A stretch of 64,000 nucleotides of DNA. It comes from Pseudoalteromonas piscicida (lineage in GTDB: Bacteria; Pseudomonadota; Gammaproteobacteria; Enterobacterales; Alteromonadaceae). The position numbers and the translations under genes were made by a program. Where the stretch lies: assembly GCF_002208135.1 (NCBI RefSeq), contig NZ_CP021646.1:1037501-1101500 (forward strand), read 5' to 3'. A model generated the notes under the pieces. The model saw only the letters and a list, made by a program, of their open reading frames with translations, was not told where the DNA came from and ran no database searches. This document shows, one piece after another, positions 1 to 64,000 of the stretch. Position 1 is the stretch's first letter; each line of letters opens with the position of its first letter.

Positions 1-203
1 GGCCGGAAACATTGGATGATAAACAGGTGCCTGCTGTATTACTCAGCGGAAACCACCAAGAAATAGCCAAATGGCGCTTAAAGCAGTCTTTGGGTAGAAC
101 TTGGCAACGTCGTCCTGACTTGTTGCGTAACCTAGCTCTGACTGAGGAGCAGGCGGCATTACTTGCTGAATTTCAGCAAGAGAATGGCCAAGCTTGTGGC
201 TAG
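1..203 (+). CDS. trmD: tRNA (guanine-37-N1)-methyltransferase TrmD, C-terminal end (partial)
   Basis: This is the 3' end of a gene that begins before the window; the reading frame enters at base 3. The visible 67 residues contain the conserved TrmD tail, including [18 protein letters not shown] and ALTEEQ. TrmD methylates G37 of tRNAs using S-adenosylmethionine and prevents +1 frameshifting. It lies directly upstream of rplS on the same strand, the usual rpsP-rimM-trmD-rplS operon order. The start and the SAM-binding knot are outside the window. Confidence 0.93.
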
Positions 204-236
204 AAGACAGTTACACCTAGGAATGTGAGAAATAAA

Positions 237-596
237 ATGGCAAAAGTAAACCAAAATATTATTAAAGAGCTTGAAGCTGAACAGCTTAAGCAAGACGTAC
301 CTGCGTTCGGCGCTGGTGATACAGTAGTTGTACAGGTACGCGTAAAAGAAGGTAACAAAGAGCGTCTACAGGCCTTTGAAGGTGTTGTAATCGCTAAGCG
401 TAACCGTGGTCTACACTCATCTTTCACTGTTCGTAAGATTTCAAGCGGTGAAGGTGTTGAGCGTGTATTCCAAACGCACAGCCCTCTTATCAGCAGCGTA
501 GCAGTTAAGCGTCGTGGTGCGGTTCGTCGCGCTAAGCTTTACTACCTACGTGAGCGTTCTGGTAAATCTGCACGTATTAAAGAAAAACTTAACTAA
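237..596 (+). CDS. rplS: 50S ribosomal protein L19
   Basis: Ribosomal protein L19 of the large subunit, located near the interface with the 30S subunit. The 119-residue product contains the family signatures [29 protein letters not shown] and FTVRKIS. The ATG at 237 is chosen because it gives [10 protein letters not shown] and the normal family length; an upstream in-frame GTG at 225 would add four residues. It follows trmD after 33 bases and is followed by a strong terminator, so it is the last gene of the operon. Confidence 0.97.
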
Positions 597-621
597 TACG
601 TCGCATTTATCAAATGCAGAT

Positions 622-660
622 AAAACAGGCCGCTTTATGCGGCCTGTTTTGGTTTTATTT
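622..660 (+). terminator. Rho-independent terminator of the trmD-rplS operon
   Basis: A perfect 12-bp stem (622-633 pairing with 639-650) with a TTTAT loop carries a GGCCGC core, and the 3' arm runs into T-rich sequence. It lies 25 bases after the rplS stop codon. Confidence 0.93.
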
Positions 661-788
661 CCTCTCATTATTTCCATTCTGTGAATACTCACTGACATCT
701 CAGGCGTCTTGTCACGATATTTTCATGGTTGCTTACTTTTAAAGCGGCGCACTTCTTGTTAGACTCGGTGTATTATTTAATTTACTAC

Positions 789-806
789 TGTATATATAAG
801 TTTACA
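789..806 (+). promoter_or_regulatory. Candidate TyrR box overlapping the tyrA translation start region
   Basis: The 18 bases read TGTATA, six bases, TTTACA, against the known TyrR consensus TGTAAA-N6-TTTACA (11 of 12 specified positions). The box ends two bases before the tyrA ATG. TyrR is the regulator of aromatic amino acid genes in gammaproteobacteria, and tyrA is one of its classic targets, so repression by tyrosine-bound TyrR is the likely role. The site is inferred from sequence only. Confidence 0.6.
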
Positions 807-808
807 TC

Positions 809-1957
809 ATGAATGGGGCTAACGATTTAGAAGCAATACGCGTTGCAATAGATGATTGCGATAGTGAGCTTGTCGCACTACTTGCAAAGCGCAAAGCATT
901 GACCGAACAGGTTGGAAAAATAAAACAGCAAAAGGGCGCACCGCTACATGTGCCGAAGCGCGAAGCTGAGCTGATCAAAGCCCGGCGCGCAGAAGCTGAT
1001 GCTAAAGGGGTAAACCCTGATTTAGTCGAAGATATTCTGCGTCGTATGATGCGAGAAGCCTACGAAAACCAGCAAAGTGAACTCGCCTGTGCCGCACCAA
1101 AAATGTCTCCGGTTGTTATTGTCGGTGGCCAAGGCGCCATGGGTAAACTGTTTGCGAAACAGTTTAGACGCTCAGGCTACGAAGTACGCATTTTAGACAA
1201 AGACAATCAATCACAGGCTACTGAGCTACTGAGTGATGCTAAGTTAGTATTGGTGAGCGTTCCTATCAATACCTTTGAGCAAGTCGTTAACGAGTTACCA
1301 GCGCTACCCGATGATTGTATTCTTGCAGATATTACTTCAGTGAAACAAGCGCCACTCAAAGCGCTAATGAATAAGCACAACGGCCCTGTGGTCGGCTTAC
1401 ACCCTATGTTTGGTCCAGATATATCTCATTGGGTTAAGCAAACTGTCGTGGTGTGCGAAGGGCGTTTGCCAAAGCAATGTGAAGGATTAATCAAACAACT
1501 AAAGATCTGGGGTAGCCAGTTGGTACCGATGGACGCTAAAAAACACGACCAATCCATGCAGATCATTCAGGTGATGCGCCACTTAACCACGTTTGTATAC
1601 GGGCAGTTTTTATCTAAGCAGTGCCATTCATTAAAAGAGCTAAGAAGCTGCTCATCGCCTATCTACCAATTAGAGCTGATGATGGTGGGACGACTGTTTG
1701 CGCAATCCCCAGAACTTTATTCAGATATCATGCTCGCGCAATTTAATGATGTAGAAGGGTTATTGGCAAGCTATCAAGATACCTTTGAGCAGACATTGAC
1801 CAAGCTACAACAAGGCGATAAAGAAGGCTTAATGCAATCTTTCTCACAAGCCAAACATTATTTTTCAGAAAGCGCGAAACACTTCCTATCACAAAGCCGA
1901 GGCCTGCTTAACAAAGCCAATGACGCTAAAGTGTTGGATTATGAGGAAAGTATTTAG
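809..1957 (+). CDS. tyrA: Bifunctional chorismate mutase / prephenate dehydrogenase (T-protein)
   Basis: Cytoplasmic bifunctional enzyme of tyrosine synthesis that converts chorismate to prephenate and oxidises it with NAD to 4-hydroxyphenylpyruvate. The 382-residue length fits the family. Residues 1-90 form the AroQ-type helical mutase domain. The dehydrogenase domain opens with the nucleotide-binding loop GGQGAMG at 106-112, and LHPMFGPD carries the expected catalytic His at 198. The gene is alone between the rplS terminator and a repeat region and has a candidate TyrR box against its start. pheA, tyrB and aroC of the same pathway occur elsewhere in the window. Confidence 0.97.
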   Translation: MNGANDLEAIRVAIDDCDSELVALLAKRKALTEQVGKIKQQKGAPLHVPKREAELIKARRAEADAKGVNPDLVEDILRRMMREAYENQQSELACAAPKMSPVVIVGGQGAMGKLFAKQFRRSGYEVRILDKDNQSQATELLSDAKLVLVSVPINTFEQVVNELPALPDDCILADITSVKQAPLKALMNKHNGPVVGLHPMFGPDISHWVKQTVVVCEGRLPKQCEGLIKQLKIWGSQLVPMDAKKHDQSMQIIQVMRHLTTFVYGQFLSKQCHSLKELRSCSSPIYQLELMMVGRLFAQSPELYSDIMLAQFNDVEGLLASYQDTFEQTLTKLQQGDKEGLMQSFSQAKHYFSESAKHFLSQSRGLLNKANDAKVLDYEESI

Positions 1958-1986
1958 CGTCTAGATATGCCTCCTGCATCACAGTG

Positions 1987-2320
1987 CAAATAGTGTTGCG
2001 GGAGTGGCTTTACGCCACTATTTTACGTAGGTCGCCATTTAGGGCGACAAATAACTTTGGTGCTGATACGAAAGAAATTTGTTCTGCCCTAGCCTGACAA
2101 AGCGAAGTATCAATAACACCCGTTGCTATCAGCATTAATGCTGATAATACAGCTCCAAGCTTGAGGTGGGTGTCAGCGATTTCGTACAAATAGTGTTGTG
2201 GGAGTGGCTTTACGCCACGATTTTACGTAGGTCGCCATTTATGGCGACAAATAACTTTGGTGCTGATACAAAAGAAATTTGTTCTTAGCCCTAGCCTAAC
2301 GAAGCGAAGTATCAATAACA
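1987..2320. repeat. Tandem pair of ~133-bp intergenic repeat units, each with two hairpins
   Basis: Bases 1987-2118 and 2187-2320 are near-identical copies offset by 200 bases. Each contains two palindromes: GTGGC/GCCAC separated by TTTAC, and GTCGCCAT/ATGGCGAC. A further shared stretch, TTGAGGTGGGTGTCAG, follows each copy at 2161-2176 and 2333-2348. Together these fill most of the 570-base gap between tyrA and the Sel1 gene. The second hairpin recurs at 6903 and 7755, so this is a dispersed REP-like family. I see no coding potential here. Confidence 0.8.
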
Positions 2321-2529
2321 AGATTTCCAAATTTGAGGTGGGTGTCAGAGATTTCTTCGATTTTCACGCTTGCGCCCAAACTGCGTAAAAGCATTCCCTC
2401 TTAGTACAGGCAATCTACACTTACTGATTAAAATCTATCCCATTGTCAGTCATCACAAAATATCGTTTAATAAGGGCATTCAGCCCCAATCATGTGTTTA
2501 CGGGGTTAAGCAGTTTAAAAGGAATATTG

Positions 2530-4722
2530 ATGTTAGAACAGAACCCCGAATTACCCCCAGAGACTCAAGCTCTGATTGAAAAAGCTCAGAGTGGAGATGC
2601 AGATGCTCAGTGCAATCTGGGTGTTATGTATGAATATGGTCAAGGCGTAGCGCAAAGTGATGAGAAAGCGGTTGAGTATTACCAGTTGGCCGCAGAGCAG
2701 GGAAATGTGCGCGGTCAGTGCTACTTGGGTGTTATGTATGAATATGGTCAAGGCGTCGCGCAAAGTGATGAGAAAGCGGTTGAGTATTACCGGCTGGCCG
2801 CAGAGCAGGGAGATGCAGATGCTCAGTGCAATCTGGGTGTTATGTATGAATATGGTCAAGGCGTCGCGCAAAGCGATGAGAAAGCGGTTGAGTATTATCG
2901 GTTGGCCGCAGAGCAGGGAAATGCGCGCGCTCAGTGCTACTTGGGTGTTATGTATTGGCAAGGAAAAGGCGTAGCGCAAAGTGATGAGAAAGCGGTTGAA
3001 TATTTCCAGCTGGCCGCAGAGCAGGGAGATGCAGATGCTCAGTGCAATCTGGGTGTTATGTATGAATATGGTCAAGGCGTCGCGCAAAGTGATGAGAAAG
3101 CGGTTGAGTATTACCGGTTGGCCGCAGAGCAGGGAAATGCGCGCGCTCAGTGCTACTTGGGTGTTATGTATAGGCAAGGAAAAGGCGTAGCGCAAAGCGA
3201 TGAGAAAGCGGTTGAGTATTTCCAGTTGGCCGCAGAGCAGGGAGATGCAGATGCTCAGTGCTCTTTGGGTGTTATGTATGAATATGGTCAAGGCGTAGCA
3301 CAAAGCGATGAGAAAGCGGTTGAGTATTACCAGTTGGCCGCAGAGCAGGGAAATACGCGCGGTCAGTGCTACTTGGGTGTTATGTATAGGCAAGGAAAAG
3401 GCGTCGCGCAAAGTGATGAGAAAGCGGTTGAGTATTACCAGCTGGCTGCAAAGCAGGGAGATGCAGGTGCTCAGTGCTCTTTGGGTGTTATGTATGAATA
3501 TGGTCAAGGCGTAGCACAAAGCGATGAGAAAGCGGTTGAGTATTACCAGTTGGCCGCAGAGCAGGGAAATACGCGCGGTCAGTGCTACTTGGGTGTTATG
3601 TATAGGCAAGGAAAAGGCGTCGCGCAAAGTGATGAGAAAGCGGTTGAGTATTACCGGTTAGCCGCAGAGCAGGGAGAGGCAGGTGCTCAGTTCAACTTGG
3701 GTGTTATGTATAGGCAAGGAAAAGGCGTGGTGCAAAGTGATGAGAAAGCGGTTGAGTATTACCGGTTAGCCGCAGAGCAGGGAGAGGCAGGTGCTCAGTT
3801 CAACTTGGGTGTTATGTATAGGCAAGGAAAAGGCGTCGCGCAAAGTGATGAGAAAGCGGTTGAGTATTACCGGTTAGCCGCAGAGCAGGGAGAGGCAGGT
3901 GCTCAGTTCAACTTGGGTGTTATGTATAGGCAAGGAAAAGGCGTCGCGCAAAGTGATGAGAAAGCGGTTGAGTATTACCAGCTGGCTGCAAAGCAGGGAG
4001 ATGCAGGTGCTCAGTTCAACCTAGGCAATATGTTTAGGCAAGGAAAAGGCGTGGTGCAAAGTGATGAGAAAGCGGTTGAGTATTACCAGCTGGCTGCAAA
4101 GCAGGGAGATGCAGGTGCTCAGTTCAACCTAGGCAATATGTTTAGGCAAGGAAAAGGCGTGGTGCAAAGTGATGAGAAAGCGGTTGAGTATTACCGGTTA
4201 GCCGCAGAGCAGGGAGAGGCAGGTGCTCAGTTCAACTTGGGTGTTATGTATAGGCAAGGAAAAGGCGTGGTGCAAAGTGATAAGAAAGCGGTTGAATATT
4301 TCCAGTTGGCTGCAGAGCAGGGAGAAGCTGATGCTCAGTTCAACTTGGGTGTTATGTATAGGCAAGGAAAAGGCGTAGCGCAAAGTGATGAGAAAGCGGT
4401 TGAATATTTCCAGCTGGCCGCAAAAGAGGGAGATGCGCGCGGTCAGTGCAACCTTGGTGTTATGTATATAAATGGTCAAGGCGTCGCGCAAAGTGATGAG
4501 AAAGCAGTTAAGTATTTTCGGTTGGCTGCGGAGCAAGAAAACGCTCGGGCTCTATTCATTCTGGCCTATTGCTACTTTCGAGGAAAAGGGTCACTCAAAG
4601 TTTTGCAGAGACCAAAGCTCTGTGTGAACAAGTGTTCAAAGACCCTCTACTCAGCTTTGAAGCCTATGAGCTTCACGATAGAGCTGAGCGTTTTGAACAA
4701 TCAAAATCAATTAGTGCTTTAA
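2530..4722 (+). CDS. Sel1-repeat protein, upstream part of a probable Sel1-DUF2971 gene
   Basis: After a 24-residue lead the protein consists of 18 full 36-residue Sel1 (TPR-like) repeats, bases 2602-4545, plus a partial nineteenth. A typical unit reads AQxNLGVMYxxGxGVAQSDEKAVEYYxLAAEQG. The ATG at 2530 is chosen because AAAAGGA lies just upstream; the frame is also open from a TTG at 2443. Sel1 repeats are solenoids for protein binding. The frame leaves the family pattern after FRGKG near 4588, and the last ~45 residues look like an out-of-frame read. Adding one G to the run at 4588-4590 restores the repeat (GKGVTQSF) and joins the DUF2971 frame. No signal peptide is visible. Confidence 0.85.
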   Translation: MLEQNPELPPETQALIEKAQSGDADAQCNLGVMYEYGQGVAQSDEKAVEYYQLAAEQGNVRGQCYLGVMYEYGQGVAQSDEKAVEYYRLAAEQGDADAQCNLGVMYEYGQGVAQSDEKAVEYYRLAAEQGNARAQCYLGVMYWQGKGVAQSDEKAVEYFQLAAEQGDADAQCNLGVMYEYGQGVAQSDEKAVEYYRLAAEQGNARAQCYLGVMYRQGKGVAQSDEKAVEYFQLAAEQGDADAQCSLGVMYEYGQGVAQSDEKAVEYYQLAAEQGNTRGQCYLGVMYRQGKGVAQSDEKAVEYYQLAAKQGDAGAQCSLGVMYEYGQGVAQSDEKAVEYYQLAAEQGNTRGQCYLGVMYRQGKGVAQSDEKAVEYYRLAAEQGEAGAQFNLGVMYRQGKGVVQSDEKAVEYYRLAAEQGEAGAQFNLGVMYRQGKGVAQSDEKAVEYYRLAAEQGEAGAQFNLGVMYRQGKGVAQSDEKAVEYYQLAAKQGDAGAQFNLGNMFRQGKGVVQSDEKAVEYYQLAAKQGDAGAQFNLGNMFRQGKGVVQSDEKAVEYYRLAAEQGEAGAQFNLGVMYRQGKGVVQSDKKAVEYFQLAAEQGEADAQFNLGVMYRQGKGVAQSDEKAVEYFQLAAKEGDARGQCNLGVMYINGQGVAQSDEKAVKYFRLAAEQENARALFILAYCYFRGKGSLKVLQRPKLCVNKCSKTLYSALKPMSFTIELSVLNNQNQLVL

Positions 4723-5624
4723 GAGAGGAGATACTCTCTCATTTGAAAGTCAGTAAAAATGGTACGATGACTCACTATACTGCTTTTGACGTTGGCCAAG
4801 CAATTTTGTTGGAAAAAAGCCCCTTTAGGCTGGGGCACATTAACGCAGTAAATGATCCTAATGAGGGAAAGTTACTCTGGCAGGAATTAGGTTACGAGCC
4901 GGAAGAGGGTAACCCCGTGTTTATTGGTTGTTTTTTACCAGACAGCGACAGCCTAAATATGTGGCGCTTTTACAGTAAAAACCACTTAAATGACGATGCT
5001 TGTGGCTGCGCCATTACCTTTAATACCGGGCGCTTTTTTGACTATCGTTTAATGAAAGATCAGAGCAACCACACTGAGCAAGAGCTGCGAGTGCCCTCAT
5101 TTGCCAATACCGGACAATCTCCTCAGGAAAGTGCTGCTTTTTACCGGGTTGTGTATCTAAAGGATAATTTTAAGATACTGGGCCAGGGTGCCAAAAAGCT
5201 GCAAGCTGACTTTAAAAACCTCAAAAAAGAAGTTGATAAATTTGTTGGCAAGAAACCCACTCCTGAAAAATTACAAACACTTGCCTGGCTACTCGGCCCG
5301 CTGCCTTATCTCCTAAAAGATGCCAACTACAAGGATGAGCAGGAACACAGGGTGATAGTCACGCACTTAGACTATGGCGCAAAAGAAATAAAGAGTGAAG
5401 ATCCCGACTTTGCAAATGGCAAAGCACCGCGCTTATATCTGGAGCTGCACAGAGACGATCATCTGGCTCCAATTGAGTACGTTACGCTTGGCCCCAAAGC
5501 GCCGAACAAAGAGATGATAGCACCGTACTGGCGACATCAGTTGGCCAGCAAGTTTGAATCGCAGCTGGAAAGACGCAAGGATAACCCTCTGAATATTAAC
5601 CCCTCGCGCTGTGCTTATAAGTAG
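4569..5624 (+). CDS. DUF2971 domain protein, downstream part of a probable Sel1-DUF2971 gene
   Basis: The frame opens with VTQSFAETKALCEQVFK, which completes the nineteenth Sel1 repeat of the gene upstream, so this is most likely the C-terminal part of one protein and not an independent gene. The region from MTHYTAF (ATG at 4767) onwards shows DUF2971 hallmarks: an N-terminal helix ending in VNDPNEG, then IGCFLPDSDSLNMWRFY. DUF2971 has no established biochemical role, although it often occurs in accessory genomic regions. If translated separately, the ATG at 4767 is a possible start. Confidence 0.75.
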   Translation: MLLSRKRVTQSFAETKALCEQVFKDPLLSFEAYELHDRAERFEQSKSISALREEILSHLKVSKNGTMTHYTAFDVGQAILLEKSPFRLGHINAVNDPNEGKLLWQELGYEPEEGNPVFIGCFLPDSDSLNMWRFYSKNHLNDDACGCAITFNTGRFFDYRLMKDQSNHTEQELRVPSFANTGQSPQESAAFYRVVYLKDNFKILGQGAKKLQADFKNLKKEVDKFVGKKPTPEKLQTLAWLLGPLPYLLKDANYKDEQEHRVIVTHLDYGAKEIKSEDPDFANGKAPRLYLELHRDDHLAPIEYVTLGPKAPNKEMIAPYWRHQLASKFESQLERRKDNPLNINPSRCAYK

Positions 5625-5841
5625 TGCGAGGAATGCTCTATGCTTGTAGTCGAGCGTTTAGCGCGTTCGACCATCAGCGGGATACAGTAAGCGCGATAAT
5701 ATAGTGACAACACCCCTCGCTATTTCCATCTTTGTGGATGGACATTTCCTCATTCTCTCTTACATTGAGCAATTTCAATCAAGTATCTTGCTTTTGATAT
5801 GATTAAGCTTGTCTGCAGTTCTACTAACACATAGGCGCTTT

Positions 5842-6705
5842 ATGCAAAGCAATCTTTTACAGCAGCGTATTTCGCTCGTTTGCGATTACATCAATCAACA
5901 TTTAGATGATGAATTAACGGTGAGTTTGCTTAGTAATGTTGCTGCTTTATCTAAATTTCATTTTCATCGTGTATTTGTGGCTTTTATGGGCGTTAATGTG
6001 GGTAAGTATATTTTGCTGGCGCGATTAAAGCGGGCGTCTTTTCGCCTAGCATTTGAGCGCGATATTAAAATTATTGATATTGCACTTGAAGCAAAGTTTG
6101 ATAGTGCTGAGGCCTTCTCTCGAGCTTTTAAACGTACTTTTGAACAAAGTCCTTCACAGTTTAGACAAGCTGCAAATTGGCCTAGTTGGTATGACATTTT
6201 TAATTTTTCACCGCAAAATTTAGGAGTGCAGACAATGCAGGTAGATATTGTGAACTTTGAACAGCTTCAGATTGCTTATTTAGAGCACAAAGGGGCAGCA
6301 AAACTGATATTTGAAAGTGCAGGCAAGTTTATTGCTTGGCGACAAAATAGCGGGCTTTCACCAATTAACACGAGTCGAACATTTGGCATGCCAAATGGCG
6401 ACCCAGAAACTATGGCAGAAGACGCATTTCGTTTTAAATTGTGTGGCTCAGTAAACACTGAAGTACCAGATAACGCGTTTGGCGTCGAAAATGGTGTTAT
6501 TCCACAAATGCGTTGCGCCAAGGTAAGGCATTTAGGGAGTCACGACAATATGGAGCAAACTATACGCTGGTTGTATCAAAACTGGTTAGCAGACAGTGGC
6601 GAATTGCCAAATGCACATTGCTGCTTTTTTGAATATCATAATTTTGTGCATCAAGTGGATGAGTGCGACTTGATCACCGATATTTACCTGCCATTGCAAA
6701 ATTGA
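5842..6705 (+). CDS. AraC-family regulator with C-terminal GyrI-like effector domain
   Basis: A transcriptional regulator of 287 residues from the ATG at 5842; a TTG at 5809 would add 11. The N-terminal ~105 residues carry two helix-turn-helix motifs of AraC type (LSKFHFHRVF, then FDSAEAFSRAFKRTFEQSPSQFR). Residues from about 128 on resemble the GyrI/SbmC small-molecule-binding fold. This HTH-first arrangement is known from Rob and BmrR-like multidrug sensors, so a role in sensing a hydrophobic or toxic compound is plausible. No target gene is adjacent; the downstream stretch is repeat sequence and a toxin-antitoxin pair. Confidence 0.85.
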   Translation: MQSNLLQQRISLVCDYINQHLDDELTVSLLSNVAALSKFHFHRVFVAFMGVNVGKYILLARLKRASFRLAFERDIKIIDIALEAKFDSAEAFSRAFKRTFEQSPSQFRQAANWPSWYDIFNFSPQNLGVQTMQVDIVNFEQLQIAYLEHKGAAKLIFESAGKFIAWRQNSGLSPINTSRTFGMPNGDPETMAEDAFRFKLCGSVNTEVPDNAFGVENGVIPQMRCAKVRHLGSHDNMEQTIRWLYQNWLADSGELPNAHCCFFEYHNFVHQVDECDLITDIYLPLQN

Positions 6706-6902
6706 CGATAACGTTACTTGGTTTGCATTTATGGCTAATGTATCTGCCTATACGCAAGTTACTAATATTTATTTGCTTTGCTATAGCAATCATTGTTGCT
6801 CTAGCGAAGCAAGTTCTCAGCGCTGCAAGCCGAGTCTGAGCATTTATTATCAAGACTTACTAATAACCTTCCGCTTAGCTTTGACACTTTACGGAGTAAT
6901 CT

Positions 6903-6934
6903 TACGTAGGTAGCCATTTATGGCGACAAATAAC
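6903..6934 (+). repeat. Dispersed 32-bp hairpin repeat, copy 3
   Basis: Matches the consensus of the other copies (2024-2055, 2224-2255, 7755-7786) with one change in the left arm (GTAGCC instead of GTCGCC). The core is an 8-bp palindrome closing on TT. It looks like a REP-type element that could form an RNA hairpin. Confidence 0.75.
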
Positions 6935-6940
6935 TTGTGT

Positions 6941-6973
6941 ATAAGTGAGATATTCAAGAATTCACGCTAATGA
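6941..6973 (+). repeat. 33-bp direct repeat, left copy
   Basis: Identical over 33 bases to 7984-8016, and the two copies bracket the yefM-yoeB module about 1.04 kb apart. The right copy runs straight into GTTAGAA, the boundary of an integron-type cassette, so the repeat is probably the 3' arm of an attC site. The left copy lacks the following GTTAG. Confidence 0.75.
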
Positions 6974-7103
6974 ACTTTTCGCTTTGCTCAATTTTCACCC
7001 GTTAATCGGACATTGGTTTATCAATATCACATGTTCAGCTTACTGTACAAGTAGGGTGGTGAAGACTATACTTGTTCCATTAAATGTACATGTGGAGGTT
7101 CTT

Positions 7104-7358
7104 ATGAAAATCGTATCTTTTACTGAAGCTAGAAATAGTCTCAAAGCTGTTTTAGACGGTGTAGTTAATGATGCTGATACAACAGTTATAACACGGCGTG
7201 ATTCTGAGGATGCAGTGGTTATGTCTTTAGACTACTACAATAGCCTTATGGAAACGGTGCATTTACTACGTTCTCCTCAAAATGCAGAACACCTAAACCG
7301 TTCAATAGCACAGTACCGTGCTGGTAAAACAACAGCACGAGAGTTAATTGATGAGTAG
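7104..7358 (+). CDS. yefM: Antitoxin of the YefM/Phd family
   Basis: An 84-residue protein that starts at the ATG at 7104 behind a GGAGG box at 7094-7098. The N-terminus (FTEARNSLKAVLDGV, TVITRRDSEDAVVMSLDYYNSL) is the Phd/YefM fold that dimerises and binds the operator. The C-terminus supplies the toxin-binding tail. It neutralises the YoeB toxin encoded by the overlapping downstream gene and represses the shared promoter. It sits between two direct repeats in an accessory region, where such modules commonly stabilise integron or mobile DNA. Confidence 0.93.
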   Translation: MKIVSFTEARNSLKAVLDGVVNDADTTVITRRDSEDAVVMSLDYYNSLMETVHLLRSPQNAEHLNRSIAQYRAGKTTARELIDE

Positions 7359-7620
7359 TAGCCAACGTTTATTAGCATGGACTGATGACGCTTGGGGCGA
7401 CTACCTATATTGGCAAACTCAAGACAAGAAAACACTTAAGCGCATCAATAAACTAATCAATGATGTTAAGCGCTCTCCATTTGAGGGGATCGGGAAACCA
7501 GAGGGGTTGAAAGAGAACTTATCTGGTTTTTGGTCTCGTCGTATTGATGATACTAATAGACTTGTTTACGCAGTCGACGATCAAGCGATAACGATAATTT
7601 CGTGTCGTTACCACTACTAA
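7351..7620 (+). CDS. yoeB: mRNA interferase toxin YoeB
   Basis: An 89-residue ribosome-dependent endoribonuclease of the RelE/YoeB group that cleaves mRNA in the A site. The C-terminal half keeps the family core PFEGIGKPE, LSGFWSRRI and RLVYAV and ends in CRYHY. The catalytic Glu, Arg and terminal His-Tyr known from E. coli YoeB are therefore all present (E45, R63/R64, H88, Y89). The ATG at 7351 overlaps the end of yefM by eight bases, indicating translational coupling. The toxin looks intact. Confidence 0.94.
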   Translation: MSSSQRLLAWTDDAWGDYLYWQTQDKKTLKRINKLINDVKRSPFEGIGKPEGLKENLSGFWSRRIDDTNRLVYAVDDQAITIISCRYHY

Positions 7621-7754
7621 ATCTGGTTCAGCGATCTGGCATCTACAAGACGCTCAAGATGGACTAACAAACGCATGGCATTTTCGGTTTGATGCAGCTT
7701 TAATGTTTACGGCACAATGGGTTAGATAAAGTGCTAGCGTTGCTCACGCTTTCT

Positions 7755-7786
7755 TACGTAGGTCGCCATTTATGGCGACAAATAAC
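7755..7786 (+). repeat. Dispersed 32-bp hairpin repeat, copy 4
   Basis: Identical to copy 2 (2224-2255) over 32 bases and carries the GTCGCCAT/ATGGCGAC palindrome. It is found here without the longer flanking unit seen downstream of tyrA. Confidence 0.8.
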
Positions 7787-7983
7787 CAGCGACATATAAA
7801 ATTGAGCATTTTTAACACGTTATCTAGATGTAATTTGTTCTTGGCGAGCCAATCGATGGCTCGGATAAGTCACTCCTCGCGTGTAGCAGGTGATTTGTGT
7901 GTTGAAATTATAGACTTTGACAGGTACGTTATTAAAATTATTAGATAAAGTTATTTTGATAATTGTTAGTTTTTTACCTGTGG

Positions 7984-8016
7984 ATAAGTGAGATATTCAA
8001 GAATTCACGCTAATGA
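7984..8016 (+). repeat. 33-bp direct repeat, right copy, probable attC 3' arm
   Basis: Identical to 6941-6973. It is followed at 8020 by GTTAGAA, the exact reverse complement of TTCTAAC that opens the attC site at 8280. This is the relation expected between the start of an integron cassette and its own attC. The repeat is therefore likely the trailing arm of the preceding attC. Confidence 0.65.
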
Positions 8017-8059
8017 GCTGTTAGAAGTTCCGGTAAATTTAAACAAACGGAGATCTAAA

Positions 8060-8272
8060 ATGAAAAATTCAATCAAAGTTAATCCATTGCTTATTGCTGG
8101 TTTGGTTTTATTGGTAAATGCTTTCGTTGCGGTGCTCGTAGCAGCGTCCTTTGGAATGTATGAGTTGTTGGGCGTGGTTATAGGCTGTTTAGGCGCAGGC
8201 ATTGGCCTTACTGTCACGGGCTTAATAAGACAAAACAAACAAAGAGAAAAAAACCAACGCGTTCTGAATTAG
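8060..8272 (+). CDS. Small two-helix membrane protein (cassette 1)
   Basis: A 70-residue hypothetical protein. The ATG at 8060 follows CGGAGA by a good distance and is preferred over an upstream in-frame start inside the direct repeat. Two hydrophobic stretches (about residues 10-32 and 37-57) suggest a hairpin in the inner membrane, followed by a short charged Lys/Gln/Arg tail. I do not recognise the family. It is the only gene of a 358-base cassette (8021-8378) ending in an attC-like site, the usual one-gene-per-cassette layout of integrons. Confidence 0.7.
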   Translation: MKNSIKVNPLLIAGLVLLVNAFVAVLVAASFGMYELLGVVIGCLGAGIGLTVTGLIRQNKQREKNQRVLN

Positions 8273-8279
8273 ATAGAAC

Positions 8280-8384
8280 TTCTAACAAGGCGCTTAACTC
8301 GTTCCCTTCGGTCACTGGGACAGTAACGCAGCGGCGCTTCGCGATTATGCCGCTACGTCACTGCCCGTTAGCTTAGCGTTAGAC
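8280..8384 (+). repeat. attC-like recombination site, cassette 1
   Basis: This imperfect palindrome starts TTCTAACAAGGCGCTTAAC and ends GTTAGCTTAGCGTTAGAC, with R''-L'' and L'-R' boxes in the integron attC arrangement. The centre is a long stem in which CAGTAACGCAGCGGC pairs with GCCGCTACGTCACTG (13 of 15). The R'' box matches the cassette's own left end at 8020-8026, and the R' box matches the R'' box of the next site. These correspondences argue for real cassette boundaries. Confidence 0.75.
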
Positions 8385-8401
8385 GTACAGGATAGATACA
8401 T

Positions 8402-9040
8402 ATGCAAGTTAAGCATGAGTGGAGGAAGAAAGAGAAAATCATCTACCTTCCTAAAAATAAACCGGAAATAGTCGAAATACCCGAGTTTAAATTTATAACA
8501 ATTGAAGGTGAAGGTAGTCCTTCAGAAAATTCATTTACAGACAACATCGGAGCTTTATACTCATTGGCGTACACAATAAAAATGATGCCGAAGAAGATGG
8601 ATACTCCACCAAACGGGTATTTTGATTTCACGGTATACCCATTAGAAGGTGTTTGGGATATCAATGATGAGGCAAAAGCCAATTTCAATGGTGTAGTCAA
8701 TAAAGATGATTTTGTATACAAGTTGATGATACGCCAACCCGATTTTGTGGATGAAGCTTTCTTTAGGGAAATGCTCGAAGTTGCAAAAAACAAAAAGAAA
8801 AATCCGTTATTGGAACAGTTAAATTTTGAGCGTTCATCTGAAGGTCTTTGTGTTCAAATGTTACATCTAGGGCCATTTGAAGACGAACCTGCCAGCTTTG
8901 AAAGAATGGAGAGTTTTGCACAAAGCGAAGGACTTCTCCGCCTTTCGAAAGTACACCGAGAGGTATACCTTTCTGACACTCGAAAGGTTGTGCCAGAAAA
9001 GCTTAAAACGGTGCTAAGATTTCAGGCTAAGCGTTCATGA
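8402..9040 (+). CDS. GyrI-like domain protein (cassette 2)
   Basis: A 212-residue protein of the stand-alone GyrI-like superfamily. Features seen are the opening KFITIEGEGSP, the PNGYFDF and YPLEGVWD strands, and a C-terminal HLGPFEDEPASFERMESFAQSEG segment typical of these proteins. Members bind small molecules, and some stand-alone members are reported to hydrolyse cyclopropanoid genotoxins, so a detoxification role is possible but unproven here. The gene fills a 760-base integron-type cassette (8379-9138) between two attC-like sites. It is the second GyrI-fold protein within 3 kb. Confidence 0.85.
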   Translation: MQVKHEWRKKEKIIYLPKNKPEIVEIPEFKFITIEGEGSPSENSFTDNIGALYSLAYTIKMMPKKMDTPPNGYFDFTVYPLEGVWDINDEAKANFNGVVNKDDFVYKLMIRQPDFVDEAFFREMLEVAKNKKKNPLLEQLNFERSSEGLCVQMLHLGPFEDEPASFERMESFAQSEGLLRLSKVHREVYLSDTRKVVPEKLKTVLRFQAKRS

Positions 9041-9043
9041 TAC

Positions 9044-9144
9044 GTCTAACAAGGGTTTTCAAGTCGGACAAAAAACAGTTGGTTTTTGCTCCTTCGTCGC
9101 CAATTTTAGCCAAGCATTTTTCGCCGGTTAGGCGAGCGTTCATA
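9044..9144 (+). repeat. attC-like recombination site, cassette 2
   Basis: Opens with GTCTAACAAGGG and closes with GTTAGGCGAGCGTT, which resembles the ends of Vibrio-type attC sites. Its R'' box GTCTAAC is the exact complement of GTTAGAC at 8378-8384, the left boundary of the same cassette. The interior has T- and A-rich stem arms around CAGTTGG/CCAATTTT. The trailing GTTCATA departs from the GTTRRRY consensus after the first three bases. Confidence 0.72.
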
Positions 9145-9160
9145 AATAATAGATAAGTAC

Positions 9161-9747
9161 ATGAAAGAGAAGTTGGTATCATTTGATCTCGAAACAGATC
9201 TAGTCATGTCATTGCGGTGCTTACTTGACGCTTTGTCCCAAATTGAAAGAGGGCAAAGCATGTATTTTAAATGGGCAGTGATCTACGGACATAACTCTGT
9301 TCAATCGGCAATGTGTTTAGCTCTCATTACATCTGACTCACGCCTAGTTCGGAAAAAAGATAGTTATCACTCAGAGTATGGTGATTTAGATAATATTGAA
9401 TGGCTTTACGAAACACAGCGGAAAGAAGACTTTCTTCCTTATATGGGTAGCAAAGTAATTGATAGTCAGCGATTTGAAAAAGAAAAAATTAGCCGTTTGC
9501 AGACAGTTAGGAATACATTTATCCATCAACACCCATCACTTTATGTCTTTACATTTAATTAGTAGAGTTAATCAGTATTTCTGTTGATCTAGTTGGGTTC
9601 TTAGTTAATGAAAGTGAGCGTCTAGCTATAAATTGGCATACACAATCTCAAATAAAGGGTTTGGTGGACGAGTTGATCACGCAACTAATAAACTATCAAG
9701 TTCGATCGGGCCCCACGATCAAACCTGACAGTGACTATTTCAGATAA
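9161..9747 (+). pseudogene. HEPN-like hypothetical protein with an internal frameshift
   Basis: The first frame runs 9161-9562 (133 residues) and contains RNTFIHQHPS, which resembles the RNxxxH motif of HEPN-type RNases and related helical proteins. A second frame is open from 9559 to a TAA at 9745-9747 and reads VELISISVDLVGFLV, then LVDELITQLINYQ. This continues the helical pattern expected after the motif. One extra base near 9557-9559 would join them. The gene follows attC site 2, but no attC was found after it. The family assignment is by resemblance only. Unlike the other breaks in this window, this one is in A/T sequence and could be real decay. Confidence 0.55.
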
Positions 9748-9762
9748 ACATATTCCCGCTTG

Positions 9763-10620
9763 TTATTCACTCAGTATTTTATCTAAATTCGCTTTTGAAC
9801 GGGCGACGCTTTCTAGTGGCGTTAGGCCACTTGGATATTCTTCTTGTTCGATGACCAGCCACTGTGTGCCGCCGTATTGCTGCATGGTTTGGATAAGCGC
9901 TTTCCAAGGGTAGTGGTTTTCGCCAATGATTGGGCTTTTGTCATCTCCTTGGTGAGTACGTATTTTAATATGTGTCGACACGGTTCTTCCTGCATATCGC
10001 TTAACATAATCGCTAGGTGATTTACCTGCGTAATTCACCCAGCCGACATCGAGCTGCAGTGGGAAGTCGCTAGGGGTGTTGGTGGCGATATAATCCCAAA
10101 AGGTGCTATTAGCGTATGGGTTAAACTCCTTTTCATGATTATGAAACCCGATCCTCATATCATAACGTTTGGCAATTTGGTGCACTTGGTTAAGCTGTTT
10201 TACAAATGCTTGCACTTGGTTTTTATCCCATGCTCTTTCATCCCAAGGAATAAAGAGCGTGGATACGCCTAAGGTTTTGTAAAAGAGTAGGGTGTTTGCC
10301 ACTTTGTCTTCAGTTAATGCATCAAAGCCGATGTGGGCGCTGCTCGCAACTAAGCCAAGCTCTGCTAGTCTTTGTTTTAATTTGCTTGGGTTATCGGCAT
10401 AGTTGCCAAAGTTTCCTGCAAATTCAACGCCATCAAATCCCATGTTGGCGAGTGCTTGCAAGGTGCCATCAAAGTCTCTTGCCAATTCCTCTTTTACCGA
10501 CCACAGTTGAACACTAACGGGTAACGACTGATTAGAGGCCTGCGCGTATAGCGGCAGCGCGATAATAAAAGCAATTAACAGTACTACTTGCTTTAATCGG
10601 TTGGTGTTTTCAACAAACAT
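9763..10620 (-). CDS. Secreted sugar phosphate isomerase/epimerase-like TIM barrel
   Basis: A 285-residue protein of the xylose-isomerase-like (AP endonuclease 2) superfamily. Residues ~8-28 form a signal peptide ending YAQAS, so it should act in the periplasm. Metal-site candidates are Glu in VEFAG, His in GFHNHEKEF, Asp in LQLDVGW and Glu in WLVIEQEEYP. Members act on keto-sugars as epimerases, isomerases or, in recent work, as lyases of 3-keto-glycosides. It is the last gene of the seven-gene operon that reads leftward from 17310, 70 bases after the GMC small subunit. Its exact reaction is unknown. Confidence 0.85.
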   Translation of the reverse strand: MFVENTNRLKQVVLLIAFIIALPLYAQASNQSLPVSVQLWSVKEELARDFDGTLQALANMGFDGVEFAGNFGNYADNPSKLKQRLAELGLVASSAHIGFDALTEDKVANTLLFYKTLGVSTLFIPWDERAWDKNQVQAFVKQLNQVHQIAKRYDMRIGFHNHEKEFNPYANSTFWDYIATNTPSDFPLQLDVGWVNYAGKSPSDYVKRYAGRTVSTHIKIRTHQGDDKSPIIGENHYPWKALIQTMQQYGGTQWLVIEQEEYPSGLTPLESVARSKANLDKILSE

Positions 10621-10690
10621 GATCTACTCCTAAAGAAAAAAAGCAGAGCTAGACTCTGCTTCGGTTAGCCATCACAAAATGACTCAAGGG

Positions 10691-11440
10691 CTAGTCGCGG
10701 TAGGCATACTGGCTTAGCCCAAGCTCTGCGAGTATGCCTTCTAGATGTGCCTTGGCTTCGGCAGTAGGCCCAGGATAATCACCTGCAATTGGTACATTGC
10801 CCAGATAACCTATATCTTGACAGCCTTCAGGTGTGCAGAAATAAGCGCCGAGAACGAGATCTTTAAAGCGCAAGAATGCTTTACCTATACGCTGAAATTG
10901 CTCTGGTGTTTGCGCATTAAAATAAGCAATATCATTCATAATTTTACTTTGCTGCGTTGCGCTAAGTTGTAAAAATGGCTTGTTAAAGCGCAAAGTCGAC
11001 TCATCGTCAATCCAAGCAAGCGCATGGAGTATTGTCACTCTGTCTTTTTGTTGTCCGTGATACGGTGCGCTTACCCACTCATCGATCACACTCGGTACTT
11101 GTACTTCAGAAGCCGATGGATGATTTCCTTCCTTAGGCACTATAAAATCAGCTAGTACTGCAACTAACGTGAGCTGCGCTTCGGTGAGGGTGAGCGGCCA
11201 AGGTGACTCTGGCGGCATGATCATGTTTGGATCGGTTCCATACCCTTGAGCGCTAACTGGCTTTATTTCAATATCTGGCCAGTGCCCGGCAGTAGCCGTT
11301 TCACCTTCAATGGCCTTGCTGCACCCAGCGGTGAGTGTTACCGCTGATCCCGCAGCAAGCAAGCCTAACCACTTTAATGACTCGCGACGTGTCATGCCTG
11401 AAATATATTTATAAGAATCAACGCGGACAGGTGTATTCAT
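10691..11440 (-). CDS. Gluconate 2-dehydrogenase subunit 3 family protein (Tat-exported small subunit)
   Basis: About 249 residues from the ATG at 11440 behind GGAG; a GTG one codon earlier is also possible. A twin-arginine signal TRRESLKWLG is followed by a hydrophobic stretch and LTAGC, so the protein may be Tat-exported and lipid-anchored. The rest is the subunit 3 domain, with LADFIVPKEGNHPSASE. In known FAD glucoside 3-dehydrogenases this small subunit pairs with a GMC catalytic subunit and carries it across the membrane. Here it directly follows the GMC gene, whose repaired stop would overlap this start. Confidence 0.9.
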   Translation of the reverse strand: MNTPVRVDSYKYISGMTRRESLKWLGLLAAGSAVTLTAGCSKAIEGETATAGHWPDIEIKPVSAQGYGTDPNMIMPPESPWPLTLTEAQLTLVAVLADFIVPKEGNHPSASEVQVPSVIDEWVSAPYHGQQKDRVTILHALAWIDDESTLRFNKPFLQLSATQQSKIMNDIAYFNAQTPEQFQRIGKAFLRFKDLVLGAYFCTPEGCQDIGYLGNVPIAGDYPGPTAEAKAHLEGILAELGLSQYAYRD

Positions 11441-11507
11441 CACAGCGCTCCTTTATCAATTTGTGCTGCCAACCAGGTGGAGTTTCGCATCGCTAAGGTC
11501 ATTATGG

Positions 11508-13118
11508 TTAAGGTACAATTTTTATGGGGTTAGACGCGAAGACACCGGCATCCATCACAAATAGATTGTCACAGTCCCATGTTTGGCCCCACTGATTCGT
11601 TACCGATTCTTTTGGTGAGCTGCCCATTCTCGTCGTGCCGACTTCATGAATGATCTCACCGCCTTTTGAAATGGCTTTTTCCGCAGGCGGTAGCTCGCCC
11701 ACTTTGGCACCCATGTTCTCAAGGATCTGTTTCGCGGTTTTGAGACCATGCTCGATTTGCTTAAGCTCTCTGTCAGACCATTTGAAATGGAACTTAGCAA
11801 CCGGGATCCCCCATTTATCTTTGACGTTTTCGTCAATTTCCATGTAAGAATCTTTGTTCGGTAGCATTTCTCCACGCAGCGCAAATCCAACATAAGAACC
11901 ATAAGCATCACGCACTTGCTGCTTTAACTTGGGACCATAACCTTGTTTATTGCCAGACACGCCAGAGCCCGGTTGATTAAAGCCGCTGCTAATTTCAAAG
12001 TGATAGCCGCGCGGGAAATTAAGCTCACCTTTCTCATGGGCTTTGTGTCCCCACCAAGGAATAAAAAGGTGGTTACCGGTATGGCCGTCTTCGTTATAAC
12101 GCGGGCGACCTTTTAACGCAGGGATTTGCGCACCAAGCCAAGCACCGGTAGAGTCCATTAGATTGCGACCTACCTGACCACTTGAGTTTGCAAGTCCCTT
12201 GGGATGTTTTGCATGTTTAGAATTAAGCAAAATACGGGCAGATTCACAGGCACTGGCCGCCAAAATCACCACATCTGCATTGAGTGCATGTTCTTGTGCT
12301 GACTTTTTATCGACGTAAGTCACACCAGTTACTTTGCCATCTTCATTCACCGCCACCGACTTCACCATGGCATCGGTGATCACCTCAAGGTTCCCTGTCG
12401 CTTTGGCCATCGGAATAAGCGAGGTTGTGGTTTGGAATGCTGCGCCAATTGAGCAACCGTGGCCACAAGGCGTGGCGTAAAAGCACGCTAAGCGGTCGTC
12501 TTTATTACGAGTGAGCACCGCTCTGTGCATAGGAACCGCTGGGATCCCCATTTTTTTCGCAGCCGCTGCAACCAATAATTCGGGTACTCTTGGCGTCGGT
12601 GGTGGCTGTAACACGCCAGGCGCAGAAGGAGGCATGTCATCCAAGCCGGTATTAGTACCACAGATCCCGACTATTTCTTCCGTTTTATCGTACCAAGGCG
12701 CAATGTCTTGATATTCAAACGGCCAATCAGCGCCATGTCCATCGCGGCTTTTGCCCTTAAAGTCGTGCTCACTAAAACGTAGCGAGTAGCGACCCCAGTG
12801 ATTGGTTCGGCCACCGAGCATACGTGCACGCCACCAATAAAAATCGGTGTTTTCAGCGCGCGTGTATGGTTCATCTGGCACTTGCCAACCGCCATCAATT
12901 GTCGCGTCGTAAAAACCAAAGTTCTTATCCTTATTGCCAGCGCCCATGAGTGGGGCTTCACTATTACGGCGGAACATCGGGCTTTCTGTTTTAGGGTCGT
13001 AATTTCTACCAGCTTCTAACAATAAAACTTTGTGACCTAGCTTGGTGAGTGTATAAGCAGCCATTGCGCCACCGGCACCTGAGCCGACGACCAATACTTT
13101 ATGATCAAATGTTGCCAT
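11508..13118 (-). CDS. GMC-family FAD dehydrogenase, catalytic subunit (C-terminus frameshifted)
   Basis: The 536-residue product has the Rossmann FAD motif VVGSGAGGAMAAYTL near the N-terminus and GMC signatures (GGRTNHWGRYSLRF, HEVGTTRMG). No signal peptide is present, consistent with piggy-back Tat export on the adjacent small subunit. The frame ends abnormally in FASNPIKIVP. Adding one base to the G run at 11526-11529 (C on the coding strand) restores NPHKNCTLTIMTLAMR and a stop at 11439-11441 touching the next start. The restored segment holds the His/Asn active-site motif of GMC enzymes. The likely reaction is oxidation of a sugar at C3. The break is probably a sequencing error. Confidence 0.88.
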   Translation of the reverse strand: MATFDHKVLVVGSGAGGAMAAYTLTKLGHKVLLLEAGRNYDPKTESPMFRRNSEAPLMGAGNKDKNFGFYDATIDGGWQVPDEPYTRAENTDFYWWRARMLGGRTNHWGRYSLRFSEHDFKGKSRDGHGADWPFEYQDIAPWYDKTEEIVGICGTNTGLDDMPPSAPGVLQPPPTPRVPELLVAAAAKKMGIPAVPMHRAVLTRNKDDRLACFYATPCGHGCSIGAAFQTTTSLIPMAKATGNLEVITDAMVKSVAVNEDGKVTGVTYVDKKSAQEHALNADVVILAASACESARILLNSKHAKHPKGLANSSGQVGRNLMDSTGAWLGAQIPALKGRPRYNEDGHTGNHLFIPWWGHKAHEKGELNFPRGYHFEISSGFNQPGSGVSGNKQGYGPKLKQQVRDAYGSYVGFALRGEMLPNKDSYMEIDENVKDKWGIPVAKFHFKWSDRELKQIEHGLKTAKQILENMGAKVGELPPAEKAISKGGEIIHEVGTTRMGSSPKESVTNQWGQTWDCDNLFVMDAGVFASNPIKIVP

Positions 13119-13120
13119 GG

Positions 13121-13816
13121 TTACAGCTCCTTGATCTTAATGTTTTTGAACCATACTTTGTCGCCGTGATCTTGCAGACCTATATGGCCTTTTTTACCTT
13201 CAGCAAACCCTTGCCATGTCGCAAATTTACTATTCTTGACCAAAGTATTCCAAGTGGTGCTGCCAATCACAATACTCGTTGTGCTTACACCATTTTGCCA
13301 AACTTGTAGGTGGCTATCTTGTAGCTTAATGCGAACTTGGTTCCAAGCTTCGGCAGGTTTATGTGCCGTACTTGGCGCGGCGAACAGGTCATAAATAGAA
13401 CCTGCAAGGTGAGAGTCTATTTTATTGTCTGGGTGCTCTTTGTTATCTAGAATTTGGATTTCTGGGGCGTGAGAGTATATAGCACCACCTTTTTCATCCG
13501 CCAATACAAAGATCCCACTGTTGCCTTTTTTGGAAATCTTCCAATCGAGCTGGAGCTCAAAATTCTGATATTGTTTTTTGGTCAGAATATCGCCGCCACC
13601 ACCTTGGGTAAGTGTCATCGCGCCGTCCTCAACTTGCCACTGGCTATTTAGGCCGTCACTTTTAAAGTTGCGCCATTGCGACATATCTTTGCCATCGAAT
13701 AGCAGTTGCCATCCAGCTTGTTGTTCTTGCGGGCTCAATTGGTTGTCAGTCGTACTAGCGCAAGCTGTACAACTAACGGCCAATGCCAGCGTTAGCATTT
13801 TTATAGAGTTGAGCAT
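13121..13816 (-). CDS. DUF1080 (3-keto-disaccharide hydrolase-type) lipoprotein
   Basis: The ATG at 13816 sits behind an AGG box and gives a 231-residue protein with a lipoprotein signal peptide (LALAVSCTAC, lipobox Cys near residue 19). The mature part is a DUF1080 concanavalin-like fold, with WQLLFDGKDMSQWRNF, NFELQLDWKISKKGNSGIF and PEIQILDN. This family is named for hydrolysis of 3-keto-disaccharides. Lipid anchoring places it in the periplasm or outer membrane beside the GMC dehydrogenase, which begins three bases after this gene ends. It fits cleavage of the oxidised glycoside before import. Confidence 0.9.
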   Translation of the reverse strand: MLNSIKMLTLALAVSCTACASTTDNQLSPQEQQAGWQLLFDGKDMSQWRNFKSDGLNSQWQVEDGAMTLTQGGGGDILTKKQYQNFELQLDWKISKKGNSGIFVLADEKGGAIYSHAPEIQILDNKEHPDNKIDSHLAGSIYDLFAAPSTAHKPAEAWNQVRIKLQDSHLQVWQNGVSTTSIVIGSTTWNTLVKNSKFATWQGFAEGKKGHIGLQDHGDKVWFKNIKIKEL

Positions 13817-13854
13817 ATTGGAACCTCGTCTGTTCACTTTTTACTTGTTGCTAC

Positions 13855-15072
13855 TTACGCGTATTTCTCAACGCGTTTATTTTTATTGATATAAAGGTAA
13901 AGGCCGATAAAAGCGGCAATGAGAATAGCTGGGAATAACAGGATATTTTCAAGCACCGCTTGACCTGCAACTAGTTCTGATTGCTGTGCGGTTAAGTTTG
14001 CCGCTTGGGCTTCGAGTCGCGCCGAATCAATCCAACTACCAATTACGGGGTTCCACATGCTGACAGCAAACATCCCCGCACCGCCCATTAGAGACATACC
14101 CAGTGCGCCTGTTTTTGGGGTGTATTCAGCAACGCAGCCCAGCATGGTTGGCCAAAAATAAGTGACACCCAAGGCAAATAATATTGCAGCCAAGTAGATT
14201 GCTGATCCTTGTGCTTGGCTCATCATGAAAATACCCGCGGTTGCCAGGACTGCAGAGCCGAGTAACACGCCTGTTGGGTTAAAGCGATGGACTATTGGAC
14301 CGGCAAAGAAGCGACCTAATGCCATCAAGCCTGTGATTAGCGCGAGGATCATCATAGGTGAGGCGCCTGACGCTCCCAGTATGCGTTCAATCCACTGTTG
14401 TGTACCAAGTTCAGTTGTTGCTGTTAAGGTCATACAGCAAATTAAAAATAGGTAGAGCGGAGAAAATAGGTGCTTGAGATTGCTGGTGGTAGAATGATCT
14501 GTGCGGTCAAATTCAGGAAACTGTGACTTGATCATCATCGCACCGTAAATCAGCGTTGGAATTAGTATCAAAGCAACTTGCCATTGCCAATTAAAGCCCG
14601 ATGCAGTCATGGCATTCGATGCCAGCGCACCAATCACAATGCCGCCTGGAAACCAGACATGGAATCGGTTGAGCATGGTCGTGGTGTTTTTCGGATACAT
14701 TTCGGCAATCAGTGGATTACATCCAGCTTCCACTGAACCATTCGCAAAGCCGATTAAAAACGTCGAGATCAGCAGTAACCAAAAACCATCAGCGGTAATG
14801 GTTAAAACCAACCCAGCAAAGTGGCAAATAAAGGCGAGGGCAACTAACTTTTTAGCGCCAATGGCGTTGTAGATTGCGCCACCTAACATGGTTGCGACGG
14901 GAAAGCCCAGAAATGCCATGGCGTTAACCCAACCAAGCTCTGTATCTGAGAGGCCAAACTGCTCACCTAATTGCCCCAAAATACCTGCGCGAATAGCGAA
15001 CGTCATTGATGTGACGACCAGTGCAAGGCAACAGAGCTGAAACACGGTCCGATTATGATTATTATTATTCAT
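13855..15072 (-). CDS. MFS sugar transporter
   Basis: A 405-residue major facilitator with about 12 hydrophobic segments. The fold resembles the FucP/nucleoside-proton symporter branch (FAIRAGILGQLGEQFGLSDTELGWVNAMAFLG, and GLMALGRFFAGP in the second half). It lies between the cytoplasmic epimerase gene (15 bases upstream) and the DUF1080 lipoprotein. Import of the oxidised or released sugar from the periplasm is therefore the likely role. The substrate cannot be read from sequence. Confidence 0.88.
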   Translation of the reverse strand: MNNNNHNRTVFQLCCLALVVTSMTFAIRAGILGQLGEQFGLSDTELGWVNAMAFLGFPVATMLGGAIYNAIGAKKLVALAFICHFAGLVLTITADGFWLLLISTFLIGFANGSVEAGCNPLIAEMYPKNTTTMLNRFHVWFPGGIVIGALASNAMTASGFNWQWQVALILIPTLIYGAMMIKSQFPEFDRTDHSTTSNLKHLFSPLYLFLICCMTLTATTELGTQQWIERILGASGASPMMILALITGLMALGRFFAGPIVHRFNPTGVLLGSAVLATAGIFMMSQAQGSAIYLAAILFALGVTYFWPTMLGCVAEYTPKTGALGMSLMGGAGMFAVSMWNPVIGSWIDSARLEAQAANLTAQQSELVAGQAVLENILLFPAILIAAFIGLYLYINKNKRVEKYA

Positions 15073-15086
15073 GGTCGTAGTCCTGT

Positions 15087-16142
15087 TTATTTTATGCCGA
15101 GGATTTGATTATTGCGTTCGGTATCGGTGCTACTTCCTGCAAAATCATCGAAGGCTTTTTCGGTTGGTCTGATCAAGTGCTGTTTGATAAATTCAGCGCC
15201 TTCTTTGGCCCCATCTTCAGGGTGCTTAATACAGCATTCCCACTCCAATACAGCCCAACCATCAAAACCGTACTGTGTTAACTTACTAAATATTTTCTTA
15301 AAGTCGACCTGTCCGTCACCTAATGAACGAAACCGTCCTGGCCGTTGTTGCCATCCTTGGTATCCGCCGTAAACACCGCAGCGGCCATTGGGGATAAATT
15401 CGGCATCTTTTACATGGAACGCTTTGATACGTTCATGATAGATGTCGATAAATGCCAAGTAGTCCAATTGCTGTAAGACAAAGTGACTTGGATCGTAAAG
15501 AATATTGGCTCGCGGGTGATTATTCGTCGCCGCTAAAAAGCGCTCAAAAGTCACGCCATCGTGTAGATCTTCACCTGGATGAAGCTCATAGCACACATCC
15601 ACGCCAGCCTCGTCAAAGCGGTTCAAAATAGGCAACCAGCGTTTTGCGAGCTCCCCAAACCCTTGTTCCACCAAGCCATTTGGACGTTGTGGCCAGGGGT
15701 AAAAGGTGTGCCAGAGCAAGGCGCCAGAAAAGCTTGCGTGACTGGTTAGTCCGAGCTTAGCACTGGCACTGGCCGCTAGCATTAGCTGCTCTGTTGCCCA
15801 CGCCATACGAGCCTGAGGAGAGCCATGCACTTTTGCTGGTGCAAAGCCGTCGAACATTTGATCATAAGCTGGGTGCACCGCCACTAATTGACCCTGCAAA
15901 TGGGTTGATAGCTCTGAAATAGTAAGGCCATGCTCTGCGGCAATACCAGTGATCTCGTCGCAATAATCTTGGCTTTCAGCGGCTTTTTGCAGATCAAACA
16001 GTCGCTGTTCCCAACTTGGTAGCTGAATACCTTTATAACCTAGGTTACTTGCCCACTGGCAAATACTATTAAAATTGTTAAATGGCGCCTCGTCCGAGAC
16101 AAACTGCGCGAGAAAAATAGCGGGTCCTTTAATTTGCTTCAT
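15087..16142 (-). CDS. Cytoplasmic sugar phosphate isomerase/epimerase
   Basis: The ATG at 16142 gives a 351-residue protein (MKQIKGPAIFLAQF) and leaves seven bases to the upstream Gfo/Idh/MocA stop; the frame stays open further upstream only because it overlaps that gene. It is a xylose-isomerase-like TIM barrel with metal-ligand candidates in CYELHPGEDLHD, ILYDPSHF, KAFHVKDAEF and AVLEWECC. No signal peptide is seen, so it acts in the cytoplasm, unlike its paralogue at the end of the operon. Such enzymes epimerise or isomerise keto-sugars; here it probably acts with the neighbouring NAD(P)-dependent oxidoreductase. Confidence 0.9.
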   Translation of the reverse strand: MKQIKGPAIFLAQFVSDEAPFNNFNSICQWASNLGYKGIQLPSWEQRLFDLQKAAESQDYCDEITGIAAEHGLTISELSTHLQGQLVAVHPAYDQMFDGFAPAKVHGSPQARMAWATEQLMLAASASAKLGLTSHASFSGALLWHTFYPWPQRPNGLVEQGFGELAKRWLPILNRFDEAGVDVCYELHPGEDLHDGVTFERFLAATNNHPRANILYDPSHFVLQQLDYLAFIDIYHERIKAFHVKDAEFIPNGRCGVYGGYQGWQQRPGRFRSLGDGQVDFKKIFSKLTQYGFDGWAVLEWECCIKHPEDGAKEGAEFIKQHLIRPTEKAFDDFAGSSTDTERNNQILGIK

Positions 16143-16149
16143 TCTTATT

Positions 16150-17310
16150 TTATCCAATGGTAAAGGGGTGCCACTTAGTGTCTTTTGCACTAGCTGCGAC
16201 CGCGTTTTCAATAAATGCCATGCCACGGACTGCAGCGTTAATACTTGGCACGTCAAATTCTTCGTGTTGCACATCGGGTTGTTGCTGATGCGCACGAATA
16301 AGGTTGGCGAAGTTAAGGTAGATATTTGCAAATGCTTCCAGATATCCCTCAGGGTGACCTGCTGGCACACGAGTTGCGCTAATGGCTGCTTGGCTAAGTG
16401 AGCCCACTCCTGTGCGGATCAACTGAGCTGGGGCGTTTGCCGCACGTAACCACAAACTATTAGGCTCCATTTGCGACCATTCGATACTGGCTTTGTCGCC
16501 ATAGATTTTTAAGGTGAGATTATTTTCTTCGCCAAGTGCTATCTGGCTTGCCATCAACACGCCCTTTGCACCGTTGCCAAAGCGCAGTAACACGGTGCCG
16601 TCATCGTCGAGTTGTCGGCCGGACACGACCGTATTTAAATCCGCACAAAGCGCCTCTATCTCCAAGCCACTCACATATTCGGCAAGGTTCGCTGCGTGTA
16701 CACCGATATCGCCCATACAACAACTCACGCCAGACTTGCTTGCATCTAGTCGCCAGCTGGCTTGCTTGCTGTTTTCATCATCAGCACTTGCAAGCCATCC
16801 TTGACTGTATTCAACGACGACTTTGCGTATATTGCCAAGTTCGCCGTTTGCAATGCGGTGGCGTGCCTCTTTCACCATCGGGTAGCCGGTATAGGTGTGT
16901 GTTAATCCGTACAAGCAATTGCTATCTTGAAGCTGCGTTTGTAGACGCATAGCCTCAGATAAATTTAGCGTAGCTGGCTTATCACTCAGGACGTGAAAGC
17001 CGTGTTCGATAGCGGCTGTGGCAATCGGAAAATGCAAATGGTTTGGGGTCACGATGGCAACAAAGTGGATGCGCTCCGCCTCTGGTAATTCCGCCTCTTG
17101 TTGTAAGAGTGCTTGATAGCTGGCATAGCAACGCGCTGGGTTAAGCCCGAGTTGTTGGCCCATTGCTAGGCTTTTGTTTGGATCGGCGCTAAATGCGCCT
17201 GCAACGAGTTCAATTTGGCCATCTAAACGCGCGGCTATGCGGTGTACTGCACCTATGAAAGCACCTTCTCCACCACCGATCATGGCCATGCGGATTTTGT
17301 TATTATCCAT
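16150..17310 (-). CDS. Gfo/Idh/MocA-family oxidoreductase
   Basis: A 386-residue NAD(P)-dependent sugar dehydrogenase. The N-terminal Rossmann motif is IRMAMIGGGEGAFIGAVHR, and the family lysine lies in SDKPATLNLSEA. The C-terminal domain contains GVSCCMGDIGVHAANL and AGHPEGYLEAFANIY. It is cytoplasmic and is the first gene of the operon, divergent from the PAS-AraC regulator at 17468. In 3-keto-glycoside pathways this family oxidises glycosides or reduces 3-keto sugars; which direction applies here is not decidable. A 48-bp conserved element lies about 70 bases upstream of the start. Confidence 0.92.
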   Translation of the reverse strand: MDNNKIRMAMIGGGEGAFIGAVHRIAARLDGQIELVAGAFSADPNKSLAMGQQLGLNPARCYASYQALLQQEAELPEAERIHFVAIVTPNHLHFPIATAAIEHGFHVLSDKPATLNLSEAMRLQTQLQDSNCLYGLTHTYTGYPMVKEARHRIANGELGNIRKVVVEYSQGWLASADDENSKQASWRLDASKSGVSCCMGDIGVHAANLAEYVSGLEIEALCADLNTVVSGRQLDDDGTVLLRFGNGAKGVLMASQIALGEENNLTLKIYGDKASIEWSQMEPNSLWLRAANAPAQLIRTGVGSLSQAAISATRVPAGHPEGYLEAFANIYLNFANLIRAHQQQPDVQHEEFDVPSINAAVRGMAFIENAVAASAKDTKWHPFTIG

Positions 17311-17378
17311 CGTTTAGCTCCATCGAGTTATCGAGGTAAGTTAATCTGATGTTATTGATAATAGGTAACAGAGGCGCC

Positions 17379-17426
17379 AAAGTGATAATAAAAATTCGGT
17401 TGACAATGCAACAAAATCGGCGTTTA
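17379..17426 (+). promoter_or_regulatory. 48-bp conserved element, copy 1 (divergent Gfo operon / araC-type promoter region)
   Basis: Forty of 48 bases match the reverse complement of 19977-20024. Conserved blocks are AAAGTGATAATA, TTCGGTT and a perfect 16-mer ACAAAATCGGCGTTTA, at identical spacing. The element contains a TTGACA (17400-17405) which, with TTTAAA 17 bases on, could be the promoter of the PAS-AraC gene. Its presence in the only two divergent intergenic regions of the locus makes it the best candidate operator for that regulator. Confidence 0.7.
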
Positions 17427-17467
17427 AAATAAATTATTATAATTATAAAAAGGCGGGAAATAGGGCA

Positions 17468-18202
17468 ATGGAAGAGCAAACAATATTGAATAAAGCTGGC
17501 GTAAATCAATTGATTGCAGCATTTGATCTGATCCCAGATATCCTCTTTTGGGTCAAAGATACAAAAAGTAGAATAGTTCATGCGAACCAACACTTTGTTG
17601 AACATCAGGGCTACAAAACCTTAGACCAAATCTTACTGAAAACCGATTTTGACTTTTCACCGCAACATTTGGCATTCCAATACGTTAACGACGATAAACG
17701 GGTGATGGAAGGCTTTATCGTGACGGACAGATTAGAACTCAACCAAACCGAAAATGGGGAACTGGCATGGTTTTCCACGTCAAAAAAAGTGTTACTTGAT
17801 GACGCAAATGTGATTATGGGCACTTATGGTGTCACGCGACATCTAGCGAAAACGTCAAAGGCGTTGTCTCACGTAAGAGCCATTGAAGCGCCCGTTGAAT
17901 TTATTCGGGCACATTACCATCGTCATATTTGTATCGAAGAATTGGCGGAACTTGCTCACCTGTCGGTAAGCGCACTGGAGCGTAGATTTAAGAAGCATTT
18001 AGCCAAAACTCCCAATCAATTTATCAACGAAGTGAGATTGGAAAATGCCCGTAAATTATTGGTCGAAACACGCTTACCAGTATCACAAGTCGCTTATCAG
18101 TGTGGTTTTTCAGAGCCAAGTTATTTTAGCAAGCAGTTTCGTCGTTTATTTGGTGAAATCCCGTCTCAATTACGTAAGGAGTTAACGTCGAGCGAGCGTT
18201 AA
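17468..18202 (+). CDS. PAS-domain AraC-family transcriptional regulator
   Basis: The 244-residue protein has a PAS-like sensor in residues ~10-125 (AAFDLIPDILFWVKDTKSRIVHAN) and a C-terminal AraC DNA-binding domain of ~100 residues (LAHLSVSALERRFKKHLAKTPNQFI, VAYQCGFSEPSYFSKQFRRLFG). It is divergent from the seven-gene sugar operon and convergent with the kinase gene, overlapping its 3' end by 21 bases. It is therefore the likely local regulator. AraC sugar regulators usually sense through a cupin domain, so a PAS sensor is unusual. Confidence 0.9.
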   Translation: MEEQTILNKAGVNQLIAAFDLIPDILFWVKDTKSRIVHANQHFVEHQGYKTLDQILLKTDFDFSPQHLAFQYVNDDKRVMEGFIVTDRLELNQTENGELAWFSTSKKVLLDDANVIMGTYGVTRHLAKTSKALSHVRAIEAPVEFIRAHYHRHICIEELAELAHLSVSALERRFKKHLAKTPNQFINEVRLENARKLLVETRLPVSQVAYQCGFSEPSYFSKQFRRLFGEIPSQLRKELTSSER

Positions 18203-19042
18203 GGCTGCGACTTCTGGTGGTAGTGCTGGTGTCACCAGCGCATCTGCGTATTCGGCAGCTAACCATGGACGAATGGGCGTGGCAATGCCTCCAACTAGCG
18301 CGACTTTCTGTGCCCCTAAGCTCTGCAAATGACGGACATAACGCTCAATAAACCGTGCCGCGCTACTTAAGATCTGCTCGGCATAGGGATCGTTTGGCGT
18401 GGCAAAAACATGTTGAGCAAACTGGGCAAAATACTGGGGAGTGGCGTTTAGCGTGAGTTTGACTAGCTGTTCGGTACTGTGGCAATTCATAGCAGCCAAA
18501 AACGACTCAATCATCAGACTGCTAGGGGACAGTGTATCAAGCACCTCGATGGCATGCTTCACTAAACTCAAACCTATCCAACTGCCACTTGCACCATCAC
18601 CGAGTAATAATCCGTGGCCACCGAACTCCCTAAATTGTCCATGCGTCACCAGACCCGCGCAAAATCCGGTGCCAAGAATGATTACACCGCCATCTTCGTG
18701 TTGATGCGCACCAAGGCACGCAACGTGTGCATCGGTTGAAAATTGAAATCGTGCAAAAGGAGAGCGCCATTGCTGCATCGCCTCACAAGCCGTCGTGACA
18801 TTCGCGCCGGCAAGTCCTGCAAAAGCACTGATGTTAGCAATGTCGTGATGGGGGATTTTTGCGTTTGTCAGCGCTGTCATTGTTGCGCTCAACATTGACT
18901 CTTGGGCCTGATGTATTGATGTTGCTATGTTTGCAGGGCCGCTGGTGGCCTCGGCAAGGAGCTGTCCATGTTGATCCTCGAGGCGGACTTTACATTTCGT
19001 CCCGCCACCATCAATCCCTAAAAATAGCTTAGATACTGTCAT
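18182..19042 (-). CDS. BadF/BadG-type ATPase, N-acetylglucosamine kinase-like
   Basis: A 286-residue sugar kinase of the ASKHA fold. The phosphate-binding motif LFLGIDGGGTKCKV opens the protein, followed by ISAFAGLAGAN, VIILGTGFCAGLV and GDGASGSWIG. These are features of the BadF/BadG/BcrA ATPase family that contains bacterial and mammalian GlcNAc kinases. It probably phosphorylates an amino sugar or a related hexose after import. The start overlaps the cutC stop by four bases (ATGA), so the two genes are translationally coupled. Confidence 0.88.
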   Translation of the reverse strand: MTVSKLFLGIDGGGTKCKVRLEDQHGQLLAEATSGPANIATSIHQAQESMLSATMTALTNAKIPHHDIANISAFAGLAGANVTTACEAMQQWRSPFARFQFSTDAHVACLGAHQHEDGGVIILGTGFCAGLVTHGQFREFGGHGLLLGDGASGSWIGLSLVKHAIEVLDTLSPSSLMIESFLAAMNCHSTEQLVKLTLNATPQYFAQFAQHVFATPNDPYAEQILSSAARFIERYVRHLQSLGAQKVALVGGIATPIRPWLAAEYADALVTPALPPEVAALTLARR

Positions 19043-19785
19043 TGTATTGCCTTTTCTGATCCGGTGAGTATTGCATTAACTAGCCTTGGGCAAACTTCAT
19101 CGCCATGATGCACGCCAGAGTGAGTATGTAGAGAGAGTGGACCAAATTCACTTAAAAGCCAAAGATCCGCTGCGTTTTTCGTGTTGACCCCTCCACCGAT
19201 CACAACTTCGATTTCAGCATTGAGTTTTTTCAGTAAGGCAATGAGCTGACTGGTACCAAACGCTGCGCCTTTGCCACTTTGCCATGTATTGCCGGCGCTT
19301 AAGACCCGCTCAACGCCTAGCTCTAGCAGCGTCTCGGCTGCCTGCTGCCAGTTTGCAGCGGCGTCAAAAGCGCGATGAAAGGTGACAGAAAGGCCTAAGG
19401 ATTTTGCCGTGGCAATAAGTGCTCTACAATGGTCAGCCGCTATCTCCTGATTGTCGTCGATAAAACCAAGCGCAATACCGGTTGCGCCAGCGCAAGCAAT
19501 GCCATCTATCCCTTTTTGTAACTGATAAAGCATGGTGTCATCAATAGAAAAATGCGGTGCTTGGCGTAACATCACAATACATTCGCCAAAGCTTGGTAAA
19601 TACTGGGCAACTGCCGCTATCGCCGTCGGGTTTGGGGTCAAGCCACCGCAACTCAGTGCACCGCAGAGTTCTATCCTTGTTGCACCTGATGCAAAAGCAA
19701 TTTGTGCATTTCGCTGCAACAAATGAGGATTATCGCTGCTGAGGCATATTTCCAAGTTTTTACCTGAATAGTTTGCCGAATTCAT
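19039..19785 (-). CDS. cutC: CutC-family protein
   Basis: A 248-residue TIM-barrel protein with the CutC family signatures LEICLSS, GATRIELCGALSCGGLTPN, MLRQAPHF, VTFHRAFD and VVIGGGVN. CutC was named for copper homeostasis, but its biochemical activity is unsettled. Its placement as the first gene of a two-gene operon with a sugar kinase, inside a sugar locus, suggests a metabolic role here. It reads away from the TonB-dependent receptor, and the shared upstream region carries the second copy of the 48-bp element. Confidence 0.9.
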   Translation of the reverse strand: MNSANYSGKNLEICLSSDNPHLLQRNAQIAFASGATRIELCGALSCGGLTPNPTAIAAVAQYLPSFGECIVMLRQAPHFSIDDTMLYQLQKGIDGIACAGATGIALGFIDDNQEIAADHCRALIATAKSLGLSVTFHRAFDAAANWQQAAETLLELGVERVLSAGNTWQSGKGAAFGTSQLIALLKKLNAEIEVVIGGGVNTKNAADLWLLSEFGPLSLHTHSGVHHGDEVCPRLVNAILTGSEKAIQ

Positions 19786-19976
19786 ATTTCACTCTTGAAG
19801 TTGAATAATTTTAAAGTTTAAAATGCTTGGTTTTGAATATTTAATTAGTTCAATAAAAACATTTAGTTACACATGTTTGGAACGTTTTTAAATTGCCTAA
19901 TATAGAAACTAATAATGAGTTTTTATGTTAATCAGACTATAAACCAAGGAAATTGAAATTGGATCTTTTTTTGACC

Positions 19977-20024
19977 TAAACGCCGATTTTGTCTTAGTGC
20001 AAACCGAAATTCTATTATCACTTT
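19977..20024 (-). promoter_or_regulatory. 48-bp conserved element, copy 2 (cutC / TonB receptor divergent region)
   Basis: On the minus strand this matches 17379-17426 at 40 of 48 positions with the same internal spacing; the 16-mer (as TAAACGCCGATTTTGT on the plus strand, 19977-19992) is exact. It lies about 190 bases upstream of cutC and 146 bases upstream of the receptor start, inside the 384-base gap between them. Nothing else recognisable is present in the gap. Confidence 0.7.
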
Positions 20025-20169
20025 TTGTAGAGCGCTCCTATTCTGAACGAGTGTTTCACAAACCATTAACCCCTATAGGGAAACAAAAAAGGGTCGTCAC
20101 AAAGTCATGCGTCATGGAGCAGCAAGGGACGTCATGGCTTTACAAATTATAAAAAACTTGGAGATAGGA

Positions 20170-23154
20170 ATGGCCAATAATAATAACAGACGCCATGTGA
20201 CAGGAAGATCACGGCAATTTAGCAAGTCTGCACTGGTCCTCGCTATGTTATCAGCTACTAACTGGGCAATGGCTGAAGAAACCGAAAAAGAGGAAGCGCA
20301 GGAAATCGAAACGATTGAGGTGCGTGGGATCCGTGCATCCATGGCCGAAAACTTGGCGATTAAGCGTTTATCAAACGCGATTGTGGATGCCATTACAGCA
20401 GAAGACATCGGCAAGTTTCCCGATAAAAATGTGGCGGATTCACTGCAACGCGTACCCGGCGTAGTGATTTCTCGTAGTGGCGGGGAAGGGGAAAACGTCA
20501 GTATCCGTGGTCTTTCATCTGATCTTACTTTTACGCAGTTAAACGGCAATTTTATCGCTTCTTCTCCGGGCTCGCCGTCGCGCTCTTTTAGTTACTCTTT
20601 GTTGCCTTCTACCATGGTGCAATCGGTTGAAGTGTTTAAGTCTTCAGAGGCGCGTTTAGATGAAGGTGGGGTGGGCGGCACGGTTATTCTACACAGCCGC
20701 AAACCGCTGGATATGGAGGCAAATTCTGGGGCGTTGAATGTTGAATATACCTACGCTGATGTGACTGAAGAGTACGAGCCTAATTTTAGCGGCGTTTATT
20801 CTTGGAAGAACGAAGAAGAAACCTTTGGCTTGCTAGTTGGTTATACCAAACAAGACCGCACCAACCGCTCGTTAGGCGGTGATATGTCGGGCGGTGGCGG
20901 TTGGCGTTGGGCAACGAGTTCAGACTTGCCAGCGGCGGACACGGCGGGCAATGTGATTGCCGATAGTACACGTCGATTTGCAGCGTTAGAAGATGCTTAT
21001 GGCAACGTCTATGACGGTGTTTGGGCACCGCAAGTTGCAGGTGTTGGGGTAACCAAAGAAAAACGCGAACGTCAGGGGTTACAAGCCACCATTCAATGGC
21101 GTCCAATAGATGATTTATCTTTAACATTCAATCATTTTCATTTTGAGCTTGGGCAAAATCGCACCACGTCACAAATGTGGATCCCAGAATGGAAGTACAA
21201 CCCAGATTATCTTACCGGTATTACCCTAGACGAAACCGGTACGATTGTGACAGGCATGGACTTTACCAGTGGCGCTGGTGGCACTGAAGGAAATCTTGAA
21301 TTTCCTTGGATCATTGGTAGCTATACCGTAGAAAAAGATACCTCGGATACCTACGACTTCGCTTTTGAATATGCTGGTGATTTATATGATTTGCGCGGTA
21401 AATTTGGTCGCACTGAGGCCAGCGGTGGCCCTTCAGAATCTTGGAGCGCGGCGTATAAAAGCGGCCAACCTGCGAGTCGCAGCGATTCTGGGTTGGTTGA
21501 AAACGCCGCTGCATTTGCAGGGTGGCGATTAGGTGACAGAGTGTCGTTGTACGCTGATCCCGCTTTGCTGTCTAACCTTCAGGCTGGTATTGCAGGCGAT
21601 CCCGATCCGGGTTCGACAGGTTCAAGCTTTATCGTCAGTGACTTAGAAGAAGACTATGCCCAGTTAGATCTTGATTATCGCGTCGGGTACGGCATCGTTG
21701 ATACGCTGCGTGTTGGTGCTAAATATCGTAAAGCGACACTGCACCGCGAAACCAACAACACCTTCTTCATCACTCAAGATGGGGCTGACAGAATTGCCAG
21801 TGGGGAGCTTGATCCATTCAGTCAAGGTGCCATTGATGAAGTGTCTTATCAGTGGATTGGTGGTATGCCAAAACTGGAAGATATTTTGAATGCAACGTCT
21901 GAACAAAATATCCCCGGCGGTTTTGAAGTGAATGCGATGCCCACGATCAATTGGGACCGATACCGCGAAATTGTGACCAGTGAATATGTTAAGCACACGC
22001 GACGTGAGCCTGATTTTGTGTTCGACATAGAAGAAGAAATCATGGCAGCCTATCTACAAGCCGATTTTTCTTTTGGAGATTTTAGAGGAAACATCGGGGT
22101 ACGCTATGTCGAGACTGAAACGCAGATTATGTCGTCGGATAAAATCAACTACTTTTTAGATGACATTGATGATGTCACCGAAGAGGATATTTTAGGTGAT
22201 GAACGTCTCATTGATGTTGAAACCACCACCGTGCGTACCGTTACCGACTCGCAATTTTTACCTAGTTTCAACATTGTCTGGGATGCCAGCGACAATCTTG
22301 TCATACGTGGTGCTATCGCCAAAACGATGTCTCGAGCTCCGTTCAACGATATGGGGGCGCCAGAACAGCTGACCTTTATCTCTCAAGAGTGGGCAGACGA
22401 TAGACTAGAGTTTAGAGGCAACCCTGTGGAGCCAGGATGGCGTGGCTCAGGTGGTAACAAGGCCCTAAAACCATTTGAGTCGGTACAGATGGATTTATCT
22501 GCGGAGTATTATTATGGCGAAGGATCTGCGGTTGGGATTGCGCTATTCAACAAAGACGTAGACAACTTTATCGTGCCCTTGATTATCACCTCGGTAAGGC
22601 CATTTGAGGGCTTTAATAACCCTTTTACCGGTGTTGAAATTGTGCCGCCGGGTGATATTACCGTCACACCGTTTACCACCACCGCTAATGGTACAAACGC
22701 AACCTCTCGGGGCATCGAGCTGTTTGCACAACATGCATTCGATAATGGCTTTGGTCTCAACGTTAACTACACCCTAAACGATACCAATCAGGCAGACATT
22801 AGCGTAGACGGTGAAAAGGTCGGTGAGTCTGCGCTTGTCGGTAGCGCTGATAATCAATTTAACTTCTCCGCCTATTACGAAAATGACACCTTTAGTGTCA
22901 GAGCGTCATATAACCGCCGAGGAGAAACCGCTCTGGGGCTTGCGGACGGACTCACTGTGTATCAGGAACCGTACCAACAAGTTGATGTGAACGTCTCTTA
23001 CAACCTGATGGAAAACCTGAGCCTAACCGCGTCTGTGATCAACCTAACCAAAGAAGAACCGAGAACCTTTTATGGTGAAGATTCTAAAGCGAGATTGCGC
23101 AGCAGCAGTTACACCGGCCAGCGCTACTATGCTGGGATCACCTATCGATTTTAA
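20170..23154 (+). CDS. TonB-dependent outer-membrane receptor
   Basis: The ATG at 20170 lies next to GGAGATAGGA and gives 994 residues; an in-frame ATG at 20107 is less likely. A signal peptide ends near NWAMA. A TonB-box-like segment (EIETIEVRG) and the plug follow, with DIGKFPDKNVADSLQRVPGVVISR, NVSIRGL and VEVFKSSEA. A large 22-strand barrel ends in the expected aromatic YRF. It belongs to the plug type common in marine carbohydrate-utilisation loci. It is expected to import an oligosaccharide or glycoside across the outer membrane using TonB energy, and it is followed by a surface lipoprotein gene. Confidence 0.95.
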   Translation: MANNNNRRHVTGRSRQFSKSALVLAMLSATNWAMAEETEKEEAQEIETIEVRGIRASMAENLAIKRLSNAIVDAITAEDIGKFPDKNVADSLQRVPGVVISRSGGEGENVSIRGLSSDLTFTQLNGNFIASSPGSPSRSFSYSLLPSTMVQSVEVFKSSEARLDEGGVGGTVILHSRKPLDMEANSGALNVEYTYADVTEEYEPNFSGVYSWKNEEETFGLLVGYTKQDRTNRSLGGDMSGGGGWRWATSSDLPAADTAGNVIADSTRRFAALEDAYGNVYDGVWAPQVAGVGVTKEKRERQGLQATIQWRPIDDLSLTFNHFHFELGQNRTTSQMWIPEWKYNPDYLTGITLDETGTIVTGMDFTSGAGGTEGNLEFPWIIGSYTVEKDTSDTYDFAFEYAGDLYDLRGKFGRTEASGGPSESWSAAYKSGQPASRSDSGLVENAAAFAGWRLGDRVSLYADPALLSNLQAGIAGDPDPGSTGSSFIVSDLEEDYAQLDLDYRVGYGIVDTLRVGAKYRKATLHRETNNTFFITQDGADRIASGELDPFSQGAIDEVSYQWIGGMPKLEDILNATSEQNIPGGFEVNAMPTINWDRYREIVTSEYVKHTRREPDFVFDIEEEIMAAYLQADFSFGDFRGNIGVRYVETETQIMSSDKINYFLDDIDDVTEEDILGDERLIDVETTTVRTVTDSQFLPSFNIVWDASDNLVIRGAIAKTMSRAPFNDMGAPEQLTFISQEWADDRLEFRGNPVEPGWRGSGGNKALKPFESVQMDLSAEYYYGEGSAVGIALFNKDVDNFIVPLIITSVRPFEGFNNPFTGVEIVPPGDITVTPFTTTANGTNATSRGIELFAQHAFDNGFGLNVNYTLNDTNQADISVDGEKVGESALVGSADNQFNFSAYYENDTFSVRASYNRRGETALGLADGLTVYQEPYQQVDVNVSYNLMENLSLTASVINLTKEEPRTFYGEDSKARLRSSSYTGQRYYAGITYRF

Positions 23155-23298
23155 CTTTGGCGATAACCATAAAGTAATGCAAACAGGGTGAAGTCGTGTC
23201 AGCACAACGAGAAACAATATCACGGCTTATCACCAGTTTGAGATGCGTTTATATCAGCCTAGCTGCATAAGTTGGTTGGTATTTAAGAAGGGATAAAT

Positions 23299-26145
23299 AT
23301 GAAAACGTTAAATAAAATAAGAAATGCGATCCCGCTGATTGCCGTTAGCAGTCTATTGGCTGCATGCGGCGGAGGGAGTGATGACCCAAAAGTTGAAGAA
23401 GTGCCAGTAACCCCCGCGGTGACGACGGCGGAAGTATCAGGCTCAGTGATAAAAGGCGCATTGAGCCAAGCCCGCATTTCGGTGACGGCGCTCAATGGCT
23501 CTAGCATGATGATGGATGAGAACTCGGCAACTAGTCAAACGGGAGAGCTGTTTATAGAACTGACGGGTAAAGCCGGGTTTGGCATTAATTCTACCATTAA
23601 AGTGACCGCCACAACGAGCGAAGGCTCGCAGATGCGCTGCGACGCCAGTCGCTGTGGTTCTGTAGGAATTGGGGAACAGGTAAGTGGTGATTACATTGCA
23701 GGTGTGACTTTGGCTACCTTAAGTCATGTCGCCGTGCCGTTTGGTTCAAATGCCGATGGCAGTGCTGATGCTAACATACAAATCAACGCCTTGACGACAC
23801 TAACAACCATGCTGGTGGAACAGCAGATTGCTGAGGGACGTAATGTCTCCACTCCCGAATTAATGGCACTGGCAAAAGCGGATATGTCTGCGTTATTGCT
23901 TCGGGCCCTTGGCTGGCAAACCGGGAACACCAATGTTTTTGAGTTACCTGTGGTTAGCGCTGATCAATTAACGAATTTTGAATTAGGGGAAACTTGCACA
24001 ACCTCTGACTCTGGCGAGCAAAGTTGCGAGATGACGTATGTTTCTGAGAGCGTTCAAAAGCTTTCTCTATTCAATGCCGCATTTGCACAATTTGACGAGC
24101 AAGGCTCTTTGCAAGGCGTCTTAAGCGATGCTGCTAGCAATCTCAGCGCGGCACTTGGCGGTGATGAAGCTGCACTTGAAGCGCTTCGATTGCCAATTTA
24201 CAACGCGCTTCAAGCTCATCCACTGACTGCTGAGCTAGGCCTCAGTGCCGATAGTATTGTGGACTTGGCGTTACCACTATTTGATGAGCCGGTATCCACG
24301 GGACCCATGCAGCAAGTCGTGACATCTGGTGCCACTATTACTGCAAGAAATGCGATTGGTGATGCCGAGAGTGCAGACAAAGCATTTGATGGTGATCCGC
24401 AAACTAAATGGTTAGACCACAATGATTGGCAGGGACCACCTACTGAGGAAGCGCCATCTTGGATCCAAGTGGACTTTCCCACTCAACAAGCAATTAGCGG
24501 TGTTTACATTACCAGTGCTAATGATGCCCCAGAGCGAGATCCTGAAAACTTCTCTTTATTAGCTTCTAACGACGAGGGGGTGAGTTGGGTTAATTTGGGT
24601 AATGTGGTTGGGGCGTCGTTTGAAGCGCGCTTTGAACGCCAAGGCTTTGTATTTGCTAATGCACAAAAGTATACAAGCTACCGGATCGCAGTGACAAAAA
24701 ACAAAAATAACGATGGCTTACTGCAAATTGGAGAAATTCAATTTGTGGGGCCTGTTTATCCGAGCGTAGACCATACTGATACTGATACTGAGACGTTTGC
24801 GGTCACGGCAAGCAATAGTATCGGTGAGGCAGAAAATCAAGATAAGGCATTTGATAATGACCCAACCACTAAGTGGCTGGATCATAATGATTGGCAAGGC
24901 CCGCCTACTGTCGAAGCGCCTTCATGGATTCAAGTAGACTTTAATGAGGCGGTGGCGGTTAATCAGCTTGCGATAACGAGCGCCAATGATGCACCAGAGC
25001 GAGATCCTGAGAACTTTGCTTTACTTGGTTCTAACGATAACGGTGTTACATGGCAGCGGTTGAGTAATTGGGTTGGTGAATCTTTTGAAGCGCGAGGGGA
25101 GCGTAAAAGCTTTGCGGTAGCAAATCAATTGCCATACCAAAGCTATCGCCTTGAGATAACCAAGAACAAAAATAATGATGGCTTGATGCAGCTTGCTGAG
25201 ATTGAATTAATCGGCCCAGAAATCTCTGGATTAGATCATGCACAAGTACAAGGGGCAGGTTACTCGGCGCGCTTTAGTATTAGTGATTCAGAGGGCGCAG
25301 CGCAAGCATTTGATAAAAATGTTGAAACTAAATGGCTCGATCACAATGACTGGCAAGGGCCTCCCACCGCTGAAAACCCAGCTTGGATCCAAGTTAGCTT
25401 GCCGCAAGCGCAAGCGGTAAATACTTTGTACATTACCAGCGCCAATGATGCGCCGGAGCGAGACCCTGAAAACTTCCAGCTTTTAGCATCTCACGATGGG
25501 GAAGTATGGCAAGTATTAAATACTTGGGTAGGGGAGTCGTTTGAATCGCGTTTCGAACGTCGTGCCTTTGCGTTTGCTAATGGCTTGGCTTACTCACATT
25601 ATCGCTTGTCTATCAGTAAAAATGCGAATAATGACGGGTTAGTGCAAATAGCCGAAATTGAACTCGCTGGACCTCAGTACGCACTTGAAGATTTGTCTGA
25701 CTTGGCTGGAACAAGCTTTACCGCGCGTAATCGTATTGGAGACGCGGAAAGTGAGCAAAAGGCGTTTGATAATGATATCGAGACAAAATGGCTAGATCAC
25801 AATGAGTGGCAAGGACCGCCAACAGAGGAGTCTCCATCTTGGATCCAAGCTGACTTTACTGCGCCACAGATTGTGAGTGGTTTGGCAATCACCAGTGCGA
25901 ATGATGCACCAGAGCGCGATCCCGAAAACTTCCAGTTACTGGGTTCTAATGATAGCGGTGAGACCTGGACAGAAGTCGCGGTTTGGGTGGGTGAGAGCTG
26001 GGATGAGCGCTTACAACGAAGAGCGTTTACTTTCTCCAATGCTTTTGCCTATAGCAGTTATCGTTTAAGCATTAGCAAAAATGCGAATAACGATGGCTTA
26101 GTACAGATCTCAGAAATCGAGTTACTTGGTCTTAGCGGCGAATAG
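23299..26145 (+). CDS. Lipoprotein with four tandem F5/8 type C (discoidin)-like modules
   Basis: A 948-residue protein with a lipoprotein signal (SSLLAACGGGSDD). Residues ~45-320 form an N-terminal region I do not recognise. Four ~145-residue modules follow (starting near residues 345, 500, 655 and 800). Each contains KAFDxDxxTKWLDHNxWQGPPT, SWIQVDF, ITSANDAPERDPENF and a YRLxISKNxNNDGLxQIxEIEL ending, which is the discoidin/F5-8C carbohydrate-binding pattern. It is probably a surface glycan-binding partner of the receptor encoded 144 bases upstream. No catalytic domain is evident. Confidence 0.88.
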   Translation: MKTLNKIRNAIPLIAVSSLLAACGGGSDDPKVEEVPVTPAVTTAEVSGSVIKGALSQARISVTALNGSSMMMDENSATSQTGELFIELTGKAGFGINSTIKVTATTSEGSQMRCDASRCGSVGIGEQVSGDYIAGVTLATLSHVAVPFGSNADGSADANIQINALTTLTTMLVEQQIAEGRNVSTPELMALAKADMSALLLRALGWQTGNTNVFELPVVSADQLTNFELGETCTTSDSGEQSCEMTYVSESVQKLSLFNAAFAQFDEQGSLQGVLSDAASNLSAALGGDEAALEALRLPIYNALQAHPLTAELGLSADSIVDLALPLFDEPVSTGPMQQVVTSGATITARNAIGDAESADKAFDGDPQTKWLDHNDWQGPPTEEAPSWIQVDFPTQQAISGVYITSANDAPERDPENFSLLASNDEGVSWVNLGNVVGASFEARFERQGFVFANAQKYTSYRIAVTKNKNNDGLLQIGEIQFVGPVYPSVDHTDTDTETFAVTASNSIGEAENQDKAFDNDPTTKWLDHNDWQGPPTVEAPSWIQVDFNEAVAVNQLAITSANDAPERDPENFALLGSNDNGVTWQRLSNWVGESFEARGERKSFAVANQLPYQSYRLEITKNKNNDGLMQLAEIELIGPEISGLDHAQVQGAGYSARFSISDSEGAAQAFDKNVETKWLDHNDWQGPPTAENPAWIQVSLPQAQAVNTLYITSANDAPERDPENFQLLASHDGEVWQVLNTWVGESFESRFERRAFAFANGLAYSHYRLSISKNANNDGLVQIAEIELAGPQYALEDLSDLAGTSFTARNRIGDAESEQKAFDNDIETKWLDHNEWQGPPTEESPSWIQADFTAPQIVSGLAITSANDAPERDPENFQLLGSNDSGETWTEVAVWVGESWDERLQRRAFTFSNAFAYSSYRLSISKNANNDGLVQISEIELLGLSGE

Positions 26146-26153
26146 CCTGAATA

Positions 26154-26315
26154 ATACCAATTAGTCTTAATACTTGCTCAATTTGAAGGAGTAAATCTTA
26201 CGCTAACGGCGTTAAAAATTTCTTATTTAGAACAACTAAATATCAAAATTTTTGCCTTGTTATCGACAAGATTTTCTCGCCTCAAAATAGATCACTTAAT
26301 TAAGATAATTGGTAT
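26154..26315. mobile_element. MITE-like element with terminal inverted repeats
   Basis: A 162-bp segment bounded by ATACCAATTAGTCTTAAT on the left and the near-complement ATTAAGATAATTGGTAT on the right, AT-rich inside and without coding capacity. A degenerate partial copy of its right end lies at about 37548-37607. The structure suggests a non-autonomous transposon or a dispersed imperfect palindrome. No target duplication is evident. Confidence 0.65.
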
Positions 26316-26341
26316 AACTTGAGTTAAATAAATCTCAACCA

Positions 26342-26380
26342 AAAAAGCCAGAATGCAATTTGCGCTCTGGCTTTTTATTT
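26342..26380. terminator. Bidirectional terminator between the discoidin lipoprotein gene and pheA
   Basis: An 11-bp stem AAAAAGCCAGA (26342-26352) pairs with TCTGGCTTTTT (26366-26376). T runs on both strands allow it to end the convergent transcripts. Confidence 0.88.
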
Positions 26381-26415
26381 TTCTCGATGAAAGTAAAGTG
26401 ACTTATTGTGATTGG

Positions 26416-27570
26416 TTATAACACATCCACTGCTTGTAGCGACTCGCTTTGGTAACAGCCTAACAAGCGTACAAACTGGGTATGGTCTTTTAATTCTTCA
26501 AGTGCTACTTGGACTTGTGAGTCTGCAATATTGGCAAGTAAATCAACGTAAAAGACTTCTTCCCAAGGATTACCAGGCACCGGACGTGACTCTAACTTAA
26601 CCATATTGATATTGTGCTGTTTAAATACCATCAGCGCGTCGGCAAGTGAGCCTACTTGCTGTTTGGTGGCCATAATTAAACTGGTTTTAGTTGGGATTTG
26701 AGTAGACACCTGAAGTGCTTTTCGTGCTACCACAATAAAGCGGCTGTGGTTTTCTGTCTGATTCGCAAGGCCTGACTTCACCACTTCTAGGCCCATATTC
26801 TTACCGGCTTGTGCAGATCCAATCGCGGCACTGTTTGGGTGCTCTGCAGCTTGCTTTAACGCGCTAGAGGTCGAGTCGCAGGTTTCGTGCTGAATATCCC
26901 CAAGACCTTGAATAAAACGGCTGCACTGGGCAAAAGGTTGGGGATGCGCATAAATTTTGTCGATCGCTTGTAATTCTGTGTCTGGCAATGCTAGGAGGCA
27001 ATGCTCTACGGTATGCGTTACTTCGCCTACAATAGATACTTGCGCATGTTGCAATAAATCGAATACTTCGTTGATACTACCTGAACTGGTATTTTCAATA
27101 GGTAAGATACCAAAGTCAGCTTGGCCTTTCTCTACCTGCTCGGTGATTTGCTCAAAGCTTTGGCAACCCATTTCCACAAGCTTACCGGGACGACGGCTGA
27201 AGTATTTATGACACGCAAGCTGGCTATAAGAGCCTTGTCCACCCAAGTAGGCAACGCGGTGTGTATCACCTACGGCATCGGGGTTTAAGTTCTTTTGCAG
27301 CATGGCTTGCTGGTTTAACACAGAGTCTTCTAAAATAGTTTGGAAAACGCTGTTTATATAAAAAGCATCTAGACCCAGAGATTTACCATAGCGGATTAAC
27401 TTTTCTAGCAGTGCTTGCTCACGTGCTTCATCACGGATAGGTTTGTTGTTGGCAATCTTATATTCCAGCACACCATGGCTAATGCGACGTCGCTTTGCCA
27501 GTAAAATCAGTAATTCTGAATCTATCTCATTGATGTCATGCCTAAGGGCATCTAATGTATTTTGTGTCAT
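26416..27570 (-). CDS. pheA: Bifunctional chorismate mutase / prephenate dehydratase (P-protein)
   Basis: The 384-residue enzyme of phenylalanine synthesis that makes phenylpyruvate from chorismate. Residues 1-90 are the AroQ mutase domain (RHDINEIDSELLILLAKRRRIS). The dehydratase domain has VAYLGGQGSYS, FGILPIENTSSGSI and CDSTSSA. A C-terminal ACT regulatory domain contains KTSLIMATKQQVGSLADAL and the ESRP Phe-binding motif (LESRPVPGNPWEEVFYVD). The gene is preceded by a leader peptide and attenuator. Confidence 0.97.
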   Translation of the reverse strand: MTQNTLDALRHDINEIDSELLILLAKRRRISHGVLEYKIANNKPIRDEAREQALLEKLIRYGKSLGLDAFYINSVFQTILEDSVLNQQAMLQKNLNPDAVGDTHRVAYLGGQGSYSQLACHKYFSRRPGKLVEMGCQSFEQITEQVEKGQADFGILPIENTSSGSINEVFDLLQHAQVSIVGEVTHTVEHCLLALPDTELQAIDKIYAHPQPFAQCSRFIQGLGDIQHETCDSTSSALKQAAEHPNSAAIGSAQAGKNMGLEVVKSGLANQTENHSRFIVVARKALQVSTQIPTKTSLIMATKQQVGSLADALMVFKQHNINMVKLESRPVPGNPWEEVFYVDLLANIADSQVQVALEELKDHTQFVRLLGCYQSESLQAVDVL

Positions 27571-27592
27571 AGGTCCTCACTCCCATTTAGCC

Positions 27593-27621
27593 AAAAAAAA
27601 AGCCTCCCGAAGTTGGGAGGC
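27593..27621 (-). terminator. pheA attenuator terminator
   Basis: On the minus strand a GCCTCCC-AACTTC-GGGAGGC hairpin (27602-27621) is followed by nine T residues (27593-27601). It lies between the Phe-rich leader peptide and the pheA start, the position of a transcription attenuator that terminates when charged tRNA-Phe is plentiful. Confidence 0.92.
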
Positions 27622-27659
27622 TTAGCTATTCTTTTTCACTCGCGAACAGTCAAGCCTCC

Positions 27660-27716
27660 TCACCTAAAGAAGCTAAAAAAGAAATATGTGTTGCTGTTGC
27701 GTGTGATGAAATTCAT
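27660..27716 (-). CDS. pheL: phe operon leader peptide
   Basis: An 18-residue frame reads MNFITRNSNTYFFFSFFR, with six Phe residues, five of them in the last seven residues. The stop is followed 39 bases later by a strong terminator hairpin and then pheA. This is the classic attenuation layout: stalling at Phe codons when tRNA-Phe is uncharged prevents terminator formation. It is too short for routine gene finders but its context makes it convincing. Confidence 0.92.
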   Translation of the reverse strand: MNFITRNSNTYFFFSFFR

Positions 27717-27747
27717 TTATTCAAACCTTACTTTGAAGCTGAATACA

Positions 27748-27777
27748 TTATTAGCATAGAACTAAACGAGAAAACAA
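27748..27777 (-). promoter_or_regulatory. Candidate promoter of pheL-pheA
   Basis: On the minus strand TTGTTT (27772-27777) and TAATAA (27748-27753) are separated by 18 bases and lie about 30 bases upstream of the pheL ATG, a fitting distance for a sigma-70 promoter. Confidence 0.45.
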
Positions 27778-27940
27778 GTACTACTTTGGACTAATGGGAA
27801 AAACCTAAGTCATCTGGCAGATAGACGCACAATCTCAGTGGATTAAGTACGTTAATCAAACGTAACTTATTGGCGAGTCGAAAAATATTCTGGTATATTC
27901 GAGCAACACCACCACTGTAAATAAAAGAATAGGTTAACTT

Positions 27941-30904
27941 GTGGGCAATCGTCGTCCCCCATCAAGATATGGTGCAAGCTCTTTAAGTGTTAAATTGTCT
28001 ATGCTGATTTCGGCTGTGTGTCTGATCGCAGGCGTTTTTGCTGCGGCATTGATGCTAAAATCAGAAGAAAAGCAGTTGATCTATGAAGAGTATGATGAGC
28101 TCAAACGTTTTAGTGCGCAAGTTAATAATCAGTTCTCAAATTACCTCGACCTTAAAGCCAACTTGGCCGAACAAGCCAATTCAGTGGTTTCCAAACATCT
28201 ACTTTATGGTGTTCAAGATTTAGCTGGTGCACAAGCTAGCGTCGATAAACGTGGTGAAAATTTAGCGAGCACAGCTAAAAATGGCCTCTCAGCAGCTATG
28301 TATACCGGTGATTTAAAATTGCAGTCAGTGCAAAAGTTATTTTCTGAATCTGAATTGCTCTGGAACATTCTTGCGCCCCCACTTTTACAGGATTTCTTTA
28401 ATTTTTACCTGTCTACAAAAGACGGATTTGTCCGCGTTGCGCCACCTAATGCCCTATTAGCGAAAGACCCAAGGTTGATAAATAATCAGCTTCATAACTT
28501 GCCTGTTTTACATGCTGAACAAAACCCAACGAGAGAAGCGGTATGGTCTGGCGTGTATTTTGATCGGGTTTGGAATAAGTGGGTGGTGAGCATCTTGGTG
28601 CCCTTATATCTAAATGACAAATACCTTGGGTTAACTGGTAGTGATATAGAGCTGGCCACCTTGCTCGAAAAGTTACCGAAATCTGACCATCAACAAGGCT
28701 TTATTGTTTTTGATAAACAGGGGCGATTATTGGCAGCTCCCGGCCTGTTTAAGACCACAGCCACAACCGGACAGTTGTTAGACCATAACAAGCTACCCGA
28801 AGACTTGAGTAAAATAGTACAAACAGCACTCAATACTAAGCTGCCAAATATCCAAGATGAATTTAGGTATAAAGACAATTGGCACATTATGCACGTGACC
28901 CATATTGCCAATTTAGATTGGTACATTGGAATTTATAAGAAGCGGGCGTCGGCGATCTCGGCAATTGAAGAGCTTAAAGTAAAGTTTTTTGGTCTGTTTA
29001 TTCTATATGCCATTTTTGTCGCAATATTACTGCATCAGGTTTTGTATCAGCTGGTGCTCAAGCGCATCAATGCGCTCGTTAAAGCGATAAAGGGGTTTGG
29101 TCGAGGGCAGTGGGATACACCAAGCTTGCCGCATACCGATGATGAAATAGGTCAATTGAACGCCTCATTTAACGACATGAGTGGTGAGATAAAACAGCTT
29201 GTAAATGGCCTAAATCAACGCATTACAGAAAAGGAAATCGCTGAAAAAGCGGCAAACCGTTTGTCAAAAGCCGTGGCTTTCTCCGGCACAGGCGTTGTAC
29301 TGACCAATGAGCATTTTCAAATTGAGTACGTCAATCCAAAAATGCAGGAAATGACAGGCTACGATGAGCAGCATTTTATTGGCTCTCCGCTTTTGAGTAT
29401 TATTTCAAAAGACATGGCGATTTTAATTGATGATATCGATATCGACTTGCGCAGCCGCAATCATTGGCGTGGGGATACTATGCTGGCGGGTAACAAAGAG
29501 GCGCCTATTTGGGTCAGTTTGAGTGTGTCACCTATCCGTGAAGAAGGTGGTGCAATTTCAAGTTATGTTGCCTCCGCTCAAGATATTTCTTTTGTAAAAG
29601 AAAGCCAGCGCAAGATGGAAGAATTGGCTTACTTTGATACCTTAACCGGCCTTGCTAACCGAACATTTTTCAGAATGCAGTTGCGTAAATCTATGGCACT
29701 TGCGGAGCGCGGACATTACGCTTTTGCTCTATTCTATTTTGATTTAGATGAATTTAAACGCATCAATGATACTTTGGGGCACGACGCTGGCGACCGCTTA
29801 TTACTTGAAGTAGCAACGAGATTGAAGAAACGGCTCCGCGCAGAAGACACCATCGCCAGATTAGGTGGAGATGAGTTTGCTGTGTTACTGAGCGGCATCA
29901 ATGAGCGAGAAAATGCTATGGAAGTTGCCAATATCATTCAAAAGACGCTGGCGGAGCCAATTAAGTTAGGCAACAACGAAGTGATTGTCAGCGCGAGTAT
30001 TGGTATCACCATGGCACCGTTTGATAGCCAGGAAGAAGAGCAGCTGCTTAAACATGCCGATTTGGCAATGTATCAGGCCAAAGCAAAAGGGCGAAACACT
30101 TACCATTTCTATAGCCAAGATTTAGACGAAGCAGCCAATGAGCGCCTATATATAGAAAACGAACTGCGTATCGCAATTAAAACACAACAATTTACCTTGC
30201 ACTATCAGCCACAAGTTAACAGTGAAAGTGGCGAGGTAGTAGGCTACGAAGCACTAATTCGCTGGTTTCATCCAAGCGAGGGGGCCATTCCACCAAGTAA
30301 GTTTATTCCAATAGCTGAAGCGACAGGATTAATCGTAGAGCTTGGCGCATGGGTGTTAGAGGAAGCCTGTCATTTCTCTCGTCGTTTAAAAGCCGCTGGC
30401 AAGATTGCCAATATATCCATCAACCTATCTGCGAGGCAGTTTAAAGACGCGCAACTGATCAGTACGCTGTCAGATATTATAGATAGAACTGAGATGGAGC
30501 CAACTCTACTGCACCTTGAACTCACCGAAAGTATGCTGATGGGAGACGTAGAAGCGGCAATTATACAACTGGGAGATATTAAAGCGCTTGGTGTTTCATT
30601 GTCTATTGATGACTTTGGTACAGGCTATTCTTCTTTGAGTTATATTAAACGCTTTCCTGTCGATATACTTAAAATCGACCGCTCCTTTGTGAAGGATATT
30701 CCTGAAGATCCGAATGATATGGAAATCACAGCTGCTATCATCGCGATGGCACAGAAATTGAATTTGCAGGTTATCGCGGAAGGGGTGGAAACTGAGGCTC
30801 AGATGACGTTCTTGGCGAAAAATAACTGCCATATTGTGCAAGGCTATTACTACAGCCCGCCCCTGAGTGAAGCCGAGATTTTGAGGTTTGCCCCTGCTGT
30901 ATAG
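27941..30904 (+). CDS. Membrane-bound PAS-GGDEF-EAL cyclic-di-GMP signalling protein
   Basis: A 987-residue protein with a GTG start. The order is a transmembrane segment (~15-40), a periplasmic Cache-like sensor (~41-345), a second transmembrane segment (~347-370), HAMP, PAS (~435-555), GGDEF and EAL. The cyclase motif GGDEF (~641) is intact, with an inhibitory-site RAED five residues before it. The phosphodiesterase half keeps EALIRW, DDFGTGYSSLSYIKRFP and KIDRSFV. Both activities are therefore possible, switched by an extracellular ligand that cannot be named. Confidence 0.93.
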   Translation: MGNRRPPSRYGASSLSVKLSMLISAVCLIAGVFAAALMLKSEEKQLIYEEYDELKRFSAQVNNQFSNYLDLKANLAEQANSVVSKHLLYGVQDLAGAQASVDKRGENLASTAKNGLSAAMYTGDLKLQSVQKLFSESELLWNILAPPLLQDFFNFYLSTKDGFVRVAPPNALLAKDPRLINNQLHNLPVLHAEQNPTREAVWSGVYFDRVWNKWVVSILVPLYLNDKYLGLTGSDIELATLLEKLPKSDHQQGFIVFDKQGRLLAAPGLFKTTATTGQLLDHNKLPEDLSKIVQTALNTKLPNIQDEFRYKDNWHIMHVTHIANLDWYIGIYKKRASAISAIEELKVKFFGLFILYAIFVAILLHQVLYQLVLKRINALVKAIKGFGRGQWDTPSLPHTDDEIGQLNASFNDMSGEIKQLVNGLNQRITEKEIAEKAANRLSKAVAFSGTGVVLTNEHFQIEYVNPKMQEMTGYDEQHFIGSPLLSIISKDMAILIDDIDIDLRSRNHWRGDTMLAGNKEAPIWVSLSVSPIREEGGAISSYVASAQDISFVKESQRKMEELAYFDTLTGLANRTFFRMQLRKSMALAERGHYAFALFYFDLDEFKRINDTLGHDAGDRLLLEVATRLKKRLRAEDTIARLGGDEFAVLLSGINERENAMEVANIIQKTLAEPIKLGNNEVIVSASIGITMAPFDSQEEEQLLKHADLAMYQAKAKGRNTYHFYSQDLDEAANERLYIENELRIAIKTQQFTLHYQPQVNSESGEVVGYEALIRWFHPSEGAIPPSKFIPIAEATGLIVELGAWVLEEACHFSRRLKAAGKIANISINLSARQFKDAQLISTLSDIIDRTEMEPTLLHLELTESMLMGDVEAAIIQLGDIKALGVSLSIDDFGTGYSSLSYIKRFPVDILKIDRSFVKDIPEDPNDMEITAAIIAMAQKLNLQVIAEGVETEAQMTFLAKNNCHIVQGYYYSPPLSEAEILRFAPAV

Positions 30905-30945
30905 CGGTTCAGCCCCACAAGTTTGGGGCTGAAAATAGTAAGGCT

Positions 30946-31275
30946 TTAGCCGCCAGCGATTTTTACTTTGAAGCCTTGGCCTTCTAATAATTGCTTAAGC
31001 TTTTCTCTATCATCACCTTGAATTTCAATGATGCCTTCTTTAATTGCACCCCCTTGACCCATTTTAGATTTAAGCGATTTAGCCAATTTTTTTAGATCAT
31101 GCTGTTCACTATCGATGCCAACGACAAGCATAACTCCTTTGCCTTTGCGCCCTTTAGTTTGTCTTTCAATACGAACGGCACCGTCTTTAAAAACTTTCCC
31201 TTGTACTTTTTGTTTTGGTTCTTTGGTGTCAATACGGCCTACATCTGTGGAGTACACAAGTCTTGATTCTGACAT
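30946..31275 (-). CDS. yciH: SUI1/eIF1-like translation factor YciH
   Basis: A 109-residue protein of the eIF1/SUI1 family. It contains VRIERQTKGRKGKGV, the KMGQGGAIKEGIIEIQGD signature and a GQGFKVKIAGG end. Bacterial YciH binds the 30S subunit and is thought to influence initiation fidelity. It is convergent with the GGDEF/EAL gene. An AGCCCCA/TGGGGCT hairpin at 30911-30930 lies between them and may serve as a weak terminator. Confidence 0.93.
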   Translation of the reverse strand: MSESRLVYSTDVGRIDTKEPKQKVQGKVFKDGAVRIERQTKGRKGKGVMLVVGIDSEQHDLKKLAKSLKSKMGQGGAIKEGIIEIQGDDREKLKQLLEGQGFKVKIAGG

Positions 31276-31415
31276 TAATTCTGGTCCTCTTGCGGGTTCT
31301 TTGCAGAGATCATAGCAAAAAGCAGATTAGATGTTTTTTATTTTTTGCTAAATGATTTTTAAGCGTTATATTTAAATTGGTGAGAGGAAACAAATCAAAA
31401 TAATTTAGGAGCTTA

Positions 31416-31724
31416 ATGATGAGCTTGAGTAAAAACGCTTCTGCTGATGGTAAGACATTGACCATTCAAATTAGAGGCAAGTTTGACTTTAATTTGGTGC
31501 AATCGTTTCGTCAGGCGTATGCTGAGGTAAATGATCAAACCGAAAAAGTTGTTGTTGATCTGCGCGACACCGATTATATGGACAGCTCCGCTTTGGGTAT
31601 GCTGTTAAATATGAAAAAGACGCTGGGAAGCTCGGTTTCTAGCATTCAAATTAGTAATTGTCGTCCACAACTTAAGAAAATCCTCCAGATCTCTCGTTTT
31701 GATAAGAAGTTTGATATTGACTGA
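31416..31724 (+). CDS. STAS-domain anti-sigma-factor antagonist (CrsA-like)
   Basis: A 102-residue single STAS domain. The likely phosphorylated serine lies in YMDSSALGMLLNM. AGGAG precedes the start. The next gene, 21 bases on, encodes a response regulator with phosphatase and anti-sigma kinase domains. The pair matches the CrsA-CrsR partner-switching module described in Shewanella, which controls availability of RpoS. By analogy, the unphosphorylated protein sequesters the kinase domain of its partner. Confidence 0.9.
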   Translation: MMSLSKNASADGKTLTIQIRGKFDFNLVQSFRQAYAEVNDQTEKVVVDLRDTDYMDSSALGMLLNMKKTLGSSVSSIQISNCRPQLKKILQISRFDKKFDID

Positions 31725-31745
31725 TCGCCGATAGATTGAACCCTC

Positions 31746-33404
31746 ATGAATATCTTGGTAGTCGACGATCAGGTATTAAACTGTAAGCTGCTCAAGGCAA
31801 TGCTTGAGCAACAATTTTACACCGTTTTTTGCGCGCATAATGGTCGTGATGCGTTAACGATCCTCGAAAGTCAGGACATTGACATCGTGCTGTTAGATGT
31901 TGTGATGCCGGTTATGGATGGCTTTGAGACCGCTCCAAAAATAAAGCAATATGCGGGCGACGTATATCTCCCTATTATCTTTATCACCGCACTTGAAGAT
32001 CAAAGTAGTTTTGAAAAATGTCTTGCTGTAGGTGGCGATGACTTTATTCATAAGCCGTTTGATAAAGTGATTTTATCGGCCAAAATCAAAGCACATGCAA
32101 GGACACGTAGGCTCAGCCAACAAAGTAACGAGCAGCGTCGACAACTCGAATATCACTATAACCAGATAGAGCGAGAGCACGAGATTGTTGAGCACATCTT
32201 TAGTAATGCGCTTGCGCAGCAATCTGAATATCCTGAGATTTGCGAATACCACTTGTCACCCGCATCAATGTTTAATGGCGATATGTTTTTAATGGCTAAG
32301 AGCCCGATGGGTGGCTTTTATTGTTTACTAGGAGATTTTACCGGCCATGGCTTGGCAGCTGCAGTCGGTGCGCTTCCCGCATCGCGCATTTTCTATACTA
32401 TGGTTCAAAAGGGGATGGCGGTAAGTGATATAGCCGTTGAACTCAATACTGCCCTCAATGAGTTGTTACCTGGCCACATGTTTTGCGCAGCAGCGATTAT
32501 CGAATTGAGCAGCTCAGGGAAAAGTGTTTCCGCTTGGCTTGGTGGTTTGCCTGATCTTTATCTGATAGACCAAGATGGTAATCTTATTAAAACGATAGAG
32601 AGCCAACATATGGCACTCGGCATTTTAGAAGTCGATGAGTTTGAACGTAATCTGCTGCATTTTGAAGTTAGCCCCGATCAACGACTCGTGATGGCGACAG
32701 ATGGCATCATCGAATCTGAGTCTGAGCGAGGTGAAATGTATGGCGAACGACGGCTGAAGCGTTTGCTAGCGAGTAGACAACATATTTCCACGGATCAAAT
32801 TATCTCCGAAGTTCGCGAGTTTTCTGGTCATACGGAGCAACAAGATGACTTAAGTATCGCGATTATTAATTGCGTTGCCAGCGAGTCAATTGTTTCTGCT
32901 CCTCATCATTATTCCAGCTTGCCGTTCAATATTTCGTTATCTTTAGATGCCAAGCAGATGAAAACTACAGATCCGGTACTTGAGCTGGTGGATTTACTTA
33001 GTGAAGTTGACGGTATTTCAGCGCACCGCTCAAACATATTCTTATTACTCTCTGAGGCCTACAACAATTCTTTAGACCATGGTGTGCTGGGGCTAGATTC
33101 TGAAATCAAAAATAAAGAAGATGGCTTTTTCGAATTCTATAGTCTGCGAGAGAGTGTTTTGAAGGAGTTAAAAGAAGCGCTCATTATTATTTCAGTGCGT
33201 TATAGTCCCGAAGAGCTAAAGCTATATTTCAACATTTGTGATTCAGGTAATGGTTTTGAATCAAGCGAGCGTAACAAAGCGCAACAAGAACATAGTCATG
33301 GTCGGGGTGTTAGCTTACTTAACGAAATTGCCCAAAGCGTTAGCTACAATAGCGCTGGAAATGAAGTAGAAATGGTTTATTCTCTCACCTCTAAATCGGT
33401 CTAA
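31746..33404 (+). CDS. Response regulator with PP2C phosphatase and anti-sigma kinase domains (CrsR-like)
   Basis: A three-domain, 552-residue protein. Residues 1-120 are a receiver with phospho-acceptor D51 and conserved T81 and K103. Residues ~145-380 form a SpoIIE/PP2C phosphatase (GDMFLMAK, LLGDFTGHG, MATDGIIE, QQDDLSIAI). The C-terminus is an RsbW-type GHKL ATPase (SEAYNNSLDHG, CDSGNGF, HGRGVSLLNEI). It probably phosphorylates and dephosphorylates the STAS protein encoded upstream in response to an unknown histidine kinase, thereby releasing or holding a sigma factor. Confidence 0.92.
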   Translation: MNILVVDDQVLNCKLLKAMLEQQFYTVFCAHNGRDALTILESQDIDIVLLDVVMPVMDGFETAPKIKQYAGDVYLPIIFITALEDQSSFEKCLAVGGDDFIHKPFDKVILSAKIKAHARTRRLSQQSNEQRRQLEYHYNQIEREHEIVEHIFSNALAQQSEYPEICEYHLSPASMFNGDMFLMAKSPMGGFYCLLGDFTGHGLAAAVGALPASRIFYTMVQKGMAVSDIAVELNTALNELLPGHMFCAAAIIELSSSGKSVSAWLGGLPDLYLIDQDGNLIKTIESQHMALGILEVDEFERNLLHFEVSPDQRLVMATDGIIESESERGEMYGERRLKRLLASRQHISTDQIISEVREFSGHTEQQDDLSIAIINCVASESIVSAPHHYSSLPFNISLSLDAKQMKTTDPVLELVDLLSEVDGISAHRSNIFLLLSEAYNNSLDHGVLGLDSEIKNKEDGFFEFYSLRESVLKELKEALIIISVRYSPEELKLYFNICDSGNGFESSERNKAQQEHSHGRGVSLLNEIAQSVSYNSAGNEVEMVYSLTSKSV

Positions 33405-33532
33405 ATTCCACTCAAACGTATTTCATCTCTGCTTTAGATTCAGTATCTATTGGTATTGCGCTATGTACCTGTATTTTAGTGTTGGCAAGGTATAAAGAGC
33501 GTGGTAGAGTTGTATTAACTTTAGATGTTTAG

Positions 33533-34198
33533 ATGGCTAAAATGTCGAATTATATTTCATTGAGTGGATTGTCTATCTCTTACGAGTTGCTTTTACAGCA
33601 ATTAGAAAAACTAGATACTTATATAGAGCGAAATTCAAGCAGTGCGGTTTGGTCATATCAGATCCCTGAGCTTGGAGAAGGAGGCGCTTGCAGCTTGTTT
33701 GGACACCTTCAGGAAGCACCTTTTTTATTGAGTGACCATGTTGAAATTAACGCGGCCAATGAACAATCGCTTGCCAAGCTGCAAACGATAGTGTCAGCGG
33801 TCGTTGAATTTACAGGTGTTGATTGGTTTGGCATATACCAAACTAGAGCGACAGATGAAGGGAAACAACTCCTCAAATTAGCGTACTCTGGCGCGCCGAG
33901 TAGACCGTTATTTCCGATTACTGAGGCTTTTGCCGCTACTTCAAATAATATCCAAACCGTGTTGAGCGCTAAAGCTCGAGTGATTAATGACATTCCTCAA
34001 TATGTCGCCAGTGGTGGAGAGTACTACACTTGCGATCCAAAGGTAAAAGCGGAAACCTGTTTGCCATTATTTGATGATGCTCAAAATTGTATTGGAATTA
34101 TTGATGCAGAAGCGTTCTCTGAGTCATTTTTCAACGAAGAAATTTTAGCATTGCTTGCAGCTGCATGTACGAGAATTCCTGAATATTTACCCGAATAA
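33533..34198 (+). CDS. GAF-domain protein
   Basis: A 221-residue protein with a GAF fold in residues ~85-215 (TGVDWFGIYQT, LKLAYSGAPSRPLFP, ETCLPLFDDAQNCIGIIDAEAF). No output domain is present. The overall shape resembles free-methionine sulfoxide reductase-type GAF proteins, but I cannot confirm the catalytic cysteines. It follows the partner-switching pair on the same strand after 128 bases and may be a signalling accessory or stand alone. Confidence 0.8.
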   Translation: MAKMSNYISLSGLSISYELLLQQLEKLDTYIERNSSSAVWSYQIPELGEGGACSLFGHLQEAPFLLSDHVEINAANEQSLAKLQTIVSAVVEFTGVDWFGIYQTRATDEGKQLLKLAYSGAPSRPLFPITEAFAATSNNIQTVLSAKARVINDIPQYVASGGEYYTCDPKVKAETCLPLFDDAQNCIGIIDAEAFSESFFNEEILALLAAACTRIPEYLPE

Positions 34199-34215
34199 TT
34201 GTAGGATAGTGGGGC

Positions 34216-34253
34216 TGTAAACTTGAGGAATATGCGGTGCTACTAAGTTTACA
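34216..34253. promoter_or_regulatory. Inverted repeat with TyrR-like half-sites upstream of tyrB
   Basis: TGTAAACTT (34216-34224) and its exact complement AAGTTTACA (34245-34253) are 20 bases apart, 125 bases before tyrB. Both outer hexamers are perfect TyrR half-boxes, but the spacing is not the N6 of a single box, so two half-conserved boxes are more likely. A second inverted repeat, GGTAAC/GTTACC, lies at about 34280-34312. Confidence 0.4.
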
Positions 34254-34377
34254 AAAATGAATAAAATTCTAGACAAATATGGTAACTGAGAAGCAAGTCT
34301 CTATGTTACCATCAAGTCTACTGGAATCGGGCGTCAGCCGCTCGAGTTTGCATTAATTAAAATAAAAGAGATAAGCC

Positions 34378-35568
34378 ATGTTCTCAGAGCTAAAACCACT
34401 TCCAACAGATCCTATTTTAGGCCTGATGGCCGCTTATAAACAGGACACTAACCCAAACAAAATTGACCTTGGTGTAGGTGTTTATAAGGACGAGCAGGGA
34501 AACACGCCGGTACTTAGAGCGGTTAAAAAAGCGGAAGCGTTTCGTTTAGAAAACGAAACGACAAAATCTTATATTGGTTTGGCTGGTAACTTAGACTTCT
34601 GTCAAAAGATGGAAACGCTGTTACTTGGAGAGCATAGTACACTATTGGCAAACCGTGTACGTACGGCGCAAGCTCCGGGTGGTACTGGCGCATTGCGTGT
34701 TGCTGCCGAATTTATTAAACGTTGCAACACCAATGCAACTGTTTGGGTTACGACTCCAACTTGGGCAAATCACATCAGCCTATTTGAAGCTGCTGGTCTA
34801 ACAGTCAAAGAGTATCCTTACTACGACTACGAAAACAAAGGTTTGCTATTTGATGAGATGATCAATGCACTGAAACAAGTACCTAAAGGTGATGTGGTAC
34901 TACTTCATGCATGTTGTCATAACCCAAGTGGTATGGACTTAAATCAAGCGCAATGGAAAGTGGTTGCTGAACTTGCAAAAGAGCAAGGCTTTACGCCATT
35001 AATTGATATTGCATACCAAGGTTTTGGTACTAGCCTTGAAGAAGATGCACAAGGCCTTAGAACGGTTGCAGATACGGTGGATGAAATGATCATCTGTTCA
35101 TCTTGCTCTAAGAACTTTGGTCTATACCGCGAGCGTATCGGTGCGTGTTCAATCATTGCAAAAGACAGTGCAACTGCCGATGTTTCAAACTCAGTATTAC
35201 TTAGTGTTGTTCGTAGTATTTATTCAATGCCTCCTGCGCACGGTGCTGATATTGTAAATACCATTCTAAGCAGTACAGAACTTACACAAATGTGGTACGA
35301 CGAGCTTGATGAAATGCGCGGTCGTATCAATGGCCTACGTACTTTAATCAAAGAAAGTCTAGCAGCAAAAGGTGTTGAGCAAGACTTCTCGTTCATCGAC
35401 CGTCAGCACGGTATGTTCTCTTTCTTAGGTATTAATAAAGAGCAAATTGACAGACTTCGCACCGAATATGCTATCTATATGGTAGGTTCTAGCCGCGTTA
35501 ACGTAGCTGGTGTAAGCAAAGACAATATTGATTACTTTGCTGATGCAGTTGCAAGCGTGATTAAATAA
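34378..35568 (+). CDS. tyrB: Aromatic amino acid aminotransferase
   Basis: A 396-residue pyridoxal-phosphate aminotransferase of the AspC/TyrB subgroup, with IDLGVGVYKDEQGNTP, TWVNH-type substrate loop (TPTWANH), ACCHNPSGMD and the PLP lysine in SSCSKNFGLYRERIG. It transaminates phenylpyruvate and 4-hydroxyphenylpyruvate (and possibly oxaloacetate) in the last step of Phe and Tyr synthesis, complementing tyrA and pheA in this window. TyrB rather than AspC is favoured by sequence character and the TyrR-like half-sites upstream, but dual specificity is common. Confidence 0.9.
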   Translation: MFSELKPLPTDPILGLMAAYKQDTNPNKIDLGVGVYKDEQGNTPVLRAVKKAEAFRLENETTKSYIGLAGNLDFCQKMETLLLGEHSTLLANRVRTAQAPGGTGALRVAAEFIKRCNTNATVWVTTPTWANHISLFEAAGLTVKEYPYYDYENKGLLFDEMINALKQVPKGDVVLLHACCHNPSGMDLNQAQWKVVAELAKEQGFTPLIDIAYQGFGTSLEEDAQGLRTVADTVDEMIICSSCSKNFGLYRERIGACSIIAKDSATADVSNSVLLSVVRSIYSMPPAHGADIVNTILSSTELTQMWYDELDEMRGRINGLRTLIKESLAAKGVEQDFSFIDRQHGMFSFLGINKEQIDRLRTEYAIYMVGSSRVNVAGVSKDNIDYFADAVASVIK

Positions 35569-35591
35569 TATCACGCTACACAGAACAAAAT

Positions 35592-35620
35592 AAAAAACCG
35601 CAAAAGCTGCGGTTTTTTAT
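35592..35620. terminator. Bidirectional terminator between tyrB and yebG
   Basis: An 11-bp stem AAAAAACCGCA (35592-35602) pairs with TGCGGTTTTTT (35608-35618) and provides T runs on both strands for the convergent genes. Confidence 0.92.
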
Positions 35621-35626
35621 TTTCAC

Positions 35627-35941
35627 TTAGGCTTGCTTAATTTTGGTCACTTTATCTGAATCTGACGCTTTTTCGTCTTCAGATTTGTTTTTCGTATTAG
35701 CCTTCGGTGCTGCTTTGCCACCCTTTAACACAGATACAAAGTCATCTTTTTGTTTTGCAATTTCAAGCGCTAGGGATTCAATTTGTTGCTCACTCAGCGG
35801 CACGTCAACTTTCGTTAGCATGTCTTCCAATGCTTCAGCTACATCTAGCATCTTATCATAAGCATCAGCTTCTTTTTTAGACGTGAAAGTCATACGCTCG
35901 ACTCCATTTCTTTCAACAACATATTTGATGATAACGGCCAT
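35627..35941 (-). CDS. yebG: SOS-inducible DNA-damage protein YebG
   Basis: The ATG at 35941 gives a 104-residue protein (MAVIIKYVVERNG); the frame opens six codons earlier. The sequence keeps the YebG core FTSKKEADAYDKMLDVAEALEDML and an acidic, lysine-rich tail. YebG is a small LexA-controlled protein of unclear biochemical role. A perfect LexA box lies 17 bases upstream of the start, supporting both identity and start. Confidence 0.93.
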   Translation of the reverse strand: MAVIIKYVVERNGVERMTFTSKKEADAYDKMLDVAEALEDMLTKVDVPLSEQQIESLALEIAKQKDDFVSVLKGGKAAPKANTKNKSEDEKASDSDKVTKIKQA

Positions 35942-35958
35942 GGTTATTCCCCTAGTCA

Positions 35959-35974
35959 CTGTTTTTTTATACAG
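35959..35974 (-). promoter_or_regulatory. LexA-binding SOS box of yebG
   Basis: CTGT, eight bases, ACAG is a perfect match to the gammaproteobacterial LexA consensus and sits immediately upstream of yebG. The remaining ~290 bases to the comEA-like gene show only AT-rich sequence. Confidence 0.9.
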
Positions 35975-36261
35975 TAAATCGGATTGAGTTATTAAGCAAG
36001 CTATTTTGAAAAATTTTCAAGTGGCGATGAGCGAGAGGAAATTAATTAAGGCTATAAAAAACAACAAATTAAGGTTTATTTTGATTTTTAAAAGAATGAA
36101 TGTTTTTTGACAAAGTCAATGTCCCGATCTTTATTTAACCTGAGGTTTGGATAAGGAAATAATTATCCGAAGCTCAGGTTATTTAAAAAAGCTAGTTGCA
36201 ATCACCCATCGAAACGAATGCAAAAAGCTTTGGATACTTTTTACGCACAAGGAGTGTATAT

Positions 36262-36570
36262 ATGTTCAATAAATCCACCATACTTTCTATTTTATTGGCG
36301 TTAGGTTTGAGTTGTTCAAGTGTGCTCGCAAAACCAGCGGATCAAGAAAAATCAGTCTCTCAGATACAGCAGCAAAGTGCTGTACTCAATATTAATTCTG
36401 CTGATGCTTCGGCGCTTTCAAGTTTACCAGGGATTGGTATTCGTAAAGCTGAGGCCATCGTTGAGTACCGTAAGAAAATGGGGCGCTTTAAAACAACAAC
36501 GGAGTTGCTGGAAGTAAAAGGAATTGGGAAAGGAATATTGGCGAAGCTGGAGGGGAAAATTAGAGTCTAG
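36262..36570 (+). CDS. ComEA-like helix-hairpin-helix DNA-binding protein
   Basis: The ATG at 36262 follows AAGGAG and gives 102 residues. A signal peptide (LALGLSCSSVLA) is followed by a short linker and a helix-hairpin-helix pair from about residue 42 (NINSADASALSSLPGIGIRKAEAIVEYRK, then LLEVKGIGKGILAKL). This is the periplasmic ComEA type that binds incoming DNA during natural transformation. It stands alone here, as comEA homologues often do in gammaproteobacteria. Confidence 0.92.
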   Translation: MFNKSTILSILLALGLSCSSVLAKPADQEKSVSQIQQQSAVLNINSADASALSSLPGIGIRKAEAIVEYRKKMGRFKTTTELLEVKGIGKGILAKLEGKIRV

Positions 36571-36621
36571 TTAGTGTTATTGTGTGCGAGCAAAGCTGCT
36601 CGCACACAGGTAGATTGAAGA

Positions 36622-36927
36622 TTAGGGCTTATTCGACGCGTTAAATTCGTCGATTGCCTGAGTCAATTTGGGTTTGCCAAACTGTATTTCCAGTGGTGTA
36701 GTCAGTAGCGGATATATTAATCCAGCCACCAGTAAGACAGGTAATAACAGCCAGCCTTCAAATACGACCAATGAGGCAAAAAACGGTGTGAGCAGTAGCA
36801 ACTTTGCTACCCTTAACACGACCTTTGTTTTCGCATCAAGATGGCTAAGTGCAAGACGTAAGATCACCTGCTTGTCACGTAATTTAAACGCTCTTAGTTG
36901 CTCAATTTGGCTTAACCTAAAATGCAT
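36622..36927 (-). CDS. Small inner-membrane protein of unknown function
   Basis: A 101-residue protein with a polar N-terminal third, two hydrophobic segments (about residues 37-57 and 58-76) and a polar tail. I do not recognise the family. It starts 12 bases after the dsbB stop on the same strand and is likely co-transcribed with it. Confidence 0.75.
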   Translation of the reverse strand: MHFRLSQIEQLRAFKLRDKQVILRLALSHLDAKTKVVLRVAKLLLLTPFFASLVVFEGWLLLPVLLVAGLIYPLLTTPLEIQFGKPKLTQAIDEFNASNKP

Positions 36928-36939
36928 GAATGTGATATC

Positions 36940-37449
36940 TCAACTTTTTTTGGTAACGTGGAAAAATAAGAAAAGAATAAATGCAACACTATAAAATGCA
37001 AAGATAATCTCCATCCACCCAGGCATAGATAGTCCTGCAAACGACCAATCTATGTTGCCACAGTCACCTGTTGCAGCAAAAAAGCTTGGTAACCATTCAT
37101 GAAGCGGCATAAACGCAGGAAAGTTTGGTACAAAGTCACAGGTAAAAGCAAATGGATCCGTTGTGGTTTGCATACTGATATGTTCACGGGCGATAAAATA
37201 ACCCCAAATACTGCCTACACCCCAAGAAACAAATGCGAGACTACGCAGTGCGAAAGAGCGAGGAGAAATCATACCGATTAAACCAGCTGCTAATAACCCC
37301 AACATAGCAAAACGCTGATAGATGCACATAATACAGGGCTCTAAACCCATACCGTATTGAAAATACAGTGCAACGGCTTCAAAAATAGCAGCGGATAGTG
37401 CTAGCAATCCCCAAGATTGCCTAGAGAGATGAAAAGATGAAATCTTCAT
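36940..37449 (-). CDS. dsbB: Disulfide bond formation protein B
   Basis: A 169-residue inner-membrane protein with four hydrophobic segments. The catalytic cysteines are present: CIMC at 39-42 in the first periplasmic loop and C104 and C130 in the second. DsbB reoxidises periplasmic DsbA and passes electrons to quinone. A small membrane-protein gene follows closely. The upstream gap holds a degenerate end of the MITE-like repeat. Confidence 0.95.
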   Translation of the reverse strand: MKISSFHLSRQSWGLLALSAAIFEAVALYFQYGMGLEPCIMCIYQRFAMLGLLAAGLIGMISPRSFALRSLAFVSWGVGSIWGYFIAREHISMQTTTDPFAFTCDFVPNFPAFMPLHEWLPSFFAATGDCGNIDWSFAGLSMPGWMEIIFAFYSVAFILFLFFHVTKKS

Positions 37450-37547
37450 TATAGAGAAACCCTTTTTGTTTTATTATGCTTTATCTGGCCGCGTTAGAGC
37501 AACCTTACTTCGCAGTGTGCGCTATCTTTGCGACGATTTTTCGACTC

Positions 37548-37607
37548 TTGTTACCAGCAGAAGTTCGAAAATATCAAAGTAGATCAATTGATTAAGTCAA
37601 TTGGTGT
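37548..37607. repeat. Degenerate partial copy of the MITE-like element
   Basis: The stretch ending in GATTAAGTCAATTGGTGT aligns with the right arm and sub-terminal part of 26154-26315 (TTGTTA, TAGATCA, ATTAAG, AATTGGT in order). The left arm is not evident. Confidence 0.45.
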
Positions 37608-37652
37608 TAGACCGACATTCTCAGCATTTCTATTCTGACGTATTTTATTTAC

Positions 37653-39151
37653 TCACTCACTTTTCTCCAGAGCATCGATATGAAAAGTAGCGCGCTCAAT
37701 GGCTAAGCCATGCAAGATAACGTATTCAATATCGTTATAAGCCGAGACTGACTGCAAAGGGTTACTATTTAACAGCAATAGATTAGCCACTTTCCCAGCA
37801 GCGATACTGCCGTACTGGTTGTCTATCGCAAATGCTTTGGCATTATTAATGGTTGCAGCAGATAGCAGGCTAACGAGATCTACTCCAGCTTGATCCATCA
37901 TCGTTAACTCTTGATAAGTCGATAAGCCCGGTTGTGAGGCATAAGTTGGTGCGGGTGGCGTATCTGAGCCAAGCAGCAAGGTTGCGCCATTTTTATATAG
38001 GTAATTTAGTGCACGTTGCCCTTGAGAGAAAACTTGCTCAAGTTTAGCCACCTTTTGTTCATTACTTATTTCACCCCAGCCTTGCCCATTTCTCGAGAAA
38101 ACCAGCGACCAGGTTCACTTTGATACCAAGCAATTTGAGACGGAGGTAATACGGTACGATATTCAGACGTGAAGGTGAAAGTGTTGTCAGTCACTTTCGC
38201 CAGAGCATTCATCACATTTAATGTGGCTTGATAGGCGATGTCTTTTTCGATGATGGTATCCAGCACTGCTTTTACATTGGTTGGCAGTTCGCTTTCGCTA
38301 GGGGCTGTATTTGGCGCTAACCAGTTCCAAAGTCCATGCGCCATAATGTTGATATTGGCGTCTACAGCAAGTTGTTGCATATCAACGGCATTCGCATGTG
38401 CCATTACGGGTAACTTAAGTGAGTTTGCTGACTCGACTAACTGTTTGGCAGTTTTTTGGTTAATAAGCGGTATAGTATTGTTTTCTCCAAAGCCATCTTC
38501 AAAGTACAGTTTGGCACAAGTTGCACCGTCAGATTTCATTCGCGTTAAGGGCTGAGCTCCTCGGTGAGAGTGCGCTTGAGATGGCGTTAGCTCATGAGCA
38601 GGGTCGCCGTGTTGTGCAGCAAAGTAGGGTTTATGTTGATGTAACTTTGAGTAACTAAGGCCTTCAGCGTTGTAGCCTTGGTAAACCGGCATTGCGCCAC
38701 AAAAATAGGCGTCGGGTGCGGGGCCATTCGCTGTAAATTCGGTCATGCCGGTAGCAGTGTTTGACGGGTCAATAACTTGTGTGACGCCATAGTAAAGATA
38801 ATTAGCGCCTTGCCGTTTTAAAAATGCTGCTTGCATTTGAGTAGCGTTAGGGGAAGTGTTAAGCAATCCCGGCATTGTTTTTAGGTGGACATGGCTATCG
38901 GTTAACCCTGGTATGAGGTATTGACCATGAGCATCAATGACCTTTGCTGCATCCGGTTTTTGACTTGAGTCAGAGACTTGTATAATTTTGCCATCTTGGA
39001 TGGCGAGCCAATGATTGGAAATGATATCGACTTGGTGCTTATCAATAGGATTTAAAATGGTAGCATTGTCGATACGAAGGTCTACTGCTGCAAATAATGC
39101 ATTAGAAGACAGGGTGCAAAAGACCGTAAATATTAATGTTTGTTTTTTCAT
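37653..39151 (-). pseudogene. Secreted amidohydrolase interrupted by a frameshift
   Basis: Two adjacent frames, 39151-38066 and 38067-37653, form one ~498-residue amidohydrolase. The first has a signal peptide (TLSSNALFAAVD), the HxH metal motif DSHVHLKTMPG, a lysine in CAKLYFEDG and His in VMAHANAV and IMAHGLWNW. The second supplies LLLGSDTPPAPTY with the catalytic Asp and the closing strand GKVANLLLLNSNP. Adding one base to the C run at 38074-38077 (coding GGGG to GGGGG) joins them as KAGGEISNEQKVAKLEQ. The substrate is unknown; imidazolonepropionase- and prolidase-like enzymes share this layout. The break is likely a sequencing artefact. Confidence 0.8.
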
Positions 39152-39296
39152 AATGAAAACCAGTTAGTGTCGTATTAGATGCCTTCGAGCATAACTGGCG
39201 AGGTACTTTGTGTTTTAATTTTCATATAAAATAACTCTGAAATTTTTCTTAATTTAATTAAAACTATAATAATCAATAATGTAAGGTGTTCTGGGG

Positions 39297-41054
39297 TTGA
39301 AAAATTTGCTTTTGGGAAATTGGCTTGTTGTGCCTAAATTGAACCAGATTGTGGAGTATCCGACTGGCCGTGAATATACCGTCACCCCAAAAGTGATGAA
39401 ATTACTGTTGGTGTTGGTCGATGCGAAAGCTGAGCCTCTGAGTATTGATAACCTCGTCGAGTTAGTGTGGCACCCTAAAGTGGTGTCTGACAACTCGGTC
39501 TATCAAGCTATCGCGCAGTTAAGAAAGATTTTAAACACAGATCCGCAATACGAAGAATATATAGAAAGAATATCAGCTCAAGGCTACCGCATTCATCCAA
39601 ACATTCTGCTTAGAGAGCATAAAGCGGCTGTGATGCCAGTAAGTAATAAGCGAATTTGGCTGCTTGCTGTCGCCATTACGTTGCTCGCACTGGTTGCTTT
39701 TTGTGCTTTTTATATTCAAATTGATCAAAAGCACAAGGCACAAAACAACCCGTATTTTGATGAGATCACCCTTGCCACACACCTATCCCAAAGTACAGCG
39801 GTGGAAGAGTTGGCGCGAGCGAAAACGATTTATCAACAAGTGTTATCTAAACAAAGTGACAATGTCGAGGCACTCAGTGGCTTATGTAATGCTTTTATGG
39901 GGCTCAGCGTATATGGCGCGGTGTCAGAGTACGAATCGCTTGCTTTGTGCCGCCCTCTGTTAGAGAAGGCCCGCACTTTAGATGCTAAAAATATTGAAGT
40001 GATAACCTCTCTTGCACGCTTTGCGGTGATGGAGAATGAAATTGAACTAGCACAGGATTATTTTAAGCGCGGATTTGAGATCTCAACCAAGCATGCTCGC
40101 CTATGGCATTGGTATGGTCGATTTCTTCGGGACCAACACAAAATACCCGATGCGATTGCTGCGCATAAACAAGCGTATCAGTTAGCACCAAACGATGCGG
40201 TTATTATCCGAGGATTAGCCTATGCCTATTTGAATTTTAGAGAGTTAGTGCTCGCTCGAAAATATTTTGATCGTAGCGTTGCCGTTGCCCCCCACACCAA
40301 AAACAATCCGCTCTATGCGCTAGACTTTTATCCGCTTAACCAGAATAGGGCAAGCCAATATTTGCTGTGGTACCAAAACAATTACATCGATCATAGTAAA
40401 TTGTACCCCGCGCAGCAGTTGAGCCACATATTAGTGTTATTGAGTTTAGGGCGAGCAGAAGAAGCTGGGGAGAAATATCGGCAAGCCGCAAATTTAGGTT
40501 CAATTTCTACAGCATTTAGACTCTATGTTGAAGCCGGGATCGCATGGCGACAAGGTAATGTCGAAAAGGCCGAAGGATTCTTAAAACAGCGATACGAGCT
40601 AGACTCAAAGGGTAATCATTATGTGATGCCTTATATTCTTGCTTTACTTGCACGGCAGAAAGTACAACCCGCGCTAACGCTTTTTGAACAGCATTTTGCT
40701 GATCTCGCGGCGCTTAAATCGCCGGAGGCAGGCAATGTAGGGCAATACCTTACTTATGCCCTGATGCTGAAACGTACAAGTCAACAAAGCAAGCTCAAGC
40801 GAGTAAAACAGTTGTTGGCACAATACCTTAATCAAGGAAATCAGCTCGATGCAGCTTTATCTCCTTACTGGTTCGCACTTAACAATGACGCAGCAGAAAC
40901 ACAACATGCGCTGAAGCAGCTGCTCAACACCGGTTGGTTACCCGACTACAATGATAGCTTTTTTGCCACAGATCTTTATCTCGCTTTGACATCAGACCAC
41001 GAATTTAAACAAGCATGGCTGAATAAGCTTGAAATCAGACAGAGCGAGCTCTAA
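39297..41054 (+). CDS. CadC-like membrane regulator with TPR-type periplasmic domain
   Basis: A 585-residue protein with a TTG start at 39297. Residues ~1-100 are an OmpR-type winged helix (REYTVTPKVMKLLLVLVDA, VYQAIAQLRKIL, RISAQGYRI). One transmembrane segment (~120-142) leads to a large helical TPR-like region. This is the CadC/ToxR topology, in which a membrane-anchored regulator senses the periplasm directly. It is divergent from the secreted amidohydrolase gene, its probable target. No effector can be named. Confidence 0.88.
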   Translation: MKNLLLGNWLVVPKLNQIVEYPTGREYTVTPKVMKLLLVLVDAKAEPLSIDNLVELVWHPKVVSDNSVYQAIAQLRKILNTDPQYEEYIERISAQGYRIHPNILLREHKAAVMPVSNKRIWLLAVAITLLALVAFCAFYIQIDQKHKAQNNPYFDEITLATHLSQSTAVEELARAKTIYQQVLSKQSDNVEALSGLCNAFMGLSVYGAVSEYESLALCRPLLEKARTLDAKNIEVITSLARFAVMENEIELAQDYFKRGFEISTKHARLWHWYGRFLRDQHKIPDAIAAHKQAYQLAPNDAVIIRGLAYAYLNFRELVLARKYFDRSVAVAPHTKNNPLYALDFYPLNQNRASQYLLWYQNNYIDHSKLYPAQQLSHILVLLSLGRAEEAGEKYRQAANLGSISTAFRLYVEAGIAWRQGNVEKAEGFLKQRYELDSKGNHYVMPYILALLARQKVQPALTLFEQHFADLAALKSPEAGNVGQYLTYALMLKRTSQQSKLKRVKQLLAQYLNQGNQLDAALSPYWFALNNDAAETQHALKQLLNTGWLPDYNDSFFATDLYLALTSDHEFKQAWLNKLEIRQSEL

Positions 41055-41253
41055 TACGTTTGGTTACTCAGACATAAAATTTACATTGCGATTTAAAAAT
41101 AGGGAGTGAATTTCCTTTGCTCTGTTTTCCGACGGCCACTAACCTTTGATATAGGCTTTTAAAAACAGGGTTCGATTGTGTTGCCTTTGAGTTTTGGTTT
41201 TCCTTAAGCTGCTTGGTTGTTTGCAAGCTACTCTCGAAAGTAAATTGCAAGAG

Positions 41254-41448
41254 ATGTCCAATAACATTATTACACGCCGTTTTGTCTGTTTACTTCGCAG
41301 TTGTTCCGTGTGCACTTCAGGAGAAGCATTTGAGTTATACAAAATGAAAGCAGGGGCAGGATGGTCTGATGAGGAGCAGTTTGTTTACATTAACAGCTCA
41401 GTGTTTAGCGAAGATGAGCTCGTTATAGCCAAGCCTATATTGCCTTAA
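41254..41448 (+). CDS. Small hypothetical protein
   Basis: A 64-residue frame from the ATG at 41254 (MSNNIITRRFVCLLRSCSVC), with a Cys-rich start and an acidic second half (WSDEEQFVYINSSVFSEDELV). The balanced composition of the second half looks protein-like, but the ribosome-binding site is weak and I do not recognise a family. It stands between the CadC-like regulator and fadR. Confidence 0.4.
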   Translation: MSNNIITRRFVCLLRSCSVCTSGEAFELYKMKAGAGWSDEEQFVYINSSVFSEDELVIAKPILP

Positions 41449-41542
41449 GTGAGTCCTAAATCTCATACTGCATCACAATCTCACCTGCATTGAACATGGC
41501 TATTTTCAGCTAGGGTGATTTGTAGCTTGTTAGTTGAGCTTC

Positions 41543-41558
41543 ATCTGGTACAATCAGT
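41543..41558 (+). promoter_or_regulatory. Candidate FadR operator upstream of fadR
   Basis: ATCTGGTACAATCAGT closely matches the known FadR site (ATCTGGTACGACCAGAT). It lies 59 bases upstream of the fadR start, suggesting autoregulation relieved by long-chain acyl-CoA. Confidence 0.6.
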
Positions 41559-41616
41559 GGATTAACAAGCACAACCTGCCAATCAAGGCATTGATGTAAT
41601 AATAAAGTGGTGTGAG

Positions 41617-42330
41617 ATGAGAATTTTCAAAGCCAAGAGCCCAGCTGGATTTGCTGAAGAATATATTGTTGAGTCAATTTGGAACGGCGAATTCCCTCCG
41701 GGATCCATTCTACCTGCTGAGCGTGAGCTTTCTGAACTCATTGGTGTAACAAGAACAACACTGCGCGAAGTATTACAAAGGCTAGCTCGTGATGGCTGGT
41801 TGACTATCCAACATGGTAAGCCAACCCGAGTAAATAACTTTTGGGAAACGTCAGGGCTTAATATTTTAGAAACCTTAGCGCGTCTTGATGAAGATAAGAT
41901 GCCTGAGTTGACCGACCAGCTACTGTCAGCGCGCACCAACATTAGTGCAATCTATACGCGTGCGGCGATAAAATTCAATCCGCAGCGTGTTATTGATATT
42001 TTGTCTAAGCATGAAGAGCTGGAAGATACCGCAGAAGCGTTTGCTGATTATGACTACCAAGTTCACCATGAACTGGCAGGCGCTGGGCAAAACAAAATTT
42101 ATGTGCTTATTTTAAATGGCTTCAGAGGCTTATACTCAAAAATTGGTTGTCATTACTTCTCTGATTCAAGAACGCGAGGACTGGCGAGACAGTTCTATGC
42201 AGATTTAACCAAACTGGCGGAAAATCAAGAGCACGATGGGGCTATTTCATTGATGCGTAAGTATGGTCATCAGTCGGGTGAAATTTGGCAGCAGATCCGT
42301 GGCGATATGCCAGAAAATATCATGGACTAA
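41617..42330 (+). CDS. fadR: Fatty-acid metabolism regulator FadR
   Basis: A 237-residue GntR-family regulator. The N-terminal winged helix ([51 protein letters not shown]) is followed by the all-helical acyl-CoA-binding domain. FadR represses beta-oxidation genes and activates unsaturated fatty acid synthesis, and is released by long-chain acyl-CoA. It appears monocistronic, with its own operator and terminator. Confidence 0.95.
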
Positions 42331-42357
42331 TATCCACTGATTGATAGGCATGTTAAA

Positions 42358-42381
42358 GAGGCTTCTTCGTGAAGCCTTTTT
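42358..42381 (+). terminator. fadR terminator
   Basis: AGGCTTC (42358-42364) and GAAGCCT (42370-42376) form a 7-bp stem with a TTCGT loop, followed by six T residues. Confidence 0.88.
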
Positions 42382-42587
42382 TGATCTCCGAATAGCATCC
42401 TGAGTGGAGGTATTTTCGTCTCATCGAATTTATAGATTAGTGCTATCGGTTAATTCGATTGTTAATTATGGCACTTGCCAAATACACTAGGCGCAGTTTT
42501 TGGCAGTGAGAATGACAAAGATACTTTGGTTATGAATTTAGCTAGGGTTGTTTTTTCACAAGCACGCCACAATATTATGAACAAGAT

Positions 42588-42614
42588 ATTTGGTCTCTAC
42601 ACGAGATACCAAAT
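42588..42614. promoter_or_regulatory. 27-bp inverted repeat in the peroxiredoxin leader region
   Basis: ATTTGGT-c-TCT and AGA-t-ACCAAAT form an interrupted palindrome ending 35 bases before the peroxiredoxin ATG. Upstream, TTGTTT and TATTAT (42573-42578) are a loose promoter match with 19-base spacing. The repeat may be an operator or an mRNA hairpin. The rest of the 42382-42649 gap shows nothing else. Confidence 0.4.
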
Positions 42615-42649
42615 AAGATTGGAAATAAACCTAACTATTGGAGATAAAA

Positions 42650-43255
42650 ATGGGTGTATTAGTAGGCCGCAAGGCACCAGACTTTACAGCAGCAGCAGTA
42701 CTAGGTAACGGTGAGATCGTAGATAGCTACAACCTGCACGAGCGTATTAAAGGTAAAAAAGCGGTTGTTTTCTTTTACCCACTAGACTTCACGTTTGTTT
42801 GTCCTTCAGAGCTAATCGCGTTCGACAAGCGTTACGAAGAGTTCCAGAAGCGTGGTGTTGAAGTGATCGGTGTTTCTATCGATTCTCAATTCTCACACAA
42901 CGCATGGCGTAACACTCCAGTAAACGAAGGCGGTATCGGTCAAGTTAAATACGATCTAATCGCTGATGTTAAGCACGAAATCTGTCAAGCATATGACGTT
43001 GAGCACCCAGAAGCTGGTGTTGCTTTCCGTGGTTCTTTCCTAATCGATGCTGAAGGTAATGTACGTCACCAAGTAGTTAACGACCTACCACTAGGCCGTA
43101 ACATCGATGAAATGCTTCGCATGGTTGATGCACTAGCATTCCACGAAGAGCACGGTGAAGTATGTCCAGCTGGTTGGACTGAAGGTAAAGCAGGTATGGA
43201 TGCAAGCCCTGAAGGTGTTGCTAAGTTCCTATCTGAAAACGAAGGCGCACTATAA
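42650..43255 (+). CDS. Typical 2-Cys peroxiredoxin (AhpC/Prx family)
   Basis: The 201-residue protein starts at the ATG at 42650 behind GGAGA. The peroxidatic cysteine C51 lies in FTFVCPSEL and the resolving cysteine C172 in EVCPAGW. It reduces hydrogen peroxide and organic peroxides in the cytoplasm using a thiol donor. No ahpF or thioredoxin reductase gene is adjacent. The codon bias is strong and biased to T/C-ending abundant codons, as expected of a highly expressed gene. Confidence 0.95.
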   Translation: MGVLVGRKAPDFTAAAVLGNGEIVDSYNLHERIKGKKAVVFFYPLDFTFVCPSELIAFDKRYEEFQKRGVEVIGVSIDSQFSHNAWRNTPVNEGGIGQVKYDLIADVKHEICQAYDVEHPEAGVAFRGSFLIDAEGNVRHQVVNDLPLGRNIDEMLRMVDALAFHEEHGEVCPAGWTEGKAGMDASPEGVAKFLSENEGAL

Positions 43256-43295
43256 TTTAGTGTCGACTTTGTGATATCTCGCTGATATCAAAAAG

Positions 43296-43321
43296 AAACC
43301 CGCCAATTGGCGGGTTTTTTA
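43296..43321 (+). terminator. Peroxiredoxin gene terminator
   Basis: AAACCCGCC (43296-43304) and GGCGGGTTT (43309-43317) form a 9-bp GC-rich stem around AATT, followed by T residues. Confidence 0.93.
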
Positions 43322-43402
43322 ATGGCTACTGATACCTCAATAGCTTTCTCAGGGTAAAACTTTGACTACTCGGCTACCTTGCCTACTTTAGCAAGTGCCA
43401 TG

Positions 43403-43519
43403 CTAGTTAAAGTTGATAAACTGACCCAGTGATTTTATCAGTTGAATGCTTAGGTAAGCGGCAAATAAACTGATCACGGGAGTTGCGAGCAGACTCAGAA
43501 ATTCGAGTTCATTAATCAT
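43403..43519 (-). CDS. 38-residue membrane peptide coupled to the upstream small gene
   Basis: The frame MINELEFLSLLATPVISLFAAYL is a single hydrophobic segment with a short polar end. Its ATG at 43519 overlaps the last bases of the preceding gene and follows AAGAG. A second ATG at 43512 overlaps that gene's stop codon as TAATG. Both arrangements indicate translational coupling. No family is recognised. The length is below usual gene-calling limits. Confidence 0.55.
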   Translation of the reverse strand: MINELEFLSLLATPVISLFAAYLSIQLIKSLGQFINFN

Positions 43520-43754
43520 TAGTCTCTTCCTTTTTTTCTTGCTCGTTGTTATTGGTTGTTTGAAACGCTTTCTCTAAAGACTGTTTGGTCTCAATTTTTA
43601 TTTTTTCGAGATTCGCTTTGATTGACTCAGTGACAGCTTGCGTCACTTTGGTTTTTACTTCTTGAAGTAATGAAGCATCAACTTCTGCAGCTGTTGTTGT
43701 CATGCTTGCTGTAAACAGTAAAGTTGTCATGGTGATTTTCGCTAAAGTAGTCAT
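43512..43754 (-). CDS. Small secreted hypothetical protein
   Basis: An 80-residue protein with a clear signal peptide (KITMTTLLFTASMTTTAAEV). A mature helical, charged segment follows (VTQAVTESIKANLEKIKIETKQSLEKAF), with a polar acidic tail. AAGGAA precedes the start at a good distance. It is likely a periplasmic coiled-coil peptide. It overlaps a 38-residue membrane peptide downstream. Function is unknown. Confidence 0.72.
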   Translation of the reverse strand: MTTLAKITMTTLLFTASMTTTAAEVDASLLQEVKTKVTQAVTESIKANLEKIKIETKQSLEKAFQTTNNNEQEKKEETND

Positions 43755-43990
43755 AATAAGTTTCCTTGTAATTTGTTAGTCGCAATAACTATTACAAAGG
43801 TTGTGCCAAAATGAGTTTAATTTTTATCTTATTGATTTTTATGTGCTTTAGTTTTTACTTGGCACAGGTGAATTAATGGGGTGGTGAATTTGACCAGTGC
43901 AGTATGGGTGAAATGGCTAAGATTTAGTTAAATTTATTAAGGCTGGATTAAGCGAAGTAAGAAAGGATAAAAAACAATGTTTGGGCCGAA

Positions 43991-44542
43991 TTAACGGCCA
44001 AAGTTAGGGTCATCAGGTAAGTCAACCAAGATTAATACAGCCCCTTTACCGCCATATTCTAAAGGTGCTTGGTGCATCGCCAGTATATCTGGATGCTGGA
44101 CAAGATACTGCGGTACTTTATGCTTAAGCACACGCTCACCAATTCCATGCACCACGCACGCACAGGCAATATGCTGCTTCTTACAAGCATGAATTAATGC
44201 TGCTAGTTCTTGTTTTACCGTTTCTTTATTTAGCCCGTGTAAATCTAAGATGAGTTCGGGCGCGTAGTCACCACGCCTTAGCTGCTTTGCTAAATAGCGA
44301 TCAGCTCCGGGCTTTACGAAGTTGATGGTTCCCGACGTATCAATATCAGGAATATACTCGTCAGAAAAGTAAAACTCAGATTGCTGCTGCTTGACTTGTT
44401 GCTTCAGCTCAATGCTCTGAATTTTTTTCTTTTGTTTGAGCTGCACCTGATCTTGTTTGAGGGGTTTTACACCATTCAAAGACTCACGAAACATCGCGAA
44501 ATCGTCATTTAGGTCAGCATTAGTGTTAGATTCTCTGTTCAT
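43991..44542 (-). CDS. smrB: Smr-domain ribosome rescue factor SmrB
   Basis: A 183-residue protein with a charged, coiled N-terminal extension and a C-terminal Smr endonuclease domain from about residue 95 (LDLHGLNKETVKQEL, ACVVHGIGERVLKHKVPQYLVQHP, GGKGAVLILVD). E. coli SmrB cleaves mRNA between collided ribosomes. It is divergent from prmB and 87 bases away, the conserved gammaproteobacterial arrangement. Confidence 0.93.
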   Translation of the reverse strand: MNRESNTNADLNDDFAMFRESLNGVKPLKQDQVQLKQKKKIQSIELKQQVKQQQSEFYFSDEYIPDIDTSGTINFVKPGADRYLAKQLRRGDYAPELILDLHGLNKETVKQELAALIHACKKQHIACACVVHGIGERVLKHKVPQYLVQHPDILAMHQAPLEYGGKGAVLILVDLPDDPNFGR

Positions 44543-44629
44543 GGTGGCATTTTAAATAAAAAAAGCATAAAAACCTAGCTTAAAAACCGCTACAATAGCG
44601 CCATATTGTTTGATCTTTAGAGAGTCACC

Positions 44630-45574
44630 ATGACGGAAATGTCGCAACCACTTATTACCGAAGAAATGGCCGTTGAAGCCTTTCAAGACTTACATACCAT
44701 TCAGGACTGGGTACGCTGGACAGCGAGCCAGTTTGTGAGTAACGAGGTATTTTTTGGTCATGGTACGGATAATCCTTGGGACGAAGCGGTCAGTTTAGTG
44801 CTTCCGGTGCTGCATATGCCAATTGATGCCCCCAAAGAAATCATGCATGCACGCATGACGCAGAGTGAAAAAGCGCATCTGATGGAGTTTATCAAAGCAC
44901 GTATCGAGCAGCGTATTCCCGTCGCCTACTTAACCAATCAAGCTTGGTTTGCTGGTATGCCGTTTTATGTTGATGAGCGCGTATTAGTACCACGCTCACC
45001 ATTTGCAGAGTTAATCGCAAAACATTTTGCCCCTTGGGTAGCTACACCAAATAAAGTAACGCGTATCTTAGATATGTGTACGGGCTCTGGTTGTATTGCG
45101 ATTGCATTGGCCAAAGCATTTGAGCGCGCACAAGTAGACGCAGTAGATATTTCTTTTGAAGCCTTAGAAGTGGCCGATCACAATATCAATCAGCATATGA
45201 TGCAAGACAGAGTCTTTGCTATCCAGTCTGATGTATTTAGTGGTGTACCGGGCCAAAAGTACGATTTAATCGTAGCAAACCCTCCTTATGTTGATGCAGA
45301 AGACATGTCAGATCTGCCAGAGGAGTTCCATCATGAGCCAGAGCTTGGTTTGGCGTCAGGAGAAGATGGCCTTGATGTAACCCGCACACTACTGGCAGAA
45401 GCGGCCGCTCATCTAAATGATGATGGTTTGTTATTTGTCGAAGTTGGCAATTCTATGGTACATATGGAGCAGCAATTTCCTGAAGCACCATTTACTTGGT
45501 TAGACTTTGAGCATGGTGGTTTAGGGGTCTTTGTCGTATCCAAACAACAATTATTGGAATACTTTAAAAACTGA
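44630..45574 (+). CDS. prmB: 50S ribosomal protein L3 N5-glutamine methyltransferase
   Basis: A 314-residue SAM-dependent methyltransferase that methylates a glutamine of L3. An N-terminal helical domain precedes the Rossmann fold, with ILDMCTGSGCIAIALA and the catalytic NPPY in LIVANPPYVDAEDM. It is followed 47 bases later by aroC, as in many gammaproteobacteria. Confidence 0.96.
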   Translation: MTEMSQPLITEEMAVEAFQDLHTIQDWVRWTASQFVSNEVFFGHGTDNPWDEAVSLVLPVLHMPIDAPKEIMHARMTQSEKAHLMEFIKARIEQRIPVAYLTNQAWFAGMPFYVDERVLVPRSPFAELIAKHFAPWVATPNKVTRILDMCTGSGCIAIALAKAFERAQVDAVDISFEALEVADHNINQHMMQDRVFAIQSDVFSGVPGQKYDLIVANPPYVDAEDMSDLPEEFHHEPELGLASGEDGLDVTRTLLAEAAAHLNDDGLLFVEVGNSMVHMEQQFPEAPFTWLDFEHGGLGVFVVSKQQLLEYFKN

Positions 45575-45621
45575 TAGGGAGCCAATGGTCTCTATCGTCT
45601 ATTTAGGAATGAGGAAAAACG

Positions 45622-46719
45622 ATGGCAGGCAATAGCATTGGCCAATTATTTAAGGTCTCGACCTTTGGTGAAAGCCATGGCGCCGCGCTTGGTGGCGTGG
45701 TGGATGGTGTACCACCAGGGCTTGAGATCACTGAAGCTGATTTACAAATCGATTTAGATAGACGCAAACCAGGCCAAAGTCGCTACACAACGCAGCGCCG
45801 AGAAGGCGATGAGATAAAAATTCTCTCAGGTGTGTTTGAAGGCAAGACCACAGGCACGAGCATTGGATTGTTGATTGAAAATACCGATCAACGTTCAAAA
45901 GATTACTCAAACATCAAAGACTTGTTCCGTCCGGGTCATGGCGACTATACCTATTGGCACAAATACGGGCATAGAGATTATCGCGGTGGTGGTAGGTCGT
46001 CGGCACGTGAAACTGCCATTCGCGTTGCAGCAGGTGCAATTGCGAAAAAATATCTCAAACAAGTCCATGGCATCGAAATCAACGCCTGTCTTTCTCAATT
46101 AGGCCCGATTAAAGCTCAGCACTATGATTGGTCAGCGGTTGAAAACAATCCATTTTTCTTTCCCGATGAATCTAAGCTAGAAGCACTAGATGAATATATG
46201 CGTACGCTGAAAAAAGAAGGTGATTCAGTCGGCGCGAAAGTAAAAGTCGTGGCGAAAAATGTGCCCGTTGGTTTAGGTGAGCCAGTGTTCGACCGTTTGG
46301 ATGCTGAGATAGCGCACTCCTTGATGAGCATTAATGCCGTAAAAGGTGTAGAGATTGGTGATGGCTTTGATGTGGTTGAGCAAAAGGGCTCTGAGCACAG
46401 AGATGAGCTAACGCCACAGGGATTTACCTCTAATCATGCAGGCGGCGTTTTAGCGGGTATTTCTACAGGGCAAGATATTATCGCGTCAATTGCGCTAAAA
46501 CCGACATCAAGTATCTCGGTGCCGGGGCAGAGTATTGATACCCATAACCAACCGCAAGAAGTTGTGACGAAGGGTCGTCATGACCCATGTGTTGGTATTC
46601 GTGCCATTCCAATCGCAGAAGCCATGTTGGCTATTACGCTTATGGATCACTTATTACGTCACCGTGGTCAAAACCAAGACGTAAATTTGCCGCACAAGCC
46701 AATTCCTGGTCATGTCTAG
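45622..46719 (+). CDS. aroC: Chorismate synthase
   Basis: A 365-residue enzyme that converts EPSP to chorismate with reduced FMN, the common precursor used by tyrA and pheA in this window. The family signatures are present: [48 protein letters not shown] and [23 protein letters not shown]-type spacing (AATGAGGAAAA) precedes the start. Confidence 0.97.
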
Positions 46720-46785
46720 CCAGTAGCAAGTAAGCTAATTTTGGCACAGTGATTGCTGTTCTTGGACAAATCAAGGAGAGCAATC

Positions 46786-47217
46786 ATGATCACTTACCAA
46801 ACCCACTCCGCAATTCGTACCACTGAGTCCGTTTCTGAGCAGCAAAGCCTTGCCCAAACTAAACGAGCGAATACCGCTGCGCAGGAGCAAGACTATGTCG
46901 CGGCTGCTAACTTCGCAGCGCAATCATCCCCTGTACTGGATAATAAAGTCGACGAGCCATATAAATATAAAGTGGTGGAGCGTAATCAGTCATTTCTCGA
47001 AAAGATGAGAGAAGCGGTAATGTTTAGCCGCTTAGGGGCAAATAAAGAAAAAATAGACGAATTAAAAGAGAAAATGGCAGAACTTGAAAAGCTTGCGGCT
47101 GAGGGAAAAATCTCACCTGAAGAATTAGAAGAGCGGATGGCTGCCTTACAAGAAGCGATGAGGGATGCGGTAACTCAGGAAGAAAACAAAGCGAACAAGG
47201 ACACGCTAATGAGCTAA
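46786..47217 (+). CDS. Coiled-coil hypothetical protein
   Basis: The ATG at 46786 follows AAGGAGAG and gives 143 residues. The N-terminal half is polar (MITYQTHSAIRTTESVSEQQS). The second half is a Lys/Glu-rich helix (KEKIDELKEKMAELEKLAAEGKISPEELEERMAAL) typical of a coiled coil. No signal peptide or known domain is seen. It has its own terminator and lies 66 bases after aroC. Confidence 0.8.
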   Translation: MITYQTHSAIRTTESVSEQQSLAQTKRANTAAQEQDYVAAANFAAQSSPVLDNKVDEPYKYKVVERNQSFLEKMREAVMFSRLGANKEKIDELKEKMAELEKLAAEGKISPEELEERMAALQEAMRDAVTQEENKANKDTLMS

Positions 47218-47233
47218 TGAGGCTTAAAATAAT

Positions 47234-47258
47234 AAAAGCCTCAACTGAGGCTTTTATT
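47234..47258. terminator. Terminator between the coiled-coil gene and folD
   Basis: AAAAGCCTCA (47234-47243) pairs with TGAGGCTTTT (47246-47255); the effective loop is four bases or more. A/T runs on both sides suit the convergent genes. Confidence 0.88.
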
Positions 47259-47279
47259 ATAGCTATAAACTAACAGCGT

Positions 47280-48134
47280 TTAGCTGTGATATTTTTCACA
47301 CGCCTCTAGCGTATTTTCGATTAAGCTTGCGACGGTCATTGGGCCCACACCACCTGGCACTGGGGTAATAAAGCTCGCGTTTTGTTCTGCGATATCGTAT
47401 TGCACGTCACCTACCAGTTTGCCAGATTCTAAGCGATTAATGCCTACATCGATGACAATCGCGCCTTCTTTAACCCAGTCGCCTGGAATAAACTCAGGTT
47501 TACCAACCGCCACAACCAGTAGATCGGCACGACGCACATGGGTTTCGAGGTCCTGCGTAAATTTATGGCAAACGGTTGTAGTACAACCAGCAAGTAGCAG
47601 CTCTAGTGACATTGGGCGACCAACGATGTTTGAAGCACCAACCACAACAGCATGCATGCCTTTATAACGGACACCGGTAGAGTCGAGTAGGGTGATGATC
47701 CCTTTTGGTGTACAAGGTCTCAGTGCTGGCATTCTTTGGGCAAGGCGGCCTACGTTATATGGGTGAAAGCCGTCGACGTCTTTGTGAGGATCAATGCGCT
47801 CTAACACTTTTTCTGCGTCTAGGCCTTCAGGTAGCGGCAATTGCACTAAGATCCCATCAACTTCAGGGTCTGCATTAAGCTCATCAACAAGCGCAAGTAA
47901 TTGTTCTTCGCTTGTGTCACCTGGTAAGTCGAAAGATTTAGAAACAAATCCGACTTCTTCACAGGCTTTACGCTTTGAACCAACATAAACTTGGCTCGCA
48001 GGATCCTGGCCTACTAATACCACAGCCAAGCCAGGCGCTCTTAGACCTTGCGCTAGTCTGTCTTGAACTCGTTGTGCAACAGTAGAACGAACTTGTTTCG
48101 CGATAGCTTTGCCATCAATGATGTTTGCCGTCAT
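47280..48134 (-). CDS. folD: Bifunctional methylene-THF dehydrogenase / methenyl-THF cyclohydrolase
   Basis: The 284-residue FolD interconverts methylene-, methenyl- and 10-formyl-tetrahydrofolate in the cytoplasm. Signatures include [23 protein letters not shown] with the catalytic lysine, [19 protein letters not shown] and the nucleotide loop [12 protein letters not shown]. It is divergent from the tRNA cluster, separated by about 420 bases. Confidence 0.96.
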
Positions 48135-48464
48135 GATTGACCTATATTAAGGGTTAAAAAACTTGAACGATGATAGAGCCTTTAAATTCTTCTATACAAG
48201 CACTTTCATGTATTGATGAAATGATTGCTTATAAAGATGATAAAATGGGGTTGCTCTATTTATATGTCCCGTTAGTTACTACAAAGGAGGACATTTGCCC
48301 GCTATTTTCTCAAAAAACAGCCACTCCGCCAAGTTTGCATTGCGTAAAAGCAAAGGTTTTCATAATCTCTTTTGCAAAGACAGTACAAAAATTGTTTAAG
48401 TCAGCTGTTTTATCAACAGTTTGTGGTAAAATTAGGCAGTTGAAACAAAAACTAAAAAAAATAT
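48135..48464. other. Intergenic region between folD and the tRNA cluster
   Basis: AT-rich sequence. The open frame 48170-48577 runs through the tRNA promoter and into the first tRNA-Pro gene, lacks a ribosome-binding site and matches nothing, so I do not call it. A near-palindrome CAGCTGTTTTATCAACAG lies near 48402. Confidence 0.5.
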
Positions 48465-48493
48465 TTGACCTACTTCGGGCAAATCACTATTAT
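48465..48493 (+). promoter_or_regulatory. Promoter of the tRNA cluster
   Basis: TTGACC (48465-48470) and TATTAT (48488-48493) are separated by 17 bases and followed by a GC-rich discriminator (GCACCCC), typical of stringently controlled tRNA promoters. The first tRNA starts about 60 bases downstream. Confidence 0.8.
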
Positions 48494-48554
48494 GCACCCC
48501 GTTGCCAACGAGGACTCACCGATAAAAAGGTTCTTAGTTCTCCAAGGTCACAGT

Positions 48555-48631
48555 CGGCGATTAGCGCAGCTTGGTAGCGCACTTGGTTTGGGTCCAAGGG
48601 GTCGCAGGTTCAAATCCTGCATCGCCGACCA
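48555..48631 (+). tRNA. tRNA-Pro (TGG), copy 1
   Basis: A 77-base cloverleaf with acceptor CGGCGAT/ATCGCCG, anticodon stem CTTGG/CCAAG, loop TTTGGGT (anticodon TGG), T-loop GGTTCAAATCC and encoded CCA. It is identical to the copies at 48869 and 48967. Confidence 0.96.
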
Positions 48632-48672
48632 CTTTTAAAATAAGAAAGTAGCATGAAGATGTTTACGAGTTT

Positions 48673-48749
<77 letters not shown>

Positions 48750-48772
48750 TCTTATTTTAATCCACATGTAGT

Positions 48773-48849
48773 GGCGGCTGTAGCTCAGTTGGTAGAGCCC
48801 TGGATTGTGATTCCGGTTGTCGTGGGTTCAAGTCCCATCAGTCGCCCCA
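48773..48849 (+). tRNA. tRNA-His (GTG)
   Basis: The cloverleaf has acceptor GCGGCTG/CAGTCGC plus the His-specific G at position -1 (48773) opposite C73. The anticodon loop reads TTGTGAT (GTG), and CCA is encoded. Confidence 0.96.
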
Positions 48850-48868
48850 TCTACATGCCAAAATTAGT

Positions 48869-48945
48869 CGGCGATTAGCGCAGCTTGGTAGCGCACTTGG
48901 TTTGGGTCCAAGGGGTCGCAGGTTCAAATCCTGCATCGCCGACCA
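48869..48945 (+). tRNA. tRNA-Pro (TGG), copy 2
   Basis: Identical over all 77 bases to the copy at 48555, including the encoded CCA; the following bases ACTT are also shared. Confidence 0.96.
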
Positions 48946-48966
48946 CTTCTACAAAATTTATATGTT

Positions 48967-49043
48967 CGGCGATTAGCGCAGCTTGGTAGCGCACTTGGTT
49001 TGGGTCCAAGGGGTCGCAGGTTCAAATCCTGCATCGCCGACCA
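48967..49043 (+). tRNA. tRNA-Pro (TGG), copy 3
   Basis: The third identical 77-base copy, 21 bases after copy 2. It is the last gene of the cluster; no strong terminator is evident before the tig promoter region. Confidence 0.96.
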
Positions 49044-49154
49044 CTTTCTTTTCTAGTATCTCAGTCATTATTTCAAATTTACTAACTTTTAATCAATTAG
49101 CACCAATATGCCTAATTATTTAACCTGATTGCTCGACTCCGTCGTTGAATAGGT

Positions 49155-49160
49155 TATAAT
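49155..49160 (+). promoter_or_regulatory. Candidate -10 element of tig
   Basis: A perfect TATAAT preceded by GGT. The -35 is poor: TTGCTC lies 20 bases upstream. It leaves a leader of about 155 bases before tig. Confidence 0.45.
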
Positions 49161-49320
49161 GCCGCGTCTATTAATTAACGTAGTGCCCGTAGGGCAGGCA
49201 ACAAGCGTCACATGCAACGGAGAGTTTGGCAATTTAGCCGAAGGCCCATAAAAAGCATGATGGTTGTCTTGTTAGTAAGGAAGGCGCTTTGTCGCCCAAA
49301 AATGAAGATTGAGGTAAATC

Positions 49321-50625
49321 ATGCAAGTTTCTGTTGAGACGACTCAAGGCCTTGAGCGCCGTCTGACCATCACCGTTCCTGCAGAGAACGTTGAGACTGA
49401 AGTTAAAAAACGCCTACAACAACTGTCAAGAACACAGCGTATCGATGGCTTCCGCCCTGGTAAAGTTCCAGTGTCAATCATCACTAAGCGTTACGGCGCA
49501 GCTGTACGTCAAGAAGTTGCTGGCGATCTGATGCAGCGTAACTATATCGAAGCAATCATTGCTGAGAAAATCAACCCTGCAGGCGCACCATCTTTTGCTC
49601 CTAAATCACTAGAAGCTGGTAAAGATCTAGAATTCGATGCAACTTTTGAAGTATATCCAGAAGTTGAACTTAAAGATCTAGACAAAATCGCAGTTGAAAA
49701 GCCAGCGGTTTCTGTAACTGATGAAGACCTAGCGAACATGCTTGAAACGCTTCGTAAGCAACACGCTTCGTGGACTGAAAGCGATGCGGCAGCTGGCGAG
49801 AAAGACCGTGTAACAGTTGATTTCGTTGGTACAATCGACGGTGAAGAGTTCGAAGGCGGCAAAGCTGAAGACTTCCCTCTAGAACTTGGTCAAGGTCGTA
49901 TGATCCCAGGTTTTGAAGACGGTATCGTTGGTAAAAAAGCGGGTGAAGAAGTTGTTTCTGACGTAACTTTCCCAGAAGACTACCACGCCGAAAACTTAAA
50001 AGGTAAAGCGGCTCAATTCACTATCACGGTGAAGAAAGTTGAAGTTCAAGAGCTTCCTGAACTAACTGATGAGTTTGCAACTAAGTTTGGTGTTGCTGAA
50101 GGCGGCGTTGACGCACTTAAAGAAGAAGTTAAGAAGAACATGGAGCGTGAGCTAAACCAAGCGGTTAAAGCTAATGTGAAAGATCAAGCGATCAAAGGTC
50201 TTCTAGAAACTAACGAAGTTGACGTACCAAAAGCGCTAATCGACCAAGAAATCGACGCACTTCGTCAACAAGCAGCGCAACGTTTTGGCGGCAACGCACA
50301 AAACATGCCTGAGCTTCCTGCTGAGCTATTCCACGAGCAAGCAGTAACTCGCGTGAAAACTGGCCTACTACTAGGTGAAGTGATCAAAGCAAACGACATC
50401 AAAGTTGATGAAGATAAAGTTGCTGAACTAATCGACACCGTTGCTTCTGCATACGAAGATCCAAGTGAAGTAGTGGCATACTACAAAGCAAACGATCAAC
50501 TAATGCAGCAAATGCGCAACGTTGCGATGGAAGAGCTGGCAGTTGAAGCTGTACTTGCTGCTGCATCTGTTTCTGATGTTGAAAAGTCATTTGACGACAT
50601 CATGAATCCACAGGCTGCTCAATAA
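49321..50625 (+). CDS. tig: Trigger factor
   Basis: A 434-residue ribosome-associated chaperone and peptidyl-prolyl isomerase. The N-terminal ribosome-binding segment contains [16 protein letters not shown]. The FKBP domain spans ~150-245 ([39 protein letters not shown]). A long helical C-terminal domain follows. It heads the conserved tig-clpP-clpX-lon-hupB-ppiD order. Confidence 0.97.
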
Positions 50626-50666
50626 GTCTTTGAAGAAATCATTGACTTACAGCTAAGCTGAAGTTT

Positions 50667-50713
50667 AAATGGCTCGAGTTACTCTAATTGAGAATTCGGG
50701 CCATTTTTGTTTT
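50667..50713 (+). terminator. tig terminator
   Basis: AAATGGCTCGAG pairs with TTCGGGCCATTT (10 of 12, others G-U), followed by TTTTGTTTTT. The ~245 bases from here to clpP contain the clpP promoter region but no clear consensus elements. Confidence 0.7.
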
Positions 50714-50958
50714 TAAGCCTTGATATTGAAGCATTAAGTACTTATATCTTGAGGCATGGCTTATTTTATTAGCTATACTTACTTTACGAGTCAGGTTTCG
50801 TTGAGTATTACTGGTACAGTTATATCTACTCGTTTCAATTCGCTCAAAAAAGTATTAGCCTAAACACCGATCACAGAATATTTTTATGGGCCGCGCTAAG
50901 TCCAATAAAGTTGCTGCGAATAGGCAATAGATTCTGTGCTAATAAGGAATAAAAAAAC

Positions 50959-51576
50959 ATGAATGATGGTATGATCGATCCAATCAATGCGTTAGTACCT
51001 ATGGTCGTGGAGCAAACGGCTAAAGGCGAGCGTTCTTATGATATTTACTCACGACTGCTAAAAGACCGTATTATTTTCTTAACTGGTCAAGTCGAAGACC
51101 ACATGGCGAATTTAATTGTGGCGCAGATGTTGTTTTTGGAATCAGAAAGCCCTGACAAAGATATATTCTTGTATATCAACTCACCGGGTGGTTCTGTGAC
51201 TGCTGGGATGTCAATCTACGACACGATGAATTTTATCAAACCTGACGTCAGTACGGTTTGTGTTGGTCAAGCTGCGAGTATGGGAGCATTTTTGCTATCT
51301 GGCGGTGCTAAAGGTAAACGTTATTGCTTGCCGAATTCTCGCGTGATGATCCACCAACCTTTAGGTGGTTTCCAAGGTCAGGCATCTGATTTTGAAATTC
51401 ATGCTCGTGAAATCTTGGCTATCAAAGAGAAATTAAACCGCTTGATGGCGGACCACACAGGCCAACCTTACGACGTGGTTGCTCATGATACAGATCGAGA
51501 CAACTTTATGACCGCAGATCAAGCGTTAGAATATGGCCTGATAGATGCGGTTCACTCTCGTCGAGAGCTTAAGTGA
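50959..51576 (+). CDS. clpP: ATP-dependent Clp protease proteolytic subunit
   Basis: A 205-residue serine protease that forms the tetradecameric barrel used by ClpX and ClpA. The catalytic triad is S107 in [10 protein letters not shown]132 in MIHQPLGG and D181 near the C-terminus. A short propeptide is likely. clpX follows after 122 bases. Confidence 0.97.
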
Positions 51577-51698
51577 TTATGAATTAGCCGATGAGTTGAA
51601 TTCATCGGCTTCTACTGTGCCAAAGCCAAATTTCTTTGGTATAGTTAAAAGAAATACGATGTTATCTAGAGATAACAGCAATTGAATGAGGTAGCTGA

Positions 51699-52982
51699 AT
51701 GTCAGACACTCCAACAGACGGCGATAAGAATAGCAAGCTACTCTACTGCTCATTTTGCGGTAAGAGCCAGCATGAAGTTCGTAAGTTAATTGCCGGTCCA
51801 TCTGTCTATATATGTGACGAGTGCGTTGAACTTTGTAACGATATTATTAGGGAAGAAATCAAAGATATTGCGCCTAAGCATGACGCGTCTGATAAATTAC
51901 CTGTGCCAAAAGAGATCAGAAATCACTTAGATGATTATGTGATAGGGCAAGACCATGCTAAGAAAGTCTTGTCTGTAGCGGTTTATAACCATTATAAGCG
52001 TCTACGCAACCAAGGCGGCAAAAGTGATGTAGAACTTGGCAAGAGTAATATTCTGCTAATTGGTCCAACGGGTAGTGGTAAAACCCTACTAGCAGAAACG
52101 CTTGCACGTTTGCTTGACGTTCCATTCACAATGGCAGATGCAACGACGTTAACCGAAGCCGGTTATGTGGGTGAAGATGTTGAAAACATCATTCAAAAGC
52201 TTCTGCAAAAATGTGATTACGATGTTGAGAAAGCACAGCGTGGTATCGTTTATATCGATGAAATCGACAAAATTTCAAGAAAATCTGACAACCCATCAAT
52301 CACCCGTGATGTGTCAGGCGAAGGTGTACAACAAGCACTACTAAAACTGATTGAAGGTACGGTTGCATCTGTTCCGCCACAAGGTGGTAGAAAGCATCCG
52401 CAACAAGAGTTTTTACAAGTTGATACTTCTAAGATCTTATTTATCTGTGGTGGTGCGTTTGCAGGCCTAGATAAAGTCATTGAGCAGCGTAGTACAAAAA
52501 ATACTGGAATTGGGTTTGGTGCTGAAGTTAAATCTAAAGACTCTGAGCGCTCATTAAGCGAAACGTTTAAAGACGTAGAGCCTGAAGATTTAGTTAAGTA
52601 CGGCTTAATACCTGAATTTATTGGTCGTTTGCCTGTAGTTGCGACTTTGACTGAACTGGACGAAGAAGCACTAATTGAAATCCTAAATGAGCCGAAGAAT
52701 GCACTTACTAAGCAATACGCGGCGCTATTTAAGATGGAAGGTGTTGACCTTGAATTCCGTGAAGATGCGCTAAGAGCGATTGCTCATAAAGCGATGGAGC
52801 GTAAAACGGGTGCCCGTGGTCTGCGTTCGATTGTTGAAGGCGTATTGCTTGATACTATGTATGAGCTTCCTTCACTAGAAGAAGTGAGTAAAGTCGTCAT
52901 TGATGAAACAGTGATCAAAGGCGAATCAGACCCTATTATGATTTACGAAAATAACGGTAAAGAAAAAGCGGCGTCTGAATAG
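51699..52982 (+). CDS. clpX: ATP-dependent Clp protease ATP-binding subunit ClpX
   Basis: A 427-residue AAA+ unfoldase that feeds substrates to ClpP. The N-terminal zinc-binding domain has four cysteines (C17, C20, C39, C42). Walker A is GPTGSGKT and Walker B is [10 protein letters not shown]. The ClpP-contacting IGF loop is present as TGIGFGAEV. Confidence 0.97.
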
Positions 52983-52998
52983 CTTAGTATGAGATTGA

Positions 52999-53026
52999 AA
53001 AAAGGAGCCTAGCGCTCCTTTTTATT
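52999..53026 (+). terminator. clpX terminator
   Basis: AAAAAGGAGC (52999-53008) pairs with GCTCCTTTTT (53014-53023) around a 5-base loop, followed by ATTT. Confidence 0.88.
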
Positions 53027-53203
53027 TCTTAGTCCACATCAGATAGAAACCAATATAGTTAAATTGCTATAACGATAAAAGGCAATCGTGAGACAAGTGT
53101 TTAGGGTGAATTTTTTATACATTTCACCACGGTAAATTGAGTGTCAACACTAAGCTTTTTATACGTTAAATTGATCTCTACTTGATGCGGATTACTATAA
53201 ACT

Positions 53204-53232
53204 ATTGAACTTTATCTGCGTTATCCCCATAT
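53204..53232 (+). promoter_or_regulatory. Candidate sigma-32 heat-shock promoter of lon
   Basis: ATTGAAC (53204-53210), 14 bases, CCCCATAT (53225-53232) matches the sigma-32 consensus (CTTGAAA and CCCCATNT). It lies 43 bases before the lon start, where E. coli lon also has a heat-shock promoter. Confidence 0.65.
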
Positions 53233-53275
53233 AGCTCAGTATTCCCAAAATTAATTGAAGTGCGAAGAGAACATA

Positions 53276-55632
53276 ATGACGCTTGAAAGAACGGATCGAG
53301 TAGAAATTCCTGTGCTAGCGCTACGTGATGTAGTGGTATATCCGCATATGGTGATCCCGCTGTTTGTAGGCCGAGAAAAATCAATAAAATGCCTAGAAGC
53401 TGCGATGGACAATGACAAGCAAATCTTTTTAGTTGCGCAAAAAGACGCCTCAGTTGATGACCCAAGCACTGATGATGTCTATCAGACTGGTACCATTGCA
53501 ACGGTACTACAGTTACTCAAACTACCTGATGGCACAGTGAAAGTGCTGGTTGAAGGTACTCAACGCGCAAAAATAGATGAGTTTCTAATTACAGACGAAT
53601 ATTTCTTGGCGCAAGCTCAGTATATTCCATCTCAGGATGTAGATGAGCAAGAGCAAGACATATTAGTTCGCAGCGCAATTAGTCAGTTCGAAGGCTATGT
53701 GAAGCTAAATAAAAAGATCCCACCAGAAGTTCTAACTTCTGTCTCGGGTATTGATGAAGCTGCGCGCTTAGCGGATACGATGGCTGCTCATATGCCAATT
53801 AAAGTACCTGAAAAACAAAAGGTGCTAGAAATTAACGATGTGACCGAACGTCTTGAGTATTTAATGGCGTTGATGGAAGGCGAGATAGACCTACTTCAAG
53901 TAGAGAAAAAGATCCGTTCACGCGTTAAAAAGCAAATGGAGAAATCCCAACGTGAGTACTATCTGAATGAGCAAATGAAAGCGATTCAGAAAGAGCTTGG
54001 CGAGCTGGATGATGTACCTGATGAATTTGAAGCCCTGAAAAAGCGTATTAGCGAAGCGAAGATGCCGCAAGAAGCGGAAGAAAAAGCGCTTTCGGAGCTT
54101 AATAAGCTTAAAATGATGTCGCCTATGTCTGCGGAAGCAACAGTGGTTCGTTCATACATAGAGACGATGATCAATGTGCCTTGGAGAAAACGCTCCAAGG
54201 TGAAAAAAGACCTTGCTGGTGCACAAAAGATACTAGATGCCGACCATTATGGTCTTGAGAAAGTGAAAGACCGCATTATCGAATATCTAGCGGTACAGCA
54301 GCGCACCAATAAGCTCAAAGGCCCGATCTTATGCTTAGTTGGTCCTCCGGGCGTTGGTAAAACAAGTTTAGGTCAATCTATCGCGCGTTCGACTGGTCGT
54401 AAGTACGTGCGCATGGCGCTAGGTGGCGTGCGCGACGAAGCTGAAATTCGCGGTCATAGACGAACCTATATTGGCTCAATGCCGGGTAAGCTTATCCAAA
54501 GCATGTCGAAAGTCGGCGTGAAGAACCCGCTTTTCTTGTTGGATGAGATCGATAAGATGTCATCGGACATGCGCGGTGACCCAGCATCGGCGCTACTAGA
54601 AGTGCTGGACCCAGAGCAAAACAGCAACTTTGCAGATCACTATTTGGAAGTGGACTATGACCTCTCTGATGTGATGTTTGTTGCGACTTCTAATAGCTTT
54701 AACATTCCAGGTCCTTTATTAGACCGTATGGAAGTGATTCGCCTTTCGGGTTACACCGAGGACGAAAAGCTGAATATTGCCAAGCAGCACTTAATTCCAA
54801 AGCAAGTAAAACGCAATGGGTTAAAAGAGTCTGAAATCAATATCGAAGACAGCGCGATCATTGGCATTATCCGCTACTACACACGTGAAGCGGGTGTCCG
54901 TAATTTAGAACGTGAAGTGTCCAAGTTGTGCCGAAAAGCAGTTAAGAACATCTTGCTAGATAAAAATGTTAAGCAAGTTGTGATTAACCAAGAAAACCTT
55001 GAAGATTTCTTAGGTGTACAACGTCACGACTACGGTAAAGCGGAAGACGGTGATAGAGTTGGACAAGTGACCGGTCTCGCATGGACGGAAGTAGGGGTGA
55101 CTTACTCACTATCGAATGTGCGGCGGTACCAGGTAAAGGCAAACTCGCTTATACCGGCTCGCTAGGCGATGTGATGCAAGAGTCAATTCAAGCAGCAATG
55201 ACGGTTGTGCGCAATCGTGCTGATAAGCTACGCATAAATGACGATTTTTACGAGAAACGTGATATTCATGTTCATGTTCCTGAAGGTGCGACACCGAAAG
55301 ATGGTCCGAGCGCCGGTATTGCGATGGTGACGGGTTTGGTATCAAGTCTCACTGGCAATCCAGTACGTGCGGATGTTGCGATGACAGGTGAGATTACCTT
55401 GCGTGGTGAAGTTTTGCCTATCGGTGGCCTGAAAGAGAAATTATTGGCAGCACACCGTGGTGGAATTAAACGAGTTTTAATACCAAAAAAGAACGAGCGT
55501 GACTTAAAAGAAATTCCTGAGAATGTTCTTGAAGGGCTTGATATTCATGCAGTGTCATGGATTGATGAGGTATTATCACTGGCGTTAGCGCACCCAACAG
55601 ACAGTTTTAGTGTGGAATCGCAAAAAAACTAA
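53276..55632 (+). pseudogene. lon: ATP-dependent protease Lon (apparent frameshift, probably a sequencing error)
   Basis: Lon degrades misfolded and regulatory proteins. The first frame (from the ATG at 53276) holds the LAN domain and the AAA+ module with Walker A GPPGVGKTSLGQS. It loses register after LAWTEVG. The second frame, ending at 55632, supplies [28 protein letters not shown], the catalytic Ser in DGPSAGIA and the Lys in [14 protein letters not shown]. Adding one G to the run at 55094-55097 gives one ~785-residue protein, the normal Lon length. All active-site residues are present in the repaired protein, so the gene is probably intact in the organism. Confidence 0.93.
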
Positions 55633-55848
55633 TAAAAAAGCCAAAAAATTGAGTGAAAAGGCTTTTCAAATCTAAAAGGTGTGTTAAGTTAGGCACTGTA
55701 TTCAAGCCTACTGGTTCGGAAGCCCCGTAATCACTAGGCTTGAGAAAGATTTCGAGAATTAGAGAGTCGCTGTGATGTCTCTAAATGAATCGCAAAAGTT
55801 ACCAGTAAGAAGTAACTTTTGACAATAACTATGGAAGAGGATGATATT

Positions 55849-56121
55849 GTGAATAAATCTCAATTAATCGATCAAATCGCAGCTGATGCTGACATTTCTA
55901 AAGCGGCTGCTGGTCGTGCGCTAGATTCATTCATTGAGTCTGTAACGGGTGCACTAAAAGACGGTGACTCTGTTGCACTTGTAGGTTTTGGTACTTTCTC
56001 AGTGCGCGAGCGTGCTGCACGTTCTGGTCGTAACCCACAAACTGGTGAGACTATTCAAATCGCAGCAGCTAATATCCCATCTTTCAAAGCGGGTAAAGCG
56101 CTTAAAGACGCAGTAAACTAA
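55849..56121 (+). CDS. hupB: DNA-binding protein HU-beta
   Basis: A 90-residue nucleoid protein that bends DNA as a dimer. The GTG at 55849 is chosen because it gives exactly the 90-residue family length ([11 protein letters not shown]) and follows GAGGA; the longer frame from 55819 has no support. The DNA-binding arm [12 protein letters not shown] and the ALKDAVN end are conserved. The lon-hupB-ppiD order is standard. Confidence 0.96.
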
Positions 56122-56174
56122 TTCAATTTGAATTAGGCGGTGCGTAGTCATCGCGAACTGCTTCAAGATAAAAG

Positions 56175-56202
56175 GCGTATCTGCTAAGATACGCTTTTTT
56201 TA
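56175..56202 (+). terminator. hupB terminator
   Basis: GCGTATCT (56175-56182) and AGATACGC (56187-56194) form an 8-bp stem with a GCTA loop, followed by seven T residues. Confidence 0.92.
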
Positions 56203-56299
56203 TACCATCATTAATCTGATTAGGGTGGTGTAATGCTTAACCCAAGTCTAGCAAACACAAAGTGCTTTGGTGCTTTGACTTAGATAAGAGAAACAATAA

Positions 56300-58210
56300 A
56301 TGCTTGAAAAGATCAGAGAAGGCTCGCAAGGCCCGGCGGCTAAAATCGTATTAGGTTTAGTCATCTTATCTTTTGCGTTAGCAGGGATCGGTGGTTACCT
56401 AGGTCAAACCACAGAGCAGCCTGTCGCAGAAGTGAACGGAGTAAAGATTTCACAAACTAAGTTTTCTCGTGCTTACTCAAATGAACGTGCACGACTAGAG
56501 CAACAGTTTGGTGAATACTTTGCACAGATTGCAGCCGATCCTAATTATATGGCGCAAATTCGCCAAGGTGTTGTTGACCAATTAGTACAACAAGAATTAC
56601 AAACGCAACTAGCTAAAGAGCTTGGTCTTCGTGTGAGCGATGAGCAAGTTAAAAAAGCGATTGTTGAAATGCCATATTTCCAAATTGGTGGTGAGTTCAG
56701 TAACGACCGTTACCTACAAGTCATCCGTCAAATGAACTTCCAGCCAGATAGCTTCCGTGAATACCTGCGTGACGAGATGACGCGGGCGCAGTTAATCTCA
56801 GCGGTTGCAGGAACGGATTTTGTACTGCAGAACGAACTTCAGCAATCTATTGCACTACAGCAACAAACTCGTGCTATCGACTATGCGGTATTAAGCAAAG
56901 AGCTGGTAAAAGATGAGGTGTCGGTTACAGATGAAGAAATTCAGAACTACTACGACCTGAATCAAACTCAGTTCCAAGCTCCAGAGTTGGTGGCGGTTAA
57001 CTATATCGAATTAAAAGCTGAAGATTTAGAGCCTGCAGAGCCAGTTACTGAAGAGGCGCTCAAAACGTATTACGAAGAGCAAAAAAATCAGTACCTTGAG
57101 CCAGAAAGACGCCGCGTGTCACACATTCTTGTTGATGCAAGCGAAGATCCTGAAGCCGCTAAACAAAAAGCAGATGAAATTCTAGCTGAGTTGAATAACG
57201 GTGCTGATTTTGCCGTTGTAGCAGAAGAAAAATCTGACGATATCGTGAGTGCCGAGCTTGGCGGTGATCTAGATTGGATCGAAAGAGACATGATGGATCC
57301 GGCGTTTGAAGATGCAGCGTTTGCGCTTGCTGCGGTAGGTGATGTATCTGACGTGGTTGAATCAGAGTTTGGTTATCACATCATCAAACTGACCGATATT
57401 CAGCGCCAACAGGCGCAATCTTTTGAAGACGTAAAAGAAGACCTTCGTGCAGAGCTTGAAAAAGCTGCCAAGATTGATGCGTTCTACCAAAAGCAAACAC
57501 GTGTAGCTGAACTTGCATTTGAAATGGCAGACTCGCTACAAGATGCTGCTGAAGCTGCTGGTGTTGAAATCAAATCAACTGAACTGGTAAGCCGTAATGC
57601 GCTTCCTGAGCCACTTAATTCACCGGTGATAAGTAATACTATCTTCACGCCAGAGCTGTTAGAAGACCGCGTAAACTCAGAAGTACTAGAAGTTGCACCT
57701 GAGCATATCGTAGTAGTTCGTGTTGCTGAGCATAAAGCGGCAGCGACTAAGCCATTTGAGGAAGTAAGCGCGCAGATTAAAACGCAGTTGAGCAATGAAA
57801 AAGCGTCGACATTAATTGCAGAGAAAGCACAGTCGCTATTTGAGCAACTACAAGGTGGTGCTACATTAGCTGAGATTGCCAAAGCACAAAGCATCGAAGT
57901 GAAAAGCGTGACTGAGCTTAAGCGTCGTAGCTACGATGTACCTCCAGCTATTGCAGCTGAAGCATTTAAATTGCCTCAGCCTGGTGTTGCAGAGACAGAA
58001 TCTGCACTTGTAGAACTTGGTAATGGCGATTCGGCATTTGTGGTGCTGAAGTCAGTCACTACACCTGAAGTTGATGGCAAGGTTGATGCGCAGCAGAAGC
58101 AGTCAATCACCGCTTCTTACGCAAACAAAAACTACCTTGAGCTACTTGCAGCACTTGAAGCTAAGTCTGAAGTAAAAAGACCACAGTTACAGGTAGCAGA
58201 GCAGCAATAA
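56300..58210 (+). CDS. ppiD: Periplasmic folding chaperone PpiD
   Basis: A 636-residue membrane-anchored chaperone. An N-terminal transmembrane segment (residues ~15-35, IVLGLVILSFALAGIGGYLG) precedes a SurA-like helical domain. A parvulin domain spans ~265-365 (RRRVSHILVDASEDPEAAKQKADEIL, GGDLDWIERDMMDPAFEDAAF). PpiD works near the SecYEG exit on newly exported proteins. It is the last gene of the tig-to-ppiD cluster. Confidence 0.95.
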   Translation: MLEKIREGSQGPAAKIVLGLVILSFALAGIGGYLGQTTEQPVAEVNGVKISQTKFSRAYSNERARLEQQFGEYFAQIAADPNYMAQIRQGVVDQLVQQELQTQLAKELGLRVSDEQVKKAIVEMPYFQIGGEFSNDRYLQVIRQMNFQPDSFREYLRDEMTRAQLISAVAGTDFVLQNELQQSIALQQQTRAIDYAVLSKELVKDEVSVTDEEIQNYYDLNQTQFQAPELVAVNYIELKAEDLEPAEPVTEEALKTYYEEQKNQYLEPERRRVSHILVDASEDPEAAKQKADEILAELNNGADFAVVAEEKSDDIVSAELGGDLDWIERDMMDPAFEDAAFALAAVGDVSDVVESEFGYHIIKLTDIQRQQAQSFEDVKEDLRAELEKAAKIDAFYQKQTRVAELAFEMADSLQDAAEAAGVEIKSTELVSRNALPEPLNSPVISNTIFTPELLEDRVNSEVLEVAPEHIVVVRVAEHKAAATKPFEEVSAQIKTQLSNEKASTLIAEKAQSLFEQLQGGATLAEIAKAQSIEVKSVTELKRRSYDVPPAIAAEAFKLPQPGVAETESALVELGNGDSAFVVLKSVTTPEVDGKVDAQQKQSITASYANKNYLELLAALEAKSEVKRPQLQVAEQQ

Positions 58211-58227
58211 TCGCTCTTAGCTAGAAG

Positions 58228-58253
58228 AAAGGCGCCAACATGGCGCCTTTTTT
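58228..58253 (+). terminator. ppiD terminator
   Basis: AAAGGCGCCA (58228-58237) and TGGCGCCTTT (58241-58250) form a perfect 10-bp stem around ACA, then T residues. Confidence 0.93.
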
Positions 58254-58371
58254 GTGTTTGTTTACTCATCTTTCTTCATTTGCTTGTTAAATATAGTTAA
58301 TTGATAGGTTTATTAAATGCCAACTCGTAAGTGGTTAATTTAAAATAATAAATTATTTTTTTGTTCCTATA

Positions 58372-58400
58372 TTGACAAATATTGTTCCTCTATTTAACAT
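58372..58400 (+). promoter_or_regulatory. Consensus promoter of the polysaccharide deacetylase gene
   Basis: TTGACA (58372-58377), 17 bases, TAACAT (58395-58400). A repeated TTGTTCCT flanks the -35 (near 58361 and 58383), and the core is embedded in nested palindromes, so the promoter is probably regulated. Confidence 0.75.
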
Positions 58401-58436
58401 GTTCCGTTTTCGGAACGATGTGTGTTAAATAGGAAC
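58384..58436. promoter_or_regulatory. Nested palindromes over the deacetylase promoter and leader
   Basis: The inner arm pair GTTCCG/CGGAAC closes on TTTT at 58401-58416, right at the expected transcription start. The outer arms are GTTCCTCTATTTAAC (58384-58398) and GTTAAATAGGAAC (58424-58436), matching except for a two-base insertion. The 3' outer arm contains the AGGAAC ribosome-binding site, so folding of the mRNA could hide it, or a dimeric repressor could bind the DNA. Confidence 0.6.
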
Positions 58437-58439
58437 TTT

Positions 58440-59747
58440 ATGAAATATAGATATAGCGCATGGATTGTGGCCTTATTGCTATCAATATCAGGATGTAACA
58501 GCGACAGTAAAACGGCTATAGAGTTACCTGTAGAGGGAAGCCAAGGAGATAACACTTCAACTGATAATAATGGAACTAATACTGATAACTCCTCGGGTAC
58601 TGATAATTCAAATAAAGATAATTCCAATACCGACGATTCAAATTCAGATAATTCTGACTCTAATAATCCGGCAAAAGAAACAAAAGAAGAGGTAATTAAG
58701 CGTATTCTGAGCGCACAAGGAGCAGAGAACACTACTTCTCTTGCTTTAAAAGACTTTGAAATTGCTGAATTTGGATGTGTAACCGCCGCAAATCTATCTG
58801 TAATTCAGGGATATTTTAATACAACACAAGATGAATTACAGTTGGCAGCTCTCAAACATCGATTATGCAAAGTTGTTGAGCTTTTTGAATTAGATAGTAA
58901 ATCTTTACTCACACCTAATAAACTGAAGGAAGTCGGGCTTCGGGGCTTATTTTTTGATGATGGTAAACTGGATCAGTGGGCATATGACGAGCTGATTTTA
59001 ACGATACCAGAGCGCCATTTTGAGTATGCTGCGCTTCAGGGGGCGGTTGAAGACTTCCATCATAATCAAAGTTCTGTTTGGCCTAAACAGATTAATATTT
59101 CTTTTGATGATGGTGGCGCATTAAATTCTATCCATGAACACCTTGATTTGTTTGATAAATATAACGCAACATTTACCTATTATGTTAGCCACTACTCCAT
59201 TATTGATCATGCAAAAGTGGCTGATATAGAAAGCCGAGGCCACGAAATTGGTCATCATGGAGTAATACATCGACATGCGAAGATTTACTCTGAAGAAAAT
59301 GGTGTTCAGAAATGGATAGCAGATGATATCACACCACAACTGGATGCGATGAGAAAAAATGGCTTGACGGTAACCTCTTATGCTTACCCATTCGGAGCCT
59401 ATACGAAAGAAACTGATCGCGAAATCAAAAAATATTTTACCCATGTACGTAAGTTTGCTTCTTGGTCTTCTGTTGTTTACAGAGGTGAACGTAGTGATAG
59501 ACCGATCACAACGGGGTTATCTATAGACTCACATCGCTTTGATTTGGACAAGATCCAGAATGCGATTGATACCTTAAAAGGTGGTGAGACGCTATATTTA
59601 GCAACGCATGTTATTGGCAAAACAGGGAATGAGTGGCATATCACTCCTGAGAATCTTGAAGCGGTTTTGGCGTATGCAAGTGTAAAAGGTTTAAAGTTTT
59701 GTCACACCAGTGAGTGTATGAATTTTAAAGGCAACACTACTGACTAG
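58440..59747 (+). CDS. Polysaccharide deacetylase-family lipoprotein
   Basis: The ATG at 58440 follows AGGAAC and gives 435 residues; the frame extends six codons upstream. The lipoprotein signal is LLLSISGC. Residues ~30-80 are a low-complexity Asn/Asp/Ser/Thr linker. The catalytic NodB-like domain begins near residue 218 with the Asp pair in INISFDDGG and has the metal ligands in HEIGHHGVIHRH. It probably deacetylates or processes an extracellular or cell-wall polysaccharide. Confidence 0.88.
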   Translation: MKYRYSAWIVALLLSISGCNSDSKTAIELPVEGSQGDNTSTDNNGTNTDNSSGTDNSNKDNSNTDDSNSDNSDSNNPAKETKEEVIKRILSAQGAENTTSLALKDFEIAEFGCVTAANLSVIQGYFNTTQDELQLAALKHRLCKVVELFELDSKSLLTPNKLKEVGLRGLFFDDGKLDQWAYDELILTIPERHFEYAALQGAVEDFHHNQSSVWPKQINISFDDGGALNSIHEHLDLFDKYNATFTYYVSHYSIIDHAKVADIESRGHEIGHHGVIHRHAKIYSEENGVQKWIADDITPQLDAMRKNGLTVTSYAYPFGAYTKETDREIKKYFTHVRKFASWSSVVYRGERSDRPITTGLSIDSHRFDLDKIQNAIDTLKGGETLYLATHVIGKTGNEWHITPENLEAVLAYASVKGLKFCHTSECMNFKGNTTD

Positions 59748-59761
59748 AAAAAAAATTTAAT

Positions 59762-59791
59762 AAGGCGGCTAATAGTAATAGCCGCCTTTGT
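59762..59791. terminator. Bidirectional terminator between the deacetylase and DJ-1/PfpI genes
   Basis: AAGGCGGCTA (59762-59771) pairs with TAGCCGCCTT (59779-59788) between two convergent genes. Confidence 0.85.
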
Positions 59792-59793
59792 TC

Positions 59794-60918
59794 TTATAGC
59801 CGCTCCAATATAGCCCTTGCAACAGCTTGTGAAGACTGGTAATTCTGCCCCGTCACTATGCGGCTATCTACCTTGATAAAAGACGCACCCCGCTCTCCAT
59901 ATTCAAAATTCCCTCCAAGTTCTTCCACTTTAGGCTGAATTTGAAAAGGAAAATGCTTGAAATACGCTCTATCTGGATTTTCAAATGCGGTAGGGTAACC
60001 GGTGATTTGTTTTCCTTTGATGAGATACTCACCATTTTTCAAGCGTAAATTGACGATACCAGCTGTACCGTGGCATACAGCGGCAACAACACCTTGGTTT
60101 TGTTCATATATATGCATAGCAATACGTTGTAGAGTAGGGTTTTCCGCTACTTCATACATGGCATTGCTGCCGCCAACATAATAGATTGCCGCATATTGGC
60201 TTGGATCGACTTCAGCTGGACGCATTGTGCTGCTGAGCGCATACATAAAGTCAGGTTGGTAAAGGTACTTTTTATGTTCGCCATTTGAAGTATTTATATA
60301 GCTCAGGTTTAACGCGCCACCTCGTGTGCTGACGAAATCAACGATTAGTCCTGCTTGAGTAAACACGTCATAGGCACTGAGCAGTTCATCGAAACTCGTG
60401 CCAGCAGGCAGCTGGCTATCGCCATGAAAGGCTTTGCTTGATGCGACAATGAGCACACGGCGACCTAAGTGTGTTACTTGCTCGGAAGTTAGAGAGGTTT
60501 GCTGCGCTGATTTACTGATGATTTGCCACGTGCCAGCTATTTTCTTTAGGAGTAGGTGGTCGATGTACTGCACGTTTGATTTCAATATATCAATACGGAT
60601 TTTGGCCTGTGCAAGGTGATCATTCACGCTGATATTTAGAATTTTGGCGCGCCTTCCAGTGTCTTTTTTCGGACCTTTATACCAGCTCAAATATTCTTTC
60701 AACGGGATTTGCCACATCGCTTGGTCTGACTTTTCTAAAATAAGCATGGCATCGGGATGAAACGCTTTTCTTATTATTTCAGGCTGATTATTGGCGGTGC
60801 CACTGATGTAGTGGTTTAATGTAGCGGTAATGTTTTCGGTTTCATCCTCAAAAGCGACAGCGTTGCCGATTTGAATAAATAGTAAAAATAACAATGGTAC
60901 TAGTTTTGATTGGGTCAT
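59794..60918 (-). CDS. Secreted NTF2-like / DJ-1-PfpI fusion protein
   Basis: A 374-residue protein with a signal peptide (FLLFIQIGNAVAFED). Residues ~28-140 resemble the SnoaL/NTF2-like (putative lumazine-binding) fold. Residues ~152-374 form a DJ-1/PfpI domain (RRVLIVASSKA, AAIYYVGGSNAMYE) with the nucleophile Cys in VAAVCHGTAGI. DJ-1 relatives act as glyoxalases, chaperones or hydrolases. Export and fusion to an NTF2-like domain are unusual. It lies 78 bases downstream of an AraC-type regulator on the same strand. Confidence 0.85.
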   Translation of the reverse strand: MTQSKLVPLLFLLFIQIGNAVAFEDETENITATLNHYISGTANNQPEIIRKAFHPDAMLILEKSDQAMWQIPLKEYLSWYKGPKKDTGRRAKILNISVNDHLAQAKIRIDILKSNVQYIDHLLLKKIAGTWQIISKSAQQTSLTSEQVTHLGRRVLIVASSKAFHGDSQLPAGTSFDELLSAYDVFTQAGLIVDFVSTRGGALNLSYINTSNGEHKKYLYQPDFMYALSSTMRPAEVDPSQYAAIYYVGGSNAMYEVAENPTLQRIAMHIYEQNQGVVAAVCHGTAGIVNLRLKNGEYLIKGKQITGYPTAFENPDRAYFKHFPFQIQPKVEELGGNFEYGERGASFIKVDSRIVTGQNYQSSQAVARAILERL

Positions 60919-60996
60919 AAGTTTTTCCTGTAATGACTCAGAAGAAACATAAACTTATTAAATTAAAGCAGTCACCTAGAGTATATTTTAGGAGTC

Positions 60997-62016
60997 TTAT
61001 AGTATGTTCTCGGAGTGCTTAAAGTTATTTGGAGAGTAGCCTGTGAGCTTTTTAAATGCGGCAAAAAATGTGGATGCAGAATTAAAACCACACTCCAGTG
61101 CGAGGTACTCCAACGGCATGTTGGTGCTCGAAAGCAAGTGTTTCGCATATTCAACTCTCAAGCCATTGAGATATTGTTTAAAGTTACAATGGTAGTGACG
61201 ATTCACTATTTGCGATAGTTTGTTGTGGCTTGTGCCTAATCGTTTGGCTAATCGGGGTAGCGTTAAATCCGGCTCAGTAAATAGCTTGCTTTCTGACATT
61301 AGCGACTCAAGTTTGGCTATGAGCTGATTATATTCATCGTCGCTTATGTGCGTATTGGCATATTTCTTTTCATTAGCAGTTGGTTTTCGTAGTAATTTGG
61401 GTGCGAAAAGGATGCTTAAATAGAGCACAAAGCTGAAGGTGAGTGCCCCTGTGATGTAAGAAGTGAATGACGAAAAGAAATAAGCGGCCCAAATAAGCCA
61501 GCAACCGCAGATCACAACCAAAGATAGATGAAACTCAGCGTTGCCATTGGCGTTTTTGGGAGTAGCTAGCCGATAAAAGGTATGAGAACTTATCAGTAAG
61601 TAACCTAGCCAAAAATAAGATGTGCCTTTGTAACCCCACGTTTGCCATATTTCAGGGTTAAGTTGATAGGGCATAAGTATACCAAATCCAATAATAAAAC
61701 CGCTTAATGCCAAAAAGTGTATTGTTAGATAACGATTTCTGGTTTTACTGTAGCTTGCAAGTACAAAATTGAGCAGGCAGGGACCAAGCAAAAAGTAGGC
61801 GCTCAGACCTATTTGCAGAATCGTTTTATCTAGCTCTGGGTTAAAGTAAAAAAGGACTGATTTACCAATTCGAATACAGAGTAAAATGAGGAGCACCGAC
61901 ACCCAGCGCAGGGCCTTTGCCTCCTGAAATTTTATTAGTAGTAGGACGCTGAGAATAAAGCCATTAAACACCCCGATAAGTGAGAAGAAAAATAACAGAT
62001 GGGCGCTAAAATCCAT
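60997..62016 (-). CDS. Membrane-bound AraC-family regulator
   Basis: A 339-residue protein with about seven hydrophobic segments in the first ~205 residues. A C-terminal AraC DNA-binding domain follows (~235-339; LAKRLGTSHNKLSQIVNRHY, LALECGFNSASTFFAAFKKLTGYSP). This multi-pass architecture suggests sensing in or near the membrane. It lies between sapF and the secreted DJ-1-type gene and may control the latter. Confidence 0.9.
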   Translation of the reverse strand: MDFSAHLLFFFSLIGVFNGFILSVLLLIKFQEAKALRWVSVLLILLCIRIGKSVLFYFNPELDKTILQIGLSAYFLLGPCLLNFVLASYSKTRNRYLTIHFLALSGFIIGFGILMPYQLNPEIWQTWGYKGTSYFWLGYLLISSHTFYRLATPKNANGNAEFHLSLVVICGCWLIWAAYFFSSFTSYITGALTFSFVLYLSILFAPKLLRKPTANEKKYANTHISDDEYNQLIAKLESLMSESKLFTEPDLTLPRLAKRLGTSHNKLSQIVNRHYHCNFKQYLNGLRVEYAKHLLSSTNMPLEYLALECGFNSASTFFAAFKKLTGYSPNNFKHSENIL

Positions 62017-62034
62017 TACTCATTCCCCATAAAA

Positions 62035-62796
62035 TTAAGCTGACAGCAGCTTCTGCATGGTTTTAGATTTTGGTGTATTGAACACACTCTCGGTTTCGCC
62101 ATATTCGACGACTTTGCCGCGATTTAATACCAAAATCTCATCACTCATGTGACGAACCAAACTCAAATGATGTGTGATAAGCACGTACGCAAGTCCCGTT
62201 GCTGCTTGTAGCTCTAGCAGCAGATTCACGGTTTGTGCGCGTACGGATGGGTCTAATGATGACAGCGCTTCATCCAATACCAGCACTTTAGGGTCTAAAA
62301 TAAGGGCTCTCGCTAAGGCGACCCGCTGTAACTGCCCGCCACTAAACATATGAGGATAATAGTCTATGTGTTCGCCAAGTAGCCCGACGCGGCTGAGTGT
62401 GATGCGGATTTTCTTATAGCGCTGCTCTTCGGTGAGTTCGGTATTATATTGCAAGCAATCATCAAGCATATCCCCAATAGTGAGAGCAGGGTTGAGCGAG
62501 CGAGTTGGGTCTTGAAAGATCAGTCGAATAGTGCGGTAGTCATGATTGCGAATACCAGCGTCTTCTACAATTTGGCCATTAAGTAAAATTTGTCCAGAGT
62601 CAGCCATGTCAGCACCTGCGAGTACTTTAGCCAAGGTGCTTTTACCTGAGCCGGTCTCACCTATGATTGCGAGCGTTTGTCCGGGAGCAAGCGCAAACGA
62701 CACATCTCTGAGTACCCGCAAGGAGCTGCGTCTGAATAGACCCTGACGAGAAGTGTAGGACTTATTTAAAGACTGAACTTTTAAGACGGGTTGCAT
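62035..62796 (-). CDS. sapF: Peptide ABC transporter ATP-binding protein SapF
   Basis: A 253-residue ABC ATPase with Walker A GETGSGKST, signature FSGGQLQRVALARAL and Walker B VLVLDEALSSLD. With SapD it powers the Sap permease, linked in enterics to antimicrobial peptide resistance and, more recently, to putrescine export. Its start overlaps the end of sapD by 16 bases. Confidence 0.92.
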   Translation of the reverse strand: MQPVLKVQSLNKSYTSRQGLFRRSSLRVLRDVSFALAPGQTLAIIGETGSGKSTLAKVLAGADMADSGQILLNGQIVEDAGIRNHDYRTIRLIFQDPTRSLNPALTIGDMLDDCLQYNTELTEEQRYKKIRITLSRVGLLGEHIDYYPHMFSGGQLQRVALARALILDPKVLVLDEALSSLDPSVRAQTVNLLLELQAATGLAYVLITHHLSLVRHMSDEILVLNRGKVVEYGETESVFNTPKSKTMQKLLSA

Positions 62797-63787
62797 TTTT
62801 GCTTCACCTTAATTAACGGGAAGTGACAAGCATAACTATGACCATGCGAGCGACTTTGTCTTGGCGTAACGACACATTCTTTTTGCGCCTGAGGACATCT
62901 TGGCCCCAAGCGACATCCAATAGGTAAGTGCTGTAATGGGGGAATAGTGCCTTTCAAGGCATAAAATGCTTCTTTATGGCCAAGCCCCTGACCAAAGTCG
63001 GGCAAACTCTTTACCAATGCTTGGGTATAGGGATGTAATGGCTGCTTAAAAATAGCCTGAGTAGGTCCTGCTTCAACCATCTGTCCGCAGTAGAGCACAT
63101 GCATGGCATGAGACCAGTCGGAGATTTCTTCCAGCTCATGTGAAATCATTAATATCGACATGTTCTTAAGTTGGTTCAATGCTTTAAGTAATCGAAATAC
63201 CTGTGCGCGGGCGGTACTTTCCAGTGCGGTGGTTGGCTCATCGGCGATAAGTAGTTTAGGGCTTCTGGCGATGGCCATCGCAATCATGATCTTTTGACAC
63301 ATACCCTCTGAAAGTTCATGCGGGTAACTATTGCAAATCTTTTTATCGTCTCGGATCCCAGCTTTGTGCAATAGCGCTCGGACCTTCTCTTTTCGTGCTT
63401 TTCTACGACCAAAAAAGCCACCTTTTAAGACGTTATCGGGATAGACTCCGCGACTTGGTCGAAAATAGTGGCGGTTGGGTCAAGGCTACGACTTGGTTCT
63501 TGGTAAATCATCGCAATGTCTTGGCTGACGAGCTTTCTGCGCTTTTCTGAAGACAAGCGCATGAGGTCGACTCCGCGCCAATGCATGCGGTCGGCAGTTA
63601 CTGTCCAGCGCTGATTTAGCACCCCCACAATGGCTTTTGCAATCAGGCTTTTACCAGACCCAGACTCACCTACAAGCGCGTGTACTTCGCCTTCTTTAAG
63701 GCTAAGGTTAACCTTATCAACCGCGCGAATAACGCCGTCTTCGGTCCGTAATTCAATGGTGAGGTTCTTAACGTCTAGTAATTGCAT
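62781..63787 (-). pseudogene. sapD: Peptide ABC transporter ATP-binding protein SapD (apparent frameshift)
   Basis: Two frames, 63787-63425 and the frame ending at 62781, make one ~335-residue ABC ATPase. The first has Walker A GESGSGKS and the Q-loop (IYQEP). The second has the SapD-type signature ELSEGMCQKIMIAMAI, Walker B LLIADEPTTALE and the C-terminal Cys-containing oligopeptide-transporter domain (CRLGPRCPQAQKEC). Adding one base to the run at 63438-63440 (coding CCC to CCCC) restores SIPDNVLKGGFFGRRKARKE and joins them. It is probably a sequencing artefact. The start overlaps the sapC stop. Confidence 0.88.
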
Positions 63788-64000
63788 TAATCTGCCTTAC
63801 GTTGTTTCAGCGCTTCACGCAGCCCATCACCAACCAAGTTGGTGGAGAGCACTGCTAAAAATAGCAATACACCCGGCAGACCTACGGTCCATGGCGCGAG
63901 ATAAATTAAGCTTAAGTTTTCTTGTAGGATAGCACCCCATTCAGTAGACGGAGGCTGCGCACCGAGCTTTAAGAAACCAAGTGCCGCAATATCCAAAATG
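63787..64000 (-). CDS. sapC: Peptide ABC transporter permease SapC, C-terminal end (partial)
   Basis: The last ~70 residues of an inner-membrane permease that starts beyond the window. It contains [19 protein letters not shown] and the final transmembrane segment [26 protein letters not shown], typical of DppC/SapC permeases. The stop overlaps the sapD start. Confidence 0.9.

Follow-up and report, generated by a model that had tools for sequence, protein, structure and literature searches.

Cleavage of glycosides without glycosidases, by way of 3-keto sugars, has become a theme of recent work. An Agrobacterium operon encoding GlycDH with a TAT protein, AtOGE, AtHYD and Gfo carries out oxidation, β-elimination, hydration and reduction (PMC10628242; also Kastner 2024 Angew. 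Chem., as cited in PMC12101588). In Caulobacter, LacABC has been linked with DUF1080 by genetics (PMC9007349), and the LgdA-B1-B2-C pathway of Bacillus smithii for levoglucosan likewise proceeds by oxidation, elimination, hydration and reduction (PMC7676230). The nix cluster of Xanthomonas is an N-glycan locus, in which cutC is found together with an asparaginase (PMC6718126, PMC5700972). In the parts of this literature available to us, glycosidase-free 3-keto cleavage is treated for small glycosides, and a search joining 3-keto-glycoside with N-glycan yielded, judging from the listed results, nothing on their combination.

The window considered here is a stretch of 64,000 nucleotides of DNA from the marine bacterium Pseudoalteromonas piscicida, in which the block of interest occupies positions 9763-26145 (Table 1). 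Pfam matches confirm that all the genes named in the initial annotation are present with the families as stated, and its description of the block as free of glycoside hydrolases is upheld, as no Pfam glycoside hydrolase family matches any of the block's proteins. The ORF of the hydratase homologue (15087-16370) is overextended at its start: PDB 8ro4 aligns from ORF residue 77, and the start was therefore corrected to give what is, by this alignment, the gene proper, of 351 aa.

Table 1. Genes and predicted operators of the block (positions within the window).
Feature	Position	Strand	Matches and remarks
Secreted xylose-isomerase-like protein, AP_endonuc_2; predicted AtOGE-like periplasmic 3-keto-glycoside β-eliminase	9763..10620	-	PF01261; PDB 8tct/8tcd/8tcs/8bvk
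Tat-signal small subunit of GMC dehydrogenase, Gluconate_2-dh3	10691..11443	-	PF13618
FAD GMC dehydrogenase, predicted glycoside 3-dehydrogenase	11508..13118	-	PF00732/PF05199
DUF1080 / 3keto-disac_hyd protein, second candidate cleaving enzyme	13121..13837	-	PF06439; PDB 4jqt, 3hbk, 8tda, 8rr2
MFS transporter, predicted keto-sugar or glycal importer	13855..15072	-	PF07690
2-hydroxy-3-keto-glucal hydratase homologue (AP_endonuc_2), predicted cytoplasmic	15087..16142	-	PDB 8ro4
Gfo/Idh/MocA oxidoreductase, predicted 3-keto-glucose reductase	16150..17310	-	PF01408/PF22725; 370 bits to 3v5n
Predicted operator 1, between gfo and PAS-AraC	17381..17428	+	two AWTCGG half-sites, 21 bp apart
PAS-AraC regulator	17468..18202	+	PF08448, PF12833
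BadF-type kinase (BcrAD_BadFG), probable N-acetylglucosamine kinase	18182..19042	-	PF01869; PDB 1zc6
CutC, divergent family member	19039..19785	-	has the CutC fold and family match
Predicted operator 2, between CutC and TonB receptor	19975..20022	-	same element as operator 1
TonB-dependent receptor, TonB-Xanth-Caul type	20107..23154	+	TIGR01782, 632 bits
Lipoprotein-like protein with four F5/8 type C (discoidin) stretches, predicted surface glycan binder	23299..26145	+	PF00754

The initial annotation had regarded the pathway as undescribed. However, what the seven minus-strand genes of the operon encode is very probably a pathway already known, as oxidation, β-elimination, hydration and reduction are reported for Agrobacterium (PMC10628242) and for levoglucosan in B. 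smithii (PMC7676230). In the eliminase-like protein, H160, H162, D191, H217 and E258 align with His132, His134, Asp163, His189 and Glu233 of AtOGE, and these five active-site residues are retained in 35 of 36 window-type rows, the remaining row being cut short. Its N-terminus is predicted to be a signal peptide-like stretch, that of the small subunit a twin-arginine and lipobox-like stretch, and that of the DUF1080 protein signal- or lipoprotein-like. The GMC protein, whose nearest solved structures are glucose and fructose dehydrogenases, is predicted from family membership to form a sugar C3 dehydrogenase with the Tat-signal subunit. The GMC subunit, the small subunit and the DUF1080 protein occur together in the operon, as expected from LacABC with DUF1080, and the PF06439 match of the last (177.6 bits, cut-off 26.8) is the sole one in the window genome. 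LacABC includes a cytochrome-type third subunit, whereas no cytochrome c family is matched among the block's proteins; the dehydrogenase has no such partner there, but one may be encoded elsewhere in the genome. The cytoplasmic isomerase-like protein, which had been assigned an epimerisation, matches PDB 8ro4, a solved 2-hydroxy-3-keto-glucal hydratase, with 593 bits across 350 residues; it therefore appears to be a hydratase relative, not an epimerase, and for 'epimerised' one should read 'hydrated'. Relatives of this hydratase act on glucose-derived glycals; that mannose- or GlcNAc-derived ones are used here is a guess. A role of the Gfo/Idh protein as 3-keto-glucose reductase is predicted from its family. 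The remainder of the annotated scheme, that is, periplasmic C3 oxidation and cleavage, MFS import and reduction, agrees with the sequence.

The operon is tied to its neighbours by a 48-bp element that stands before it and again between the CutC-kinase and receptor-discoidin genes. The exact core of this element has two matches in the 64 kb and zero in 100 shuffles, and the best 44-mer common to both operator regions agrees at 36/44, compared with at most 28 for 195 other window tiles. Identity was 34-38/44 in all 20 rows (18 genomes) from which both regions could be cut out, against 23-28 for shuffles. The element is present in 22/22 loci with PAS-AraC and CutC and in 18/32 with PAS-AraC only, being absent above 18 bits from the other 14 of these; matrix matches were also obtained in 19 loci lacking CutC, none of which was in the training set. 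Because this element is common to them, the 3-keto operon, CutC-kinase and receptor-discoidin genes are predicted to form one PAS-AraC regulon, in which binding of the regulator to the operators is inferred from the DNA.

A comparison of gene neighbourhoods, as the initial annotation had suggested, covered 81 loci (L001 and 80 others), 59 of which have an MFS homologue, and the operon genes do co-occur elsewhere. CutC is held by 16 of these loci, all in the same order, receptor / CutC-BadF / PAS-AraC / Gfo-hydratase-MFS-DUF1080-GMC-sub3-isomerase, to the limit of the fetched DNA, where L002 and L008 end at contig edges and L011 and L017 have one extra ORF. This conserved order with differing flanks is more than chance. 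Two receptors each are found in L013 and L014. The discoidin gene is present in 8 of the 16, is missing beside the receptor in L006, L007, L009, L010 and L012, and would lie beyond the fetched DNA in L008, L013 and L014. Among 99 Pseudoalteromonas genomes, whose relatedness makes such counts overstate independence, 42 have the hydratase (>500 bits) and 30 have CutC; in all 30 CutC is accompanied by the hydratase, 2900-3016 bp away, and CutC without it was not seen in any of the 99.

What kind of locus did the CutC half come with? In other Alteromonadaceae, relatives of the window's receptor, discoidin lipoprotein, kinase and CutC adjoin glycosylasparaginase, GH85, GH92 and GH2 mannosidase, and such loci are N-glycan loci. 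In 46 Alteromonadaceae loci, 42 of which were selected for CutC, we counted BadF in 35, TonB-dependent receptor in 34, glycosylasparaginase in 32, discoidin in 31, GH85 in 25, and GH92, GH2 mannosidase and SSF in 24 each; their asparaginase scores 415 bits to a solved glycosylasparaginase versus 141 to isoaspartyl peptidase. The window receptor is nested with receptors of GH85/GH92 loci in a 14-row clade (support 100, by a quick method other than bootstrap). A different receptor type, to which a Shewanella receptor adjoining a 3-keto module comes nearest, accounts for seven rows from CutC-bearing loci, and two of the loci concerned carry both types. Two further Alteromonadaceae genera (g80 and g101) have a 3-keto module directly in line with the N-glycan set, glycosylasparaginase included, as fused loci whose arrangements differ from the window type. 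In the isomerase-like protein of these fused loci, E and P stand in the positions of H160 and H217, so that two of the five AtOGE residues are not kept and the protein may have a different role there. The common operator, the constant spacing and the N-glycan link together support the earlier assignment of CutC and kinase to the locus.

The set is incomplete in the window genome (G000), as it has no GH85, like all 99 Pseudoalteromonas genomes, and no true glycosylasparaginase but a 109-bit paralogue; no N-glycan glycosidase or glycosylasparaginase is found among the block's own proteins. One GH92 lies outside the block, and the genome may be able to hydrolyse mannosides anyway. A true glycosylasparaginase is present in 6 of the 99 genomes, always within 12 kb of CutC, and a GH99 at locus L089. 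The kinase is a probable N-acetylglucosamine kinase, its match to NF046058 NagK_SO3507 (253 bits) lying below the cut-off of 370. CutC belongs to a family whose conservation reaches as far as humans and which is classed under copper homeostasis. Its genomic context points to glycan catabolism: CutC adjoins glycosylasparaginase in 10 of 12 sampled Pseudomonadota genomes having both, an adjacency that hints at its function.

On balance, we favour the block being a single regulon, itself devoid of glycosidases, for the consumption of a glycoconjugate, with an N-glycan-type diet. A glycan or glycopeptide would be bound and taken up by the TonB receptor and discoidin lipoprotein. The GMC dehydrogenase, which the Tat-signal subunit would accompany on its export, would oxidise a non-reducing sugar of it at C3 in the periplasm. 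Loss of the leaving group by 1,2-elimination, catalysed by the AtOGE-like protein, by DUF1080 or by both, would then give 2-hydroxy-3-keto-glucal, to be carried into the cytoplasm by the MFS protein, hydrated to 3-keto-glucose and reduced to glucose by the Gfo/Idh protein, the reactions and the direction of transport being predicted from families and active-site residues. PAS-AraC would bind the 21-bp-spaced direct repeat preceding the operon and preceding the receptor and CutC-kinase genes. With a likely diet of N-glycan type (mannose/glucose and GlcNAc), a substrate deduced from linkage, recovery of the GlcNAc core would fall to CutC and the GlcNAc-kinase-like protein. The best reading is that the 3-keto-lyase pathway replaces or supplements glycosidases for such substrates.

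An alternative that deserves attention, though we think it rather unlikely, is a pathway for ordinary plant or algal β-glucosides, which recruited receptor, discoidin protein, kinase and CutC from an N-glycan locus merely as an uptake system no longer seeing N-glycans. The resemblance of the enzymes to those of the Agrobacterium phlorizin pathway, the 19 loci in which the Gfo-hydratase unit and the same element occur without CutC, the seven receptors of the other type and the want of glycosylasparaginase and GH85 in the window genome all suit it; it accounts poorly for an operator shared by CutC and kinase, for the constant CutC spacing in 30/30 genomes, for glycosylasparaginase at the locus in six genomes and GH99 in L089, and for the fusions in two other genera. 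GlcNAc-type glycosides (chito- or muro-oligosaccharides) could instead be handled directly: GlcNAc would be oxidised at C3 and released by elimination, and 3-keto-GlcNAc would undergo reduction and then phosphorylation by the BadF kinase. That kinase and the neighbours of the g80 fused locus (GH3, an HGSNAT-type protein, NamZ and an SIS protein of the GKRP/MurQ kind) speak for this, but the enzyme that the hydratase very closely resembles takes its name from 2-hydroxy-3-keto-glucal, not from a 2-acetamido glycal, and glycosylasparaginase and GH85 in relatives indicate N-glycans, which makes it quite improbable. Hardly credible is the joining, through common descent, of two unrelated neighbours, a 3-keto operon and a GlcNAc/copper locus: the single arrangement common to the 16 CutC loci would agree with it, but not the operator of both halves, the constant company of CutC and hydratase, or the differing fusions.

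The N-glycan reading can be extended, speculatively and with little confidence, to Pseudoalteromonas and at least two other Alteromonadaceae genera dismantling N-glycans by C3 oxidation and β-elimination, with two periplasmic lyases (DUF1080 and AtOGE-like) of different anomeric preference replacing mannosidases. As the C2 configuration is lost on elimination, one hydratase would serve for mannosides and glucosides alike. The substrate of CutC would be 1-amino-GlcNAc, either as such or after phosphorylation by the adjacent kinase, to be converted into GlcNAc or GlcNAc phosphate; 1-amino-GlcNAc, which glycosylasparaginase releases, is not known to break down other than spontaneously. If true, this would give a function to a copper-filed family. 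Since CutC is paired with glycosylasparaginase and a GlcNAc-kinase-like protein, the long-standing question of its role can be put directly to the test with a single class of substrates. Should glycoprotein glycans be what the locus feeds on, an annotation that relies on glycoside hydrolases overlooks it.

Compared with the Agrobacterium operon (PMC10628242), the window shares a dehydrogenase with a Tat-signal partner, an AtOGE-like eliminase with metal and base residues, a close relative of a named hydratase and a Gfo/Idh reductase. In the window, however, the eliminase is a secreted protein, the set is extended by DUF1080 and an MFS importer, and the genes for a TonB receptor, a discoidin lipoprotein, a kinase and CutC come under the regulator's predicted operator as well. 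Like the Caulobacter system (PMC9007349), it has a periplasmic 3-dehydrogenase adjoining a secreted DUF1080 protein, but its block has no cytochrome-type partner, and hydratase, eliminase and receptor are added. The same four steps and two isomerase-like proteins recur in the Lgd pathway of B. smithii, which uses an NAD-linked dehydrogenase on an anhydrosugar, whereas a periplasmic flavoenzyme is predicted here. A TonB receptor and CutC are common to the window and the nix cluster, and to the GH85/GH92 loci of Alteromonadaceae, which also have a homologous discoidin lipoprotein and kinase; in place of the glycosidases and glycosylasparaginase of these N-glycan loci, the window has the 3-keto operon. 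What is new is the wiring: a known oxidise-and-eliminate pathway joined, under one predicted switch, to uptake and salvage genes otherwise of glycoprotein-glycan loci, a combination suggestive of an unusual diet and of a role for the orphan protein CutC.

The locus is predicted from sequence to join a 3-keto-lyase pathway to one half of an N-glycan locus, the half for uptake and GlcNAc salvage; this combination is new, and substrate and activities are predicted as well. That the two halves are wired together is indicated by an operator common to both and by gene fusions seen more than once. Every open reading frame and family listed in the initial annotation was found in the block 9763-26145 by ORF calling and profile search, and its observation of the locus was right. 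The PAS-AraC gene is divergent from the keto operon (gfo, hydratase, MFS, DUF1080, GMC, subunit 3 and secreted isomerase-like genes), and the CutC and BadF-type kinase genes, which overlap by four bases, are divergent from the TonB receptor and discoidin genes.

Coordinates of features in the window and in loci of related genomes (L129 and L130, fused loci; L089, a Pseudoalteromonas locus)
Feature	Location	Strand	Remarks
Keto operon, seven genes	Gfo/Idh 16150-17310 to secreted isomerase-like 9763-10620	minus	gaps 2 to 70 bp, calculated with the hydratase start moved to 16142 (alignment with PDB 8ro4)
GMC flavoenzyme	11508-13118	minus	predicted periplasmic
Predicted operator core, first match	17395-17426	+	before gfo
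Predicted operator core, second match	19977-20008	-	before receptor gene
Sel1-repeat protein	2443-4722		18 Sel1 repeat matches
ORF overlapping the Sel1-repeat gene	4569-5624		weak DUF2971 match
GH92 alpha-mannosidase, window genome	C2:480406-481797		the one GH92; second contig
Tat-signal isomerase-like protein	L129 15471-16394		two of five AtOGE residues absent
Tat-signal isomerase-like protein	L130 5045-5953		two of five AtOGE residues absent
GH99 (endomannosidase family)	L089 16011-17198		after discoidin gene; then glycosylasparaginase, then second receptor with same operator
Border of fused locus	L129 3055-9659		NamZ, GKRP/MurQ-like SIS protein, second BadF-like kinase and SSF-like transporter on one strand; GH3 on the other

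The chemistry initially proposed, oxidation at C3 and cleavage in the periplasm followed by import, epimerization and reduction, is mostly right, except that the cytoplasmic isomerase-like protein is a hydratase relative: it matches PDB 8ro4 (593 bits over 350 residues), an entry that carries the name 2-hydroxy-3-keto-glucal hydratase and presumably stems from the 2024 work of Kastner. Its nearest named relatives are from Pseudoalteromonas, strains S2755 and HM-SA03 at 99% and a strain of P. piscicida at 95%, which places the DNA of the window within this group of the genus. The DUF1080 and Gfo/Idh proteins match solved structures of their respective families. The secreted isomerase-like protein is weakly similar overall to AtOGE (8BVK; 44 bits), and its H160, D191, H217, E258 and H162 align with AtOGE His132, Asp163, His189, Glu233 and His134. 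These are all the residues to which PMC10628242 gives a role as base or, in the productive subunit, as metal ligand (Glu233 a weak one). All five are kept in 35 of 36 window-type rows above 150 bits, the remaining row being incomplete; in the fused-locus rows L129 and L130, added by hand to this alignment, only H162, D191 and E258 are kept, and the remaining positions hold E and P. The profile search saw no gene for a cytochrome or other electron acceptor of the GMC flavoenzyme in the block. By these matches, the keto operon is predicted to carry out known chemistry.

Among 99 Pseudoalteromonas genomes CutC is present in 30 and the hydratase (>500 bits) in 42, and all 30 CutC carriers have the hydratase, 2900-3016 bp from CutC (Fisher p 5e-16, uncorrected for kinship). 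True glycosylasparaginase (>570 bits) is found in six of the 99, all CutC carriers, less than 12 kb from CutC; in the two of these that were read (L088, L089), it follows the discoidin gene. The remaining glycosylasparaginase matches in the genus, including that of the window genome, are paralogues (≤121 bits). L090 has an ORF of similar size at the place of the L089 GH99 gene.

One long element is common to the intergenic regions before gfo and before the receptor gene, and it is oriented alike towards the two genes. Its core, TTCGGTT-N10-CAAAATCGGCGTTTA, has exactly two matches in the 64 kb and none in 100 dinucleotide shuffles. The best 44-mer common to both regions agrees at 36 of 44 positions, against at most 28 when the first region is compared with 195 further tiles of 321 bp from the window. 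All 20 rows that contain both regions (from 18 genomes, some present twice) give 34-38 of 44, and five shuffles of each row give 23-28. A matrix built from 28 sites in 14 loci, with a cut-off of 18 bits, finds no site above it in 0.79 Mb of single-base-shuffled loci. Sites are present in 22/22 loci with PAS-AraC and CutC, in 18/32 with PAS-AraC but without CutC, and in L036, which lacks a PAS-AraC match; thus, the element accompanies the PAS-AraC/gfo unit first. It fades or differs in remoter relatives, and the 14 PAS-AraC loci with neither CutC nor a site are L019, L021, L022, L026, L029, L030, L035, L037, L040, L043, L044, L051, L053 and L056. The element also lies upstream of each of two receptors in L013 and L014, upstream of a second receptor in L089 and L090, and, in L038, between PAS-AraC and a receptor of a different type. 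Two half-sites 21 bp apart would fit an AraC-type protein, and the keto operon, the CutC-kinase pair and the receptor-discoidin pair are predicted to form one regulon.

Where the CutC half comes from is suggested by its relatives. Of 295 Alteromonadaceae genomes, 43 carry CutC homologues, at 46 places; 46 loci were read, 42 around CutC (including L082 and L084), the other four (L083, L085-L087) being centred on the hydratase. With one representative annotated per new family, these hold CutC in 42 (by selection), BadF in 35, TonB receptor in 34, Asparaginase_2 in 32, discoidin in 31, GH85 in 25, and GH92, SSF symporter and GH2 with mannosidase domains in 24 each; five are window-type keto loci. 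The L088 asparaginase scores 415 bits against a solved glycosylasparaginase versus 141 against an isoaspartyl peptidase. In their usual roles, GH85 cleaves the chitobiose core, GH92 and GH2 take off mannose, and glycosylasparaginase splits GlcNAc-Asn, so the set at CutC loci is an N-glycan set. In L097, L098, L100, L114 and L123, CutC has neither the kinase nor a receptor beside it and stands near GGDEF/EAL-like genes, a second conserved setting unrelated to the first; L115 and L117 show neither setting. In a tree built by a quick method, the window receptor falls in a 14-row clade (8 keto, 3 GH and 3 fused loci; support 100) nested in a 37-row clade with 24 GH-locus receptors (support 99). 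Seven same-position receptors of Pseudoalteromonas loci are of another type, grouping with one Shewanella gaetbuli receptor.

Both sets stand in line in two further Alteromonadaceae genera. The g80 run, in one direction, is GH3, HGSNAT-like, transporter, Gfo, hydratase, DUF1080, Tat-signal isomerase-like, GMC, subunit 3, receptor, discoidin, BadF, CutC and glycosylasparaginase (annotated in L129/L125; L128/L122 alike by size and matches; L132 and L133 read from GMC onward, with Gfo just upstream). The G220 run (L130/L127) is transporter, Gfo, hydratase, LacI, DUF1080, isomerase-like, GMC, subunit 3, receptor, discoidin, BadF, GH85, CutC and glycosylasparaginase. Gene order and regulator are not those of the window, and the GMC proteins are 52-53% identical to its own, so an accident of a single arrangement is unlikely to explain the joining. 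The border genes of L129 suggest muropeptide salvage adjoining the fused locus.

The adjacency of CutC to glycosylasparaginase offers a lead on what CutC does. In a set of 398 Pseudomonadota genomes, 17 carry glycosylasparaginase (E up to 1e-50), 69 carry CutC and 12 carry both (Fisher p 9e-7 for co-occurrence); the two genes lie less than 2 kb apart in 10 of the 12 (G207, G601, G605, G774, G790, G865, G721, G653, G829, G052; four families), nine of them within 220 bp; in the other two (G713, G813) CutC lies elsewhere. Five of the 17 lack CutC. The predicted CutC model (pLDDT 95.1) is a CutC barrel whose next structure matches are phosphosugar enzymes, and residues invariant in 32 sequences include E12, C14, E39, L40, C41, R74, H137, R138, D141 and H220. 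The glycosylasparaginase product 1-amino-GlcNAc is not metabolizable, is unstable at acidic pH and decays to GlcNAc before GlcNAc kinase acts (PMC6960285). An enzyme for this conversion would be of benefit to a marine organism at alkaline pH, and we hypothesize that it is CutC, whose gene stands where such an enzyme would be expected. The hypothesis also has to account for those CutC carriers in Pseudoalteromonas that have no glycosylasparaginase (24 of 30), in which a similar compound would have to come from some other source.

The CutC/N-glycan association is partly published. According to PMC6718126, the nix cluster of Xanthomonas has its N-glycan genes in one region with cutC, labelled as resistance to copper, and PMC5700972 has an asparaginase near nix, listed with cutC among predicted VirK partners; the meaning of the association was not found in the portions of the literature searched. 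The initial annotation had placed the novelty in an unrecognized pathway, a claim not supported for the oxidize-eliminate-hydrate-reduce chemistry, already published in PMC10628242 and PMC7676230. The Agrobacterium system in the former is similar in make-up (GlycDH with a TAT protein, AtOGE, AtHYD and a Gfo oxidoreductase), and in Caulobacter, LacABC has been tied to DUF1080 (PMC9007349). The levoglucosan route of PMC7676230 has the same four steps as those proposed for the keto operon.
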